In this document: positions 1-64,000 of the stretch, one piece after another
Layout: the number at the start of each line of letters is the position of its first letter
How positions within the stretch are numbered: the first letter of the stretch is position 1
Source: Crambe crambe
Taxonomy: Eukaryota; Porifera; Demospongiae; Poecilosclerida; Crambeidae
Direction: 5' to 3'
NCBI GenBank assembly: GCA_963924555.1
Contig: OZ004585.1
Span: forward strand, 7,394,556-7,458,555
DNA length: 64,000 nt
The notes under the pieces: model-generated
What the model saw: only the letters and a program-made list of their open reading frames with translations
Databases searched by the model: none
Told to the model about the DNA's origin: nothing
Translations under genes and position numbers: made by a program

Positions 1-5
1 TAGTC

Positions 6-89
6 CTGGTGATTATGGCCAAATAAACAACCTTATCCTCGGGCTGCGCCCTCGGATTCGGTTGTTTATTGGCCATAATCACCAGACTA
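6..89. repeat. Long hairpin with GC-rich loop
   Basis: An inverted repeat whose outer arm reads ctggtgattatggcc and returns as ggccataatcaccag. The centre is the GC-rich palindrome cctcgggctgcgccctcgg. A similar hairpin with a cctcgggcttcgccctcgg loop occurs in each arm of the foldback element downstream (near 4014-4139 and 4275-4400). Both types lie next to the string taactattacatat or its complement, which suggests one family of hairpin insertions. Confidence 0.75.
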
Positions 90-185
90 CCGTGTTCTAA
101 CTATTACATATAGCCCGTTGCCATGGTAACGGACCGATTTACATGGATTTATAAATGTGATACAGTGCATGTAATTGTAGCCTGG

Positions 186-3100
186 CAGGGGCCGATTTAG
201 CCAGTCTTCTTCCGTGTTCCAGAAGACGGTCAATTTATTTATAAATTTAGGTAAAGATCGTCAGCGCATGCGCAGACTCGAGCGAGATGAAGAAAGGCCA
301 AGGAAAGAGAGCTGGAAGCAATTTATTTCATTTTGGTTTGAGAAAGAAACTAAGGGAAGGTAAGCACTTAGCATTTGGTTAGGTTTCAACCAGTACAGTT
401 TAGCAAGCTAGCTACACTAGAATGTTATGAAATTTTTTAGACATTGAGCTAGCTGGGCCATCTTCAGCAACATCTTCAATACCAGTACCATCTTCAGGTC
501 AAGAAGTGGATGTAGTTACACCAGTAACACCACTGCAACTAAGAGATATTGGAACTTACAAGGGTAAAGAGCATGATAAAGAAGAAATTTATAAAATGTT
601 AACAGATGTTTGGAAGCCAGATAAGCTCTATAAGTTTCCCAGGAAAGAAGAGTATGGTAAAAAGAGATCTTTCAAATATGAATGGCTCCAGATATATCCT
701 TGGCTTTCATACTCTGCTGTTATGGATGGTGCATTTTGCTTACCCTGTGTACTGTTTGCTAGTGCGGTGAAAAAGGGGGGATTAAAATTAGATAGGCTCT
801 TGTATAATCCTATATGCACTTGGACATCAGCTACACGGAAGTTTAAGGAGCATGAATGCAACTCTGAAGTTCATAAGGCATCTGTTGTTATGGCTGAGGA
901 GTTTAAGAAGTCAGTAGAGAATAAATCTGTACCAATTCACCACATGCTTGATCAAGCAGCAGCAAGATCTATTGAAGAAAATCGAGCCAAAGTAAAGTCT
1001 ATTTTAAAGACAGTAATCCTTTGTGGAAAACAAAATCTACCATTGAGAGGTCATCATGATGACAGCAGTCACCTTGATGGGGACAATAACCCTGGTAATT
1101 TTCAGAAGTTACTGGAATTTCGAGTGGATGCTGGTGATAAGATTTTAGAAGACCACCTCAAGAATGCAGCTAAAAATGCTACTTACAGGTCCAAGACTAT
1201 ACAGAATGAAATAATATCCTGCTGTGGAGAATATATTACTAATAAAATTGTTGAAGACATTAAAAAAAAAATGATTATTTTATTGTCATGGCAGATGAAG
1301 TGACTGATTGCAGCAATATAGAGCAATTGTCATTGGTCATTCGATATCACAGTGGATTTTATTCTGAAGTAAGAGAGGAGTTTTGTGGATTTGTTGCTTG
1401 TACCAAAGGTGTCACAGGACAAGCCATTGCCACGATTATATTACAATTTGTCACCAAGTTAGGCCTGGATATGTCACACTGCAGGTATATGCTACATATG
1501 TAACACTATGGCTGCACTTTTTTATCATATACTTACTCGGTGTATATTAGAGGCTAGTGTTATGATGGTGCAGGAAATATGTCTGGCCAAGTGAGAGGTG
1601 CTGCAGCCATCATCAGGCAATCTTACCCTAATGCTATGTAGCTAGCTATAGCTATTCACTGCACAAGTCATAAGCTGAATCTCTGTTGTGTCATGAAAGC
1701 CTGCTCAATTCAGGTATACATGTAGCTGGCTATTATTTGGGATTGCCTGCACTATTTGTGCATTATTTAGATGGTACGGAATATGATGGGAACAGTGACA
1801 GAAATAGCAAATTTCTTTAATTTCTCTCCAAAAAGACAGAGTGTACTGGATGAAAAAATAATGGAATTGTGTCCTCAGTCTAAAATTCATAAATTGAAGG
1901 ATTTGTGCAGAACCAGGTGAATGATGATGACTTTGCTAGCCACAACTATATATAATTTTGGTGATCTTCTTTCAGGTGGGTGGAAAGGTTGGATTATTTA
2001 GACACCATTTTCAATTTATTGGAACCAGTTGTTGAGTGTTTAAGCCATATCAAAAGCACAAATAGTTTCGATACAGAGTCTATCACTAAGGCTAATGGTC
2101 TATTCCATGCTATTTTACAGAGCGATTTCATCATTTCCATGATAGTATGCAAAGAAGTCGTATCATACACTAAAGGTCTTACAGTGAAGTTACAGGGGAA
2201 GTGTATTGAAATTGACCAGGCATACAAAGATGTGCAGCTTGTGAAGGAGACACTTGATCAAGTTCGCTCAAGAATTCAAGCCTATCACAAGAAGTGGTTT
2301 GATACTGCTGAAGGAATGGCAAGCAAGCTAGGCACAGAAATCAAATTGCCACGATTATGTAACCGACAAAGGAACAGAGAGAATGTTTCTGCCAATAATG
2401 TGGAAGAGTATTATAGAAGATCTCTGTCTGTGCAATTTTTAGATCATATGATTTCAGAGTTAAACACAAGATTTATTGAAGGCCAGCAACATATACCTGG
2501 AGGGAATGCTGTGATTCCAGGGTTATTTCAGAGCAACACAACTTGGAAGGATGACTTCAGAGCTTTTACCAACATTTATAAGGATGATCTTGTATCAGAT
2601 TCCATTGAGGCTGAACTAGACCTGTGGGAGAGGTGGTGGAACAACAAAAATCAATTCCCTGGAACTGCCCAGGAAACTCTGCAAGTTATAGATGGAACTA
2701 TTTTCCCAAATATTTCAAGGATGCTTAAACTTGTGTGTACTCTTCCAGTTACTACATGTGAATGTGAACGCACAATATCTGCATTACGCCATTTGAAAAA
2801 TTACATGAGGTCATCTATGGGAACTGAAAGATTAAATGGATTAGCCCTACTTCACATACATTATGCCATGGACATTAATTTGGAAGAAGTAATTGATATA
2901 TTTGGACGTAAACATCCACGTCGGCTTGCTATTCTGGCAGATTAACTCCTTATTCTAAATTCTTTATATAGCTTAATACTGAGTTGCTAATGGTGTGAAA
3001 TGGGTGTGGTCAGGAAATTTTTACATTAGCAACTACCAACCTATACTGCATAGATGCCAACCATCCGGATTTGGCCGGGACACTTACGATATTATAGCTA

Positions 3101-3346
3101 TTGCCCCGGTCCGCCCGACAATGACTTGTCCCGACAGATAGAGCTACATGGTAGATCTAGTTTATAGTACTTCAGCTAGCTGAGCTGTAGCATGCACGCC
3201 TCAGCACACATCATGTGATCTGAAGTTAAGCTGCAATCAAAATGGGCGTGTTTAATAAAAGTGGGTGTGGCCGAGGAAAATTTCGCGCGCGGCGCGCATA
3301 GACATACATTGGAAGACTGTCAATTTATGGGCTAGATCCGCCCCTG
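186..3346 (+). mobile_element. hAT-superfamily DNA transposon with 5-bp target duplication
   Basis: Terminal inverted repeats are CAGGGGCCGATTTAGCC on the left and the complement of CAGGGGCGGATCTAGCC on the right. Comparison with the uninterrupted right arm of the surrounding foldback element gives the pre-insertion site, and CCTGG is duplicated (181-185 and 3347-3351). Most hAT elements make 8-bp duplications. A 5-bp duplication is unusual but fits the hAT5-type group described in repeat databases (family knowledge, not checked). The transposase gene occupies 287-2945. Confidence 0.85.
287..2945 (+). pseudogene. Broken hAT transposase (TTF-type zinc finger, DUF4371-like, hAT dimerisation domain)
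   Basis: Five exons can be traced: 287-359, 441-1484, 1551-1713, 1771-1916 and 1976-2945, all with GT-AG introns. The first long exon has a TTF-type zinc finger region (YPWLSYS, FCLPCVLF). The middle carries the DUF4371-type RNaseH core (MADEVTD, then YDGAGNMSGQ, then HCTSHKLNLC). The last exon ends in a hAT dimerisation region (TCECERTISALRHLKNYMRS). The copy is damaged. A run of ten A at 1262-1271 shifts the frame just before the MADEVTD motif, and in-frame TAG codons stand at 1555-1557 and 1639-1641, the second within an AGCT-rich stretch. The A-run shift could be an assembly error but the stops are clear. It resembles ZMYM1/THAP-type domesticated relatives in layout, but the terminal repeats and target duplication mark it as a transposon copy. 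Confidence 0.88.
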
Positions 3347-3814
3347 CCTGGGGTGGTGTTTACAGGGAAAAGTTAGATATAGATTCTGCAAAGTTGATAT
3401 TGTACTTTTAAGGAGTTGTGACTAGACTGAAAGGTGAGTATGTGACAGTATAGAGTTCTGTCCTTATACTAACTACTCTCAGAAAAGAATTTTAATATTA
3501 TTCATTGAACACGGTGCGCACGCTATAATGATATTCATTGACCACATTCCCCATTTCAAACCCAACAAGCTTTTCAGAGAGTAGCCAGCATAAAAGGCAG
3601 AACTTGCGAGCTGTGTAACAGCGTGGCTGGTATTCTGCACTAGCTGCCCTACTTGCCATTCAGCGTCCAACCATAATTATGACGCTGTGCCCCTACCTTA
3701 CGTGGGCAACACAGTGAGTGGGTGGGTTATAGAGTGAAAGATAGTTCGGTACCATACGAATCACGACGTTGAAGTGGGATGGCCATATTCTTGTAAGCAG
3801 CCAAAAAGTAGCTA

Positions 3815-3954
3815 CACCGATTTGCAGGTCGGTTGTCACAAAAAAAGGTCGTCAATTTACACGCATGCGTGTTGAATTGGTTTTGAATTGAGATGAACAC
3901 GCATGCGTGAAATTTGACGACCCTTTTTTGTGACAACCGACCTGCAAATCGGTG
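3815..3954. mobile_element. 140-bp foldback MITE with TA target duplication
   Basis: Terminal inverted repeat CACCGATTTGCAGGTCGGTT, continuing through a run of A and gtcgtcaaat, returns in complement at the other end. TA flanks both ends (3813-3814, 3955-3956). The right arm of the host foldback element has gcTAcatcgc without the insert, which proves insertion and the TA duplication. The near-palindromic build suggests a Tc1/mariner-mobilised non-autonomous element. Confidence 0.88.
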
Positions 3955-4995
3955 TACATCGCTATAGAGACAGAAGCACTGAGCATGCGTAGTACACTCG
4001 CGCGGGCTATAAAATAGTTATTAACCGCGCGCGTGCGGTTTGTAGTGAATTATAAGCACTCGCCCCTCGGGCTTCGCCCTCGGGCCTCGTGCTTATAATT
4101 CGACTACAAACCTAGCGCTTGGTTAATAACTATTACATATGAAGAGATGGGCAAGACCAGATCACGTAATCAAGCAAAAGTTTCATGCAGATACAATGAG
4201 AGGCTAAAATCTTCATAAGCCTAGGATCCTACAGGTAGGATGTCATTGTTTATCACAAGAAGCTTATTCGTAAGTATGTAATAGTTATTAACCAAGCGCT
4301 AGGTTTGTAGTCGAATTATAAGCACGAGGCCCGAGGGCGAAGCCCGAGGGGCGAGTGCTTATAATTCACTACAAACCGCACGCGCGCGGTTAATAACTAT
4401 TTTATAGCCCGCGCGAGTGTACTACGCATGCTCAGTGCTTCTGTCTCTATAGCGATGTAGCTACTTTTTGGCTGCTTACAAGAATATGGCCATCCCACTT
4501 CAACGTCGTGATTCATACGGTACCGAACTATCTTTCACTCTATAATCCACCCACTCGCTGTGCTTTAACTTGCTCACGTAAGGCAGGGGCACAGCGTCAT
4601 AATTATGGTTGGACCCTGAATGGCAAGTAGGGCAGCTAGTGCAGAATACCAGCCACGCTGTTACACAGCTCGCAAGTTCTGCCTTTTATGCTGGCTACTT
4701 TCTGAAAAGCTTGTTGGGTTTGAAATGTGGAATGTGGTCAATGAATATCATTATAGCGTGTGCACCGTGTTCAATGATAAAATTCTTTTCTGAGAGTAGT
4801 TAGTATAAGGACAGAACTCTATACTGTCACATACTCACCTTTCAGTCTAGTCACAACTCTTGAAAAGTGCAATATCAACTTTGCAGAATCTATATCTGAC
4901 TTTTCCCTGTAAACACCACCCCAGGCTATGATTACATGCACTGTATCACATTTATAAATCCATGTAAATCGGCCCGTTACCATAGCAACGGGCTA

Positions 4996-5541
4996 TAAAT
5001 GAGATTATAGCTTATTAAAGTTGTTTTATATCAGATACATAAGGGGTGAGTGCAAAGTTTTTTTGCCACAGTATTTTCTACATTCTATTTTGCCACACCT
5101 GCAAGTAAGTTCGGAGAAGTTGGAAATTTCTGTGGATGTTCAATTGACCCCACCTATTAAATAGTGTGTTAGGGGTCATCTCTCAACACTATAGCATTCA
5201 CTCTGTTCATGCCTGAACAAGTGAGCAACAAGCTAGCTACCTCAGTACTAGTGAAATAATTTTCTTTCAAATACAAAACTGGTCAATAGAACATGTACGT
5301 TATATCAAGCCAGGCAATTAAAGGAAACATGAATGGGATAGTATGACATCATATGTGCAGGATTGTGTAAGTCACAGTCAGGATGGGGCTGCTCGTATAT
5401 CTGTTAGAAAAACTTTCCTAACACGTGAGAAAGCACCAGAACCTAAACCTGTTGCTACTGCAGGATTTCAGAGATATGTAGCTAGCTAATATCATCTTAC
5501 CCTATTATGTAAGTTGCATGAAAAACTTGTTATCAGGGAAG
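4996..5541. other. Non-coding gap beside the truncated Death gene
   Basis: No gene is supported. A short open stretch on the plus strand around 5330-5480 could encode about 50 residues (containing SVRKTFLTREKAPEPKP), bounded by a possible acceptor, but it has no start and no recognised relative. The expected 3' exons of the neighbouring Death gene are not found here. Confidence 0.5.
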
Positions 5542-5543
5542 TA

Positions 5544-5652
5544 CACTATAAAAACAAATGTGTAAAAACAACCCCTTTTTAGGTCAACTGAGTTGTAAAT
5601 TAGAACTCAGATAACCTAAAATGGGTTGTTTTACACATTTCTTTTTACAGTG
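5544..5652. mobile_element. 109-bp CACTGTAAAAA-type MITE
   Basis: Inverted ends CACTATAAAAACAAATGTG and the complement of CACTGTAAAAAGAAATGTG, with TA on both sides (5542-5543, 5653-5654). It sits 8 bp beyond the splice donor of the Death exon at 5661, in what should be the next intron. A related end (cgttTTTACAGTG) occurs near 14035-14048. Confidence 0.75.
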
Positions 5653-5660
5653 TATTCTAC

Positions 5661-6281
5661 CTTGTGGGTCATTAATAGTGTCAGCAAGTCCCGTTTGACC
5701 AATCTTTTTGAGTGCTGCCTTTAAACTCTCCCAGCTGGGTTCACCACTCTGCTCAGAAACAAAGTCTTCCTTATTGAGCCATGCAGCAACCATGTCCCCA
5801 CGCAATGGCTCCATTTCCTTCAACTTGGGGTAAGAGAGTCCCAGTGCCCCACCCAAATTCATCAAATCATTTTTGTCCAAATTCTTCAGGAATTTAGTGA
5901 CTTCAAAGTGATCTTTCATTGTTAATAGTTTCACTATTGATCATAAGATATAAAAAGAAGAAGAAAAGAATGGATGCACCACATTCATGAGATCATTGGA
6001 AAATAGCGTAGCTAGCTAGCTAGCTACACAATTTCATCCACACTATACTCACCAGGTCCTGGATTGACTTCAATGTCACCAGCTAGTATCAGTAACAAGG
6101 GGATGACCACTTGACTATCATTATAATGGACACCATAGACTCCTCCTCTCTGTAGATACCTCCAACACTCTTCCAATGGTGGAATCAAGCCATGTATTAT
6201 GGAAGGAAGTTTCCAATCACTTTGGATAGGGTAATAGATGCAGGAGCAACGTAACTGATCAAATGTATCAGATCTCATCAT
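5661..6281 (-). CDS. Gene 1: 2A-like leader plus Death domain, 3' end missing
   Basis: Two exons are clear: 6281-6053 (start at the first ATG after an acceptor at 6283-6284) and 5933-5661. Exon 1 encodes 76 residues ending in a hydrophobic run (VVIPLLLILAG) followed directly by DIEVNPGP, the 2A ribosome-skipping consensus D(V/I)ExNPGP. The intron lies one base after the NPGP codons. Exon 2 encodes a Death domain of about 85 residues (DHFEVTKFL, LGLSYPKLKEME, AAWLNKED, PSWESLKAALKKIGQTGLAD). It ends in phase 1 at a good donor (5660-5659), as do the Death exons of genes 2-4. No downstream exon is found before the foldback element at 4995, so the 3' part was probably lost or displaced. Reading through the donor adds about 25 unrelated residues from the adjacent MITE. 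If skipping works, the leader and the Death domain would be separate chains. Expression is unknown. Confidence 0.72.
6054..6077 (-). other. 2A-like ribosome-skipping motif (gene 1)
   Basis: The codons read DIEVNPGP, preceded by LLLILAG, which fits the upstream preference of functional 2A sequences. Skipping would occur between the last G and P. The exon ends one base later, so the motif is exactly the 3' end of exon 1. Confidence 0.85.
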
Positions 6282-6282
6282 T

Positions 6283-6999
6283 CTGAGAAAAAAAGATAAG
6301 AATAGCTAACTACCTTAAATTTATAGCTACAATTATCTAAACATAGTCTGATCATGGTATGCAGCTAGCTATGGTATATGAATTCAGTTCACTAGATGAA
6401 CATTGCTTCGCTGTCTTAAAGACCAATATGGTCAGGGCCATAGACATGCATGTTTGAGGCGCTGGCAAGTGTGCATTCACAAGCCTGAATGCCAAAAGAA
6501 TAGGAGCCAGCCAGTCCCTCTATACTTTATGGCTGCAATGAATATCATTGATTCTGAAAGAGGATAAACCTCTCAACAAAAAAAGAGGACAACCTCTCTA
6601 CAAAGGATAAAAGGCATATCAGCGTGTCCATTATTAATTTTGGAGGTTCATATGAGTATAATTTGTGAGCAGCCCTATGAGTGTGAGGTTGCATTCCAAT
6701 AACAAATGAATAATATTGTATATTCCCATTATGAATTATACTTTTGTGACCTCACCCACTGGTCCTGTAGTACCTCACAGGGCCAGCCACCTGAAATCAA
6801 GTAGCTACGTGAGTTAGATCTTGACTGCTTATTTTTTTTAGGTCAGAGGGTGTCATGATCTTATCATGGGTTTACTTTTTGGGCATGCCTGTATGTGGCC
6901 CCTTCCCACTTAGAACTTGCTTCCTACCTGTAGCTATGTCATAATTATGAAAGACTAACAAACAAATAAAAAAATGTTTTTATTGTTTATCTATAGCTA
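6283..6999. other. Upstream region of gene 1
   Basis: No coding region is seen. An acceptor (tctcag) at 6283-6288 directly precedes the start codon, so a 5' untranslated exon probably lies upstream, but I could not place it. The rest is AT-rich with AGCT runs. Confidence 0.4.
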
Positions 7000-7270
7000 T
7001 AAAAGTTGGACCAGAAGTCTGAGCAATCAGGGTACACTGAAAGAAGCCTCCTCTGATAGCTAAGGAAAGTGTGTTTAACTGTCAAAACGTACGTACATGA
7101 TTTGATAATGACACACTTGCAATTTGATAGCTAAGAGTGTCAAGAGATCAGCTAGCTATTCAAGTCCAAACTTGTTCCAACTGTACCTAGTAGAGCTGAT
7201 GAAGAATTTGATATCTATCAGCTAGCTAGTGTGACTCTAGAGACTAGATAATATTTATTAGCAGCTGTTA
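7000..7270 (-). promoter_or_regulatory. Duplicated upstream block, copy A
   Basis: This stretch matches 7640-7980 and 25200-25500 over several short runs: ggaccagaagtctgagcaat, tcaagtccaaactt, ctgatgaagaattt, and gactagataatatttattag. All copies lie upstream of minus-strand Death genes. They may be conserved promoter or 5' untranslated sequence, or simply duplicated flank. No open frame is shared. Confidence 0.45.
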
Positions 7271-7489
7271 TTATTTCACTGTACAGAACCAATGCAGCTA
7301 TAGCTAATTATGCTGGCGTATGAAATTCAAGAACAGAATGTTCAAGTGAATAATGCAAATAGTTAATAAGAATGTACTATGTAGTTAGGGATACAGCCAT
7401 GGCAAGAGCAATTCAGGGATGGTGGGTGACAGTTACATGGGCCATCCCCAAGGACCAGGCCACTCACCTGGACTGGATAGGTTAGTCTA

Positions 7490-7980
7490 ATTACTTTGAT
7501 ATCACTTTCGGAAAGTGTAGTGTCCATAGACTCCATCATAGAGATATTTTAAAGATAGACTTCAGATAGTTTTGCTGTTGTTATTGTTGTACTTAGTTAT
7601 TTTGCTTGTTTGTTTGTTGTTTTGATTCTAAAGTTCTGATTCTAAAGTTCTAAGATTCTAAAGCTAGACCAGATCCAGGTCTGAGCAATCATACCCACCA
7701 CATGTAGCTACTGAAAGCAACCTCCTCAAATATTTATAGCTTAGCTAGTTATTATAACTTACATTATAGTGATGGTCACACTTGAAATAGCTATAGCTAA
7801 TAGCTATATTCCTGTCAGTGTCAGTTCACTAACCAAGTCCAAACCTGATCTAACACTATATAGCTCTTGAAACTGACGAAGAATGTGTAGATGATGTCTA
7901 TTAGCTAGTCTGATAATAGATAAACAAACTGGAGTCATGTGACTAGACGATATTTATTAGTAGCTAGCTATGGGGACCCC
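7490..7980 (-). promoter_or_regulatory. Duplicated upstream block, copy B
   Basis: This is longer than copy A and closest to 25080-25500 upstream of gene 2. Shared strings include atagactc(c/t)atcata, tctgagcaat, gatgatgtctat(c/t)agctag, and gagtcatgtgactagacgat followed by atttattag. The last string is the best-conserved part and holds an inverted agtcatgtgact core. A second copy upstream of one gene suggests a lost duplicate gene or tandem duplication of the promoter. Confidence 0.5.
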
Positions 7981-8485
7981 AGCCTGTTTTGTCTAGCAGA
8001 CTAGCAGAGGTGTAACTAGCAGTGTTTTGTGCATTGATCAGGCAAATACTCCCACTGGTCAGCTAGGCTCTCCCCCATTAACTGTAACCTGAGTGGTATG
8101 AAGAATCTGGAGGTGTCGGTAGCTATCAAAATTACTAATTACTGAAGTTATGCAAACTGCATTAATGTTGTAGCTAGACTCTCCCTGAAGTGAGGCCATC
8201 AGGATGTGGAAGATATGTTGGCTTGTATAAATGCCTGACCTGCCCCAGCACTACACCTATGTCTAGGGACCCCCAGCTCTTGCAGCTTTTATATCAGAGA
8301 GTGCGATTGTTCAATACTTTCGGAAATCCTTGGTAGCTAGTGATGCAGTTATTGGCTCGCCTCCATAATACCTCAGTTATCATGATGCAGTTATTGTGGG
8401 CTACTTGCTTGAAATAGTGTTGGCTATTTAAAGAGCTTTGGCTTTGGCTATTTGTATAACTATTAGCCTGTGATAGGTGGGTTAG
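7981..8485. other. Gap without recognisable genes
   Basis: Only short AGCT-rich stretches and small open frames without supporting features. Nothing recognised. Confidence 0.4.
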
Positions 8486-8599
8486 TTGTGCTATTTTGGT
8501 TCTGAAATTGCCCTTTGGTTGCCAAATTGTACTTGCTTCGCTCGCACAATTTTGGCAACCATGCATGGACTATTTCAGAACCCTATTTTATCCAAATAG

Positions 8600-8634
<35 letters not shown>

Positions 8635-8636
8635 GA
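8486..8636. repeat. Imperfect foldback plus ACT microsatellite
   Basis: Left arm gtgctattttggttctgaaa and ggttgccaaattgt pair with acaattttggcaacc and tttcagaaccctattttatc further right, around the loop cttgcttcgctcgc. An (ACT)n tract of about ten units follows at 8609-8635. The same cttcgctcgc loop string recurs near 9329-9352 and 9802-9822. Confidence 0.6.
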
Positions 8637-8835
8637 GATGCTCGTATAGCATTAGTTGGGCGAGCAAGCAGCCAGTGGTCATTTCAATGTGCTCCTCCCT
8701 CACTTATGATTATATAGCCCCAACAGTGACTTTCGATATCTAGCTATTCAGGTTGTTAACTGACTTGGTGCATTCCCAGTTAGCATTAGAGTGTCTTCTC
8801 TGAACCCAGGCTACCACTCCTGTTCAGACTCAGTA

Positions 8836-8960
8836 GCTAGTCTCTCAAATAATGAGCCCTCATATGCTCTAATCTGGCAGCTCTGTGTTCTGCTGACTCT
8901 GCTCTCCTTCTGGCTCTCATTTGCTCTGCTCTTGCAGCATTATCTTCTGCTGACTCTGTA
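8836..8960 (-). pseudogene. Relic of an Arg/Glu/Ala-rich repeat protein, possibly Helitron-type N-terminus
   Basis: On the minus strand one frame reads a regular repeat with RARRRAESAEHRAARLEHMR and a preceding NAARAEQMRARRRAE, giving a period of about 14 residues, before a stop. The plus strand is correspondingly rich in ctctgctgactctg. Similar repeats occur near the N-terminus of PIF1/Helitron-type ORFs in invertebrates (recalled, not searched). The frame breaks upstream in the Arg-rich continuation to about 9070, so it is a decayed fragment. Confidence 0.4.
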
Positions 8961-9139
8961 CATTCCCTCTTCCTGGCTCTATCTGTCACATTTCTTTGCT
9001 AGTCTTGTTTTTCTCTGTTCCTTTGACTCTGTTCTCCTTCTAGCTCTGTCTCTTTCATTTCTTTCATGAGGTCTCGCTCTTCTTTGCTGGTCAGTTTCTA
9101 GAGGGTGTTCTGGGGCCCTCCTTCGCTTGTTTTCTGGTT

Positions 9140-10372
9140 CTCTGGGTTCCATAATACTCGCTACAATAGTGTTTCAACTTCAAGCTTAAAGAAAATGATT
9201 GCTTATTATGACGTTGCTTAATAGCTATTTCATGCACATGCGTAAGCGCATGCGCATTTTGAGTGACGTACGTGTAACATAATATTTATAAATATCGCAA
9301 TTTTCCATTTTGACCAATTAGTGTGGGGCTTCGCTCGCTTCGCTCGCTCGCCAATTACTAATAATGAGTTAGACTCAGCTACCATACTTTGAGCAGCCAC
9401 CCTAAGGCCAAGATCTAATACTAGGGTATGTTCGTGTAACATATTCAATCGGCGAGCGAAGCAGTTGGTGAAAGTCATTTGTACTTTGACTTATTGGACT
9501 AAACCTAAGATATTGCAGTGGTTGTGGCAGTGTGGCAGCTGCATACACACTGACAGGAGGCTGTATAATGCTTACCACAAGCACTTAGAAAGCCATGCGC
9601 CTACAATCCACTTAGCGCCTCTATGACAAAATGCTGTAGAAAGCAATAAGCTCTAGCTAATTTTGTTCTAAGTGCTATGGGCACGTTTCATTTATGGGGT
9701 CAAAGGTCAAACGAACGTGCGCATGCGTATTATAAGCTATGCCCGCTAGCTATGACGTACGTATATATATATCTCGAGCTCCCGTTGACATGACCAGAGA
9801 GTGGCTCGCTTCGCTCGCCAATAAAAGGTGTGGATTTAACTATTACTGATGTCTATGTAGATTTGTGGATGAGATATCTTGTATAAACATACATTTGGGA
9901 TGGGGTCCCTATATCTATTTGGGAGTCCCCATATCTACGGTAGATTTGGGGATGGGGGGTCCCTAAAACTACGGGGTCCCCAAAACTTTATGACACTGGC
10001 AACCGCTGCTGGTAAGTGCAGGACAGTAAGAAGACAACATTCAGCAGGTACCTACCCCTATCCTTCGTGAACAATCCTGCAGCGATTGGTGCAGAAAGAA
10101 CCTGCCAGATTGACGGAGGGAGTGTGTAAACCGACCTGCCACACAGAGGTAGTATCCGGACAATGTGGTCAATAAACGGACGGTCAGGATAAATGATTAT
10201 TTTATGAATTTAAAAATCCAAAAAAAATTTTTTTAGACTGAAGAATTAACTAGCAAGTAGTAAAAGTAGTACAGTTAGTCCATAAGATAATATTCACAGA
10301 AATATATACCAAAATAATCAGTTTACACACGTTCCACAGTACCAGTCCATGGTGCTGATACTGCTATAATCA
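9140..10372. other. Repeat-rich gap
   Basis: No gene is supported. It contains two cttcgctcgc palindromic loops (9329-9352, 9802-9822), a short gggtcccc/ggggatgggg repeat cluster at 9900-9985, and a stretch at 9481-9655 that resembles in inverse orientation the interspersed repeat at 28950-29215 and 33830-34430 (taccacaagcacttag, gcagctgcat). Confidence 0.45.
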
Positions 10373-12345
10373 TCATGGAGATACATTGGTGCATTCTGCA
10401 TGGTACCACTTATCACAAATGTCACATGAAAACCACAGAGCATCACCTGAGTCAGATTCATCTATACCACAAGCAGGACAGGTATAATTGCTTTGCTGCT
10501 CTGCAGTCTGCTTTGGAGTCTTCCTTCTGCCGCTCCTCTGCTGTTGGGGACATCCTGCCGCTTGTTTCTGTTTCTGGAGTTTCCTCTCTTCTCTTGCTTC
10601 CTTTTCTTCCTGCTTCCGAATACGTCTCTCTTCCTGTTCTTTCTGTCTCTGAATTTTCCGCTCCTCCTTTTCTCTCTACTTTTGAATGCGCTTCTCTTCC
10701 CGTTCTTTTTTTCTCCTCCTTTTCTCAGCTTCAGCCTCTACTTTGTCCTGTATTCGCTTCTCCATCTGAAAGATGATGTGGCAATAGTGGTGTAGATTGG
10801 GTTTTCTTACGAGCAATCGACTTAGGAAGGGCTAGAGTTAGCTTAAAAACATCCTCATAACTGGTATCATCTGTATTATCATCACTATCATCTTCATTCT
10901 CTTCATCATTATCACTTCCACTATCCAAATCATTAGTTGCTGTCACAACATTCTTACTAACAGAACACGCCTCACTAGTGGTATCTTCTATTGTAAGTGC
11001 CTTGAGTTGACACCATACTGCATAAAATTCATCACCTTCCACATCATACCCCTCCTCATACCTGCGCTCAAATTTCTTGGAGGTTCAGCTGACACGACTG
11101 ACTCTAATATTTCCATTGCCTTATCTGAAGACACCACGTCCTTCCCGTCCTTGCTCTTGCTCTTGACAGAAGCTTCCTTGTTTCGTACACAGTAGCTGGT
11201 GCAAGTTTACTTTGCCAAACAGCATTTGGATCTACAGGCCATATTCCAGCACCCTGAAAAGCATTAACCACTGTTGATAATTTTACAGCATCCAACCATG
11301 CTTCTTTAAAAATTCTAGCAAAGGTATATTTAGTGATGCTCAGTCCTACATTTTCCAAAGCATATTTAGAAACAGCTTTCTTCCAAGAACTCTTCAGCGG
11401 GCCATAAAAACCCACATCCAATGGTTGTGTAACATGTGAGGTATGGGAAGGTAGACAGTAAAGAAGAATATTATTTTCTTTACATAATTTTGAAGTGTCT
11501 ATGTTAATGTGGGACTTATGACCGTCAATTAAAAGTACAATAGGTCGGATTGTTGCAGTGCGTGGAATAAAATGCTCCTTCAACCAGTCGTAAAAAAGTT
11601 CAGTGTTCATCCAACCAGAGTCAGATCTACCAAAATAAGCATTGGGGACACAGTCTTTCATTGGGTCATTTTTAAACCGTTTCCCAGCAAATATATGCAT
11701 CGGTGGCACCATACTTCCCGCTGCACTAAAGGCACACAAGGTGGTAATTTTCTCTTTACTATTACTAGTAACCTGATAGATGTCTTTGGTACCTCTCATA
11801 GCAAGCACTCTTCCAGATTTGGGGCATAAAGGACAACCTGTCTCATCAGCATTCCATATCTTATCAGGATCCTCTATGTCATTATCCTTTAAAAACTTTT
11901 CAAAATCACTATACCATTTATTTAATCTTTGTGGATTACAACAAGAAGCTCTTGCAACTTGTAGCTGTTCGGGAGAGCGAAGAGATATGTCAGGGCGACG
12001 TCGTAGGAATGCATACCACCAATCTCATCCAGGTCGATTATCAACAAATTGGGTTCTTCTACCATCCTTGTCCATAGTCTTGACTATCTCCAGTAATTGT
12101 TCACGAGTACGCCCATAACCAATATTAGACATATTTATGGCCCACTCGGCCAACATAGTCTCCTCAGCTTCAGATAAGACAGTGGGAGGTCCTCGTTTGA
12201 ATCCTTTCACTTTACCCGAATAATGGTCATGGAGGGTACTCTTGGGTATGCCATAATGTTGGGAAACATCCCTTAAAGACATTTCCCCCTCTTTAATCAT
12301 GAGCAGAGCAGACTGCAAACTATCAGTCTTACTCTGAGAAGCCAT
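10373..12345 (-). pseudogene. Broken pogo/Tigger-like transposase with C-terminal PHD-like finger
   Basis: From the ATG at 12345 the frame has a psq-type helix-turn-helix (MSLRDVSQHYGIPKSTLHDH) and a second DNA-binding region. After an in-frame TGA at 12027-12025 come the linker WWYAFLRRRPDISLRSPE and the DDE core: NADETG (first Asp), LLIDGHKSH (second), and QPLDVGFYGPLKSSW (third acidic region). The frame holds to 11104. An acidic Ser/Asp-rich segment (11042-10731) is in a second frame. A third frame (about 10500-10373) gives CPACG, FSCDICDKWYHAEC and a stop, a PHD-like zinc finger as found at the C-terminus of many invertebrate jerky/CENPB-like transposases. One stop and at least two frameshifts make it inactive. 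Terminal repeats were not identified. Confidence 0.85.
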
Positions 12346-15110
12346 AACCTAAACAAGTAACAAGTATGTAGTTAAGTAAACAGTGGTTATTAATGGCCAT
12401 TGTACTGTTTGTACTACTGTCTGGAATAAGCCAGATTAGTGTACTTTCCAAAAAAAATCATTAAAAATAGGTGATAAGTCAAAATATTCTCAGTTTTAGC
12501 ACTCTACGTTAGCTAGTTCTGATCTAGAAGTAAAGCGCCTTTGCTAGCAGTTTCAACCGAACTAAACTAGGCATTACAGACTTACTGCTTAGAAAAAGTG
12601 GCAAAAATCCTGTTGCAGGCTCCCAAAAGGCTATAAGCAGTGAAGAAAAAGCGTGATGCACGTGTTGCAGTTAGATCAGTATCTGAACGTTTTGAACTCC
12701 AAGTTTGATGACGTAAGATTAACGTTTGGTACTGAATTCGGGATTAGGCGCTGGCTGACTACTGCCCCACCCACCCTAGCTATAGACGACTGGTCTCTAT
12801 GCTCACACCTATATACTGTAGCTATAGCTATCTTGATTCAAATCTTTGATTTCGTACAACAAGCAAGCAAAGCAATCATGTGACTGGCTAGTTAAAACCA
12901 TAATCAAAGAGTGCGGTAGCACTCTCTATGTAAGGCTTGACACGCAAAACACCCACGCTCTGTCCTCATTAGATCAGAGAGTCTGGCGCCGCCGACTAGG
13001 TAAATCGCTGGCTCTAGAGTCGTATTATTGATACACTATATCTCAGAAACAACAACCAAGTTTAAACTACCACAATGAAGTACAAACCTTCCTTGTTCTG
13101 TTACCAAAAAATTGTTTTTGTACTGGTTGTTTCAAAGAAATGTAGCTTCACTTTATAATAATCTATATCTGGATGAAAAGGTCTATTTATGGATACCCCT
13201 TCTGAATCAAAGCAGTAACTTAAAGTTACTAAGCAATTTTCCCGAAGTGGTTCACTGCTCTGGAACACCCTTGAAGACATAATTCTTCCAACAATGACCT
13301 GAATGTGGCTGATTTGGTAAAGGGTTATTCTTGACATAGAGAGGAAAAACATTTCTTTTAAATGAAAGGGTGATGTACATGACTATAAAAAGTACTGTAC
13401 GGAAACAAGGTGGGCTATGTACTGCATTTGCTCTGCTAACTGTCACAGAATTGACAAACCCTACATTGCTGCATGGACTCTGCATTTGTGCTATGCTAGC
13501 TGTCATAAAATTGACATTAACCCTACATTGCTGCCAAAAAGGATAATAAGGCAGCAGTGATGTAGGGTTTATGTCAATTTTACTATGCTCCTAGTAGTTT
13601 GTAGTCATGCCCATATTAAGTAGTATATGAGCCATGGCTACCAATATACTCTCTGATGTCACATTTCAATGCACAGCATCAGGGTTAACTTTTTAAGTAG
13701 CTAATGCCCTCAATACTGGGATAAGATACTCAGGTACTATTCTCCTATAGCATGGATACTATAAACTATATGCTCCTAGCCCTCCTAATTTCGATAACTA
13801 CCCATTATATCACCCAACTTAACCAAACTATCCCTAGCTACTTCACTCCCCCCATGAGAGGCCGGATAATCATGGCACCAAGTTTTTGTGCTATAGTAAG
13901 TTAACACCAAAGGGGTGTCACCATAACACACTGCAGTGCTACAGTGATACTGAAAGGTGTCGTATCTACACTGATCATGGCATGCCAACACTGGTGTCAT
14001 TTTCACACAAAAATGACACTCCAACCATGACGCTACCGTTTTTACAGTGTAAAGAATAGCTTGTAGTTTGGTAATATTGGTGTGGTTCTTAAGTTTAATG
14101 GGTACATACTTGACTCACTTGTTGAACTTTTTGAACAGCCATCCCTAGCTATATAGCTACTTCTCTTTTTTATTACTTGTATCGTTATAATCAGGAAGGC
14201 AGATGGCCATTTAGCTATTGCTATCCTCACTGGATGGCTTGGCAAAGTGTCAGCCTGAGAGGTTCCACTGTGGAAAAATAATCTATTACGAAATGCCCCC
14301 CCCCCCCCCCCCCCCCCCCTGCACAATTGTGAAGTTACTTGATGACTTCATCCATGATCTGGTCTCCTGTACTGAAAGTATAACTTGCTACGTATATTTA
14401 AGCTAGCTAAAGTCCATTTGCATTCACCTTTCCCCTTGATCATTCACTATAGCTAACTGCATGCAATTCAATTCTTCTAGTTTAATGCATCAACAGAGAG
14501 CTGATTAGCTATCTTTGAAGAATCATAGTGAATGATCAAGGGAAGGTGAATGGAAATAGACATTTAGCTACCAGTGCAATGTGTTCATGACACTTTGAAA
14601 TATCTTTACAGGTAGTTGATAAAGACTTGATAGTTTGAACATGTAGTAGCTACTTTGGAGCTATGAAATACATAGCTACTAGCTAACATGTTTAACATAC
14701 CATAACACAACAGTCCATGTACAGCCAAGTCCATGGAGGAGGTGCCCCCTATTTCAGGGTTCAATGAAAAAGTATTATGATGGAGTCCACATTGCATATT
14801 GAGCTTTAAAGCTACTTATATATTTAACTATGTCTGTATGTACAATCATGTATCTCGTATCTAATTTTCTTAGGAGTCTATTCCAAGGGGGCTCCTTCAC
14901 ATGACTATGTGGATTTCTCTTATGTGGGGGGCACTCAGAACCCTTATAAGGACCCGGTCCCCCAAGGTTCCCTCCAGTTTCGAAGCTTCCTATCCAATGG
15001 CACATATGACTACAGATACATGTCAGTAATCTCCCCTTCAAAATTTTAACACTCCTTAGCCCCCTATTATTATTGGGTGGTTTAAATACTATGTACGTAA
15101 CTTCCCCCAG
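12346..15110. other. Gap with foldbacks, a poly-C run and a pseudo-exon
   Basis: No intact gene. At 13430-13590 the string gacaaaccctacattgctgc occurs twice and then inverted (gatgtagggtttatgtcaat), a small foldback. At 14296-14319 there are 24 C in a row. At 14331-14385 lies a copy of exon 2 of the gene at 15111 (VKLLDDFIHDLVSCTE), detached from other exons. At 14411-14562 an inverted repeat pairs attcacctttccccttgatc with gatcaagggaaggtgaat. The end of a CACTGTAAAAA-type MITE lies near 14048. Confidence 0.55.
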
Positions 15111-16476
15111 GGTGAAGTATGATGCGGCATTGGAGGCCACTGTGACAGTGATAGACTGGGTCTCAGTGTTTGACGGACTGTCACTGGGTCTGGGGGGCTT
15201 CAACACCAACATCAGTAAGTGTGAGACTGACAGGGAAAAACTGTGGACAAGTTTAAAGCCTCCTTCACTGCCTTTGAGGACCGCAAGATAATTGAAGGTA
15301 AGGGAGGAAAGAGGAGGTAGTGATGGGGTGATCAGTAGTTACTGTATATTCATGACATGTGCTGCAGGTTTGAACCTGTTTGGTCAAGCTCTTGAGGACT
15401 TCAAAGTTACTCTTGTGCAATGCAATGAGACAGAAATTGTGAAGTTACTTGATGGGTTCATCCAAGATCTGGTCTCCTGTACTGAGAGTAAGTCGCTATT
15501 ACGTAGTTACCAGTAGCTACAATGTGTCTATGACACTTTCAAACAGTGTCCATACCCCCTAAACAAGTGTCCTGATTAGATAGATGTCCTAAACAAATGT
15601 GTCCTGATTAAATAGATGTCCTTATTATTATGGATGGGTATCCTAAACAAAGTGTCCTTATTAGGTAAATTACTTGTTTCCCTGACAGAATTGAAACTTG
15701 TATATCCTCAGTATACTGCTGTTTATCTTTGTATACTAGATCCCAATATACTCCTGTTTCTTTGTATACTAGAACACATAACCAGATCCATAGTATACTG
15801 AGGTAGTTTATGTTTAAGTTTATTTTGTCCTGCCTGCTTATAAGAAAGGAGAAAAAAATCTGTTAAACAAGTGGTTTGTTTGGAACTGCCTTAGGGGAAA
15901 ATCCACATAATATAGCTAGGCCATTTATTTCATAATGCTCAGCATTCAAGGTTCTGCCCAGGATTCTTGAGTGGTGGCCGAAATTGATTTAACCATGCCC
16001 ACCTATAAGACAATGTTCATTTAGGGGCGTCCCTTTGGACGATCAAAATCATTGCTATGTTATGCAAGTCTAAAGTAGTACAGCTAGCTAAGTATAATGA
16101 GTGGTGGACAAAATAGCCACTGTCGACCAGTGTGGCAGAACTCTGAATGCTGGCTTTCTACCCATATCAATCTGCTTTGTCATGTGTCTGTGTTTGCAGA
16201 TGCCTGTGTTAAGTTTCTGATCGACATGGGAGAGGAGCTATTGATCTTGTACGAGCACATCTACGAGATCTATGGAGACATCCAAGGAGCCATCAACTCA
16301 TTCAAGATGGGAGCCTATGAGCAAGGTTAGGTCATGTGCAGTAATAGCTCTAGAGATCAAAGAACCAACCAAAGAAATGCTCACTATATGACCGTAGATT
16401 AGCTATTGGTTTATTTCTTACTACAGGAGGGATCTGTATAGGGAGAGTCACCAATGCCTGCCTCACTCTGGAGTGA
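15111..16476 (+). pseudogene. Helical Cys-containing protein gene, 5' end missing and one frameshift
   Basis: Four exons: 15111-15297, 15368-15487, 16200-16325 and 16427-16476 (TGA stop), all joined in phase 1. The product would run from VSVFDGLSLGLGGFNTNISKC through FKASFTAFEDRKIIEG, LNLFGQALEDFKVTLVQC, LLDGFIQDLVSC, ELLILYEHIYEIYGDIQGAI and end ACLTLE. The pattern (GLG near a Cys, then amphipathic helices with spaced Cys, then a short C-terminal helix) resembles small secreted helical proteins common in protists and invertebrates. I know no formal name or function. Within exon 1 the frame shifts at the A run near 15235-15239 (one base fewer than needed), so this is either a pseudogene or an assembly error. 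No signal peptide exon is visible. Partial exon copies lie at 14331, 16850 and 26275. Confidence 0.55.
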
Positions 16477-16599
16477 TGAGAAAGTCAATAACTGGCAAGT
16501 GCCACATAATATTAATTGTAGCTACATTATCATGAATACTGATAAAATAATGAAGTAAACTTAGGCGAATTTTTATAAGCAATAACTTAATTTTTTTGC

Positions 16600-17570
16600 T
16601 ACGTATTATAGAAGCAAATTTATTACAAAAGCATGCGCTGTGTCCTGTTGTGTAAATAATACACTTATCTTGACCGTCATGATTTGAGTACTTTATGATG
16701 GGAAGTATACACAGTCATAGCAATGTCAGTGACATCATATCATCTGATCAAAATATTTCCATGGCAATTTGATTAGTCTCATGCAGAACCAGATGTGTAC
16801 TTATATTAGTGTCTTGCCAGCTCATGAGACTAGCTGACAATCTGGTTTTCTCATGTGAGCTCATTCATGATATCTATAGAGACATCCAGAGAGTTATCAA
16901 CTCATTCAAGATGCATGGGTGCCCATATACATACATATAAGCAAGGTTTGGTCTAGGGACCAGCCTGTTATGCTAATTTTGCATAATAGGTAGCTACATC
17001 TTTATTGTAAGACTGAGGAAGTCAGAAGCTTCCTTACAATTGCACATAATGTATAAACGTAAAGGACCCAGATCAGGATTTCAAGATGTAGCCATTAATG
17101 ATAAATAGCATGACAAACTCAAACGGCATAAAATACAACTAAATTATTCAAAGCTCGATCCTATTTATACAAAACAAGATGCACAAACCAAAACCATCAT
17201 GATAATTGGGGGCATAATGTGGCTAAACTGGAATAATTAAAATCATAATAGTGCAAATTGTCATTTGCAGATAGGGTAAATGTAAATTATAGATGATGCT
17301 GGGGAGAGACAATACATATGAAGCATTTGCATTGGCAATGAATCCACTTGCAAGGAAGGCAGTATGTGAGGAAGACAGGAATAGAGGCAACACAAGTCTG
17401 ATGATGTTGAGTACACGTTAGTAACGTTACTTGAAAAAGCATACGTACAACATTTCAGATCCTTTTATCATAATGCTTGATCAATGATGTATTGCATGTT
17501 GCTTATGGTATAAAGTTGTTGGCTACAGTTTTGATAGACATTTTTAATTGGAACATTAATTTTGACATGA
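16600..17570 (-). pseudogene. Decayed copy of the gene 3 ectodomain
   Basis: The sequence aligns by eye with 26690-27300, the second ectodomain of gene 3. Examples are cagatagggtaaatgt, gatgatgctgg, ttgcattggcaatga, cacttgcaaggaaggcagt and gatccttttatcataatgc. Frames are broken throughout and segments are missing. A relic of exon 3 of the small helical gene (gacatccagagagttatcaa, plus strand) is embedded at 16850-16945, so both neighbours were copied together. Confidence 0.75.
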
Positions 17571-17867
17571 TAAAAAAATGATATCTGACGAATTGCTATA
17601 TAGCATTATAATTGAAGTTGCATAATTTAGTAGCAAGTATTACACCATTATTCCCTATCAGAAATTCAGACTGCCGCGCGTGCCGCCTATAGACTAATAC
17701 AAAAGGTGAAATTCCAGTTCCCCCACTTAGATCTAACAAAAGCTACTGTGAATGATTATCCAGCCTACTAGAGCCTACTACAATGTGCAGACCAAGTTTC
17801 AGGACCAGGGAGCTTACTGTTTCAGAAATACGGCAAGCAGGTAAATCACTGGATTCTTCTTCTTCTC

Positions 17868-17923
<56 letters not shown>

Positions 17924-18130
17924 TTAGACAACCATATCTCTCGAACCACTCAAGCTATACAGCTATGATTTCTGGATGAACTACGATCTTTTCTACCTGT
18001 TGATCCTCGAAAGAGTCGATGAAAAGGAGACACTACGGAGCACAGCACTCGACTAATTCAATTAGTGGAAGCCATCTTTTCTATAATACGCATGTGCATG
18101 TATTTTGATATCCAATTATTCGAAATTATA
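17571..18130. other. Gap with ATT microsatellite
   Basis: An (ATT)n tract of about 18 units lies at 17869-17922 and explains two small overlapping open frames of poly-Asn and poly-Leu. No gene is recognised. Confidence 0.6.
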
Positions 18131-18300
18131 ATACTGAGGTTTTCAGGTTGGTTGACACAAAATTTGCCAACAGTGCAGATTTAAATTCGTGCTCGCAAAA
18201 TTTAAGAGCATTGCATTTGTATGACAGTATTTTTGCTCGCTTGAATTTATCTTGCACATGCGCAAATTCTACTGGTCAACCAACCTGAAAACTTCAGTAT
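18131..18300. mobile_element. 170-bp MITE with TA target duplication
   Basis: Ends read ATACTGAGGTTTTCAGGTTG and the complement of ATACTGAAGTTTTCAGGTTG, extending to gttgac. TA flanks both sides (18129-18130, 18301-18302). The inverted repeat is about 27 bp with one mismatch. No coding capacity, so it is non-autonomous and probably mobilised by a Tc1/mariner-like transposase. Confidence 0.85.
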
Positions 18301-18597
18301 TACTCAGCTGTCTAGCTAGCTAGCTAACTAGCTCTAGATAATTAATGATGATAGACTACTATCAACTCGGAGATTTAGATTTACCAATCCATCTACCGGT
18401 AGACTCTATTTCAGCATCTTCGACCTCCAAGTATAGCTCAACAATAACACAACACCTTGACTCATTGATAACGATTGGGCTGGTATGCTGGAGAACTATT
18501 GGAGAACTATTCTTCTTTCATCTGTCCCTGCATACACATAGAAGAATGAACTCTATACATAGCTAAAACCATAAAAGAGAGGAAAAAAGACCAGGAA

Positions 18598-18919
18598 CAA
18601 GTAAGGGAAAAATCATTTCGTGAAATGAAAAAAGATGTAGGGATGACCACTGCTCAAAAAAGTAAGGAAACAAGAAGGATGGAAAATGGGATCAATCTTT
18701 GTTCTGTAAGTATATCCAGCCAACAATCCCTACATATAGCTACGTCGGGTAGCTTCAGATTATAGTGCAATAATGTACATTTATGTAGGGATTGTTGGCT
18801 GGATATGCGTACAGAACAAAGATTGATCCCATTTCCATCCTTCTTGTTTCCTTACTTTTTTGAGCAGTGGTCATCCCTACATCTTTTTTCATTTCACGAA
18901 ATGATTTTTCCCTTACTTG
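18598..18919. repeat. Long inverted repeat, 138-bp arms, 44-bp loop
   Basis: Left arm 18598-18737 and right arm 18782-18919 are nearly identical in complement (caagtaagggaaaaatcatt versus aatgatttttcccttacttg, gatgtagggatgaccactgc versus its complement). The small number of differences indicates recent inversion-duplication. Fragments occur near 20450-20495 and 28750-28860. Confidence 0.85.
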
Positions 18920-19485
18920 TATCAACAATGCTATTATACAACTTGTGAGTGCTATCCAAGAAAATATTCCTTCCGTTATTCGCCTGGAACTTCTTTCAAA
19001 TCTAAAATTCACTGAGAGAAAGTAAGTCTTTGGATCATAAGTAGGCAAGAATGCATACATCACAAGTATGGGAAATGTAACAAAATGGTATAGAAATCAT
19101 TTTTGTGACATTATATCCTTTAGCTAATAAGTCCCATGAAATTGTGGAAATCCTGATCATCTGCAGATACATTGAATGTAATAGATGCTGGAGGGAGGCA
19201 GTAGCTATAAAGTAGCTAATTATATTGGCAATGAGTCCACTTGCAAGGAATGCAGTGAAGTCACTGTATGTGTGGAAGACTGGAATTGAGAGTCAAGTGA
19301 GGAAGAATTGGAACTAAAAAAAAAAAAAGAAAAAAGCAACCAGTGATCAACTTACAGCATAATTATGTCTGGTCAATGATATATTGCATATTATCAGTCG
19401 TACTCAACCATCCAACATTGTATATGCTATCAGGTAGATTGATTGGAATTTCTGAACAAGAGTCATGATAAAATTCTGATGGTGA
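18920..19485 (-). pseudogene. Second decayed copy of the receptor ectodomain
   Basis: The minus strand shows the ectodomain end and following membrane segment (FLSVNFRFERSSRRITEG, comparable with gene 3 FIQMNFKVERSARYLAQ). Further up it keeps gatgctggagggaggcagta and attggcaatgagtccacttg. Frames are interrupted. It lies downstream of gene 2's stop at 19747, so gene 2 probably once had a gene 3-like ectodomain and lost it by a stop after the first membrane segment. Confidence 0.7.
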
Positions 19486-19746
19486 TATTCAATGGGTCAA
19501 TAATAAAAAGTTAACTTTGTTGAGTCAAGACTGAGTTAGCTACTGCTAGCACCACATCGCTCATTGTTGCCTATATATCAAGACTTCACCACCACTTGGT
19601 AAGTCTTTGAGTCACTTGCACAGTATTGTAAGTACACTTTTCTTAATCATACAAGCATAACTGATTATGAGTATGCATGCACACTAATTATATCACTACT
19701 TGTCACAAAAATAATATGAACATCAAAATAAGGAAATACTGAACTG

Positions 19747-22700
19747 TCACAGTAATGATGGAATCAAGACCAATAGTATTATAATTAAAGATATAAACAT
19801 AAGAATGCACGACAGTATTATGACTAGAATACAATGTTTTCTGATGATTGAAATACAACCCTTGCAGCATTTTCTGGTATTTGAAAAACAATCCTTGCAG
19901 CAGTTTGAAAAACAATCCTTGCAGCATTTTCTGGTATTTGGAAAACAATCCTTGTAGCATTTTCTGGTATCATTATCAGGTTCTAATAATTGGATATCAT
20001 CTTGATTTTTGGATGATGAATCTGGTGATGGAAGATCTTGACCTGTTTGTGGAGGATCCTGATTTCCATAAGCTGGAGGAAAATCTGGATCTTTTACTCT
20101 TTGTGGTAAATCATTGGACACTGTTTCATTGTAAAGTAGAGACTGTGAATCTAGATCTTCAGATGATAAATCTAGTAGTTGATATGCTGAAGGTGGAATT
20201 CCTTCCTTGGTATCTTTCAAAAGATAGCATAATCATTTAATAAAATTTTGACCATTTGAATCGTATTGATGCAACTCAACGTAGAGTCAATGCATAGGTG
20301 GATCTTCATGTAGCTAACTATATCAGTCACATAGCTGCTATGTATAATAGTCCAACAATTGGTACTATGATACATGCACATACCATACACATTCATACAT
20401 ACGCCTAGAGCATATAATTCCATACTAGATAAATAAATAAAGGGCAATAAATGAAGATGTAGGGATGACTAGTTAACTGGTCGAAAAAAGGAACAAGAGC
20501 TGAATGGATGAGATTATGCAAGGACGTTAGTCAGCTATCTTTTTTCTTCGTTTATTAATTATGAAATCCGTACATGCTGTCCTTACAGCCATAGCTAATA
20601 GCTTACCTTAAGAGCTGACTTTTGTTCTGATCTCAGAAGAAAAGAAGGAACGTTTGTTATGGATGCACACTCAACTGTACTGAGTGAACTAGAGAACATT
20701 AACTGGGTGTGTCTTTGCATACCTTTTTTGTTCCTAGTAACCCCTATTTATATTCATAACAAGTAGCGATTCCTTCATGCCTGCACCTATGCATGTGCAT
20801 TCCCTTGCCAAGAAAAACCCATAGGGGCACAGTGCCATGACCCAGCTAGAGCTGTAAGACAGCTTGAAAGTTCTGTCTTTTATGCTGGCTACTCTCTGAA
20901 AAGCTTGTTGGGTTTGAAATGTAGAATGCGGTCAATATAAACCTGCCATGTGGTCAATGAATAACATTAACCAGAAAAATAATAAATAAAATTTTGACTG
21001 GTCTATATGAAACAAGAATTTGATTGAACTACCATTGACACCATTAGCTTAACCATAGATAAAATTTTTTATGGCAATTTAAGTTGATAGCTATAATGCT
21101 CTCACCATTCAGTAGCTGTGCTCCATTATGGTGGGCATCACCATGCATTCGTGGCAATTGTAGACTATCTTCACAAGTACTTATACACCATGATCCTAGT
21201 GAACGCTCATGTTGAACTGTACATACATAAAAAATTTTCTGACCATTAATTTCATAATAATTATAGTTGACAGATCTTAATTTACTTTAAGAAGTAGCCA
21301 AGTTTTAGCTGAGACTCACTCATATTGACATCATCTGGAATGAGAGGCTCAGGATCAGATGAAGAAGTACCCTCATGAGATTGTGGGTAGATTGCTGTTA
21401 TACTTTCTTTTACTGGGAGAAAACGATAAGAATAACAGTCAAGTAGCTGCACTCCAATGTTCAGCAGTTTTCTTTTTTGCTTTTGACTTAATGGAAAAAC
21501 TTCATGTTCAAGAGGATATTTAAACTTGAACTCATAACAACCATCATCTTCAGCATAGAAATTCAATCTCAAATCCAATATACTTGATAAGTCATGCTCA
21601 AAGGTTTTCATTGAAATAATTAGATGATCAACTCTAACAAATAAAGAAGAGTAATCTCCTATAACAGCACCAAAGTATGGTGGTGCTGGTGATAGAGGAT
21701 CTCTTTCAAAAGCAAGATGAAACTCGTAAGTTTCACAATCCAGTGATTGTACTCCAATTTCAAGCAGTTTTCTTTCTTGTTTATAACTCAGTGGAAACAC
21801 TTTTGGTCCACATTCACGAGGATATTTGAATTCATACAGACCATTCCTTTCCTCATGAAAGTTAAGAATAGTTAAACCTAATAACAAGTTCTTCAAGAGA
21901 CTCTCCATCGAACTTAAAGCTATAGGATGATTAAGTCTCACAAATAAGGAGGAGTAAGCATCTATAGTGCTGGCATAGTATGATGGAGGTAGTGATTGTG
22001 ATGAATCAAGTGATGAGGCAGTTGATGGCAGTGGTGATGAAGGTAGTTGTTGCAGTTGTGCTAATGATGGTAATTTTCCAATTGATGGCAAAATAATATC
22101 TGTGAATTTGAATATAATTAGTGAATCAATGATGAGAAAACCCTATAGTGATTACTATGTATCGTAAAATTCTATAAAATGGAGATGTATAACACATGCA
22201 TCTGGAATTTTGATTAAAATCAATACATATATAGCTACCTTTTGACTTGGAGTAAAATAATTTTAATACTCCAATTCCTTTTAGTTGATCTATTTTTTTC
22301 TCATTCAGGGGAAATATTTCATTTAACTCATGAAAAGTGTAGAAAATGAGAGTGATGGATCCAGGTTCCCATCCATGTAGGTATACTGGTATATCAAACA
22401 TTTCTGATAACTCTGATTCTAACTCATAAACTTCGTCTGCTGGAACATCGAAAACTTTATCTGTTTTAATGTAGATCTGTTTTTTATTTTGCATAGAGGG
22501 ACCTTTTGTTTCTATAGGTACTTCACAAAGTCTGCGCTTACAATAAACTTTAAATCTTGAATTGTATTTGGTCAATCTCTCTTTGTCATTGCTTGTGCCA
22601 AAGTCACTAATGATACTCTTCAAAATTTCATAACTGAAGAAGGAACAATGCTTAAATGTCTTTGAAAGTAACTCATCAATCTTGTAATCAGATTCATTTA

Positions 22701-25033
22701 TTCCTGGTATTTTGAGAATATCAACAAGCAATGTTTTTAGAGCTGAAACATCTTTACAGGTAACTGATAAAGATTTCATTGTTTGAACTACAAGACTGCC
22801 ATATTCTAATCGGATATGTTTGCTCTCCTTTACCAATCTTCCCATGAGCCTTTTCTTTTCTTCTTTATCCAAATGCTCAACTTTTAAATAAGGAAACCTA
22901 TCTTTCATTTCACTGCCACCTGACACACAAAAAGATATCTAATCACAGTGTATAGAGTTTTAGTTTTGAACCCACCTTCATCATTTGAAGAAGCAGTGCG
23001 AGTGGGATCACACCTTTCCAGTTCCAATGATTTTTTCATTTTTATATCAATCGTCACATTGCTACTGTGAGTCGACTTGGAAGTTACTATTAAAGGAATA
23101 AGTTATAATTTACCAACTCTTTGGGGAAAGGAGGGGCAAATATACATTTTAGCATAGGGATAGGGGATAGGGTTAGGACAATAGCAAAGCAAAATTAATG
23201 GGGCTGAGGGGGTGGTCACATACGTAGGCTACACCTACAGTCTAACTCTATACCTACACAGCATACTCCTGAATTCAAGAATTAATTCTATGACTATAGG
23301 AAAACAAGGGGGGGCTGTTAAGTGCTTTTATAATTTTATCAATAAGGATCCCTGCCACACCTATTCTGCAACCTATTTATCTATATTGTAGCTAACTGTA
23401 AGTAATCCTGCATGAATTTTTTTCTAGAATGTCAGAGTGTAGGTACATACCTTCATCTCCTGTACTTAAAGGAGGAGATATATGCATGTTAACATGCTCT
23501 TTCCCAGAATGGTTCCCTAAATGTGATTTAGAGTCAATATTTGGAGATGTTTGAGTTTTTACATCGTCCACAACGACAGCACTTGCTGTGGCAGAAGTTG
23601 CAAGATCCAAAGGTGAAAGTTTCTTCTTGGATGAGGCTGTAAATAAAATAATCAAAATAAATAAATAGATAAATAAATTTAGCTGCATAATAGCTAACAT
23701 TATTCTTTTTTTTAAAAATAGTTTAGGTACCAATGACAAGACCTAGATCACTCAAGCAAATTCAACCTGACGAGCTAACATACAGGGTTTGCTGACTAGG
23801 CTAAGAGTTGTACGAACAACTTGCTAACCTACCTAGTGTGTCAGTTATAATAGTCCTAATAAGTCCTGTTTGACCAATCTTTTTGAGTGCTGCCTTTAAA
23901 CTCTTCCAGCTGGGTTCACCGCTCTGCTCAATCACATCTTCTTCCTGCTTGAGCCATGCATCAACCATTTCCTCACACAATGGCTCCATTTTCTTCAACT
24001 TGGAGTAAGAGAGTCCCAGTGCCTCACCCAACCTGATCAATTCATTTTTGTCCAAGTTTCTCAGAAATTCAGTGACTTCAAAGTGGTCCTTTGTTGTTAA
24101 TAATTTCACTATATTTATAACACAAATCAGAGTAAGATATAGGGAGATAATTATTTCTGGAGTGAAATATTTCACTACTGATGAGTGTGATAGCTATTGT
24201 ATTCATGGATCAGCATATGAAGATATAGCTAGCTAATAATTTACTTCCGCAGTCGCATCGCAGGTAAAAATTAGCAGCTAGCTATATCTCTACCATGCAT
24301 GCTATCAATGGCTGAAACTTATACAAAAGACTAGGTTACTATGTAGCTATGTGTAGCTATCAAAGTGTGTGGAGCCCATGCACTGAAGAGCTGCATAAGA
24401 GAACTAACAACTATTCACTGTGCAGGGGTGTATCCACCACTCCGGTTGGTCCGGTTTTCACCGGATCACTTTTATACGAAACACCACACATTTTAATCAT
24501 CCATTTTTGCAAAATTCACACTAGCATAACTGGCATGGCCATCCGAAAATTTCCACACACAAGCACATCCGACCACTCAAAATTCTGTGGATACACCCCT
24601 GCTGTGTTAGTGATGAAAAACAGTAGTTGGAGATGTACCAAGGCAGAAGCCACTCTCTTGGAGGCACATTAAGTGGAATCATTATTTTAGCCCCACCATA
24701 TTTGGATTGGCTGTGCCATCCCTGATAGCTATTAACCTCCCTCCATAATGGAAAAATCTGAAAAATTGTGTGACGATAAACAGCAATTCTAGTTGCATGC
24801 CCTTAGCTAGCAGCTATGTATAGCTAAAAAGAATTTGATCTAATATATAGCTAGACACTGAGATTGAGGGATCTATGGTTAGATGTGGCAAATGAAGCAC
24901 AGTGAGGGCCTGAGAGTTTCTGTGAATACTGTAGATCCCATTGATCGAGGTGTCTAACTAAAGAACATAATTATAGCGGCTGTGTTCTAGCATTCTCACC
25001 AGGTCTTCGCTTGTCTTTTGATCTCAATGACAT
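19747..25033 (-). CDS. Gene 2: Death-domain protein with duplicated 90-aa module and C-terminal membrane anchor
   Basis: Seven exons: 25033-25000, 24108-23833, 23636-23451, 23086-22976, 22919-22239, 22099-21320 and 20213-19747. All introns are phase 1 and the sum, 2535 bp, closes exactly on a TGA, giving 844 residues. Order: an 11-codon leader (MSLRSKDKRRP) in place of a 2A exon; Death domain (about 12-100); Ser/Thr-rich linkers (104-202); a helical domain with FPYLKVEHL and YCKRRLCEVP (203-350); three copies of an unrecognised ~90-aa module marked by (V/I)FPLxxKQxRKLLxIGVxxLxC (about 350-425, 450-540, 560-650); a Pro/Asp-rich spacer; four NTRKCCKDCF-like repeats; and one membrane helix near 815-840 ending at LIPSLL. 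With the Death domain cytoplasmic, the protein would be tail-anchored. Intron 1 holds a hAT-type MITE and the last intron a foldback fragment. Function is unknown; signalling through Death-domain assembly is inferred. Confidence 0.8.
20790..20975. repeat. Fragment of the 5-kb foldback element family
   Basis: The string cttttatgctggctactctc followed by tgaaaagcttgttgggtttg matches the inner arm of the element at 111-4995 (4681-4750). It lies in the last intron of gene 2, showing that the family has other copies. Confidence 0.75.
24423..24601. mobile_element. 179-bp hAT-type MITE, 5-bp target duplication
   Basis: Ends CAGGGGTGTATCCAC and GTGGATACACCCCTG, flanked by CTGTG on both sides (24418-24422, 24602-24606). 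CAGGGG termini plus a 5-bp duplication match the full-length hAT at 186-3346, so a related transposase may have moved it. It sits in intron 1 of gene 2. Confidence 0.8.
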
Positions 25034-25079
25034 TATCTTCAATCTGCAAAAATAAATCCAATAAAAATACCTCTAGGTA

Positions 25080-25500
25080 CGATAACATGCATTATTGTCT
25101 ATGTTTTCTGGTATAGACTCTATCATAGCTATAGTTATAGCTATAAAAATGGAGTTTAGCTAGCTAGAGTTTTTTGTTGTTATTTTTGCTTTGGCTGGAG
25201 TCAAAGATTCTAAAGCTGGACCAGAGGTCTGAGCAATGCACAGCTAGCTATAACTGAAAGCAACTTTGAAGTGATAGCTAATACGTACTATATCTAGCTA
25301 TTGTAACTTACATTATAGTGATGACCACACTCTTATCCCCCCCAATATTTGTAAGTATTCAAGTCTGAACTTGCTAACTCGTAGCTCTCAAACTGATGAA
25401 GAATTTATAGATGATGTCTATCAGCTAGTCTAATAGCTGGACTAAGAGATAAACAAACAGGAGTCATGTGACTAGACGATATTTATTAGCAGCTATGAAT
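25080..25500 (-). promoter_or_regulatory. Upstream block of gene 2 (copy C)
   Basis: It begins about 50 bp upstream of the first coding exon of gene 2 and matches the blocks at 7490-7980 and 7000-7270. The best-conserved string is ggagtcatgtgactagacga followed by tatttattag, with aagagataaacaaac just before it. A weaker version (gagataaacaaagaagagtc then atttgtgact) lies upstream of gene 3 near 32212. This is a candidate shared promoter. Confidence 0.5.
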
Positions 25501-26274
25501 AATGATTACTGGTAATTAATAATTCACTGTATGATTTGCCCATAGCTACATAATAGCTACTATAATTGAGGCAATGGTGACAGATATTATAGTCTGACTG
25601 ACTGGAACCCTCCACAAGTTAAGGTGGACAGGTAATGGACTGCATGGACAGACAGTATAGCTAGGTGTTGTTAGGAAATACAAGGTATACGTACAAGGTA
25701 GCTTTCCTGAGAGCATTGAAAAGATACACAGCTGAATGACGTGCTAACTACACTAAAGGTTGGGTCCTATATCAGGATCTATTCCTTTTCAAAATAGCAT
25801 AGGTGACAGATGAATGATCTGATGGTAATTAACCTTTTGAGCTGTTCTACATAATCTCATAGATCTTGGTCTTGGTACAGTAGATGGAGCTGAAATGTCC
25901 CCCAGGCTTTTTTAACTGTATAGCTAGCTAAAAAGATCGAAGTTATGCAGTGATAACTATGCACAAAGGTAAAAAAAATGTGGTGGCACATTTTCACTGG
26001 CCGAGTACTTCTACCAAACCATCAATAATAATTTTTTCACTGGTGATCATAGCTACAGCTGAGTGAGCTATTCTGTGTTTCCCCATCAGCAAAATTGACT
26101 GCATGCTAGCTAACAGCTTCGTGTTAGAGAGTGACCAGTGTAGCTACTTGAGAGTGGCTGTAGTTGCTGCATATTCTTCTGAATTGCTTCTCCTTTTGCA
26201 GGAAAGTGACTAATTTTGTGGCAACCTTACCTTATAATCATGTATGTGCATTCACAGTACATAGCTGCATGCAG
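25501..26274. other. Gap between gene 2 flank and relic exons
   Basis: No coding or RNA gene is recognised; AT-rich with AGCT runs. Confidence 0.4.
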
Positions 26275-26535
26275 ATATTTTATAGCTAGTAGCTATATCT
26301 GGTGGATGATCTTGTACGAGCACATCTATGAGACATCCAGGAGCCATCAACTCATTCAAGATGCATGGGTGCCTATGAGCAAAGTTACATCCATGTGGAG
26401 TAGCCAATAGTTCTAGAGATCAAACCACATCAAAGGAAATACTCATATGACTTTAGGCTAGCTATTTCCCAATACAGGAGGGATCTGTATAGGGAGAATC
26501 ACAATTCCTGCCTCACTCTGGAGTGATGAGAAAAT
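26275..26535 (+). pseudogene. Relic of the last two exons of the small helical gene
   Basis: It matches 16237-16325 (cttgtacgagcacatctatg, catcaactcattcaagatg) and 16421-16480 (caggagggatctgtataggg, cctcactctggagtgatgag). The exon 3 copy has lost codons and the reading frame. It lies tail-to-tail with gene 3, mirroring the arrangement of the small gene and the ectodomain relic at 15.1-17.5 kb. Confidence 0.75.
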
Positions 26536-26595
26536 CAATAACTATATCAAGTGTCACATAAAATGGTAAGTGAATAAGTACAAACAACATAATAG

Positions 26596-29500
26596 CTAGC
26601 TAATTATTTTTTTGCTAATACAGTACTTCTTTATAAGACAACAGGCTACTATAAAAAATAATATAAATATAAATTGTGGTGTTATTAATGCAAAAGCAAG
26701 CTGTGCCCTGTAGCGATCTGACTGTTCACTTGTGTAGTTTAGAGTGACAAATGTATCAGACAATTCCAAGGACGCTAGAATGCACATATCTTGACCACCA
26801 GGAGGGTTAGCAATTGAGCAGCTTGATGATGGAAAAGTACACACAGTAGTAGCAATGTCAGTGATATCATATTCTCTGATATTTCCTTGCATGGTGTAGT
26901 CGATAACTGATGATTGGAAGCTCTGTAGTCCCACAAAATAGTGCAAATTATCCTTTGCAGATAGGGTAAATGTTATAGATGATGCTGGAGGGAGGCAATA
27001 TGAAGCATTTGCATTGGCAATGAGTCCACTTGCAAGGAAGGCAGTGAAGTCACTGTATGTGAGGAAGACAGGAATAGAGGCAACACAAGAATTAATTGAT
27101 AACATGTAACTTGAAAATATATACTGCACTTTAGATCCTTCTATCATATAGGCTTGATCAATAATGTATTGCACATCGTTTGTGGCATTAAGTTGTTTGG
27201 TATAGTTCTGGTTTGAACGTGTAATTGAAATTTCTGAACATGTGTCCTGATAAATAGTGACATTCAATGGATTAGTGCTGTTGAAATTAGTTTTAATGAC
27301 ATAATCGTTCACAGTAGTAACAGATACAACATCACCATTCCCTATCAGGACTTCTCTTGGTAAAGAGGGAAGAGTTAGAATAAAGGGTAGACCAATGGAT
27401 GCTGGAACTCCCAACGTTATGAATGCAGAGATGAATAAGACAATACTAATGATAACAGTGCGTGAACTGCAAATGTTTTTATCAAATTTTACCTTTGATA
27501 GGCAAAATAAACCTCCAATGATAGCTAGTATGAAAGAGATTGTGAGTGCTGTCGAACCAGATATTAGTTGTGCTAAATATCTAGCACTTCTCTCTACTTT
27601 AAAATTCATTTGAATGAAGGTATTGGATCTTTGTAGAGATGCTAGAATGCATGTATTCTGACTGTCTAGTGATATGGAGCAGCTTGGAGTGGGAAAAGTA
27701 CAAGTGATAGCAGTCAGTTCAGTGATGTTGTAATTAATGACATCATTGATCAAAGTGTAGTTAACAGCTGCTGATTGGAATCCTTTTAACCCCACGAAAT
27801 AGTGCAAATTCTGATCCTCTGCTGACAAAGTAAATGTTATAGATGATGCTGGAGGGAGGCAGTATGAAGCATTTGCATTGGCAATGAATCCACTTGCAAG
27901 GAAGGCAGTGAAGTCACTGTAATCGAGGAAGACAGGAATGGAAGCTACACAAGGGGTGGATGAATCAAGTGAAAAACTTGAGAAAGTATATTGCACTGTT
28001 GATCCTTTTATAATATATTTCTGATCAATAACAGAGTGCATATCATTGGTGACATCCAGTTGTCTTGTAGAATTATTTCGGAAATTATCTGTTGAAGTTG
28101 TTGAACATGGTTCTTGATAGAGAGTAACATTGAATGAGTCTCCACTGGCATCGATATTAAAGTTGACTTTGCTGACAGCATCACTATTCAGAGTTACAGC
28201 TAGCACTACATCATTGTTCCCTATCAGGACTTCACCAATTGGTGGTATTAAAGGAGGCAATGTTGAAAGCAAGCCAAAACATAACACAAAGAATAATGTA
28301 CTAATGATTACAAATGATAATAATATTATCACCGTAATAGGTTTATTTTTACAACTGGTTGCTCCTTCTCGTTGTGTATCTGTAATTTGAGGGAACATAG
28401 TATTATAATATAGCTATTAAGTATTCTATAGTTACAAGATAACGTTTGCTTCTTTAAACCTGATTCCACAAGTCGGCCACTGCACCTATGATCGTAGCTA
28501 TGATAGCTATATAATGTGTAAGAATCTGAGGTCGGAAGTGGAAGTGATCAAATATCAATTTGTGATTGTTCACATTTTTCTTTTGGAATCACTTTGAAAA
28601 GTCCTTTTTGCCCCCTATAGTTGTATAGACATTGTACCTATTATCTAAATAGCTATATTCAACTTCACTATAATAATATTAATAGAGGTTTTTTTGAATA
28701 AATCAACAAATGTTACGAAAAAACAAAATGCATGGTAAACAAAACAGTGCCTGTGAAATGGAAAAAAAAAAAGATATGCTCAAAAAAGTAAGCAAACAAA
28801 GGAAGGAAATGGGTCAATCTTGTTCTGTATATCCAGCCAATGTACATACTTAGCTATTACCGCACTATATCTGAAGTTACTATAGCTTACGAACAAGTGG
28901 AGCAAGGAACTGGCTCTAAGCTACGTATACATTCCTGGCGTATATATATGTATGTGTCATGCAATTGTAGTGCCCTGTACTGTGTGTGCATAATGCATAT
29001 CTCCATAAGTGAATTGTAGGAACTAGCTGGGCTTATCTTTGTGGTGAGCATTACAGCTTTCTATGTATGTAGCTGCCTGCCACTTCAACAACAACAATTT
29101 TAAACATAGAGCCATTAGAACCGATTAGCTCTAATAATACTTGCTCACGTCACTCGCTCGCTGTCAAAATTAATGTTGCACATTGCCCTAGTAGATAGTG
29201 CAACTAACCGTAATCAGATATACGTAACTATTCATTCAAACACTAGCTAGCTAGCATGAGCAGCAAACCTGGAATAGTTGTATTCGGAGTGGATTGTTCT
29301 TTTGATTGTCCTTCATTAGAATAGTCCCCTGAGACTGGACTAGAACTGGCCCTGAAGTCTGTCTGTGGTACAGTATGTACTGATGGTTGCTCTGGTGATG
29401 GTGACATCAGGGGATGTGTTACAGGAGGTGATGATGATACTGGCAATTCAGTTTCTATGCCTATACCTAGTGTACGTAAGTGTATAATGTTTGTAATAAC

Positions 29501-31495
29501 TACTTGAGTTAGTAGTGATAGAACATGTACCCACAGGTGGTGTATTTCAGAAGGGTGCAGGATGCACAGAGGGTGTGTTTTAACTTGCTTGCATTTTCAT
29601 AGCACATAGCTAACTATTACTCACACATGAGCAGTATCGGATATTAATAATAACAAGCAACATGTTTTGCTGATCCCTCTAAAGATTCTGGGAAGTAATA
29701 TATTATCACAGGTATTATGCATACACTCTTTCCATGCAGTCTTGCATGGTTTAGTACCTTACTAGCTACAAAAGAGAGTGAATTAGCATACAATTGGGTA
29801 GCTAGAAGCTAGAACATTGTTGCAAGCTTGATACTCACACATATTGATGGTATCTGAAGTTAATTCATCATTATATAGCTGCAAGTCCAATGCTGGAAAA
29901 TAACCTTGTCCTCTTCCATGTACAGTGTGCTGATCATATACGTAAGTCTCACACTTAAGATACTTCACACCGATGTCAGAGAGTTGCTCTTTTTGTTCAT
30001 TACTCAATGGAAATACTTCACTGAGTGTGCGGACATGTTTGAACTTGAACATCAAGTCACCATTCTCTTTTTCCTCAAAGAATTGTAAATGTATATCAAC
30101 TATATGTGACAATTTCCACTCAAAATCCTCCATTGAACTGATTGGATTCTTTACTTTGACCAATAGAGTGGTGGACTCGTCTGCAGTCAAACTTGAGTAG
30201 GAAGGTGGTGGTAACAGTAAACCATCAGATTCTGGTTATGGTGACGACTACATATTAAGACCTCCAATAATATTTATGAGTCACGTACCTTCCTGTGACT
30301 GTGAGCCGGCCACCATGCCTTTGACACTTGCACTTGGTGGTGTTTCCAGCTTCTCTGTATAAAGGATGGCTAAATTAACTAGCTATGTAGTTACCACATG
30401 CATGGAATGATGTGGTGGGGCAGGGAGAAAATAAAGCAAGTAATTATTATAGCTAATTTAGCAAATAAGACTCCATATTATTGTTCCAGCTCTTATAGAG
30501 CACAATTCAAAACGGAGTTATTGGTATCATTAAAGCTCTTAATCTGGAGAAATTTATATCCCATTTCGTTTCTGAGTTATACTAGATTGAATTTTACATC
30601 TCACATACATTAATTTTATATGTAGCTTGTAAACTTTACAAGGTTTTAATGTTTTGCACAATAAAACCCCTTGTACTATCCCAATTATGTCTGACTTGAT
30701 CACCCCCATGTGATATGATGCAGACCAGACTTCCTTGTGTCTTAATGAACATTACCCTAATTGTCTCAATGAATCACTATAGCTACCCTAGACTTGTGAA
30801 AGTGCATGGCTAGCTAATTACAGTAAAGCACATTATGCAATTATCATAGAATGAATGGAATGAATTTCCTTTAGCTGCCATGAATAATGTTAGCTATACA
30901 GTAACATGTTATACGTACATGTAGGTAATATAGCTAGCTACTAATAGATACCTTGTGAAATTTTGTCTGCAAGTCCTGTCTGACCAATACTTTTGAGTGC
31001 TGTCCTTAAACTCTCCCAGCTGGGTTCACCACTCTGCCTGGAGACGTTGTCTTCCTTATTTAGCCATGCAGCAACCACGTCGCCACATAATAACTTCATT
31101 CTCTTCAATTTTGGATAAGAGAGTCCCAATGCCTCACCCAATGTGATCAAATCCTCTTCATTAATATTTACAAGCAATTCAGTGATTTTGAAATGATCAT
31201 CCATTGTTAACAATAATACTATAAAAAAGGTAACGATGATGAAACAATGTACAGCTGTATATTTGTGTAGCTAGCTATAACCATTGATCTAACTACTATA
31301 CTCACCAGGTCCTGGATTGACTTCAATATCACCAGCCAGTATCATTAACAAGGGGATGACCACTTGATTATCACTATAATGGACACCATAGACTTCTCCT
31401 CTTTGCCAATACTCATCTAGTGGTGTGATTGAGCCATTTTTGTGACCACATTGGAGGGTGTAGATACAGGAGCAACAAGACATTTTATTATTCAT
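26596..31495 (-). CDS. Gene 3: 2A-like leader, Death domain, module, and four-pass double-ectodomain receptor
   Basis: Six exons: 31495-31306, 31218-30952, 30354-30289, 30231-29839, 29466-29269 and 28379-26596. All introns are phase 1 and the 2898 bp close on a stop, giving 965 residues. Order: leader ending in hydrophobic VVIPLLMILAG and DIEVNPGP (about 1-63); Death domain (64-150); linker; PPPSYSS and one copy of the ~90-aa module (about 190-270; VFPLSNEQKEQLSDIGVKYL); Pro/Ser-rich spacer; membrane helix (386-410); ectodomain 1; two helices (about 636-663, 671-707); ectodomain 2; last helix (about 926-953). The ectodomains share CxxxxLSDFTAF-like strings (YSDFTAFLASG, ANASYCLPPASSITFTLSA), several Cys and many N-glycosylation sites. 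With a cytoplasmic Death domain both ectodomains face outside. If 2A skipping works, the chain would start at Pro just before Death. The first ATG after the acceptor (31497-31498) is taken as start. I do not recognise the ectodomain family. Confidence 0.8.
28735..29220. repeat. Interspersed repeats in the last intron of gene 3 and its flank
   Basis: 28750-28860 is a decayed partial copy of the inverted repeat arm at 18620-18780. 28950-29215 resembles 33830-34430 and, inverted, 9481-9655: tatgtagctgcctgccactt, cttgctcac(g)tcactcgctcg, and ctgtcaaaattaatgttgca followed by cattgccctagt. The family's full length and class are unclear. Exon 29466-29269 lies just upstream and exon 28379-26596 downstream, so these sit within an intron. 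Confidence 0.6.
31307..31330 (-). other. 2A-like ribosome-skipping motif (gene 3)
   Basis: The codons read DIEVNPGP after LLMILAG. As in gene 1, the splice donor follows one base after the motif. Exon 1 is conserved between the two genes mainly near the 3' end (GVYGVHYNDSQVVIPLL in gene 1, EVYGVHYSDNQVVIPLL in gene 3). Confidence 0.87.
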
Positions 31496-31496
31496 T

Positions 31497-32766
31497 CTGA
31501 AAAAATCAAACAAACGCAGTTATGATTTTCTAACTACAATAATTATTACCATAAAAAAGCTGGACTATAGAGCTAGCTACCACAGTAGAGCTTGGATGGT
31601 TAGCTAGCTAAATAGCTACTAAACCAGAACTTTCTATTTTAGGCTAAATATTGCTTTCCAACCCCCTTGGGGAGAGGGCCTGAGGGCAGTATACTATTTA
31701 TACAGCTTCTACATGACATAGCTAGCTAGTCATATCAGGTATGTATTGTGTTGTATTTAGTCTAAATTTCTATAGCTGCATGTTGCTAGATGATTCTAAA
31801 AGGGTGGGGCATGATGTGTCTTGGTATTGTAGTTTAGACGGCTCTCATTCAGACAGGACTATAGCTAAAGACAGACTAGCAAAACAGGTAACAGGTTGCA
31901 CTGAGAATGCTCAGACTGTAACTCTACACTTATATGATCACATGAACAAATTATCTAAAGCCAAGTCAGACCGAATGATAATTAACTTACATTATGACTT
32001 TCGAGATCACAACCTGCTAGACTGTTCTGGTCTCTGTATCCTATACACTTGTGCTTGTCCTATACACTTGTGGCTGTATCTTAATAATACCTTGTCAGAA
32101 CCATAATTTTGTAGTTAGCAATAATAGCTAGCTGTACTTTTTTTAGCTTTAGCTATTCATGCACTAATTTTCAGAACAGCAAATTGGTAGCTAGCTTGCT
32201 ATATACCTGAGAGATAAACAAAGAAGAGTCATTTGTGACTACTGTAGGGCACATTTGACAGTGAATGAGCAAGTAGCTGATAGCTAGGTTCCAACTGATT
32301 TGTGCTTCAACTGCTTAGATTCTGTGCTTCAATTCTTTGTTATCGAGTTGTGTAAGTGGCAGGCAGATGCATGCATAGAAACCTGTAATGCTTACCAAAA
32401 TAGAATCCACCTAACGCCTAGTATGTAGAAATTACGCAAGAGTTGAAGAAGGAGAACCCTGACATCAATCACATCATCAGGCTACACCTAATCATATGTC
32501 CACCCTCAGACTAACGCAGTAATGCTGTTTTAGTATTATTATTTTTTCTTTTGATGCCTACGGGTTTACACGTATATGAATTTGAACTACCAGACCTGTC
32601 AATAAAAGATAGTAGCTAATGTGATAGTGGCTACAAATTAAATGTTATAAAAGTTAATTTCATGTGACCTCCAGAGTGCTCCTACGCTGGCATAGAATCC
32701 ACGATCTTTAAATGTAAGTGACTTAGCACGCATTTCATGAGTCTAAATTATACATCAAACACAACA
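31497..32766. other. Intergenic region between genes 3 and 4
   Basis: An acceptor (ttttttcag) directly precedes the gene 3 start, so a 5' untranslated exon is likely upstream. A 121-codon open frame on the plus strand (31741-32106) has no recognised feature. Near 32212-32245 is a weak copy of the upstream block seen at 25450. Near 32670-32710 a minus-strand segment could be an alternative last exon of gene 4 (IVDSMPA then stop). Confidence 0.45.
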
Positions 32767-35700
32767 TCAAATTTGCTTCACAGATACTGTGAATTTTAAT
32801 AATACCGTGCGAGCTTCTTCATCAGCAGTGTAGTGGACTTTTGTTGAGAGGTACTTGTATATACTCTTGTTGAATAGACCCTTGGAATAGTCAAGTATAT
32901 CATGATTACACTAAAATAGAATTTCACTATGATGAGATGATTATTATTATGTATGGTCACAACAAACCTCATCCTTTATACTTAGAATGGCTTCTCTTTC
33001 AATCAGCAGTTTTACAGTGTCCTGATCCTTATTTTTCACAGCAAAGAAGATAGCAGTCCATTTACAATACTGAAATGACAGTGAAATGATCAATATCCAA
33101 TCTTCTCTTTTACTTCCTAACTTCATACCCTTTCAGCTATGATGTTGACATTAGCATTAGCTTCTACTATGAGGTATCTTGTCATCATAGTGTGTCTTTG
33201 CATAACAGCTAGCATCAAAGGAGTCACTCCCCACTACACACATGATCATAAACTATAATTACAGTTTAATATCCCTGCTTCCACACTCACTTCATCTTGT
33301 ACATCAACCTCAGCTCTGGCTCTGACCAGAGTCTCCATAGCTTCTCTTCCAAGGCCTTTATAGCTAGTGATATGAGCAGCTGTTAATCCTCCCTATTAAA
33401 GAAAAATTCCTTAGTTAATGTTGTATGGGTATGCCCCATGCAGGAGTAGTGTTTTGTGTTTCATGTGTGATTCACCAGTCAGATTGACTCGATCAGAGGT
33501 AGAGGCTGAAATGCTAGATAATTATATTGGTCAGCTTTTTACTATCAACAGTTAGAGCTGGTTCACTTCAGTGTCTCTCAATATAGATCAATGGATCAAG
33601 CTGTCACTTGAGCCATTAATTATTTATCATACCCTCTTCTTTTTGTTGACATCGGCACCTGCTGCAACCAGCACTTGAATGATATCTGTCCTCTTCTTTC
33701 TACAAGCAGTGGTTAGAGCAGTCCAGGAGTTCTGTAAGTGAACATTTCATTTCAAAAAATTAGTCTAACAAAAAATGTACATGACTGTTTGTGCAATTGA
33801 CATAATTATTGCAGCGAGCGAGCTGACTCTCAGGTCATGCATGACTCATTGAAATTTTAAATATTACACTCCAAAATGCCTCGGGCGTGTCGTGCAATAG
33901 TAGCGCCCTGCGCGTACATTTATGCGCATGTTCCAATTGTAATTGCTTGATTGATTTCTACATCGCTTTGTTTATAGCGTGGTGGATAGCTAGGCTTATC
34001 TAAGTGGATTGTAGGCACTAGACATATCTAAGTGCTTTGTGGTAAGTATTTAGCTTTCTATACATGCAGCTGCCTGCCACTCCACTTACATAACTCAACA
34101 GCAAGGCATAAATCTCAGCATCTCTACAGCCTTTTGGGCAGCAGGCACAAGAGGCTTATCTAAGCGACTTGTATGCACTAGGCTTATCTAAGTGCTTTGA
34201 GGTAAGCATGTATGCAGCTGCCTGCCACCATTACATGACTCTTAGCAATATCAAGCACTGAAGCCTATCAGCTACTTTAATTGCTCACTTGCTCACTGTC
34301 AAATGCTGCACATTGCTACAGATACTCAACAGCAAATGAAAATCGTTGAAGAATACTTGCTTGCTCGCTCGCTGTCAACTGAATGTTGAACATTGCCCTA
34401 GTTATATATACATACGTAGCTAGCAACACCCAAAGTGTGTTAAGTTGACACTCTGGTGTTACCTTAAATTGAGAAATTTTTGTTAGATAATAATTCATGT
34501 TTACAAGTTTCATTTTCATTGTTACAGCTTACTTGTACTATGTTATACAAGGTAATTAATTTTAGTTGCTGAACATGACCACGAACGTCGAAAAATTCCC
34601 ATTTATGGTGATTATTCCATACCTTGCTTTCATGGTCAATTTTTATGGATTCAGTTTTACAGAATATCTTCACTAACTCAGTATGGCCATCTTGACTGGC
34701 CTGCATCAAAGGTGTCCATCCATTCTGTATTACATATTATAGAGTAATTATAATCTATATAACAGGAGATATACTCTTTTAGCTTTAATTAAATTATCCA
34801 TAGCTATACTTGATGAAACTGCATACATTTTTCAATAATTGGACCTGAATTTCAACCTCAAGGCTAATAATGAAGTCAAGGGAGCTCAAGTATATGAGCC
34901 AAATTTCTACATAGTTGGAACTAGTCTATACCTGAGCCTTAAGGTTCACATCTGCTCCTGCACTCAGCAATAACTCAGCAACTTTTCGGCGGTTTTCCTC
35001 TGCCTTAGGCAATGTAAATTTTTTACCTCTGGACTGTGATGCCCACATCAAAGCAGTCCAGCCTCGCTGCATAATTTTAAAAAATATAAGCTATTAGGTA
35101 CAGAGAAAAATTAATTCAGTGCAATAAGTACCGTCTTGTTTTGCCTGTTGATTTCTGTTTTATATTTTGGATTCAGAAGTACACCAACCACTTCATGATA
35201 TCCTTGTCGGCTAGCCAACATTAGAGCAGAGAAGCCATTCTAAATGAGAGAAATGGTAACAATGATTTAGATGATAATTATAGCATAATAATTATATAGC
35301 TATTACTGTTGCATCTTTATTGGGATCTGCTCCATTCCTTAAAAGGACCTCCACAGTCTTGACATGTCCTCTGTGACTTGCCCACATAAGAGGTGTCCAC
35401 CGAAGCTATGACATAATAAGTACTCATAAAATACAGCTACGTATATTAATTTTAATATAATTACCGGATCAAATTCAACAGTATTAGGATCAGCACCATC
35501 TTTCAATAACTTTATTACTTTTGCATGTCTTCCAGCTTTAGCAGCTGTCATCTAGAGGAGTTATATATATTATATCATACATAACTAGAAAATTAATTCA
35601 GACTATTGCTGGATTTGTAGCTGATATAAAAACCTCCTTGGTGCATGAGACTGATGCTGAAAAAATAGGATTGCTGATTTAAGAGGTTGATAAAAATTAC

Positions 35701-38700
35701 TGTTGGATATACAAAGATTGTCTTTATTTTGTCCCATTGCAACATAGCTTCCTACACATCCAGCTACCAGGCTGCATGCCACTAGCTTTAATGATTATCT
35801 TTGCTATAAGGAGTTGAAGAAGTATAGATAAAATTAATTGGCCCTTATTAGAAAATCATTCGATGGAATACTTTATTTGCTCACTCACTCATTCTTAAAT
35901 TTAATGTCGCACGCTGCAATAATAGCTGATGAATATAGCTATGTATCACTTACAAGTCTGGCTCCTTTGGACTTGAACATAAATAATATTCTTTTACGCC
36001 AACTCTCTCTCCTCTATAAAATGGAGAAAAAAGTACAGATTTCTGATTAGGGTGGGGCTGGAATAAATTGAAAAGTCCAGTGAACCTGGCCAATTAATGG
36101 GCAACCATCAAAAACAACACATCATGATGATACCTCAGTACTCTGATCGTTTTCATTGTCTGAGTCTTCTTCAATGCCAAGATATTTGACCATATCCCAC
36201 TCCTCCTTCTCTTTAGCAATGTCTACAGGTCTAATTCCATCCTATAAACATAATAGTTTTATCATAATTATATGCACCATTTTTTCTTTCTTACTCTATC
36301 TGTGATATCCCTTGATTCAGGAGAAGCATCAATCAAACACTTTACAATTTCCATGTTTCCATATTCAGCAGCAGCATGCAGAGCTGTACGTCCTCTTTCC
36401 TGAAAAACACAATGATCTACACAGTGAAACCTGTCTAATCAGACCACAATCTAATGAGACCACCTCCATAGTCAGCACCTACGTATTCCAGTTACAGTGA
36501 AACCTCTCTAATTGCCACCTGTCTAATCAGACCCTGTAATGAAACCACCTCTCTATTAAGACCACTCCACCATGTCCCAACAACACCTATTCTAGCTACA
36601 GTGAGACCACCCCTCTATTAAGGATCATTCAGCTATTTTGAGTCCCCCAATAAGACTACCTCCCACTTAATCTTGCCCCAAAAGTTGTACCTCAAACTTA
36701 CATCTTGTGCTTCAACGTAATCATTTGCTAGTTCCTGCTTTTGGAGGAGAGCATTAACAATCTCAGTGTTACCATTCTTGACAGCAAGAATTAATGCTGT
36801 CTCACCAACATCATTACTGATATTTATCTTCACTCTGTTATTGTTCAAGAAAAGATTGACAATTGGGAAATCATTACCCCTTATAGCAATCAATAGAGGA
36901 CACAGGCCACAACTCTGGAGGAAATATATATGAAGAAAAATGACATCAAAATTCAGTACTAGTGCTATGGGCTATAGCCTTATTTTTACTGTTCATTTTA
37001 GAGTTTTTATGCCTTATAATTACTATTATTATTATCACCTTTTCTTTTATATTAGGGTCAGCTCCCAACTGTAGTAGCTCTTCAACAGCACAAAATTGTC
37101 CTTTTTTTGTGGCAACTATCAAAGCTGTACATCCAGTCTACGATCATCGTGTTTATCAGATTCTTTGATATAATTATTTTAGGTAGTGCATGGTATGTAC
37201 CTCATCTTTGTCATCCATAATTATATCATTGGCTCCAAATTCATTCATGATACTGATGACTTTTTGATGTCCATGCTCAGCAGCTTTAAACAGTCCGTTT
37301 CTTAGAGTCTTTGCATAAGTAAAATTAGTAATTGTTAGACACTGAGACAACCCGAAGGCCCTGGCCTAACCGAAAATGAGGATGCTATGTACGTAGCTAC
37401 CAGGGTTTCTAAATACCATATAGGGGTTGAGAGAACCTAGCCAAGCTATACCTAGCTATACCATTTCCAAACAATAAATAAATGTTGACAAACTGCATGT
37501 GTTACTTATGAACATGCGATAATTATAATGGTTTGAGGGCGAGAGCACTAGCCCTATGCCCTGAGAATAAAGACTATACTTAGCTAACATGCCCTCAGAG
37601 ATAATGCCTTCTAACTGATCAATCATGCATGCAGATTGCTCTATTCAGCACAGCAACATGGATGAGGTAATAGTTATTATAATTTCATCAGAAGTAATTA
37701 GCTAGCCACATAGTAATGATCGAGACTCAGAAGTGCATAGGGCATTAATTGCTTCATCCGTGCCTTGAAATTGGCTGCACTAAGAAATTACTTTGGACAT
37801 TAATCTAGTTGGCCATCCAGCTAAAGGTAGGGGTGGATATTCAGCAGATGCGAAATACATACAAGTATAATTATGTTAACCTCAGGTTCAATGTCACCAT
37901 TCATGAACTGTAATAGCTCTTTAATGGTTTCATGATTTCCTTTTTCACAAGCATCTTCAAACTGCATGGATAGGTAAGAAAGTAGTAGCTATATAGATAA
38001 TGACAGAATTATACTCTCACCTCTTTCTGAATGTTTGCCATCTGAAACACAATTCCTCCTCCTAAAAATGATGCAGAAAAAATTGGCTGCTAGCTAGGAT
38101 ATTGAATAGCAAAGAGGAGAATATGTCAGTAAATCTATATTAGGTAGTGTAGTATAAGTAGCTATAATTATACTGTATAGCTATTGCTCACCATCTGTCA
38201 CAGTTTCAGAATCTTTGTCATTCACTACAGATGCAGCAATTGATTTTTCATAAAAGACTTTAGTTTTACTATACATTTTCAATACACCAATAGTTGAAAG
38301 GTTTTGTTTCTGCTCATCACTTAGTGAAAATGTATCATCAAATTCACGGAGAGATATATAAACAAAGTTGATACATCCATCTTCCAATTTACAAAGACGT
38401 ACTTCAGTTTCAAGAACTTTTGAAAGCAATTTATTCTGCCGATCAATATTTGCAACAGAAGTGAAGAATCCATCTGGAGGATCAAACTTGACATTGAAAT
38501 AGTTATGAGCTTTGTCATGAATCCCTTTGGAGAAACTGTCAACTGGTACTTCACAAAGTCTACGTTTGCAGTATTCTTTGAAGTCTGAAACATATGTGTC
38601 TAAATCTTGTAGCAAGTCTTTGCATAATCCTTTGATGATAATGCTCAGAATTTTATGATCAAAAAAAGACCAATAGTCAGCAATCTTTTCCCACATATTT

Positions 38701-41602
38701 TCAGCATCAATTCCACTATCCAGACTTTCCAAAACTTTTCTAATACTGCAGCTCTTTAACACTGCTCTGAGATTGGACACACTTACAGAGCTTTGTTTGC
38801 ATGAGGATATGGTTTTACCCACCAAGACTGCGAATTTTTCCATTATTTCCTCACTCTCCAGAAGTAATTGCTCCTTCAAATCTTTCATTTGTTCTTCTGA
38901 CATGCCCTCCAATTTAATAAGATGTGGAAACTTCTCCTTGACACCTGAAGATAAGGAGAAAAGGAGAATATGAAACACATCTAGATCTCTAACTTCTCAA
39001 GAGAGCTATCATACATACTTGAACTACCACTGATATTGATATAGCTAGTATATGAGGCTATAGACAGAAGTTCAAAATAGGAGAGGCAATTTGATTTCTG
39101 AACATAAGGCTTAATTGAGAAAGATATGCAAGACTGCACTTAGGCAACAGAGCACAGTACTATAATTAAGGCAGGGCCTGGGCAAGCCCCACACTAGCCA
39201 AAAATTTGTCTCTCATAATAGCACATGCATTGACATTAACAACACGGTGACTATTTTCCCATAATAGCTAGCTGTAGCTAAGTTTACTATGAATCAAATG
39301 TAGAAGGAGACAGCATGTGGCAGAAGAAAGAAAAATATGTGATTATCATAGCCCCAATGTTGCCCCTTGACAATTGCAGCTATTATGTCTATGACTACAA
39401 TTAGTATTCCACTTATACGTACCTTCTTCTTTTAAGCTACCTCCACTTGAAGGAGGTGAGGCAACGTTTGGGGAGACCTGGGTCTCCACACTGTCCACAA
39501 AAGCACTGGCTGTAGTTGTTATAACCAGGGGTGAAGGTAATGAAACTGTGTGGAAAAAAATAAATGAAGGAGTTGACTTTGCCCCTCTCTTTAATTGTAA
39601 GGTCAAATCCCCCACTTTATGTCAAAAATTTGAGAGGATATAAGGCCTCACTATTTCCCGGAACAGAACGGACCGGAATGGATGGTTCTGGGGTACTATT
39701 CTATGGAAAGGACCCCTTAGGAACAGACTCATCCTGAGGATATCAAGCAAAAGTAGCCAGCAAAGGAAGCTGAGAAGTTTATAACTTGACTAGCTGTTAA
39801 ATACGTAGGCTCCTCTTCAAAAATTATTTCACCTCACTGAGTGCCCCGCCCCTTTCACCTTTGACCTTGCTAACAGCATTTGATATTCTGTATGTATATA
39901 TATGACTAGATGGCACAGCATCAATGATGAATGCATGGAAAGGACTCCTCCTGCCAGCTATTTCAAGACAATTATACATGAGGGCTTATTGAGTCTTCAT
40001 CTGGTCGATCATCTCCATTATTGTTGTTGCAATTTAAATACACAATGATCGAATGTACGGTCTTCATCATAAAAAAGTTTCCGTTGCGTTGCCGTACAAC
40101 GTCCGTAGAACGCTCAAGCGTTGTAAAAAAAACCGTGTGCGAACGCTTTATGAACGCAAGCAGGCGTTTGCGTTGAACGGCCCAATTAAACGTACGTAGT
40201 TGGGTTCGAAATTACTAAACGTTTTTACGGTATGAAAGCACGCAGCAATTCCAGCAAAAACGTTCATCAGCAGCAGATCGACAGCGAGATGACCTGCAGG
40301 CAGTCTCCGAGGAAGGCCTTGAGCTCTACGTAGCTAGATATCGACTTGTGCATGCTAGTGGTGGTACAATTTCTTCTGCCTTCATCGTGCCTGTAAAGTT
40401 TCATCTCACTGATAATAGAACATCATGGTGGTGTTATACTATAGCTAGCTGTAAGTGCAGAACTAGCTAGCTAGCTAGCTCTAGTGCCAACATAAGCTAG
40501 TCAGCTTAGAGAGATAGCTAGTCAGCCTAGAGAGATAGCTACGCATAGTTCTATAAGCTTTTAGGCTTAGGGTTACGTTTTGTAATAACGTTTTTTCACC
40601 TACGTACGTACATGGCTATACTTCTTACCGTTTCTTCGTGAACGTTGAACAGGCGTGCAACGCTTGATGTTAAACGGTGTAGAAAATTAAACGCACGGGG
40701 GACTGTGTGAAAACGGCAACGGTCAAGGCGTGCAACGCCAGTTCTACGTGGACGGAACGGGAACTTTTTTTTGCAGCCTACCGTACTGTATGGTTCTATT
40801 GTATTTTGATAATTATTCAGAAACTGATTGGTTCTGTCATTATTCTGTAGACTATACATATAGCTACCTTTATGTATTGAAATTCAATAACTTTGAACAT
40901 TAGCTAATGTTTTGTTGTTGCAAATTTATTTTTAAGCTTACTAGCTATATAGCTTACTTTAGGTAGCTAGCTAGCTATAGTTAGATACAAAGACTAAGAA
41001 ATAATAATTATAATCGTATACGTATAAAGAGACAATTGCTAGCGAGTCAGCTAGCTATTCTATTAGCTATAAACTTAGAAGCTACCAGCACGGTAGAAGG
41101 AGGCTGCCAACTACCTTTACTCTTAAGTAGAGTGCACTCTAAAGGTCCATTCTGTAGAATAGTAGCCCCGTTCTGGGAAGTTCTGTCCTTTTTATGCACA
41201 TGGGCACTTAAGGGGTCCATTCCGTAGAATAGTACCCCGGAACCATCCGTTACAGTCTGTTCCGTTCTGACCCAGATATACTCACAAAGTCAGTAGCTAT
41301 TTTCCTGTCAGTATAGCTAAGCTAATTGATAATCATACCTGGTGTGATTTTGTTGGCAAGACCTGTCTGACCAATCACTTGAAGTGCTTCCTTTAAACTC
41401 TTCCAGCTGGGCTCACCACTCACCTCAGTCACATGGTCTTCCTTATTGAGCCATGCAGCGACCATGTCCTCACACAATGGCTCCATATTCCTTAACTTGG
41501 GGTAGGAGAGTCCCAATGCCCCACCCAATTTCTTCAAGTCATTTTTATCCAAATTTCCCAGAAATGTAGTGACTTTAAAGTGGTCTTTCATCGTTATAAG
41601 TG
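32767..41602 (-). CDS. Gene 4: Death-domain ankyrin-repeat protein, first exon not found
   Basis: Exons: Death 41602-41339; linker 39545-39423; helical domain plus module 38944-38192; adapter 38061-38021; then 37961-37881, 37308-37201, 37137-37039, 36914-36702, 36399-36295, 36241-36134, 35551-35465, 35405-35307, 35239-35132, 35066-34932, 34724-34623, 33731-33633, 33392-33291, 33233-33129, 33069-32968 and 32910-32767 (stop). The first introns are phase 1. The 41-bp adapter exon changes phase 1 to phase 0, and every ankyrin-type exon after it is phase 0, mostly 99-108 bp, one repeat each (for example RGWTALMWASQ, NGFSALMLASRQGYHEVV, LRWTPLMWASHRGHVKTVEVLL). The domain exon has YCKRRLCEVP and the module signature SLSDEQKQNLSTIGVLKMY. 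The Death exon starts in phase 1, so a coding first exon must lie upstream; no 2A motif is seen there. A donor inside the last exon (near 32808) could give another C-terminus. Probably cytosolic; partners unknown. Confidence 0.75.
33830..34430. repeat. Interspersed repeat in a large gene 4 intron
   Basis: It shares gcagctgcctgccac, tatctaagtgctttg(a/t)ggtaag (twice) and gctcgctcgctgtcaa with 28950-29215 and other sites. Internal repetition suggests at least two overlapping insertions. It enlarges the intron between exons 34724-34623 and 33731-33633. Confidence 0.6.
36415..36665. repeat. Decayed acagtgaaacct repeat in gene 4 intron
   Basis: Repeated strings acagtgaaacctgtctaatc, acagtgaaacctctctaatt and acagtgagaccacccctcta lie in tandem. 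The cagtgaaacctctctaat form resembles pogo/Tigger-type terminal repeats (recalled). A related stretch lies near 59364-59520. Confidence 0.5.
39655..41268. mobile_element. 1.6-kb element with long inverted ends, containing a second AACG-rich element
   Basis: About 60 bp at 39657-39720 return inverted at 41207-41268 (ggggtactattctatggaaa versus the complement of ccgtagaatagtacccc). Inside, 40070-40770 has its own inverted ends (aaaaaagtttccgttgcgtt versus the complement of acggaacgggaactttttt) and many aacg/cgtt words unlike its surroundings. No transposase frame is seen. It fills the intron between the Death and linker exons of gene 4. Confidence 0.6.
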
Positions 41603-44600
41603 CTGCATTTTTTATAATAAGGCTTCAAAACGCTTAGCTATGCTGTGTCAAAACAACTAAATACAACACCAAAGTAAGTTTCTAAGCTAGCCACAGTAAC
41701 TTGTTCATGCAGAGCACATATTCCCATGGTCTACACCTATTAGCTATAGCCAAGACTCATCCCTAGATTGCACTATGTACATAGTTATCTTTGAGGAATG
41801 GCACAGAGTAAGCATACGTACCTTTATGGCTGATTATTAGATAAGCAAATGGGAATAAGCCAAGACTATAGAACTGAAGTTGATGTGTTATAGATTCCGG
41901 TGCAAATTTTATTTGGTATGTCTCTTGTACTTTTAAAATCTGTCAGTCGTTACATAACACTAAGCTTAGGCCTAGTTATGGAAATAGAATTGCACACTGA
42001 CAGGGAGGAGGCTTCCCCCTGCCTTTCCAGAATCTGGCCCCTCCCCCAAACTGTTCTTTCCACAGATAACATGTATAACATGAGTTACATGACAACACAA
42101 CAGTCAGTAAGTCCAGGTTTCAACATGTTAGCTGGCTAATTTTTTTAGTAGCTAAGCTATAGCTACATGACATGTACTTGAGTAGTAATAGCTAGACCAA
42201 TCTTTTATTAAAGTGGTTATCTATAACCTGCTGATCCTAATGATTGACTCATCTTGAATGGCGATAATTACACTCTATCTACCGCTCCAATTCATCCAAC
42301 AAAGTGTAGTGGTACGATGCAAGTGGTACGGTGTACTATAGGGGCGAGATCTAGGCTGACCGCGGCATTAGCCCCGCCCCATTATTGTTTACATGCGCAT
42401 GGAACTTCAGGCAAGGTTCCCTTTCTCTGGACCATTAAGCTACCAACCACTCTTAAGTACTTATGTGAGGCTGCATGTGAAGAGTCTCGCGAGTCCAGCC
42501 CACTTATTTTTTTCGCGGCTAGTGTACAGGATCATGGTTGTGTGAGACACCCCCCCCCCCCCCCCACCACTACACCCCTGATCTATTTATTGCCCCTGCA
42601 TACGTACTGAGTACTATTAGGGGTACCATGCTATACTTGGAGGTTAACCCTTTAGCTATACAAAGGAGGAGTGCTAGTTTGCTATAAACTGCACTGCACC
42701 ACAACTCAATCCGTATATCCCCTTCCCATAGGCTCCAACTGTCCTTAAATCTGAAGGACAGTCCTTAATTTTTAGACTCTATCCTTTGTCCTTCAATAGC
42801 TTACTACTGCCCTATTGTTTGTCCTTAAAGTTGTCTAGCCAGCTACATATCAAAACTATGCAAGCTTGCAGTTGTAGTTACAGCACATTATTATGGGCCT
42901 GGCAAATATGCTCTGCTGGGTATGTGCAAGGTCATCTGCTCTATTCATAGCTATGAGGTCAGCTGTGCATACTTAATAAAATTAATTTATTCCATTATAG
43001 TGGGTGTGGTTGGGGCATGGTTATGTTAATTAGGGGCGTGGTGATTAAAGTATAGATGGGTGTGGTTTGTGTCCTTAAAGCATTTTTAGAAAAGTTGGAG
43101 CCTATGCCTTCCCCTTCACCCCCCTCCCCCAAACATGCAGCATTAGAGGTCTGGTATTACAAAGAATAGAAAAGGCCCATAGCTATGTCCAGTGATGTTG
43201 TGACAATGCATGGAAAGACTATCTTCCTTCATGCACATCTATGACATCACCCCTATAATTTTATGAGTTATGTATGGAGAGTTAAAGTATGAAGAAGAGT
43301 TGTGACATCTTATTACTCTTAAACTACGTAGCTACCTGTAGATTCTCCTCTCCCCAGTCTTGAGAGCCAGACTATTACATAGCTACGTATACCCTTTCCT
43401 AATAACATTGTATGTATAAGGCCACAATAATTTATTTAACTGTTTCTCAGGCCCTCCCTCCTCAAATTTTGATACCTCCCCAAGAAAAATATTTGGGTCA
43501 AAGTTTAAATTAGCTTTCTTGATACAACTATTATCTCCGAAAATGGCATTTGATTACACCCTTTTAATTAAATAAATATTTATACCTCCCTCCCTCCCTC
43601 CTCAATTTTCGTCTGAAAACAAGGAATTAAGTTACCATGGCCTTAATAATTAAGTTTGGGAACACCCCTTTAATTATATTTAAAAGTGCCTCCCAACTTA
43701 CTCAAATTTTTGACAGTTTTTGCCTGAGAAACAAGTAATTTATTTACCATCACATATCACTTGTATGTAGCTAGCTATGACACATAAAGAAAAGTATTGT
43801 AGCTAATCTAAATGGCTAGTCTTTCCATTGTTAGCTTTATAGCATCACTGTAGTGCATGTTAGAATCACCTTGTGTTTTAAAATCAAACCCATGCAAAAA
43901 TGAAACCAAAAATGTTATTCAAACATTATAATGTTTTACAGATGCCTAAAATACTGCAGGTGGCTTCACACTCTGCATCCACATATGAAATACTGGCCAT
44001 AGCTATGCTATCCTGACCATGCAGTGACCACTAAATTTGAACCTCAAGATGTAGCTGAGGCCAAGCATTATTGAACCTCAATGTGGAGCTGAGGTTATAT
44101 TATTTGTAGTTGAACCTCATGGTGGAACATTATTTGAACCTCAAGGTGAAGCTGAGGTGTAATACTACTACTCATGCCAGGTTTGAACCTCAAAGTGGAG
44201 TGCAGTAAGCCATTACATAAACTAGTAACAACCAGAATTGTGTAAATACGCCTTGTGAGCAATCAGCATAACTTGATAAGACTACGTACATAGCTAGCTA
44301 TATAAAGTATACAGCTAGACCACGTACATAAAAAGAAATTACTCTATCTTGCCTTATCCCCCCCCCCCCAGGTATAGTCAGTCTGAGATACATGTCAGGT
44401 GATTGATGCAACAGGTGATTGATGCAATTCCATTGAAATTGAAAGTACTATATATACAATGTTTTTGAATAATGGGCTTTCTTCATTTGAATAACATTTG
44501 TCATGGGTTTCATTTTGGTTTACAAACAATAAAGAGTAAACATGCAGCATAAATCTAAATTGTCAAGATATACAAACGTTGACAAGATATACAAACACAA

Positions 44601-44665
44601 GATAACTTAAGGATTATAGTTTCAATAAGAAATTTGAATGTGTAGCTAGCTATAGAGCTATCAAA
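41603..44665. other. Gap upstream of gene 4 and of the beta-helix receptor
   Basis: The missing first exon of gene 4 should lie here; one weak internal-exon candidate is at about 41882-41822 on the minus strand. 42549-42567 is a C run. 43419-43745 has short inverted ends (gtttctcaggc, gcctgagaaac) around repeated cctccc/caaatttt segments. 44036-44200 carries five tandem copies of a gaacctcaa-gtgg-agctgaggt word. No gene is supported. Confidence 0.5.
44036..44200. repeat. Degenerate tandem repeat with internal palindrome
   Basis: About five units start ttgaacctca(a/t) and most end agctgaggt. Unit spacing is 30-60 bp, so units are imperfect. The cctca/tgagg pairing makes each unit a small hairpin. 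Confidence 0.6.
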
Positions 44666-47600
44666 ATGACTTCAAATTTAAGGTTACTGGTAATGAGTTT
44701 TATCATTATCACTGAAGTATGCCTATGCCAAAATACAGAGAGGCAAGTCGTAGTAGCCATCCATAACTCAGAAGGGGTCACAGATGTCCAGTGTACCGAA
44801 GAAATCGATCATCAATTCAGCATTGAAGAACTACCAAGTCACAACTTCAGCAGTGACACCGAAATAAGGATTTGCTCCAATGAAATCACTCTGAATGAGG
44901 TAATTTATATCAAGTCTATTAGCCACCTATCATTTATCGGATACAGCAATGCTACGATGAGATGCCCTGATGGCATAGCAGGAGGACTAAGACTAGTGAA
45001 TGTCAGTGATTTGGTCATATCAAGGCTCACTCTCACCAATTGTGCTTTCGATACCGATTTTGACACCAAGAACAATATAGATGCTAGCATCAGTATACAA
45101 GCTTGCACCAGTGTATATATAAGCCATCTTAATGTCATCAAAGGTCCAGGAACAGGCTTAGCATTATTCGATATAGACAACAAGTTGGATGTAGTTAACA
45201 GCACATTTCAAGGCAATGGTTATGATAAAAGCAGTGGAGGTAACGGAGTATATGCAGAAATGAGTTTACACAGCAAATTTACAAGTCGACGCATTGCCTA
45301 CAGATTCGCAAACTGCACCTTTTCTAACAATACAGCCAATACTGATAAGGATAATTCGATAAAGGGGTTTTCTCGTTTTGATAAAGGAGGTGGTCTGTGC
45401 ATCTATATACGACAACGAGCACAGTGTGGAGTGGAAATCATCATCGAAGATTCAGAAATTTCAAACAACATTGCAGGCAAGTATGGTGGTGGTAGTTTTA
45501 CCACTTTTCATGGCAAGTCCACTAACAGCACTGTGATTATTAAGAGATCAGTGTTTGCTGGGAATCGTGCTCTCTATGGAGGGGCACACTATTCAGGATA
45601 CTTGTATACTCGCTACCCTACACTACAAACTCCAACAAAATGTTCACATGTGTTTGAGTCCACAACTTTCAGAGGTAATTCAGCAACCTATGGTGGTGGT
45701 ATAAGTGTGTTTTCCACTAAAACAGCTGAAAATAGTGCAGAGAATCAGGTGATCTTTGATAACTGTACTTGGCAGTATAATTCCGGTCACTATGGGTCAG
45801 CCATAGCAGTTTTGCCTAATGCTTGGAATCTGTATAATCAAGGCTATCTACCAGAATTCACATTCTCGGATTGTACAATCAAATCCAACTATATCACTGA
45901 TTGTCTCCTAAATCATGGAAATTCCCTCATTCAACAGAATGCCAAAGGTAGTGGTGCTCTTTATTGCCTTGATCATATGATTACCTTCAAGCAAGTCACA
46001 AGTTTCCATGACAATAATGGTTCAGCAATGCACATGGCTGCCTGTACTGCACATTTCTTCAAATATTCATTTACAAGATTTGCAGGTAATACTGGATATG
46101 GTGGAGGGGCAATCAATCTCTTATCATCCATAATATATCTCCAGGACAGCAGTGTTCTTGTTTTTGAAAACAATGCTGCACAAAGTAAAGGAGGAGCAAT
46201 ATATCATGATTCTTTCAATCTCCATAGTTACTCAAAAACTTGCTTCATTGGTTACAATGGAAATGGTTTCAGGGGGAAAACAAATATCTCAGTGAAATTT
46301 ATTAACAATTCAGCAGGAGACGAAAACAGCAGAACAGGTTATGGACATTCCATCTTTGCTACTTCACTGCTTCCCTGCTACAGCAGGTATTCCTTCAGAG
46401 TCTTCAATCTTACTAGTGGCATTTTCAACGAAATTGGGAATTTCTCCTTTACTCCGAATAGATCATTGGAAATTTCAACAGATGTTAACACCTCTATAGT
46501 GACAAATTCAAATCACCAGGGCTCTATTCCTATCATCCCAGGAAAGCAAGAAACGATGAACTATTCTGATTTAGATGACTTCAAACATAACACTCAAACG
46601 GTTTACAGAGTTACATTGCAGAATGAGCAAAATTCATCCATTCGAATCGATAAAGCACACAGTTATATACTCAACAACACACTGAAACTTTATGGCAGAA
46701 CTGGAAATGTTGCTACCGTAACACTCTCTGCCATATCTTCACGGCAATTTGCTTTATCCTTCAGAGTGAAAATGCAGCCGTGTCCACCTGGATTCATTCA
46801 TACAGAAGAAGCAGGTGAATGCATATGCTCAGTTAGTGCAAAGAATGACTACGTTGGAATAAGAAGGTGTAACTTGACTCTTTTACAAGCGTACAGAATT
46901 CGAGGTTCATGGATTGGATATGACCATGACAAAAACGAAAGTGAAGACTCATTGCACACAGGATACTGTCCGTTTGGTTTTTGCTCACATACAGATGACC
47001 TTTTACTGCCTTCCAGAGCAAATAGAGAAGAATTGAACAATGTTGTCTGTTCTAATTCACGTAATGGTGTGCTATGTGGCCAATGCAAAGCTGGCAATTC
47101 TGTTCGTTATCACAGTTTACACTTTGAATGCAAATCAGATGAACTCTGCAAGTGGGGAGTGTTGTTTTACATACTGAGTGAAATTGTTCCAGTGACTATC
47201 ATCTTTCTTATAGTTATGTTTTTCAATGTCCCTTTCACTTCAGGATCATTGAATGGATTCATATTTTACACCCAGGTCGTTGAAGCATTCAACATTAGAG
47301 CAGGTGACTTCATTCCATTCTCAGCACCAATACAGGTTATCACCAGAGTCCACCATTTTATCTATTTGACCTTCAATTTGAACACATTAGTTCTCGATGA
47401 ACTCTCCTTCTGCCTCTTCAAAACAGCTACAGCCTTGGACATCATTGCTCTCAACTATATTACTTTGCTCTATTCTGTCATCTTGGTGACGTGCATACTG
47501 TTTGCAAAGACCAAGTGTACATCAAGATCCTGCCGAGCTTTCAGTGGATGTAGTGGGTCTCTCCAAGGTGGGATAATCCATGGCTTGACTGCAGTTATGA

Positions 47601-48391
47601 TCCTCTGCTATGCCCAGTGTACAAGGACCTCTATTTTATTGATTACATATACAAATATTTATGATAAAGGATCGCAAAAAGTCAGCACAGTTGTCTTTTA
47701 TAATGGGAATATTGAGTGGATGAGTGTCCAGCATCTGCCTTATGCCATTCCAGCTACTATATTTCTCATATTTGTTGTAATCTCTCCTTTGGTACTCCTG
47801 ATTTACCCTATTCACTACAAAGTCCTTTCATTCTTCAAAATAGGAGAGTCAAACTGCACCAAAGTCATCTTTAATCCCCTTGAAAAAATGAAACCACTAC
47901 TTGATTCATTCCAAGGTTGCTTTAAGGATGAATATCGCTTCTTTTCGAGCCTTTACTTTCTGTATCGGTTTGCCATTCTCCTTTGTGTTACTCTGACTCA
48001 ACTCCAGGATGTTCACTTTCTACTTGAGATCATACTCCTCTTGATTCTCCTTCTTCATGCAATTTGTCAGCCTTATAAAAAACGTCTGCATAACATCATT
48101 GATGCTCTGCTATTTACAAACCTTGCTGTGATGAACGGCATCACACTTTACAACTATTCAAATGTGAACTCTGATCTAGACATGTCTTACAACATTCACG
48201 TTTCAAGTTGGATCCAGGCTATCCTGATAGTGACTCCACTGGTTGTAACACTAATGTACTTAGTGGTTAAGTTCCTATTTTGCAAGATCATCTGCAAGAA
48301 ATTTTTGTTAGCAAAACTGGAAACTAATTCTGAAGAAATAGAAATGTCATCAAGTGAGCATGATAACATTACATACAAACGTTTTGAGTGA
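44666..48391 (+). CDS. Single-exon membrane protein with beta-helix ectodomain and multi-pass C-terminus
   Basis: 1241 residues without introns. A signal peptide (about 1-21, ending VCLCQ) is followed by some 700 residues with repeated F.NCTFSNNTA / FENNAAQSKGGAIY / GGGI-type strings, the signature of a right-handed parallel beta-helix like that of pectate-lyase and Pmp-type proteins. Next is a Cys-rich stretch (about 710-828: CPPGF, ECICS, NGVLCGQC, CKSDELCKWG). About eight membrane helices follow: near 830-855, 896-913, 921-948, 969-996, 1023-1051, 1092-1112, 1117-1136, 1144-1165 and 1181-1207, some perhaps not spanning. The tail is short and Ser/Glu-rich. Related intron-less proteins are numerous in sponges and other invertebrates (recalled). 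They look like large receptors or transporters, but no function is established to my knowledge. A further ATG lies 9 codons in; the first is chosen because it gives the complete signal peptide. Confidence 0.85.
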   Translation: MTSNLRLLVMSFIIITEVCLCQNTERQVVVAIHNSEGVTDVQCTEEIDHQFSIEELPSHNFSSDTEIRICSNEITLNEVIYIKSISHLSFIGYSNATMRCPDGIAGGLRLVNVSDLVISRLTLTNCAFDTDFDTKNNIDASISIQACTSVYISHLNVIKGPGTGLALFDIDNKLDVVNSTFQGNGYDKSSGGNGVYAEMSLHSKFTSRRIAYRFANCTFSNNTANTDKDNSIKGFSRFDKGGGLCIYIRQRAQCGVEIIIEDSEISNNIAGKYGGGSFTTFHGKSTNSTVIIKRSVFAGNRALYGGAHYSGYLYTRYPTLQTPTKCSHVFESTTFRGNSATYGGGISVFSTKTAENSAENQVIFDNCTWQYNSGHYGSAIAVLPNAWNLYNQGYLPEFTFSDCTIKSNYITDCLLNHGNSLIQQNAKGSGALYCLDHMITFKQVTSFHDNNGSAMHMAACTAHFFKYSFTRFAGNTGYGGGAINLLSSIIYLQDSSVLVFENNAAQSKGGAIYHDSFNLHSYSKTCFIGYNGNGFRGKTNISVKFINNSAGDENSRTGYGHSIFATSLLPCYSRYSFRVFNLTSGIFNEIGNFSFTPNRSLEISTDVNTSIVTNSNHQGSIPIIPGKQETMNYSDLDDFKHNTQTVYRVTLQNEQNSSIRIDKAHSYILNNTLKLYGRTGNVATVTLSAISSRQFALSFRVKMQPCPPGFIHTEEAGECICSVSAKNDYVGIRRCNLTLLQAYRIRGSWIGYDHDKNESEDSLHTGYCPFGFCSHTDDLLLPSRANREELNNVVCSNSRNGVLCGQCKAGNSVRYHSLHFECKSDELCKWGVLFYILSEIVPVTIIFLIVMFFNVPFTSGSLNGFIFYTQVVEAFNIRAGDFIPFSAPIQVITRVHHFIYLTFNLNTLVLDELSFCLFKTATALDIIALNYITLLYSVILVTCILFAKTKCTSRSCRAFSGCSGSLQGGIIHGLTAVMILCYAQCTRTSILLITYTNIYDKGSQKVSTVVFYNGNIEWMSVQHLPYAIPATIFLIFVVISPLVLLIYPIHYKVLSFFKIGESNCTKVIFNPLEKMKPLLDSFQGCFKDEYRFFSSLYFLYRFAILLCVTLTQLQDVHFLLEIILLLILLLHAICQPYKKRLHNIIDALLFTNLAVMNGITLYNYSNVNSDLDMSYNIHVSSWIQAILIVTPLVVTLMYLVVKFLFCKIICKKFLLAKLETNSEEIEMSSSEHDNITYKRFE

Positions 48392-48929
48392 TCATAATAA
48401 CTTAGCTATATAGGCTAGGCTAATCGTGTAGAAATGTTTTGTTTTTGTTTTTTCTCATTTGTTTTTGTTTTATCAGTTTACCACATACGTAGCTACATGT
48501 ACAGCCAGTTGTGACAAGTGTCATAATAGTCTTCAATAATAGTAGGTTAGCCATAATTAGCTATGGCTATATACTTCAATGTCATTAATCGTTCCAATTT
48601 CTGTCATGACTTTGTAATGCAATGAAAAAAATTATATTACTCCGATGGGGCCTCCATGTCATCTATTAAGGACTATCGCACTCTCTGATGGATTGCCTTA
48701 TTTCAGCACCACACTGATACTAATCTTGGGTTATAGCTAGCTAGAGGGAGCTATTTTGAGAGTATCAAGAAGTGAGCTAATTATTTGATTTCTATATGAG
48801 ACTTGACATGGCTCTTCTTCAGGTACTAAAGTCTTCACTACTGATAATCATTGTCAAGATGGCAAATAATAAGGCATCCAAAATCCTATTAGTCACAGTT
48901 GATCATGGAGACAAGTAATTCGTCATCAA
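48392..48929. other. Gap 3' of the beta-helix gene
   Basis: T-rich 3' flank, then AGCT-rich DNA. No gene recognised. Confidence 0.45.
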
Positions 48930-49388
48930 TAGGCCTTGACAAAATTTGCTTAGCAAAATTTAAGCAAAATGGGCAGCCAGAAGAAAAAAGCAATTCTGCA
49001 AGCAAAATAGGCTGCCAATTTTGTCAAAAAAAGCAAAATGGGCCAGGAATGAACTTTGACTTTCTGGATTGCTACCTGCTAATTACTTCTACGATCTAGA
49101 TCCAGATCTACTTCCTGTTAGTCCAGCCATCTTCTGCTGCAGCCGAGAGAATCTTTTCAATTCTACAGTGCTTTACAGTTCAGCAGCAGTCATCTTTGGA
49201 AGACTACCTGGAACTCTCTGTTATGTTGCTTGTTTGTGCCTGCATTTTAATTACAGTATGCAAAAAGAAAGCAAAATGGGTGAAAGAGGGAGCAAAATGG
49301 GTGAATAGGAAAGCAAAATAGGTAGATTAATCAAGCATAAAAGCAAAGCAAAATAGGCAGGAAAAAAAGCAAATTTTGTCAAGGCCTA
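48930..49388. mobile_element. 459-bp non-autonomous element, 8-bp target duplication
   Basis: Ends TAGGCCTTGACAAAATTTGC and the complement of TAGGCCTTGACAAAATTTGC are flanked by GTCATCAA on both sides (48922-48929, 49389-49396). An 8-bp duplication points to the hAT group, of a different kind from the 5-bp ones elsewhere in this window. The interior has repeated agcaaaatgggtga words near both ends and no open frame of note. Confidence 0.85.
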
Positions 49389-49396
49389 GTCATCAA

Positions 49397-50267
49397 TCAC
49401 AAGTTTAACAGATGCTTGGAGTGGATAACCTGGTTCTTCTTTCTCATCTTGAGGTGAAATAGCAGGTATAACTAGCTACCATTCCTTCATGGAGCTCCGT
49501 GTCTGGTGTTGGATTGTGTGGGAGCTTTGGGGTATAATTATGTTGGCAGTGACAGCATTATATTCTCAGGACATGCAGTTCCTGTGCACTTAGTGCACGT
49601 ACACATCACATTAATTAAGGATAGCTCTGATTTGTCATAGGTTTTACATGCTAAAGGTGTCTGCTCTATTACGCAGACACTTGAAATAATAATTTGATTC
49701 TTTAATTCCAAAGAGTTGCATGCCCTCTCACTGTCCACCATATTACTCAATAAACGATGTAGCTACAAATTAATAAATGAAGAGCATCTCCTTCTCAGGC
49801 AATTTGGCAGACTTTCTGGCAGTTAGCTAATACGTAATAGCTATGAATAAATTGATAGCTCACTCTCATAAGTCAACACAATTGCTGCTTTTAGTACACC
49901 CAATAGCCTCTCATATCAGCTATACACTCTTAATTCCAATATCTATTAGACTAATTATTAATTTTAATAACAGGAATACAAACACCCCAAAATATAGCTA
50001 CATAGTTAAATGATCTTCGGAGTCACGTCTGTTGGCATGTGTATGGACTTGTCCATCGGACGAACAAGATGTACGATGAAGCAGTGAAGTGCTACAGGAA
50101 TGTCTTATTCACATAACAAGTTGCAACTAGCAACCACTACAAAAAGAATATAGTTACCAACACAGAGAATTTCTACACACATTTGAATAGCTATAGAAAA
50201 TACAAAATAGCTTCATGGTTACTAAATGCTAATTACGTATTTTAACTATTAACTTCAGCTTTTTGTC
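49397..50267. other. Gap 3' of the 1620-aa gene
   Basis: No gene is supported; one short frame (49538-49750) has no features. Around 49507-49625 the sequence is weakly similar to 61145-61240 (gtgggagctttgggg). Confidence 0.4.
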
Positions 50268-53200
50268 TCATGTAGCACTAGTTTCATAAGCATCGATCAA
50301 ATTCTTGAGGAACACTCTCCTTTGAAATCCACTTTCTGCATCGCAAAGTGATGCTAATTGTTGTATCAAGCCTTTCTCATTCATGATAACTCTGTTATCA
50401 GGTAATAACAAAAAAGATTGAAATTTTTTCATCACAGTACATTGATCTTCATCAGAACACTGCATGAGATACTTATTCATGTATTGTATGTCAATATCGA
50501 GCAATCGTAGAATTTGCAAGTCGGGTAGATGTTCTGTGACAGATGCTAATGTTAATAGTGCCGCCCATCTAAAAGCTCCACGGTGTCGAATAAAGGGCTC
50601 AAGAGATTGAACCAACGAAACAACATTATTTGGTTTAACTTGCATATGATGTAAGATGTGAAAAACAGGAACGTCAGCTATTCCAATTCCACGAGATGGT
50701 TGCTATAACAAATAAAGGATCAACTTCAAGCCTCTAGAGCTGTAACTACATATTATGTCTGGTCTGCTGAAGGAGAAAACTTCAAGGTATAGTATGATGC
50801 CACATAAGATTATACTTTTGAGGAAATGCTTCAAAAGGTAACCTGGGAATATTGTGTAGCTAGCTATGTGTCTTATGAAATCCAGCGGGTACAAGAATTG
50901 GATTTGTGCTTATCATAAAAACATGCATGTTAAGCTTTTTAAAATTGTTATTTAAAAATTTAATATTACACATTTCATTGACAAGTACAAAATATCAATG
51001 AAATTACTTGTAGCTACATGGCATTAGGATTAATAATCTTACCTGAATTGCTTGTATTGTTTCCTGACGAAGTTTGAGGTATGTCAAGAGAGTGTCAAAG
51101 AGCTTTTCATCCATCTCAGTCGAGAATGATTCATCACTGATAACAGCATTCCACAAAGAAATTAACTATAACATTTACATATCGTGCGTGCAAGTTATTA
51201 CAGAGTTATTACAGAAAGTACCAATCCTGACAGAAGTACTTTAGTAGATTTGGGAGTTATCTGAGTTAGTCCTGTAAGATGCAAGGATTATTATCATGAG
51301 AAAAAAAATGGCTACCCACCAAACTAAATTATGCATTTCAATTGAGCTAGTTTCCAACTGAATATTTAACTCCATCACAATACTGTATAACATAGAGTAG
51401 ATTTTAGGTACCGCAATATAAGGGCCAAATCAATTTAACTCCATCACAATACTGTATAACATAGAGTAGATTTTAGGTACCGCAATATAAGGGCCAAATC
51501 AATGTAATGTATAGATAGGGTGTCCTATAACATTTATTATCTGAAGGCTTATTTATGCTAATATTAAACTCAATACCAAATAAGGAGAATTTTACGCCTT
51601 TATCTCTACCTACAGCCTATATATACCTGAGATAATCTCACACACAATTTCTTTTGAAATATCAAACACCTCCACCCCTGCATGATGAGCAGGTACTTGG
51701 ATGCTTTGTAATTGATTAATGGCAATTCCTACAATGTGCTGCATCAATTCTTCTTGATCTTTCAACTGTATCAGCAACTTGTAAGCACATAAACTGTTGA
51801 GCACAATTTTCCATTTGTTATCTGGGTTTTGCTTTGGGAAGCAACAGGAATTTTCAAAGAAAGGATCTTTTCTAGAATCGACTCCAATAGGTAATATTAC
51901 AGAATCTAAGGGTCCTTCTTGATATTTTTCAGACAATAGTAATCCTGCTTCCATATGGACACTCAAGTAATCAAATAGTACAAGATCTTGATCATTTCTT
52001 TCAGTGGATGTATGGGGCAAGAACGAAATAAAATGTCCAGTATTTGAAATAAAAATTTCAAAATATTTCCTTACAAAGTTCTGATTTTCTGAATAAATAG
52101 CATAAAATTTTGATTCTTGGTCCATCCTTACACTTAAATTGAAATTAATAACCTGATCTTTAGAAAAAACTATATGCCCTTGAATACGAAAAAGTTCTCT
52201 ATGTCCTTTTGGAACATATTCACCATCATAAACTGTACGAAAAGGGAGTAGTTGAATTATTACTTCAAAATCAGTTTCAGAACAGATAAATTTTTCTTTA
52301 CAATCATTTCCACAAAATTTTAGCAGCAGATCAGAATTGAAACTAGCTTGATAACCAGAGTCAAATGCAGCAGGTTTCAGGCAATTATCACAGAGATTCT
52401 TACAATACCAACAAGATTTCTCTGAACATTTCATATCAAAATTTCGTTCCATGTTACTAAAAGGGAAGAAATGTAATTATAATAGACAGCTAAAGATATA
52501 CAAGATAATGAGAAATCTGACTGATTTCAAAATCTTCCTATCTCCTAATAATTCAAAGCTAGTCCTGCTCAGGTGACCTTATTATCACACATTTTTTAAG
52601 ACTCAGAGCAATTAACTAGGCTATGTGCCATAGAGAAAGAATAAATTAGCTAGTTAGCTATATTGATAAAAGAATTTATAATATTATAATTATAATTTTT
52701 ATAGATATTATGATTATAATATGGTCTCTTGCTATACTAAATTTAATTTGCTATGCAGTAATAACAGCAAAAAAAAAATGTTCATGCTCTTACAGATCAT
52801 AGAGCATTCTTCCGAACTCAGTATTCGGCGATTACTCAGAAACATGTACATGAGCGAGATTAGTGAGATGTTGCATACATATGTGTGCACATAAGTATAG
52901 CTACAGCTACATATACATGTGTATTGGGTAAGGGTTATCAATTGCACAATGGGATGCCAGTAATGGTGACAACCCTTACCAAGTTAACTTCTTCTACAAC
53001 AGTTGCTACGTATGTGGTTGTGCTTTAGCTATGTGGTTGCCCTTTAGCTATGTGGTTGCCCTTGGAAAAAGAGAACTCACTTGTGTTGATAGTGATACAT
53101 CAATGACTTTACATCGCTAAATCCGCATTTCTCCACAGCAGCAGGTATGAGATGCGGAACTACATGTTCACATAGTTCTTGTATTCTCTTTGCAATAGAT

Positions 53201-56200
53201 TCAGGATATTCATCCATTGCAATCTCTGATATGTATTCATTAACTGTATAGTTCTCCAAATTGAATGTATAGCCAAAGCATAATATTTGCTTTTCCACTG
53301 CTTCATAATAAATTATAAATGGTTTAGCAGCTTTACTTGGCATTTGGCTTATCCCCACAAATAGAGTAATGGCATAATTTTGATCAGAAAGTTCTAAACG
53401 GTAGTGAAGAACTTTAACAAAAGGAGTAGGAAAATGTACTTCACCTTTTTTTTCATCCAATTTAAATTGATGAGGCAAGCATTTCAAAAATAAACCTCCA
53501 TCAACTTCAATCTTCTCTTGAAACTCCAGTTTATCCAAATTGATAGCCTTGCTTAACATGAAGCTTCTTTTGTGTTGGATATCCATGTCAACTTCTAGAG
53601 TGTTTGGTATGGGAGCAAACTTATCTCTCCTGAAAATGGAATCTTGAAACTCTTTCCTACTTTGTAGAGACATTTTAGTATATAAATCCTTCACACCTTT
53701 AGGTAAAAGTAAGGATCTCTCTTCATCTGCAGCAATTTTAAATTTCCCAAATGAAGGGCTGATGACAGAAGTCATTGAAAGCTCGGTATTCAAGGCTGGA
53801 GATAATTTAACTATTACAGTTATGATCCCAATTTTAGCCATAATAAAGTGAACTTTGGGACAGTGACTAACATTCTCGTCAGATAACTGGTTAGAAGACA
53901 TATGAAATGAAGCAGGTCCAACCAAAGTGGCATGATTCCATTGAGTCTTGTATTCTGAAGGTGGTGACGTAGGATTAATGAACACGTGCAAGTTGGGAAG
54001 AACTTCTGACGGCAGCAAAGCTTGCTTTAATAAGAGCTTTCTAAATATAATGAATAATTCATAAACTTCCTCGTCATTAACAACATTTGGAATTCCAGCG
54101 AATGCAGCAATTCCTCGAAATAAAAAGCCGATAAAGAAATGGTACAACCATGTTCCATATTGAATTTCATTAGCAAGACTCAATGAGTCAGGATCAGATA
54201 ATTTATATATTTCTTTGAAAAATTTTTCACTAAAGTCTTGCTCTCCTCCAGTACTCAGTAATGATTCACAATCTTTACAAAGCAAATTTCGAGTTAGAGT
54301 TTTATCAGTAAAATATTTCTCTGGATCTGTCGAGACTTTAAAAATCCTGTTACCTCTGTATCTTGCAATAGATTTGCGGAAATTTTCTAGAATGCTTCTT
54401 GGAATAATGTGACTTCGAATCAATTTCTTACAATGCTTTAAACATAGCATACAACGGCCAACTTCATGAAGTCTATTATCCCCTTGAATGCATTCCATCA
54501 TTGAAACGTCCAAAAACATAGCTAGTTCTTTGTCAGTTTGATATAAATCTTCTTTGAAAAGAAAATCAATAACTTTTTTTACTTTTTGATACATTGATTC
54601 CTTCCAAGAATATAATTCTTTTGGCATAAGAGTATCTTTCACTGATGAAAATAACCTTTTTTCGTTCATATAAAGTTTAAAAATAGACTTTGCAGAAAGT
54701 ATGCTTACATGCCTAGCATGAACATCATTCAAAACTTCATGCAGAAGAAAAGAGCATACTCGTTCACACTCATCATAATATTTATAATCATAACATTCCT
54801 GGGCATACTTTATTAGATCTGAAACATCTGTAAAAAAATACATAAAATTTCAGTAAGGATAATGATGACTTATTAGTATTATACCAAACACTCCCCACAC
54901 AGTCATAAAGTCCATAGGTCATATCATGTCCAATTATACTCACCTTTAACTGTATCAATATCAACTGATAATAAAACAATTTCACCAAGTTTATGCGGGC
55001 ATGATTTTAAGTTAGTGATGAGGTCAGACTCCATTTTTATAACTTCATTGATGTCCTTATGCAAAGACATTGACCAAATCAATAAAAGAGATGACTCGAC
55101 AACTTTTAAGTCCTCAAGGCCAGTCAAGGAAGTGAGAATCTGTAAGACTTCATTCTGGATCATACTCTCAATATTTTGTTTTATGCATGCTGCATCTCGA
55201 AGAAAATTCACAAATTCAAGAAGCGAGAATGATATTCCACAAGGTAGAACAGCATTTGAGAATGGACTGGAAATAGCTTGCCTCAAGCCATTCAAAATTT
55301 CAGCAATCCTTGATGTGTTTACGAGTAGTTTGTGATCACTTTCTATTAAGAAAGGATGGAGATTTAAAAGTAAAGTTTGGGCATTGAAGATAACACTTTC
55401 GTTAGGAGATTTCATGTAAAATAGCAAAGCCTTTGCCATTTCATGACCTTGGGCATTGAATATACAATTCTTGGAAAATTCTGAATAACAGTTGTGCAAT
55501 AGCATCAGAATCAAATCGATTTTCGATAGAAAATTCTAAAGTAAAGGAGTAAAGTTAATTAAGTGGTTATAGCTATTATGCTTCCTAGCTACCTTAAGTT
55601 ATTAGTTTACTCTCAATTACCAGGCTAGTTAACATACCTCATCTTGTTGCTGATGACTAAAAGAGTACAAACATCCAAGAAGAACATTTGCCAATCCACT
55701 ATAAATCACAACTTGCCATGTGCTTTGCACCTCATTTGTGGCACTCACCAATATGTTTCCTGCCATCAACACAATCTCAGAACAATACTCAGCAACACAA
55801 TTGCCATCTGCAAAAAGTTAATATATATATAGCTAGGCATCAGTGAGTACAGAGAGTTAATTGCTTACCTATATGCTCTAAATGTAATTTCATAAACAGA
55901 CAGAATACATTAATTGCATATGGCACTGCTGAGATGGAATTGACTACTGATGTGCTGTCATCAGATGAAATAGCTGTTAGAATTTCCTGGAGCCTAAGAC
56001 AGATTCGAATACCACGATCTGAATCACTGATCGAAAAATCTCTAGCTTCTTGAGCATGAAGAGCAATATCATCCATAACAGCAGACACCAACTCTTCTAT
56101 GTTAAGTGTAATTTTTGCAGCATTTCCTTCATCTCTTGATGACGAACTCAAATCTATGCTTTCAATGCTTTCAGCAAACACACAAGATAAGATTTCACTG

Positions 56201-57347
56201 GCGATTTCCTGCTCTGCTACCATGTCTTCAGATTCATACACTGAAGTAATATATTTCAGAGCATCTTCAGCAGTAATTAAACTCCTGTTACATTCTATCA
56301 TGCTCATACTTCTAAAGAACTTCAATCTCTGCAACTTTGAAAAGGGAAGATCATGGGAATCCGAAACTATAACAGTTACATCGTTTGAAGTCAGTGGAAC
56401 ATCTTTTGCCATAGCTTGTTCTGATGTCAATAAACTAGCCACGAAGAGAAAATAAAGACGAACAATTTCTCTTTCTTCATTGTAGAAAAATTTTTTGGCA
56501 ATACTTGTAGATACAGTAATTTTAGTGCAGTCAATAAGCTCCAGGAAGAGATAGAATTTGTACAAAATATTCTCCATCATTGGCTGCAACGATACAAACA
56601 AAATGCCTTCAAAATGTGTAGTATAGGTGTAGTTTTACCTTTATCTAGCCATATGAGAGCTAGTCTATGAGGTTAAGCTGAAAGGTCTATGAATTGTATG
56701 TTATAAATACCCATAAACTATAATTATTATTGCAAGGTGGTGACACCTACATCTAGATGCTGCTAGCATGATCGGAAAGTCCTAGCTCACAGAACAAGAT
56801 AATAAAATTAGCCATTTCCAGTTCTATAGCCAGTCCTAACAACCTTGTAGAAATGAAGATGTTAACCATGAATGTCAGAGAGAAACTAGTATGAAGCACC
56901 ATCAATGATAGCAGCTATTATTAAAGGGGCAACCGCATATTACCTCCTAGACATGTGCGTATCAACAATCATTGTGTATACGGACTTGAAACCTCATAAC
57001 TGTAGAAGTTGTCATAATTATTACACTCACATTATAAATTGGTGAATTTAATCCCATCAAAGTCTCGATGAACTGATTAACAACCTTGTTTGCTATGTCA
57101 GTTGGCAATCTCAAGATCTTGATTAAATGTATATAATTCTCCCATGTTGTATTGAGTACATTTTCACAACTAACACTGTACTCCTTGCCTTGACTAATAC
57201 CTGTATTATAAACACAGACATGAACTTAAAGTGCCACCAGGATGAGATGAGCCTGCACGTTTTGGTTATCAGTTCATTAAGAAAGATAATGGAAGAAAAG
57301 GAAGAAAAGGATTTACCTCTTCCCTCTATAAGGTAAACTTTAGGCAT
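50268..57347 (-). CDS. 1620-aa protein with helical repeats, SHIIP-type zinc region and Cys-rich zinc finger
   Basis: Ten exons: 57347-57317, 57200-57031, 56583-55869, 55807-55638, 55535-54944, 54827-53081, 52456-51627, 51271-51222, 51165-51043 and 50702-50268. Phases agree at every junction and 4863 bp close on a stop. The N-terminal third looks like ARM/HEAT-type helical repeats (for example LTGLEDLKVVESSLLLIWSM). The long exon starts with a TPR-like stretch, then CMLCLKHCKKLIRSHIIP, then LLCKDCESLLSTGGEQDF. This Cys pair, SHIIP, Cys pair and S.GE..F arrangement recalls HNH/treble-clef proteins, but a catalytic role is only a guess. The next exon opens with a Cys cluster (CWYCKNLCDNC, FCGNDCKEKF) like FCS/MYM zinc fingers. 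The last exons return to helical repeats. I do not recognise the gene. It is probably an intracellular scaffold or effector. Confidence 0.78.
51365..51502. repeat. Exact 69-bp tandem duplication in an intron
   Basis: The unit starting tttaactccatcacaatact occurs at 51365-51433 and 51434-51502 with no difference I can see. It lies in the intron between exons 52456-51627 and 51271-51222. Identity implies a very recent event, or an assembly artefact. Confidence 0.85.
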
Positions 57348-57659
57348 GGTAGTTTTATTCTATTTATAGGCTTAGGAAGAAATTTCTACATAATTTTTTG
57401 TTAAATTTCGATTTTCTATTTCCATGCTGGGGCTATTCGATAATATTTTTCTTTATAAATAGCTTCTTGGATTGTTATGCAGATAGCTCAGTATTGATTA
57501 GCTTGTAGCTATGAATGATGCTGCAGTAGTAGCAGTAGCTAGTGTTGAAGATCAAAAATGTGTGCAACAGGTGAAGTTATCACTAAGAAGAAGACAGAAA
57601 GAAAAGACAAATTTTGCTTTCTGAGAATGATAGCTAAACCAACAAAACAAAACTTACAT

Positions 57660-58260
57660 ATATTTGGCAGGCAGGGTTCTATTTACAGGGTGGGAGTGGG
57701 GGGGACTTCAGCCCAAACCTCTTAACTCCCCCAAAGAATGAAAATTCATAGTCAATTACTCTCCCAAAACTGAAATTCTAGAGCAGGTGAAAAGTATTGT
57801 ATATTAAGTTTTACAATCATTGTTGTACATTACAAACACATGGTCCAATGGGATAATCCGTGCCATCCCTACTTAGAGAGTACTATCATACTCTCTGATA
57901 GTAGGTACACCATAAATTGGGAGATAATAATTCAGTTTTCATGTTAATTAGTTTTCCTTGTTAAAGCTTACTTATAAATAGCTTTATTTCGTACAAGGTA
58001 ATGTAATTCATTTTCATTGTTGAACATGACCAAGAAAATTAATCAACATAGCCAATTTACGGTAATTATTTGAGCATGGTTGTTTGGGTTAGATGAATCT
58101 CACTTGTGGCTAAGGGGTGGGAGGGTTCCTTGTTTGCAATTTCAGCCTTCTCTACACTTGTCAAAAGAAACAATAATCCTTTTTTTATTATGGGAAAGTA
58201 TGTGTATAGTGCCCTTGATAGTAAATATACTGTCTAACCTTGAAGAAGAATCATAATATA
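57660..58260. repeat. Segmental duplicate of 63340-63800
   Basis: Long near-identical stretches shared with 63340-63800: ttcagcccaaacctc(c/t)taac, ctgaaattctagagcaggtg, agagagtactatcatactct, and ataccataaattgggag. The copies differ by small insertions (for example 63535-63570). The duplication extends into the neighbouring exon (58239-58521 versus 63783-64000). Confidence 0.85.
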
Positions 58261-58521
58261 ATCACATGCTGCATTGCTTAAAGTTGATCTTATATCTTTA
58301 GGCAACTCCTCAACTGATAATGAATAAATGAATTGACGCATCCAAATGTATTGTGAGTGAAAATGATCGAAAGGAGGCATCAACTTTTGCATCATAAATT
58401 CGTCCAAAGTCTGGATCAATCTCATGGCACTCAAATACATGATTTCTTTCAAGCTATCACATTCAATGTCAACCTCACATCCAGAGAGTGAGGGATCCTT
58501 TACCAACTCTTCAGACATCAC
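58239..58521 (-). CDS. Isolated exon, duplicated at 63783-64000
   Basis: The frame runs from ATG (58521) through VEELPKDIRSTLSNAACDYI to a donor in phase 1 (58238-58237). The protein is helical and unrecognised (SLKEIMYLSAMRLIQTLDE, FHSQYIWMRQFIYSLS). The near-identical copy at the window's right edge keeps the frame with a shorter middle (FMMQKLM replaced by QKS), so the reading is conserved and probably coding. It does not join in frame to the gene starting at 57347. Its other exons are not found, so it may be a stranded duplicate. Confidence 0.55.
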
Positions 58522-58664
58522 TCTATTTATATGAAGAAATAATACCTGACAAGATAACTATTTAGCCGTAAATTTATATCGAGACGTAAAACTTGCCAAA
58601 GATCATGAGTTGAGCTAGATAGCTATAGCTACACTCAATCAAACAACATTGTCGACTATGATCC

Positions 58665-58715
58665 GACCTTTGGGGGCGGGGTTCAAGGCTGGGCATGCGC
58701 ACGTGATCGGCACCG
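58665..58715 (+). promoter_or_regulatory. GC-rich candidate promoter
   Basis: A short GC-rich island in AT-rich DNA with a GC-box (tgggggcggggt) and gcatgcgcacgtgat, which combines an NRF1-like GCATGCGC with an E-box CACGTG. It lies about 100 bp upstream of the start at 58800 and 150 bp from the divergent exon at 58521, so it could serve both. Confidence 0.5.
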
Positions 58716-58799
58716 CTTATACATGTAGTTATTTTCCATTGAACGGAAGTTTTAAAGCACCTAGTATTTGCATGAACCAACCCAGCCCAAGATTCAATC

Positions 58800-60722
58800 A
58801 TGAGTGATAGTGGTAAACTGGAAGGAAAGCTGAAGGATATGACCATTGGAGGTATTTATAACTCGTATACTAACTTATCATTACTGAATAGCTATTCCAT
58901 AACAGAAGTTCCATGTATTATAGTAAGTTATCATGTTTGGAATTAGCTACCCACACAAGCTAACTTACATTATTATGGCACTTAAAGAAAGAGCATGTGT
59001 GTTAATGTGGTTTAAATTATCAGATTCTACAGCGAGTTTAGCAATTGTGCTGGCCATGATAGCTATGATGTAGCTAGACAGCTCTTATTTAAACCCTCCT
59101 CATTCAGTTAACTATACTAGCTATAGAGAAAGGTATTGTACATAAAAATCAGGAGCTACCATTGAATATACAGTAGAGCTACCCCTCGGCCTCTAGCTAT
59201 TGTAGGTGAGCTTATAGCATTGGCTGATTTGGTAGCTAGCTACTTTACCTTAAGCCGCATAATTAATTTTTGGCACTTTCCTGGGATCCATGATGTAATT
59301 ATGCACGAAATCACACACGCATAGCTACAATTATGCTTTAGCAGGCAACAGAGAGTTTATGGTTACAGTGAAGCCTATCTTAGCAGACCCTCCCAGAAGC
59401 GGATGACCTCCATAAAGCAGACAACCATCAAAGCACCAATTGAACTTAGTGTATTTAAGACTTCAGACTGAGAAACAGACTAGCTACCTTTGAACTCTGG
59501 AAAACGGACACCACTCCGATGTCCAATGCAATATAAAATTGCCTCAGGCCACACCCAGCTAAACAAGCACGCAAGTGAAATTAGCTATTATTAGCTACAG
59601 TGACATAGCCAACTATATTATAAGTCTTGAGCTGTCCAGTAGCAGATCTTCAGGGGTAGATAAGGACAACCTCCAAGATAAAGGTCTTCCCCCCCAAGTG
59701 TCCTTTATTAATTTTGGAGGTTTGTTTACCAGCTCTTATCAACTCTGAAGATGTTATTCCTTTCCATGTTATCACAACGTTATGAATCTGATTAAAATTC
59801 CTTTCACATGACTGTATGATATATTTAATACTCATGTGTGGCCTGAAGGTTAATTGTCTATTGAATGGGAATTCTTATGAATACAGATAAAATGAGGTTG
59901 CCAACTCAAGTGGTCGATATTCCTGGCATAACATTACGTAATGACGAGAAATACGATGATTATGGAAAGTGGATGGTTTATAAAGATTTGAAGGACCTCG
60001 ACGATGCATGGAAGAAGATTGGAGAAGAGATTCTGGCCAATAAGCTACCTGGTTGCCGGGATGCCAAGTGCTCTACTCTGTATTATGATCCAACCCGTGT
60101 TGGACCAGGACCTTGTACAACTGGTGCTATTCTTGTGTACACTAAAAAAGATGATATTGATGCTGTTGGCTTTGAATTAATCGAGTTAGTCCAACAGGAT
60201 ATCAAGTATAAATCTAATGAGAAGTCTAAAGAATATCAATACGCTTTTACTGGACAAGGGCAAGTTACAGACAAAACCCTTTATTGGAATAGTGGAACCC
60301 CATCTTTTAAAAGTGCTGGTGTCAGATGTTATGGCCATACACGTGATAAAGAAGATAAATGGCAATTGAATATTGTTAACGCTCGGGAACCATTGCGTTC
60401 AGAAGAAGCAGATGGTAAGTGGATACTTACTCTGGAATATGAAGAATTGACACCACTTTGGCATTCATTGAAAGCTAAAATCGAATCTGGAGAACTTAAA
60501 GCTATTAAAATGGAATGCCCTCCAAAGCTTGACTACAGATCTCGTGAAGAAAAGCCAAGGTTCTTCATATTTACTAGCATGAAAGAAAAGAGTTCAGTTG
60601 GAAGATACCTAATTGAAATAGTGAAACGAGCTATTCACTATGAGTTTAATAGCAAGCCTCACTCTCGTGAGACTCTCTACTGGAATAAGGGTAAGCCAGA
60701 TTACAAAGAGATAAGACACTAA
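58800..60722 (+). CDS. Two-repeat DUF1917 (Bles03/C11orf68)-like protein
   Basis: Exons 58800-58851 and 59887-60722 join in phase 1 and give 295 residues. The protein has two similar halves: GKWMVYKDLKDLDDAWKKIG with LVYTKKDDIDAVGFELIELV, then GKWILTLEYEELTPLWHSLK with IFTSMKEKSSVGRYLIEIV. Each half ends in TLYWN.G.P. The GKWm...W..i...(A)K pattern followed by a hydrophobic strand and D..D...v resembles the UPF0696/DUF1917 family, whose fold is eIF4E-like. The vertebrate protein has one such unit, so the doubling here is notable if the assignment holds. No signal or membrane segment, so it is cytosolic. The short first exon provides the start; starting at the second-exon methionine would lose about 20 residues. 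Confidence 0.65.
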
Positions 60723-61736
60723 AGAATTTATCCAGCTACGTAACCAACTTAGTCTTTAATGAACAGTTGTAGACATTCTAGTTATAACTAATTGTTATAG
60801 CTATACAGTAGTAGTATTATTTAATTTTTTTGTTTATAATTATATTCTTCCCTGACTTGTGCTTATCGAGCGCAATACGGACAATTCCTAATTACAGTTT
60901 GACATGATCATCATAGACCATGCAGGTCAGCCTTACAAAACACAACTGCATAGCTAATACTCTTAAACCTTGCTGTAGTAAGAATGTGGGAAATAATTAT
61001 TTAGGCATCCAGTCACAGCTAACAATATTGAGAACATACAGGTAGCTATAGTGTTCCTTTATGGAGTTTTATGTGTGGTATTATACTGTAGAATCGGGTT
61101 TTTTGATGCATTGGGCTTCCAAGTTCGCTGCATTTTTGGCAGTGTGCGTGGGAGCTTTGGGGCATGACAAAATAATGCACAGTTATATAGTTCCTGTGCA
61201 TGCTGAAGTCTGCACTAAACACTTCAGAGTCCCTGTGACCCTGTCTTCTAGTGTCATGCAGGGCAGCAGGGGAGGGGGAAAGGGTGGAATGGGAACCCTG
61301 GACAGCATTGGGTGGAGTGGGAACCCTGGACAGCATTGGGCGGAGTGGGAACCCTGGACAGCATTGGGTGGAGTGGGAGCATTGAAGAGAAATTAGAAGT
61401 AATCGTCTGATAAGCTCTATCAAATATTTGAGTGATAGAGATCATAGTGGCATGGACAGCTATCAAATGTCCTTGCTACCTGCACAAAGAAAAATTACAA
61501 TCCATATGCGCATGGCGCCAAAATTAATTCAACTCCAATCCTATGTCTTGCTAGCTAGCTACTGCTCAAACATCAAAGATGGTATTGATCTCTAAAGTAG
61601 CTATGCATAACCCAAGAGTTGGGACTAGCCAGGAATCTCTGATGATTACACCCAATCGCACCTTTGTAAAAATCTGTTACAGAAGGAGAATTATTTTATA
61701 GCTATCATGGAAGTGGCTAATAACAGTGCCTTTTGT
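60723..61736. other. Gap between convergent genes, with a minisatellite
   Basis: Mostly AT-rich 3' flank. 61285-61382 carries slightly more than three 28-bp units (ggaaccctggacagcattgg plus gtggagtg) with one base difference. Apparent open frames over it are repeat artefacts. Confidence 0.65.
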
Positions 61737-62565
61737 CTATCGGTGTGAAGCATAAAATGTTCTATTGAATTTTTCATATTCACTAAACTTTTCCAATAGT
61801 ATCTGGATATCCTGCACAATTAAGAGTAAATGTATAGATATATAGCTATTTATATGTATAGATAATAACCAACCCTCTTAGTCCTTTTAAGAGCTTTCTT
61901 CTTAAGTGGTGGCATCTCATCGACAGACTGGCATACGTATTTGGTTAATTGCATAACAGAATAATCTCATAGTTACATAGCAACCTACAAACCTGGTGTT
62001 CTTCTAATGAAGTGTCAGCTGTAGCTCTTGAATGAATCATAGCACCACTGATGTTATGTGACTATTAAGAAGTATAATTAAAAGATTATAGCTAATACTG
62101 CAAAATTGTAAAGATTCTCACATCAATTCTGGCACCATGATTAAAAAGTATGTGGAATATTTCTGAGTGTGCCTCACTGTTGTTCTCATCAGCAAGGAAT
62201 TCGGCTAGGAATATAGCAGGGGGACCATCTTCAACTCCCTAGTATTATACATAATACTACTGAATCTGTTGCATGTAGCAGGTAGAAATTACATTTTTAA
62301 TTAGGTTAATTAAGTGTGTGCTCTGATGAATACTTCTGTCATGTGTTCTAAGATGGTTGGACTATCTTCACACCAAATTTCAGCCCTAAAGGTCTATAGC
62401 TAGCCAGTATATATGGGGAGTTAAAGTATGAAGAATTAAGTACGTATCACATTATTCTCATACCGGGAGTGGCATATTAATGTCAATAGTTTCACTCTCA
62501 AGAAGTGCTTCCACTGCTTCCACATTTCCTAATTTGGTAGCTATCATCAGAGCAGTCAGTCCAGC
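61737..62565 (-). CDS. 3' end of an ankyrin-repeat gene
   Basis: Five exons in phase 0: 62565-62464, 62238-62122, 62061-61993, 61927-61874 and 61811-61737 (TAG). The first encodes an ankyrin repeat (AGLTALMIATKLGNVEAVEALLE). The second looks like a diverged repeat (AIFLAEFLA, FHILFNHGARID). The rest is a tail with basic MPPLKKKALKRTKR, which could act as a nuclear localisation signal, and a final short helix DIQILLEKFSEYEKF. No further repeats are found upstream before the exon at 63783, so the 5' part is unknown. The exon style matches gene 4. Confidence 0.7.
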
Positions 62566-63339
62566 CTGGATGGTACAAAGTAACCATAATACAGTGCATG
62601 TAAAATAATTATTGAAGTTACTGGTTTATGATGTTAGTGGGCCAGATTAAAGGTCTGGTAATAGGACCTGTTCCAGATTTACATCATTCTCACAGGCAGA
62701 CCAATAATGTTTTTTCACTCCCCATATTTCACAGTCATGAAGTTACTAAAGACAGCATTAGATATCTAAGTTTTTACAGTCTAGACCTGGCTTCAATTAT
62801 ACAAGTTACAGTAGCTAGCCATCGATCTGTTAGAAAGTATCGATGTATATTTATGTTGTAAGGTTGTGGATAGTTAACAATAACTTACATCCGAAACAGG
62901 TACTGAGACAAGGAACTTAATATTGGAGACAAGAAACTTAACTGATTAGAGAGTGTCTCCATATCAGGGGCAGAAACACCACAACAAAAGTAAAAGTGGG
63001 GGGGGGGGGGGGGGGGGGGGGGGGCTGATCACAAGTACATGTGCACAAAAAACTTGTTCTGAATAAGCATGTGTATTGTCATTAGTGAAGAGGCTTTAGT
63101 GTATCTATCACTTACGTATTACACTTGTCTAGTCATGCCATGGCTTATAAAAATAAATCACTTCTAGACACTTATAGAGCTTTTTCACTACATGATCCTT
63201 TGCTGAAAAATATGGCCTTGTAATGATTCCACAGCGTGTAGCTGCCAATGCTCCATATGTGACCCGGTGTCATAGTGTATTTAGTCCCCCCTATGAAATG
63301 TCCCCCGGACAAAAATCACCGATGAATAATGTCCCCCCG
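62566..63339. other. Gap with a 27-base G run
   Basis: 62998-63024 is a run of 27 G. A tiny donor-bounded segment near 62895 (minus strand) might be part of an exon but cannot be assigned. No gene is supported. Confidence 0.5.
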
Positions 63340-63782
63340 GACTTCAGCCCAAACCTCCTAACTCCCCCAAAGAATGAAAATTCATCTCTCCCAAAACTGA
63401 AATTCTAGAGCAGGTGAAAAGTATAAGTTTTACAATCATTGTCAACAGTTTATGTACATTACAAGCATATAATACTCCAATGAGGGAATCTGTGCCATCC
63501 CTACTTAGAGAGTACTATCATACTCTCTGATAGTAGCATAGGGTATACCACCACATGATAAAGAAACAAGTAGGGTATACCATAAATTGGGAGAAAATAA
63601 TTCAATTTTCATGTTAATTAATTTTCCTTGTTACAGCTTACTTATAAATTGGCTAGTTTTATTTTGTATAAGGTAATGTAATTATTTTTCATTAATCAAC
63701 ATGGTTAGATGAATCTCACTTGTGATAATCCTTTTTTTTATTATGTGTATAGTGCCCTTGATAGTAAATATACTGCTCTAAC

Positions 63783-64000
63783 CTTGAAGAATCATCATAA
63801 TATAATCACATGCTGCATTGCTTAAAGTTGATCTTATATCTTTAGGCAACTCCTCAACTGATAATGAATAAATGAATTGATGCATCCAAATGTATTGTGA
63901 ATGAAACTGATCGAAAGGAGGTATTGACTTTTGCTCATCCAAAGTCTGGATCAATCTCATGGCACTCAAATACATTTCTTTTAAGTTATCACATTCAATG
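63783..64000 (-). CDS. Duplicate of the 58.4-kb exon, cut by the window edge
   Basis: The frame is open from the window end (IECDNLKEMYLSAMRLIQTL) to a phase-1 donor at 63782-63781, with VEELPKDIRSTLSNAACDYI identical to the copy at 58239-58521. The rest of the gene lies beyond the window or among the ankyrin exons downstream. Confidence 0.6.

Follow-up and report, generated by a model that had tools for sequence, protein, structure and literature searches.

Death-domain genes of the sponge Crambe crambe: phase-1 front-end exons, TRADD-N-type modules and differing C-terminal ends

How do neighbouring genes with paralogous Death exons come to carry different downstream parts, and could their exons have been exchanged? 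We asked this of a cluster of four genes in a 64,000-nucleotide stretch of contig OZ004585.1 (hereafter the window), for which the original prediction had proposed a shuffled family of Death-domain proteins with differing outputs.

Four Death exons and their predicted joins

The following features were delineated in the window, from gene 1 to gene 4:

7931..7958 (-), 28-base element upstream of gene 1, with an exact copy at 25460-25487, upstream of gene 2
6053..6282 (-), gene 1 2A leader exon, ATG at 6281, ending ...GDIEVNPGP/G with a GT donor, phase 1
5661..5933 (-), gene 1 Death exon, phase 1-1, Death fold predicted by AF2 with pLDDT 92
25000..25033 (-), gene 2 first coding exon, 11 codons, MSLRSKDKRRP/G
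23833..24108 (-), gene 2 Death exon, phase 1-1
22976..23636 (-), gene 2 linkers, two exons rich in Ser and Thr (23636-23451; 23086-22976)
22239..22919 (-), gene 2 exon coding for the helical YCKRRLCEVP domain (22917-22513) and for TRADD-N-type module 1
21320..22099 (-), gene 2 exon with two further 90-aa modules (21983-21711 and 21683-21417)
21216-21106 (-), gene 2 penultimate exon
19747..20213 (-), gene 2 last exon, rich in Pro and Cys, with one hydrophobic segment and then a stop
17245..19470 (-), decayed double-ectodomain remnants with stops downstream of gene 2, 19470-18923 and 17670-17245
31306..31495 (-), gene 3 2A leader exon (coding part), ending ...GDIEVNPGP/G, phase 1
30952..31218 (-), gene 3 Death exon, phase 1-1
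29839..30231 (-), gene 3 exon with a TRADD-N-type module, preceded by a linker exon (30354-30289) and followed by a Ser-rich exon (29466-29269)
26596..28379 (-), gene 3 last exon (593 aa), four hydrophobic segments with two ectodomains between them and 12 N-glycosylation sequons
41339..41602 (-), gene 4 Death exon, phase 1-1
38192..38944 (-), gene 4 exon with the YCKRRLCEVP domain and a TRADD-N-type module, preceded by a linker exon (39545-39423)
32638..38061 (-), gene 4 ankyrin-repeat exons with phase 0 joins, the Pfam scan covering one of these exons

The four Death exons lie at the coordinates first given for them. As predicted, they are paralogous (the other three share 69-76% protein identity with that of gene 1), and all four are bounded by AG and GT in phase 1 at both ends. 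The same borders recur in the 30 Death loci retrieved, among them the four of the window, with a phase-1 AG located -1 to 8 nt from the aligned start in 30/30 and a phase-1 GT downstream likewise in 30/30. AlphaFold predicted a six-helix Death fold for this exon type. A Pfam scan that included PF00531 matched none of the four (0/4), and this silence raised the reading that they are not Death domains; the predicted fold opposes it, as do family-level matches of PF00531, which was matched by 17 of 33 members with an E-value no higher than 1 (best 6.4e-4). Among the matches listed in both sets, 0/150 matches of this exon type overlapped a PF00531 match, and PDB sequence searches with queries A1, A2, A3, A5 and A6 returned nothing relevant.

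The Death exons had been said to follow either a 2A exon or an 11-codon exon. This holds for genes 1 and 3, whose 2A leaders (76 and 63 codons, respectively) carry the motif D(V/I)ExNPGP, and for gene 2 with its 11-codon exon, but not for gene 4, upstream of which a genome-wide search for the 2A motif and inspection of the locus revealed neither; a candidate first exon compatible with phase 1 (43750-43702) is unlike both. In an ungapped comparison of 26 bases, the donor region of the 11-codon exon is identical to the end of the gene 1 2A exon at 21/26 positions, a likeness equalled by 2/2000 mononucleotide shuffles and due in part to the splice consensus, which hints that the 11-codon exon may be a decayed 2A exon. 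Genes 1 and 2 also share the 28-base element, with 2 matches against 0 expected from 100 shuffles.

Downstream, the proposed joins run in frame in genes 2, 3, and 4, but no partner was recognised for gene 1. Profile searches for Death, YCKRR (the YCKRRLCEVP domain), and TRADD-N exons identified no further exon of these three types downstream of gene 1 within the window, nor did inspection by eye of the ORFs in the next 4 kb; as read from the DNA, gene 1 displays only a front end, made up of a Death exon and the 2A exon before it. At 1965-2942, downstream of it, an ORF encodes a hAT dimerisation domain. Genes 2 and 3 close in frame without a stop, as anticipated, the former through 8 exons (881 aa) and the latter through 6 exons (965 aa), with all internal joins in phase 1, and a weak donor (GTTTGC) before the last exon of gene 3. 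In gene 4, starting at the Death exon, the frame stays open over 22 exons (1034 aa) until a stop is reached, with phase 1 onward joins for the first three exons and phase 0 in the ankyrin exons. Exon joins in the window rest on the sequence, with borders placed by eye and chosen to keep the frame.

The ends of genes 2 and 3 appear related. The four hydrophobic segments of gene 3, taken from a 19-residue hydropathy scan rather than a topology predictor, enclose an ectodomain type with 18 matches in the genome, every one of them on the same contig. For two of these matches, at C8:7327 kb and C8:6316 kb, the same strand carries 2A, Death, and YCKRR exons 5-6 kb upstream, and at C8:6309 kb a Pro-rich tail and a double ectodomain occupy a single 727-aa frame. 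The membrane tail originally assigned to gene 2 does end in a hydrophobic segment, but it looks truncated: it stops after the counterpart of the first hydrophobic segment of a relative, and decayed double-ectodomain remnants follow. Because of this early stop and the degraded ectodomain pieces downstream, the tail is best read as a putative truncated version of the kind of end seen in gene 3.

A 2A exon at C8:6614 kb precedes a double-ectodomain exon whose acceptor is in phase 1, and no Death exon was seen between them, either by eye in ORFs ≥45 aa or among the Death matches listed; the double-ectodomain class thus also occurs with a 2A exon where no Death exon was seen.

The 90-aa modules proved mutually related, as proposed: a profile of module 1 matched gene 2 module 3 and the gene 3 module (29 and 32 bits). 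Modules 2 and 3 cross-match between two paralogues at 67% DNA identity. The predicted structure of the module is a two-layer RRM-like fold of four strands and two helices, as in TRADD-N. In the first module, the b2-b3 turn displays the tiny residue followed by Ser, sometimes Cys, that is typical of TRADD-N, with G in 39/39 sequences and then S in 14, C in 24, and N in 1 (Ser/Cys in 38/39); inspected by eye, this turn reads GL and GC in the two later gene 2 modules and GD in that of gene 3. The Pfam model PF20694 matched 6/39 module sequences at E up to 10 (best 1.1e-4; the gene 2 exon itself unmatched) and one place in the whole genome, while PF13820 (NCOA6_TRADD-N) yielded no match against the genome, with controls equally silent. 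The 90-aa module is very probably TRADD-N, a published family, and the family would therefore be of the kind reported from Amphimedon. A module match was found behind the YCKRR domain in 30/30 fetched YCKRR loci. The helical YCKRR domain itself gave no profile match in gene 3. Compared with PDB structures it had no convincing counterpart, with a best Z of 6.4 that possibly reflects a common helix arrangement; as the list is dominated by module matches, the domain may still have a known fold.

Discordant histories of Death and YCKRR exons

The gene 1 Death exon has at least 150 matches in the 143-Mb genome, and the YCKRR domain at least 149; both counts are lower bounds, as three genome searches, these two among them, scored 150 candidates each, of 965, 326, and 215. 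Among the matches listed, a YCKRR exon lies within 4 kb downstream of a Death exon on the same strand in 32/150 cases, upstream in 2, and on the opposite strand in 0. A Death unit, TRADD-N-type modules, a variable C-terminus, and very many copies (counted as Death and YCKRR matches), which together mark an Amphimedon-type expansion, are all found here.

We compared the histories of the two exons across 15 genes with both in hand; 17 of the 31 Death-YCKRR genes were left out, and C9_346 was added from outside those 31. This gene is 91% identical in DNA to C6_4361 in its YCKRR exon and 57% in its Death exon, while with C9_3551 it shares 83% in Death and 41% in YCKRR. Similarly, gene 4 matches C20_1572 at 88% in YCKRR and 79% in Death, while its Death exon is closest to that of C8_6309 (85% DNA), a pair whose YCKRR exons are 51% identical. 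In clade tests, 6/8 at the DNA level and 5/8 at the protein level rejected the clade supported by the other exon; the non-rejecting DNA tests were C6_4361 with C9_346 for Death (p 0.20) and gene 2 with C8_7379 for YCKRR (p 0.38). The groups were picked after seeing the identities, which makes these p-values exploratory. The switch of relatives could be mapped in C9_346, of which bases 1-774 align with C9_3551 at 82% and no further, and bases from 778 on align with C6_4361, a result reproduced in 100-base steps against shuffled controls. Since the Death match ends at 518 and the YCKRR match begins at 1506, this breakpoint lies in the intron.

Gene conversion could in principle homogenise the Death exon among genes with no exon moving between architectures. 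One pair, C8_7468 and C15_1568, displays the tract-like pattern that such a process would leave, namely a 91% block that holds the Death exon and extends beyond it by only about 10 bases on the upstream and 40 on the downstream side, against 70-85% in the other aligned blocks, and this block fits either conversion or the transfer of a single exon. The C9_346 mosaic, however, is crossover-like, with one relative matching it through the Death exon into the intron and the other matching its YCKRR side, and the same Death exon type occurs in both NACHT and YCKRR genes. As a general explanation, we consider conversion unlikely. Still less probable, and already largely refuted, is tandem or segmental duplication of whole genes with faster divergence of the downstream exons and no exon exchange. 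Many copies do lie close together on the same contigs, the Death exons are the more alike on average (63% vs 54%), and the Death and YCKRR identity matrices correlate (Mantel r 0.39, p 0.03), but differences in rate can yield neither the opposed identities of C9_346 with C6_4361 and C9_3551 nor an abrupt switch of relatives within an intron. As the matrices still correlate, exchange appears overlaid on duplication. The shuffled family with differing outputs is thus borne out by the exon conflicts among 15 genes, the mapped intron breakpoint, and ends that comprise ankyrin repeats, double ectodomains, and, elsewhere, NACHT.

2A leaders and NACHT neighbours across the genome

With a G and a GTRAG donor behind it, the 2A motif D(V/I)ExNPGP was detected 76 times in the genome, and 208 times when no donor was required, with 0 matches for the reversed control in the former case and 0 control matches in the latter. 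At least 19 of the 76 donor-bearing copies have one of the listed Death matches no more than 400 bases downstream, and 15/30 fetched Death loci have the motif upstream, 14 of them with the exact donor. It is very improbable that these exons are ORF remnants of non-LTR retrotransposons rather than parts of genes: 2A-like sequences are known from such elements (PMC4981915, available text) and 132/208 motif copies, not inspected singly, are without the exact donor, but 76 copies end exactly at a phase-1 donor, many of them just upstream of a Death exon, and the leader ends align with one another and evolve under constraint. The constraint analysis took Death dN/dS from 8/14 loci (those of equal length), and its 2A set includes one leader that is apparently frameshifted (L020). 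Leaders that look alike by eye also precede other helical exons at two loci, L070 and L072; at L070, a later exon matches PF00531 at 3.9e-6, the first exon being without a match.

The absence of NACHT and kinase domains had been noted for the cluster. This held in the ORFs scanned, and NACHT, the domain expected of an NLR, was not found in the window either in these ORFs or among the 103 listed NACHT matches (103 of 232 candidates scored). Elsewhere, however, NACHT follows the same Death exon type, with a match ≤2 kb downstream of at least 8 of the 150 listed Death exons, 0 upstream (1 within 10 kb), and 0 on the opposite strand; at C16:2088 kb a 2A leader, a Death exon, and NACHT follow one another in this order. 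Tentatively, and with slightly less than even confidence, we suggest that one recombining front end (2A leader and Death exon, phase 1) has been plugged into TRADD-N adaptors, NACHT proteins, and double-ectodomain proteins alike. If so, translational recoding and Death signalling would be modular and heritable at the level of exons across an immune repertoire.

Relation to known systems and possible function

The closest parallel is the expansion of NCOA6-clade TRADD-N proteins in Amphimedon queenslandica, with 357 proteins (Kaur et al. 2021, PMC8195603). Those proteins combine one to three Death-like domains, TRADD-N, and a variable C-terminus, mostly ankyrin or SH3-LRR, and are encoded by hundreds of genes with many unique architectures (PMC8195603). 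The available text of that account mentions neither a 2A leader nor exon phases nor a double ectodomain for Amphimedon, and its main text has 0 occurrences of "exon" and "NPGP". In C. crambe, in contrast, genes 2 and 4 place a separate helical domain, YCKRR, between Death and TRADD-N, and the exchange of exons is seen at the DNA level. Classical TRADD also pairs TRADD-N with a Death domain (PMC8195603), but here the order is reversed, with one to three modules and other C-termini. The DED-TRADD-N receptors of Crassostrea virginica likewise join a membrane receptor, a Death-superfamily domain, and TRADD-N, but their Cys-rich ectodomain is N-terminal with one TM, whereas here two C-terminal ectodomains accompany four hydrophobic segments (PMC8195603, available text).

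For the leader, the parallel is found in sea urchin NLRs: of the S. purpuratus NLRs, about 35% (85/241) have 2A-like sequences, proteins with an N-terminal DEATH domain carry a 2A sequence near or at their N-terminus, and dual products and targeting were shown for one such leader (Roulston et al. 2016, PMC4981915, available text). The 2A-Death-NACHT order at C16:2088 kb resembles this arrangement, whereas the window genes are without NACHT and have the leader as a separate phase-1 exon, with putative recoding and targeting. In another sponge, Dysidea avara, 128 DEATH genes and 25 DEATH-NACHT-LRR genes were reported, with 0 mentions of TRADD in the available text (PMC12909245). "Sponge" and "Porifera" are mentioned 0 times in the available text of PMC4981915 and PMC12846837, and our literature search, whose coverage ended short of a 2025 survey of eukaryotic 2A sequences, found no publication describing 2A leaders for Death genes of sponges. 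Apparently new, in that we did not find them in print, are a 2A leader exon whose phase-1 end falls exactly behind NPGP, with 76 genomic copies, the same Death exon type before NACHT exons (at least 8 of the 150 listed), and double-ectodomain outputs with four hydrophobic segments.

The DNA itself establishes the exon borders, family size, exon order, discordant exon histories, and one mosaic with an intron breakpoint, together with a Death fold that is predicted. Taken together, we consider it likely that these genes represent a lineage-specific expansion of Death-TRADD-N immune or apoptosis adaptors and receptors with recombining phase-1 front-end cassettes. The front end would consist of such cassettes, often a 2A leader exon and then one Death exon, and recombination in the flanking introns would join it to YCKRR and TRADD-N modules, ankyrin repeats, double ectodomains, and, elsewhere, NACHT; exchange would work because exon borders in the front half share phase 1. 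The C-terminal part may act as the sensor, TRADD-N may keep the protein inactive or serve as a bridge, as proposed by Kaur et al. 2021 (PMC8195603), and the Death domain would provide the output by recruiting partners through homotypic assembly. By analogy with the sea urchin NLR leader, the 2A leader may yield two products per gene, one leader-fused and one leader-free, with different targeting.

With these genes, the N-terminal 2A arrangement known from sea urchin NLRs is found in a further animal and outside the NLRs, which suggests that it is either very old or was recruited repeatedly. More broadly, an animal without antibodies or adaptive immunity may diversify its sensors by swapping phase-compatible exons through introns.

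Death exon duplication and the helical domain

Two Death exons lie close together on contig C15 of the same genome:
C15:1568632, Death exon L010
C15:1569263, Death exon L011, same strand

These exons encode identical protein and are spaced 631 bases apart on one strand: the Death exon itself has been duplicated in tandem. On contig C16, partial matches to the helical YCKRRLCEVP domain (YCKRR; 34–38 bits) follow Pfam-type Death exons at loci L001–L004, suggesting that a second Death family may share this domain. Among the matches listed, NACHT is densely clustered at C21:1.29–1.64 Mb and C9:7.06–7.53 Mb; 2A leaders, phase-1 exons ending after NPGP, are present inside the former cluster and also just past the latter.

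Transposon-like and other long ORFs

Several further reading frames were recognized in the window:
431–1303, ORF adjoining the hAT-type transposase ORF
1965–2942 (+), hAT-type transposase ORF (PF05699, 3.4e-11)
12348–10376 (-), transposon-like ORFs matching HTH_psq, DDE_1 endonuclease, and PHD finger
44606–48391 (+), single 1261-aa ORF
50268–58557 (-), several long ORFs

The hAT-type ORF sits downstream of gene 1, a Death-domain gene, at the expected place of its missing exons. In the Pfam scan, the 1261-aa ORF gave one Chlam_PMP repeat match (2.8e-5), and its C-terminal part displays hydrophobic stretches by eye. None of the three long ORFs scanned from 50268–58557 had a Pfam match at E up to 0.01.

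A Bles03-like ORF as a candidate output

One further ORF matches Bles03:
59865–60722 (+), Bles03-like ORF of 285 aa (PF08939)

The Pfam match covers a single stretch (8e-6), and a second copy was seen by eye. In a profile search of the window's + strand, Death, YCKRR, and 90-aa module matches were all absent at E up to 1. A relative, P0037, has both YCKRR and the module in a single protein that also matches Bles03 weakly (0.0063), and Bles03-like sequence may thus represent another output, or variable C-terminal part.
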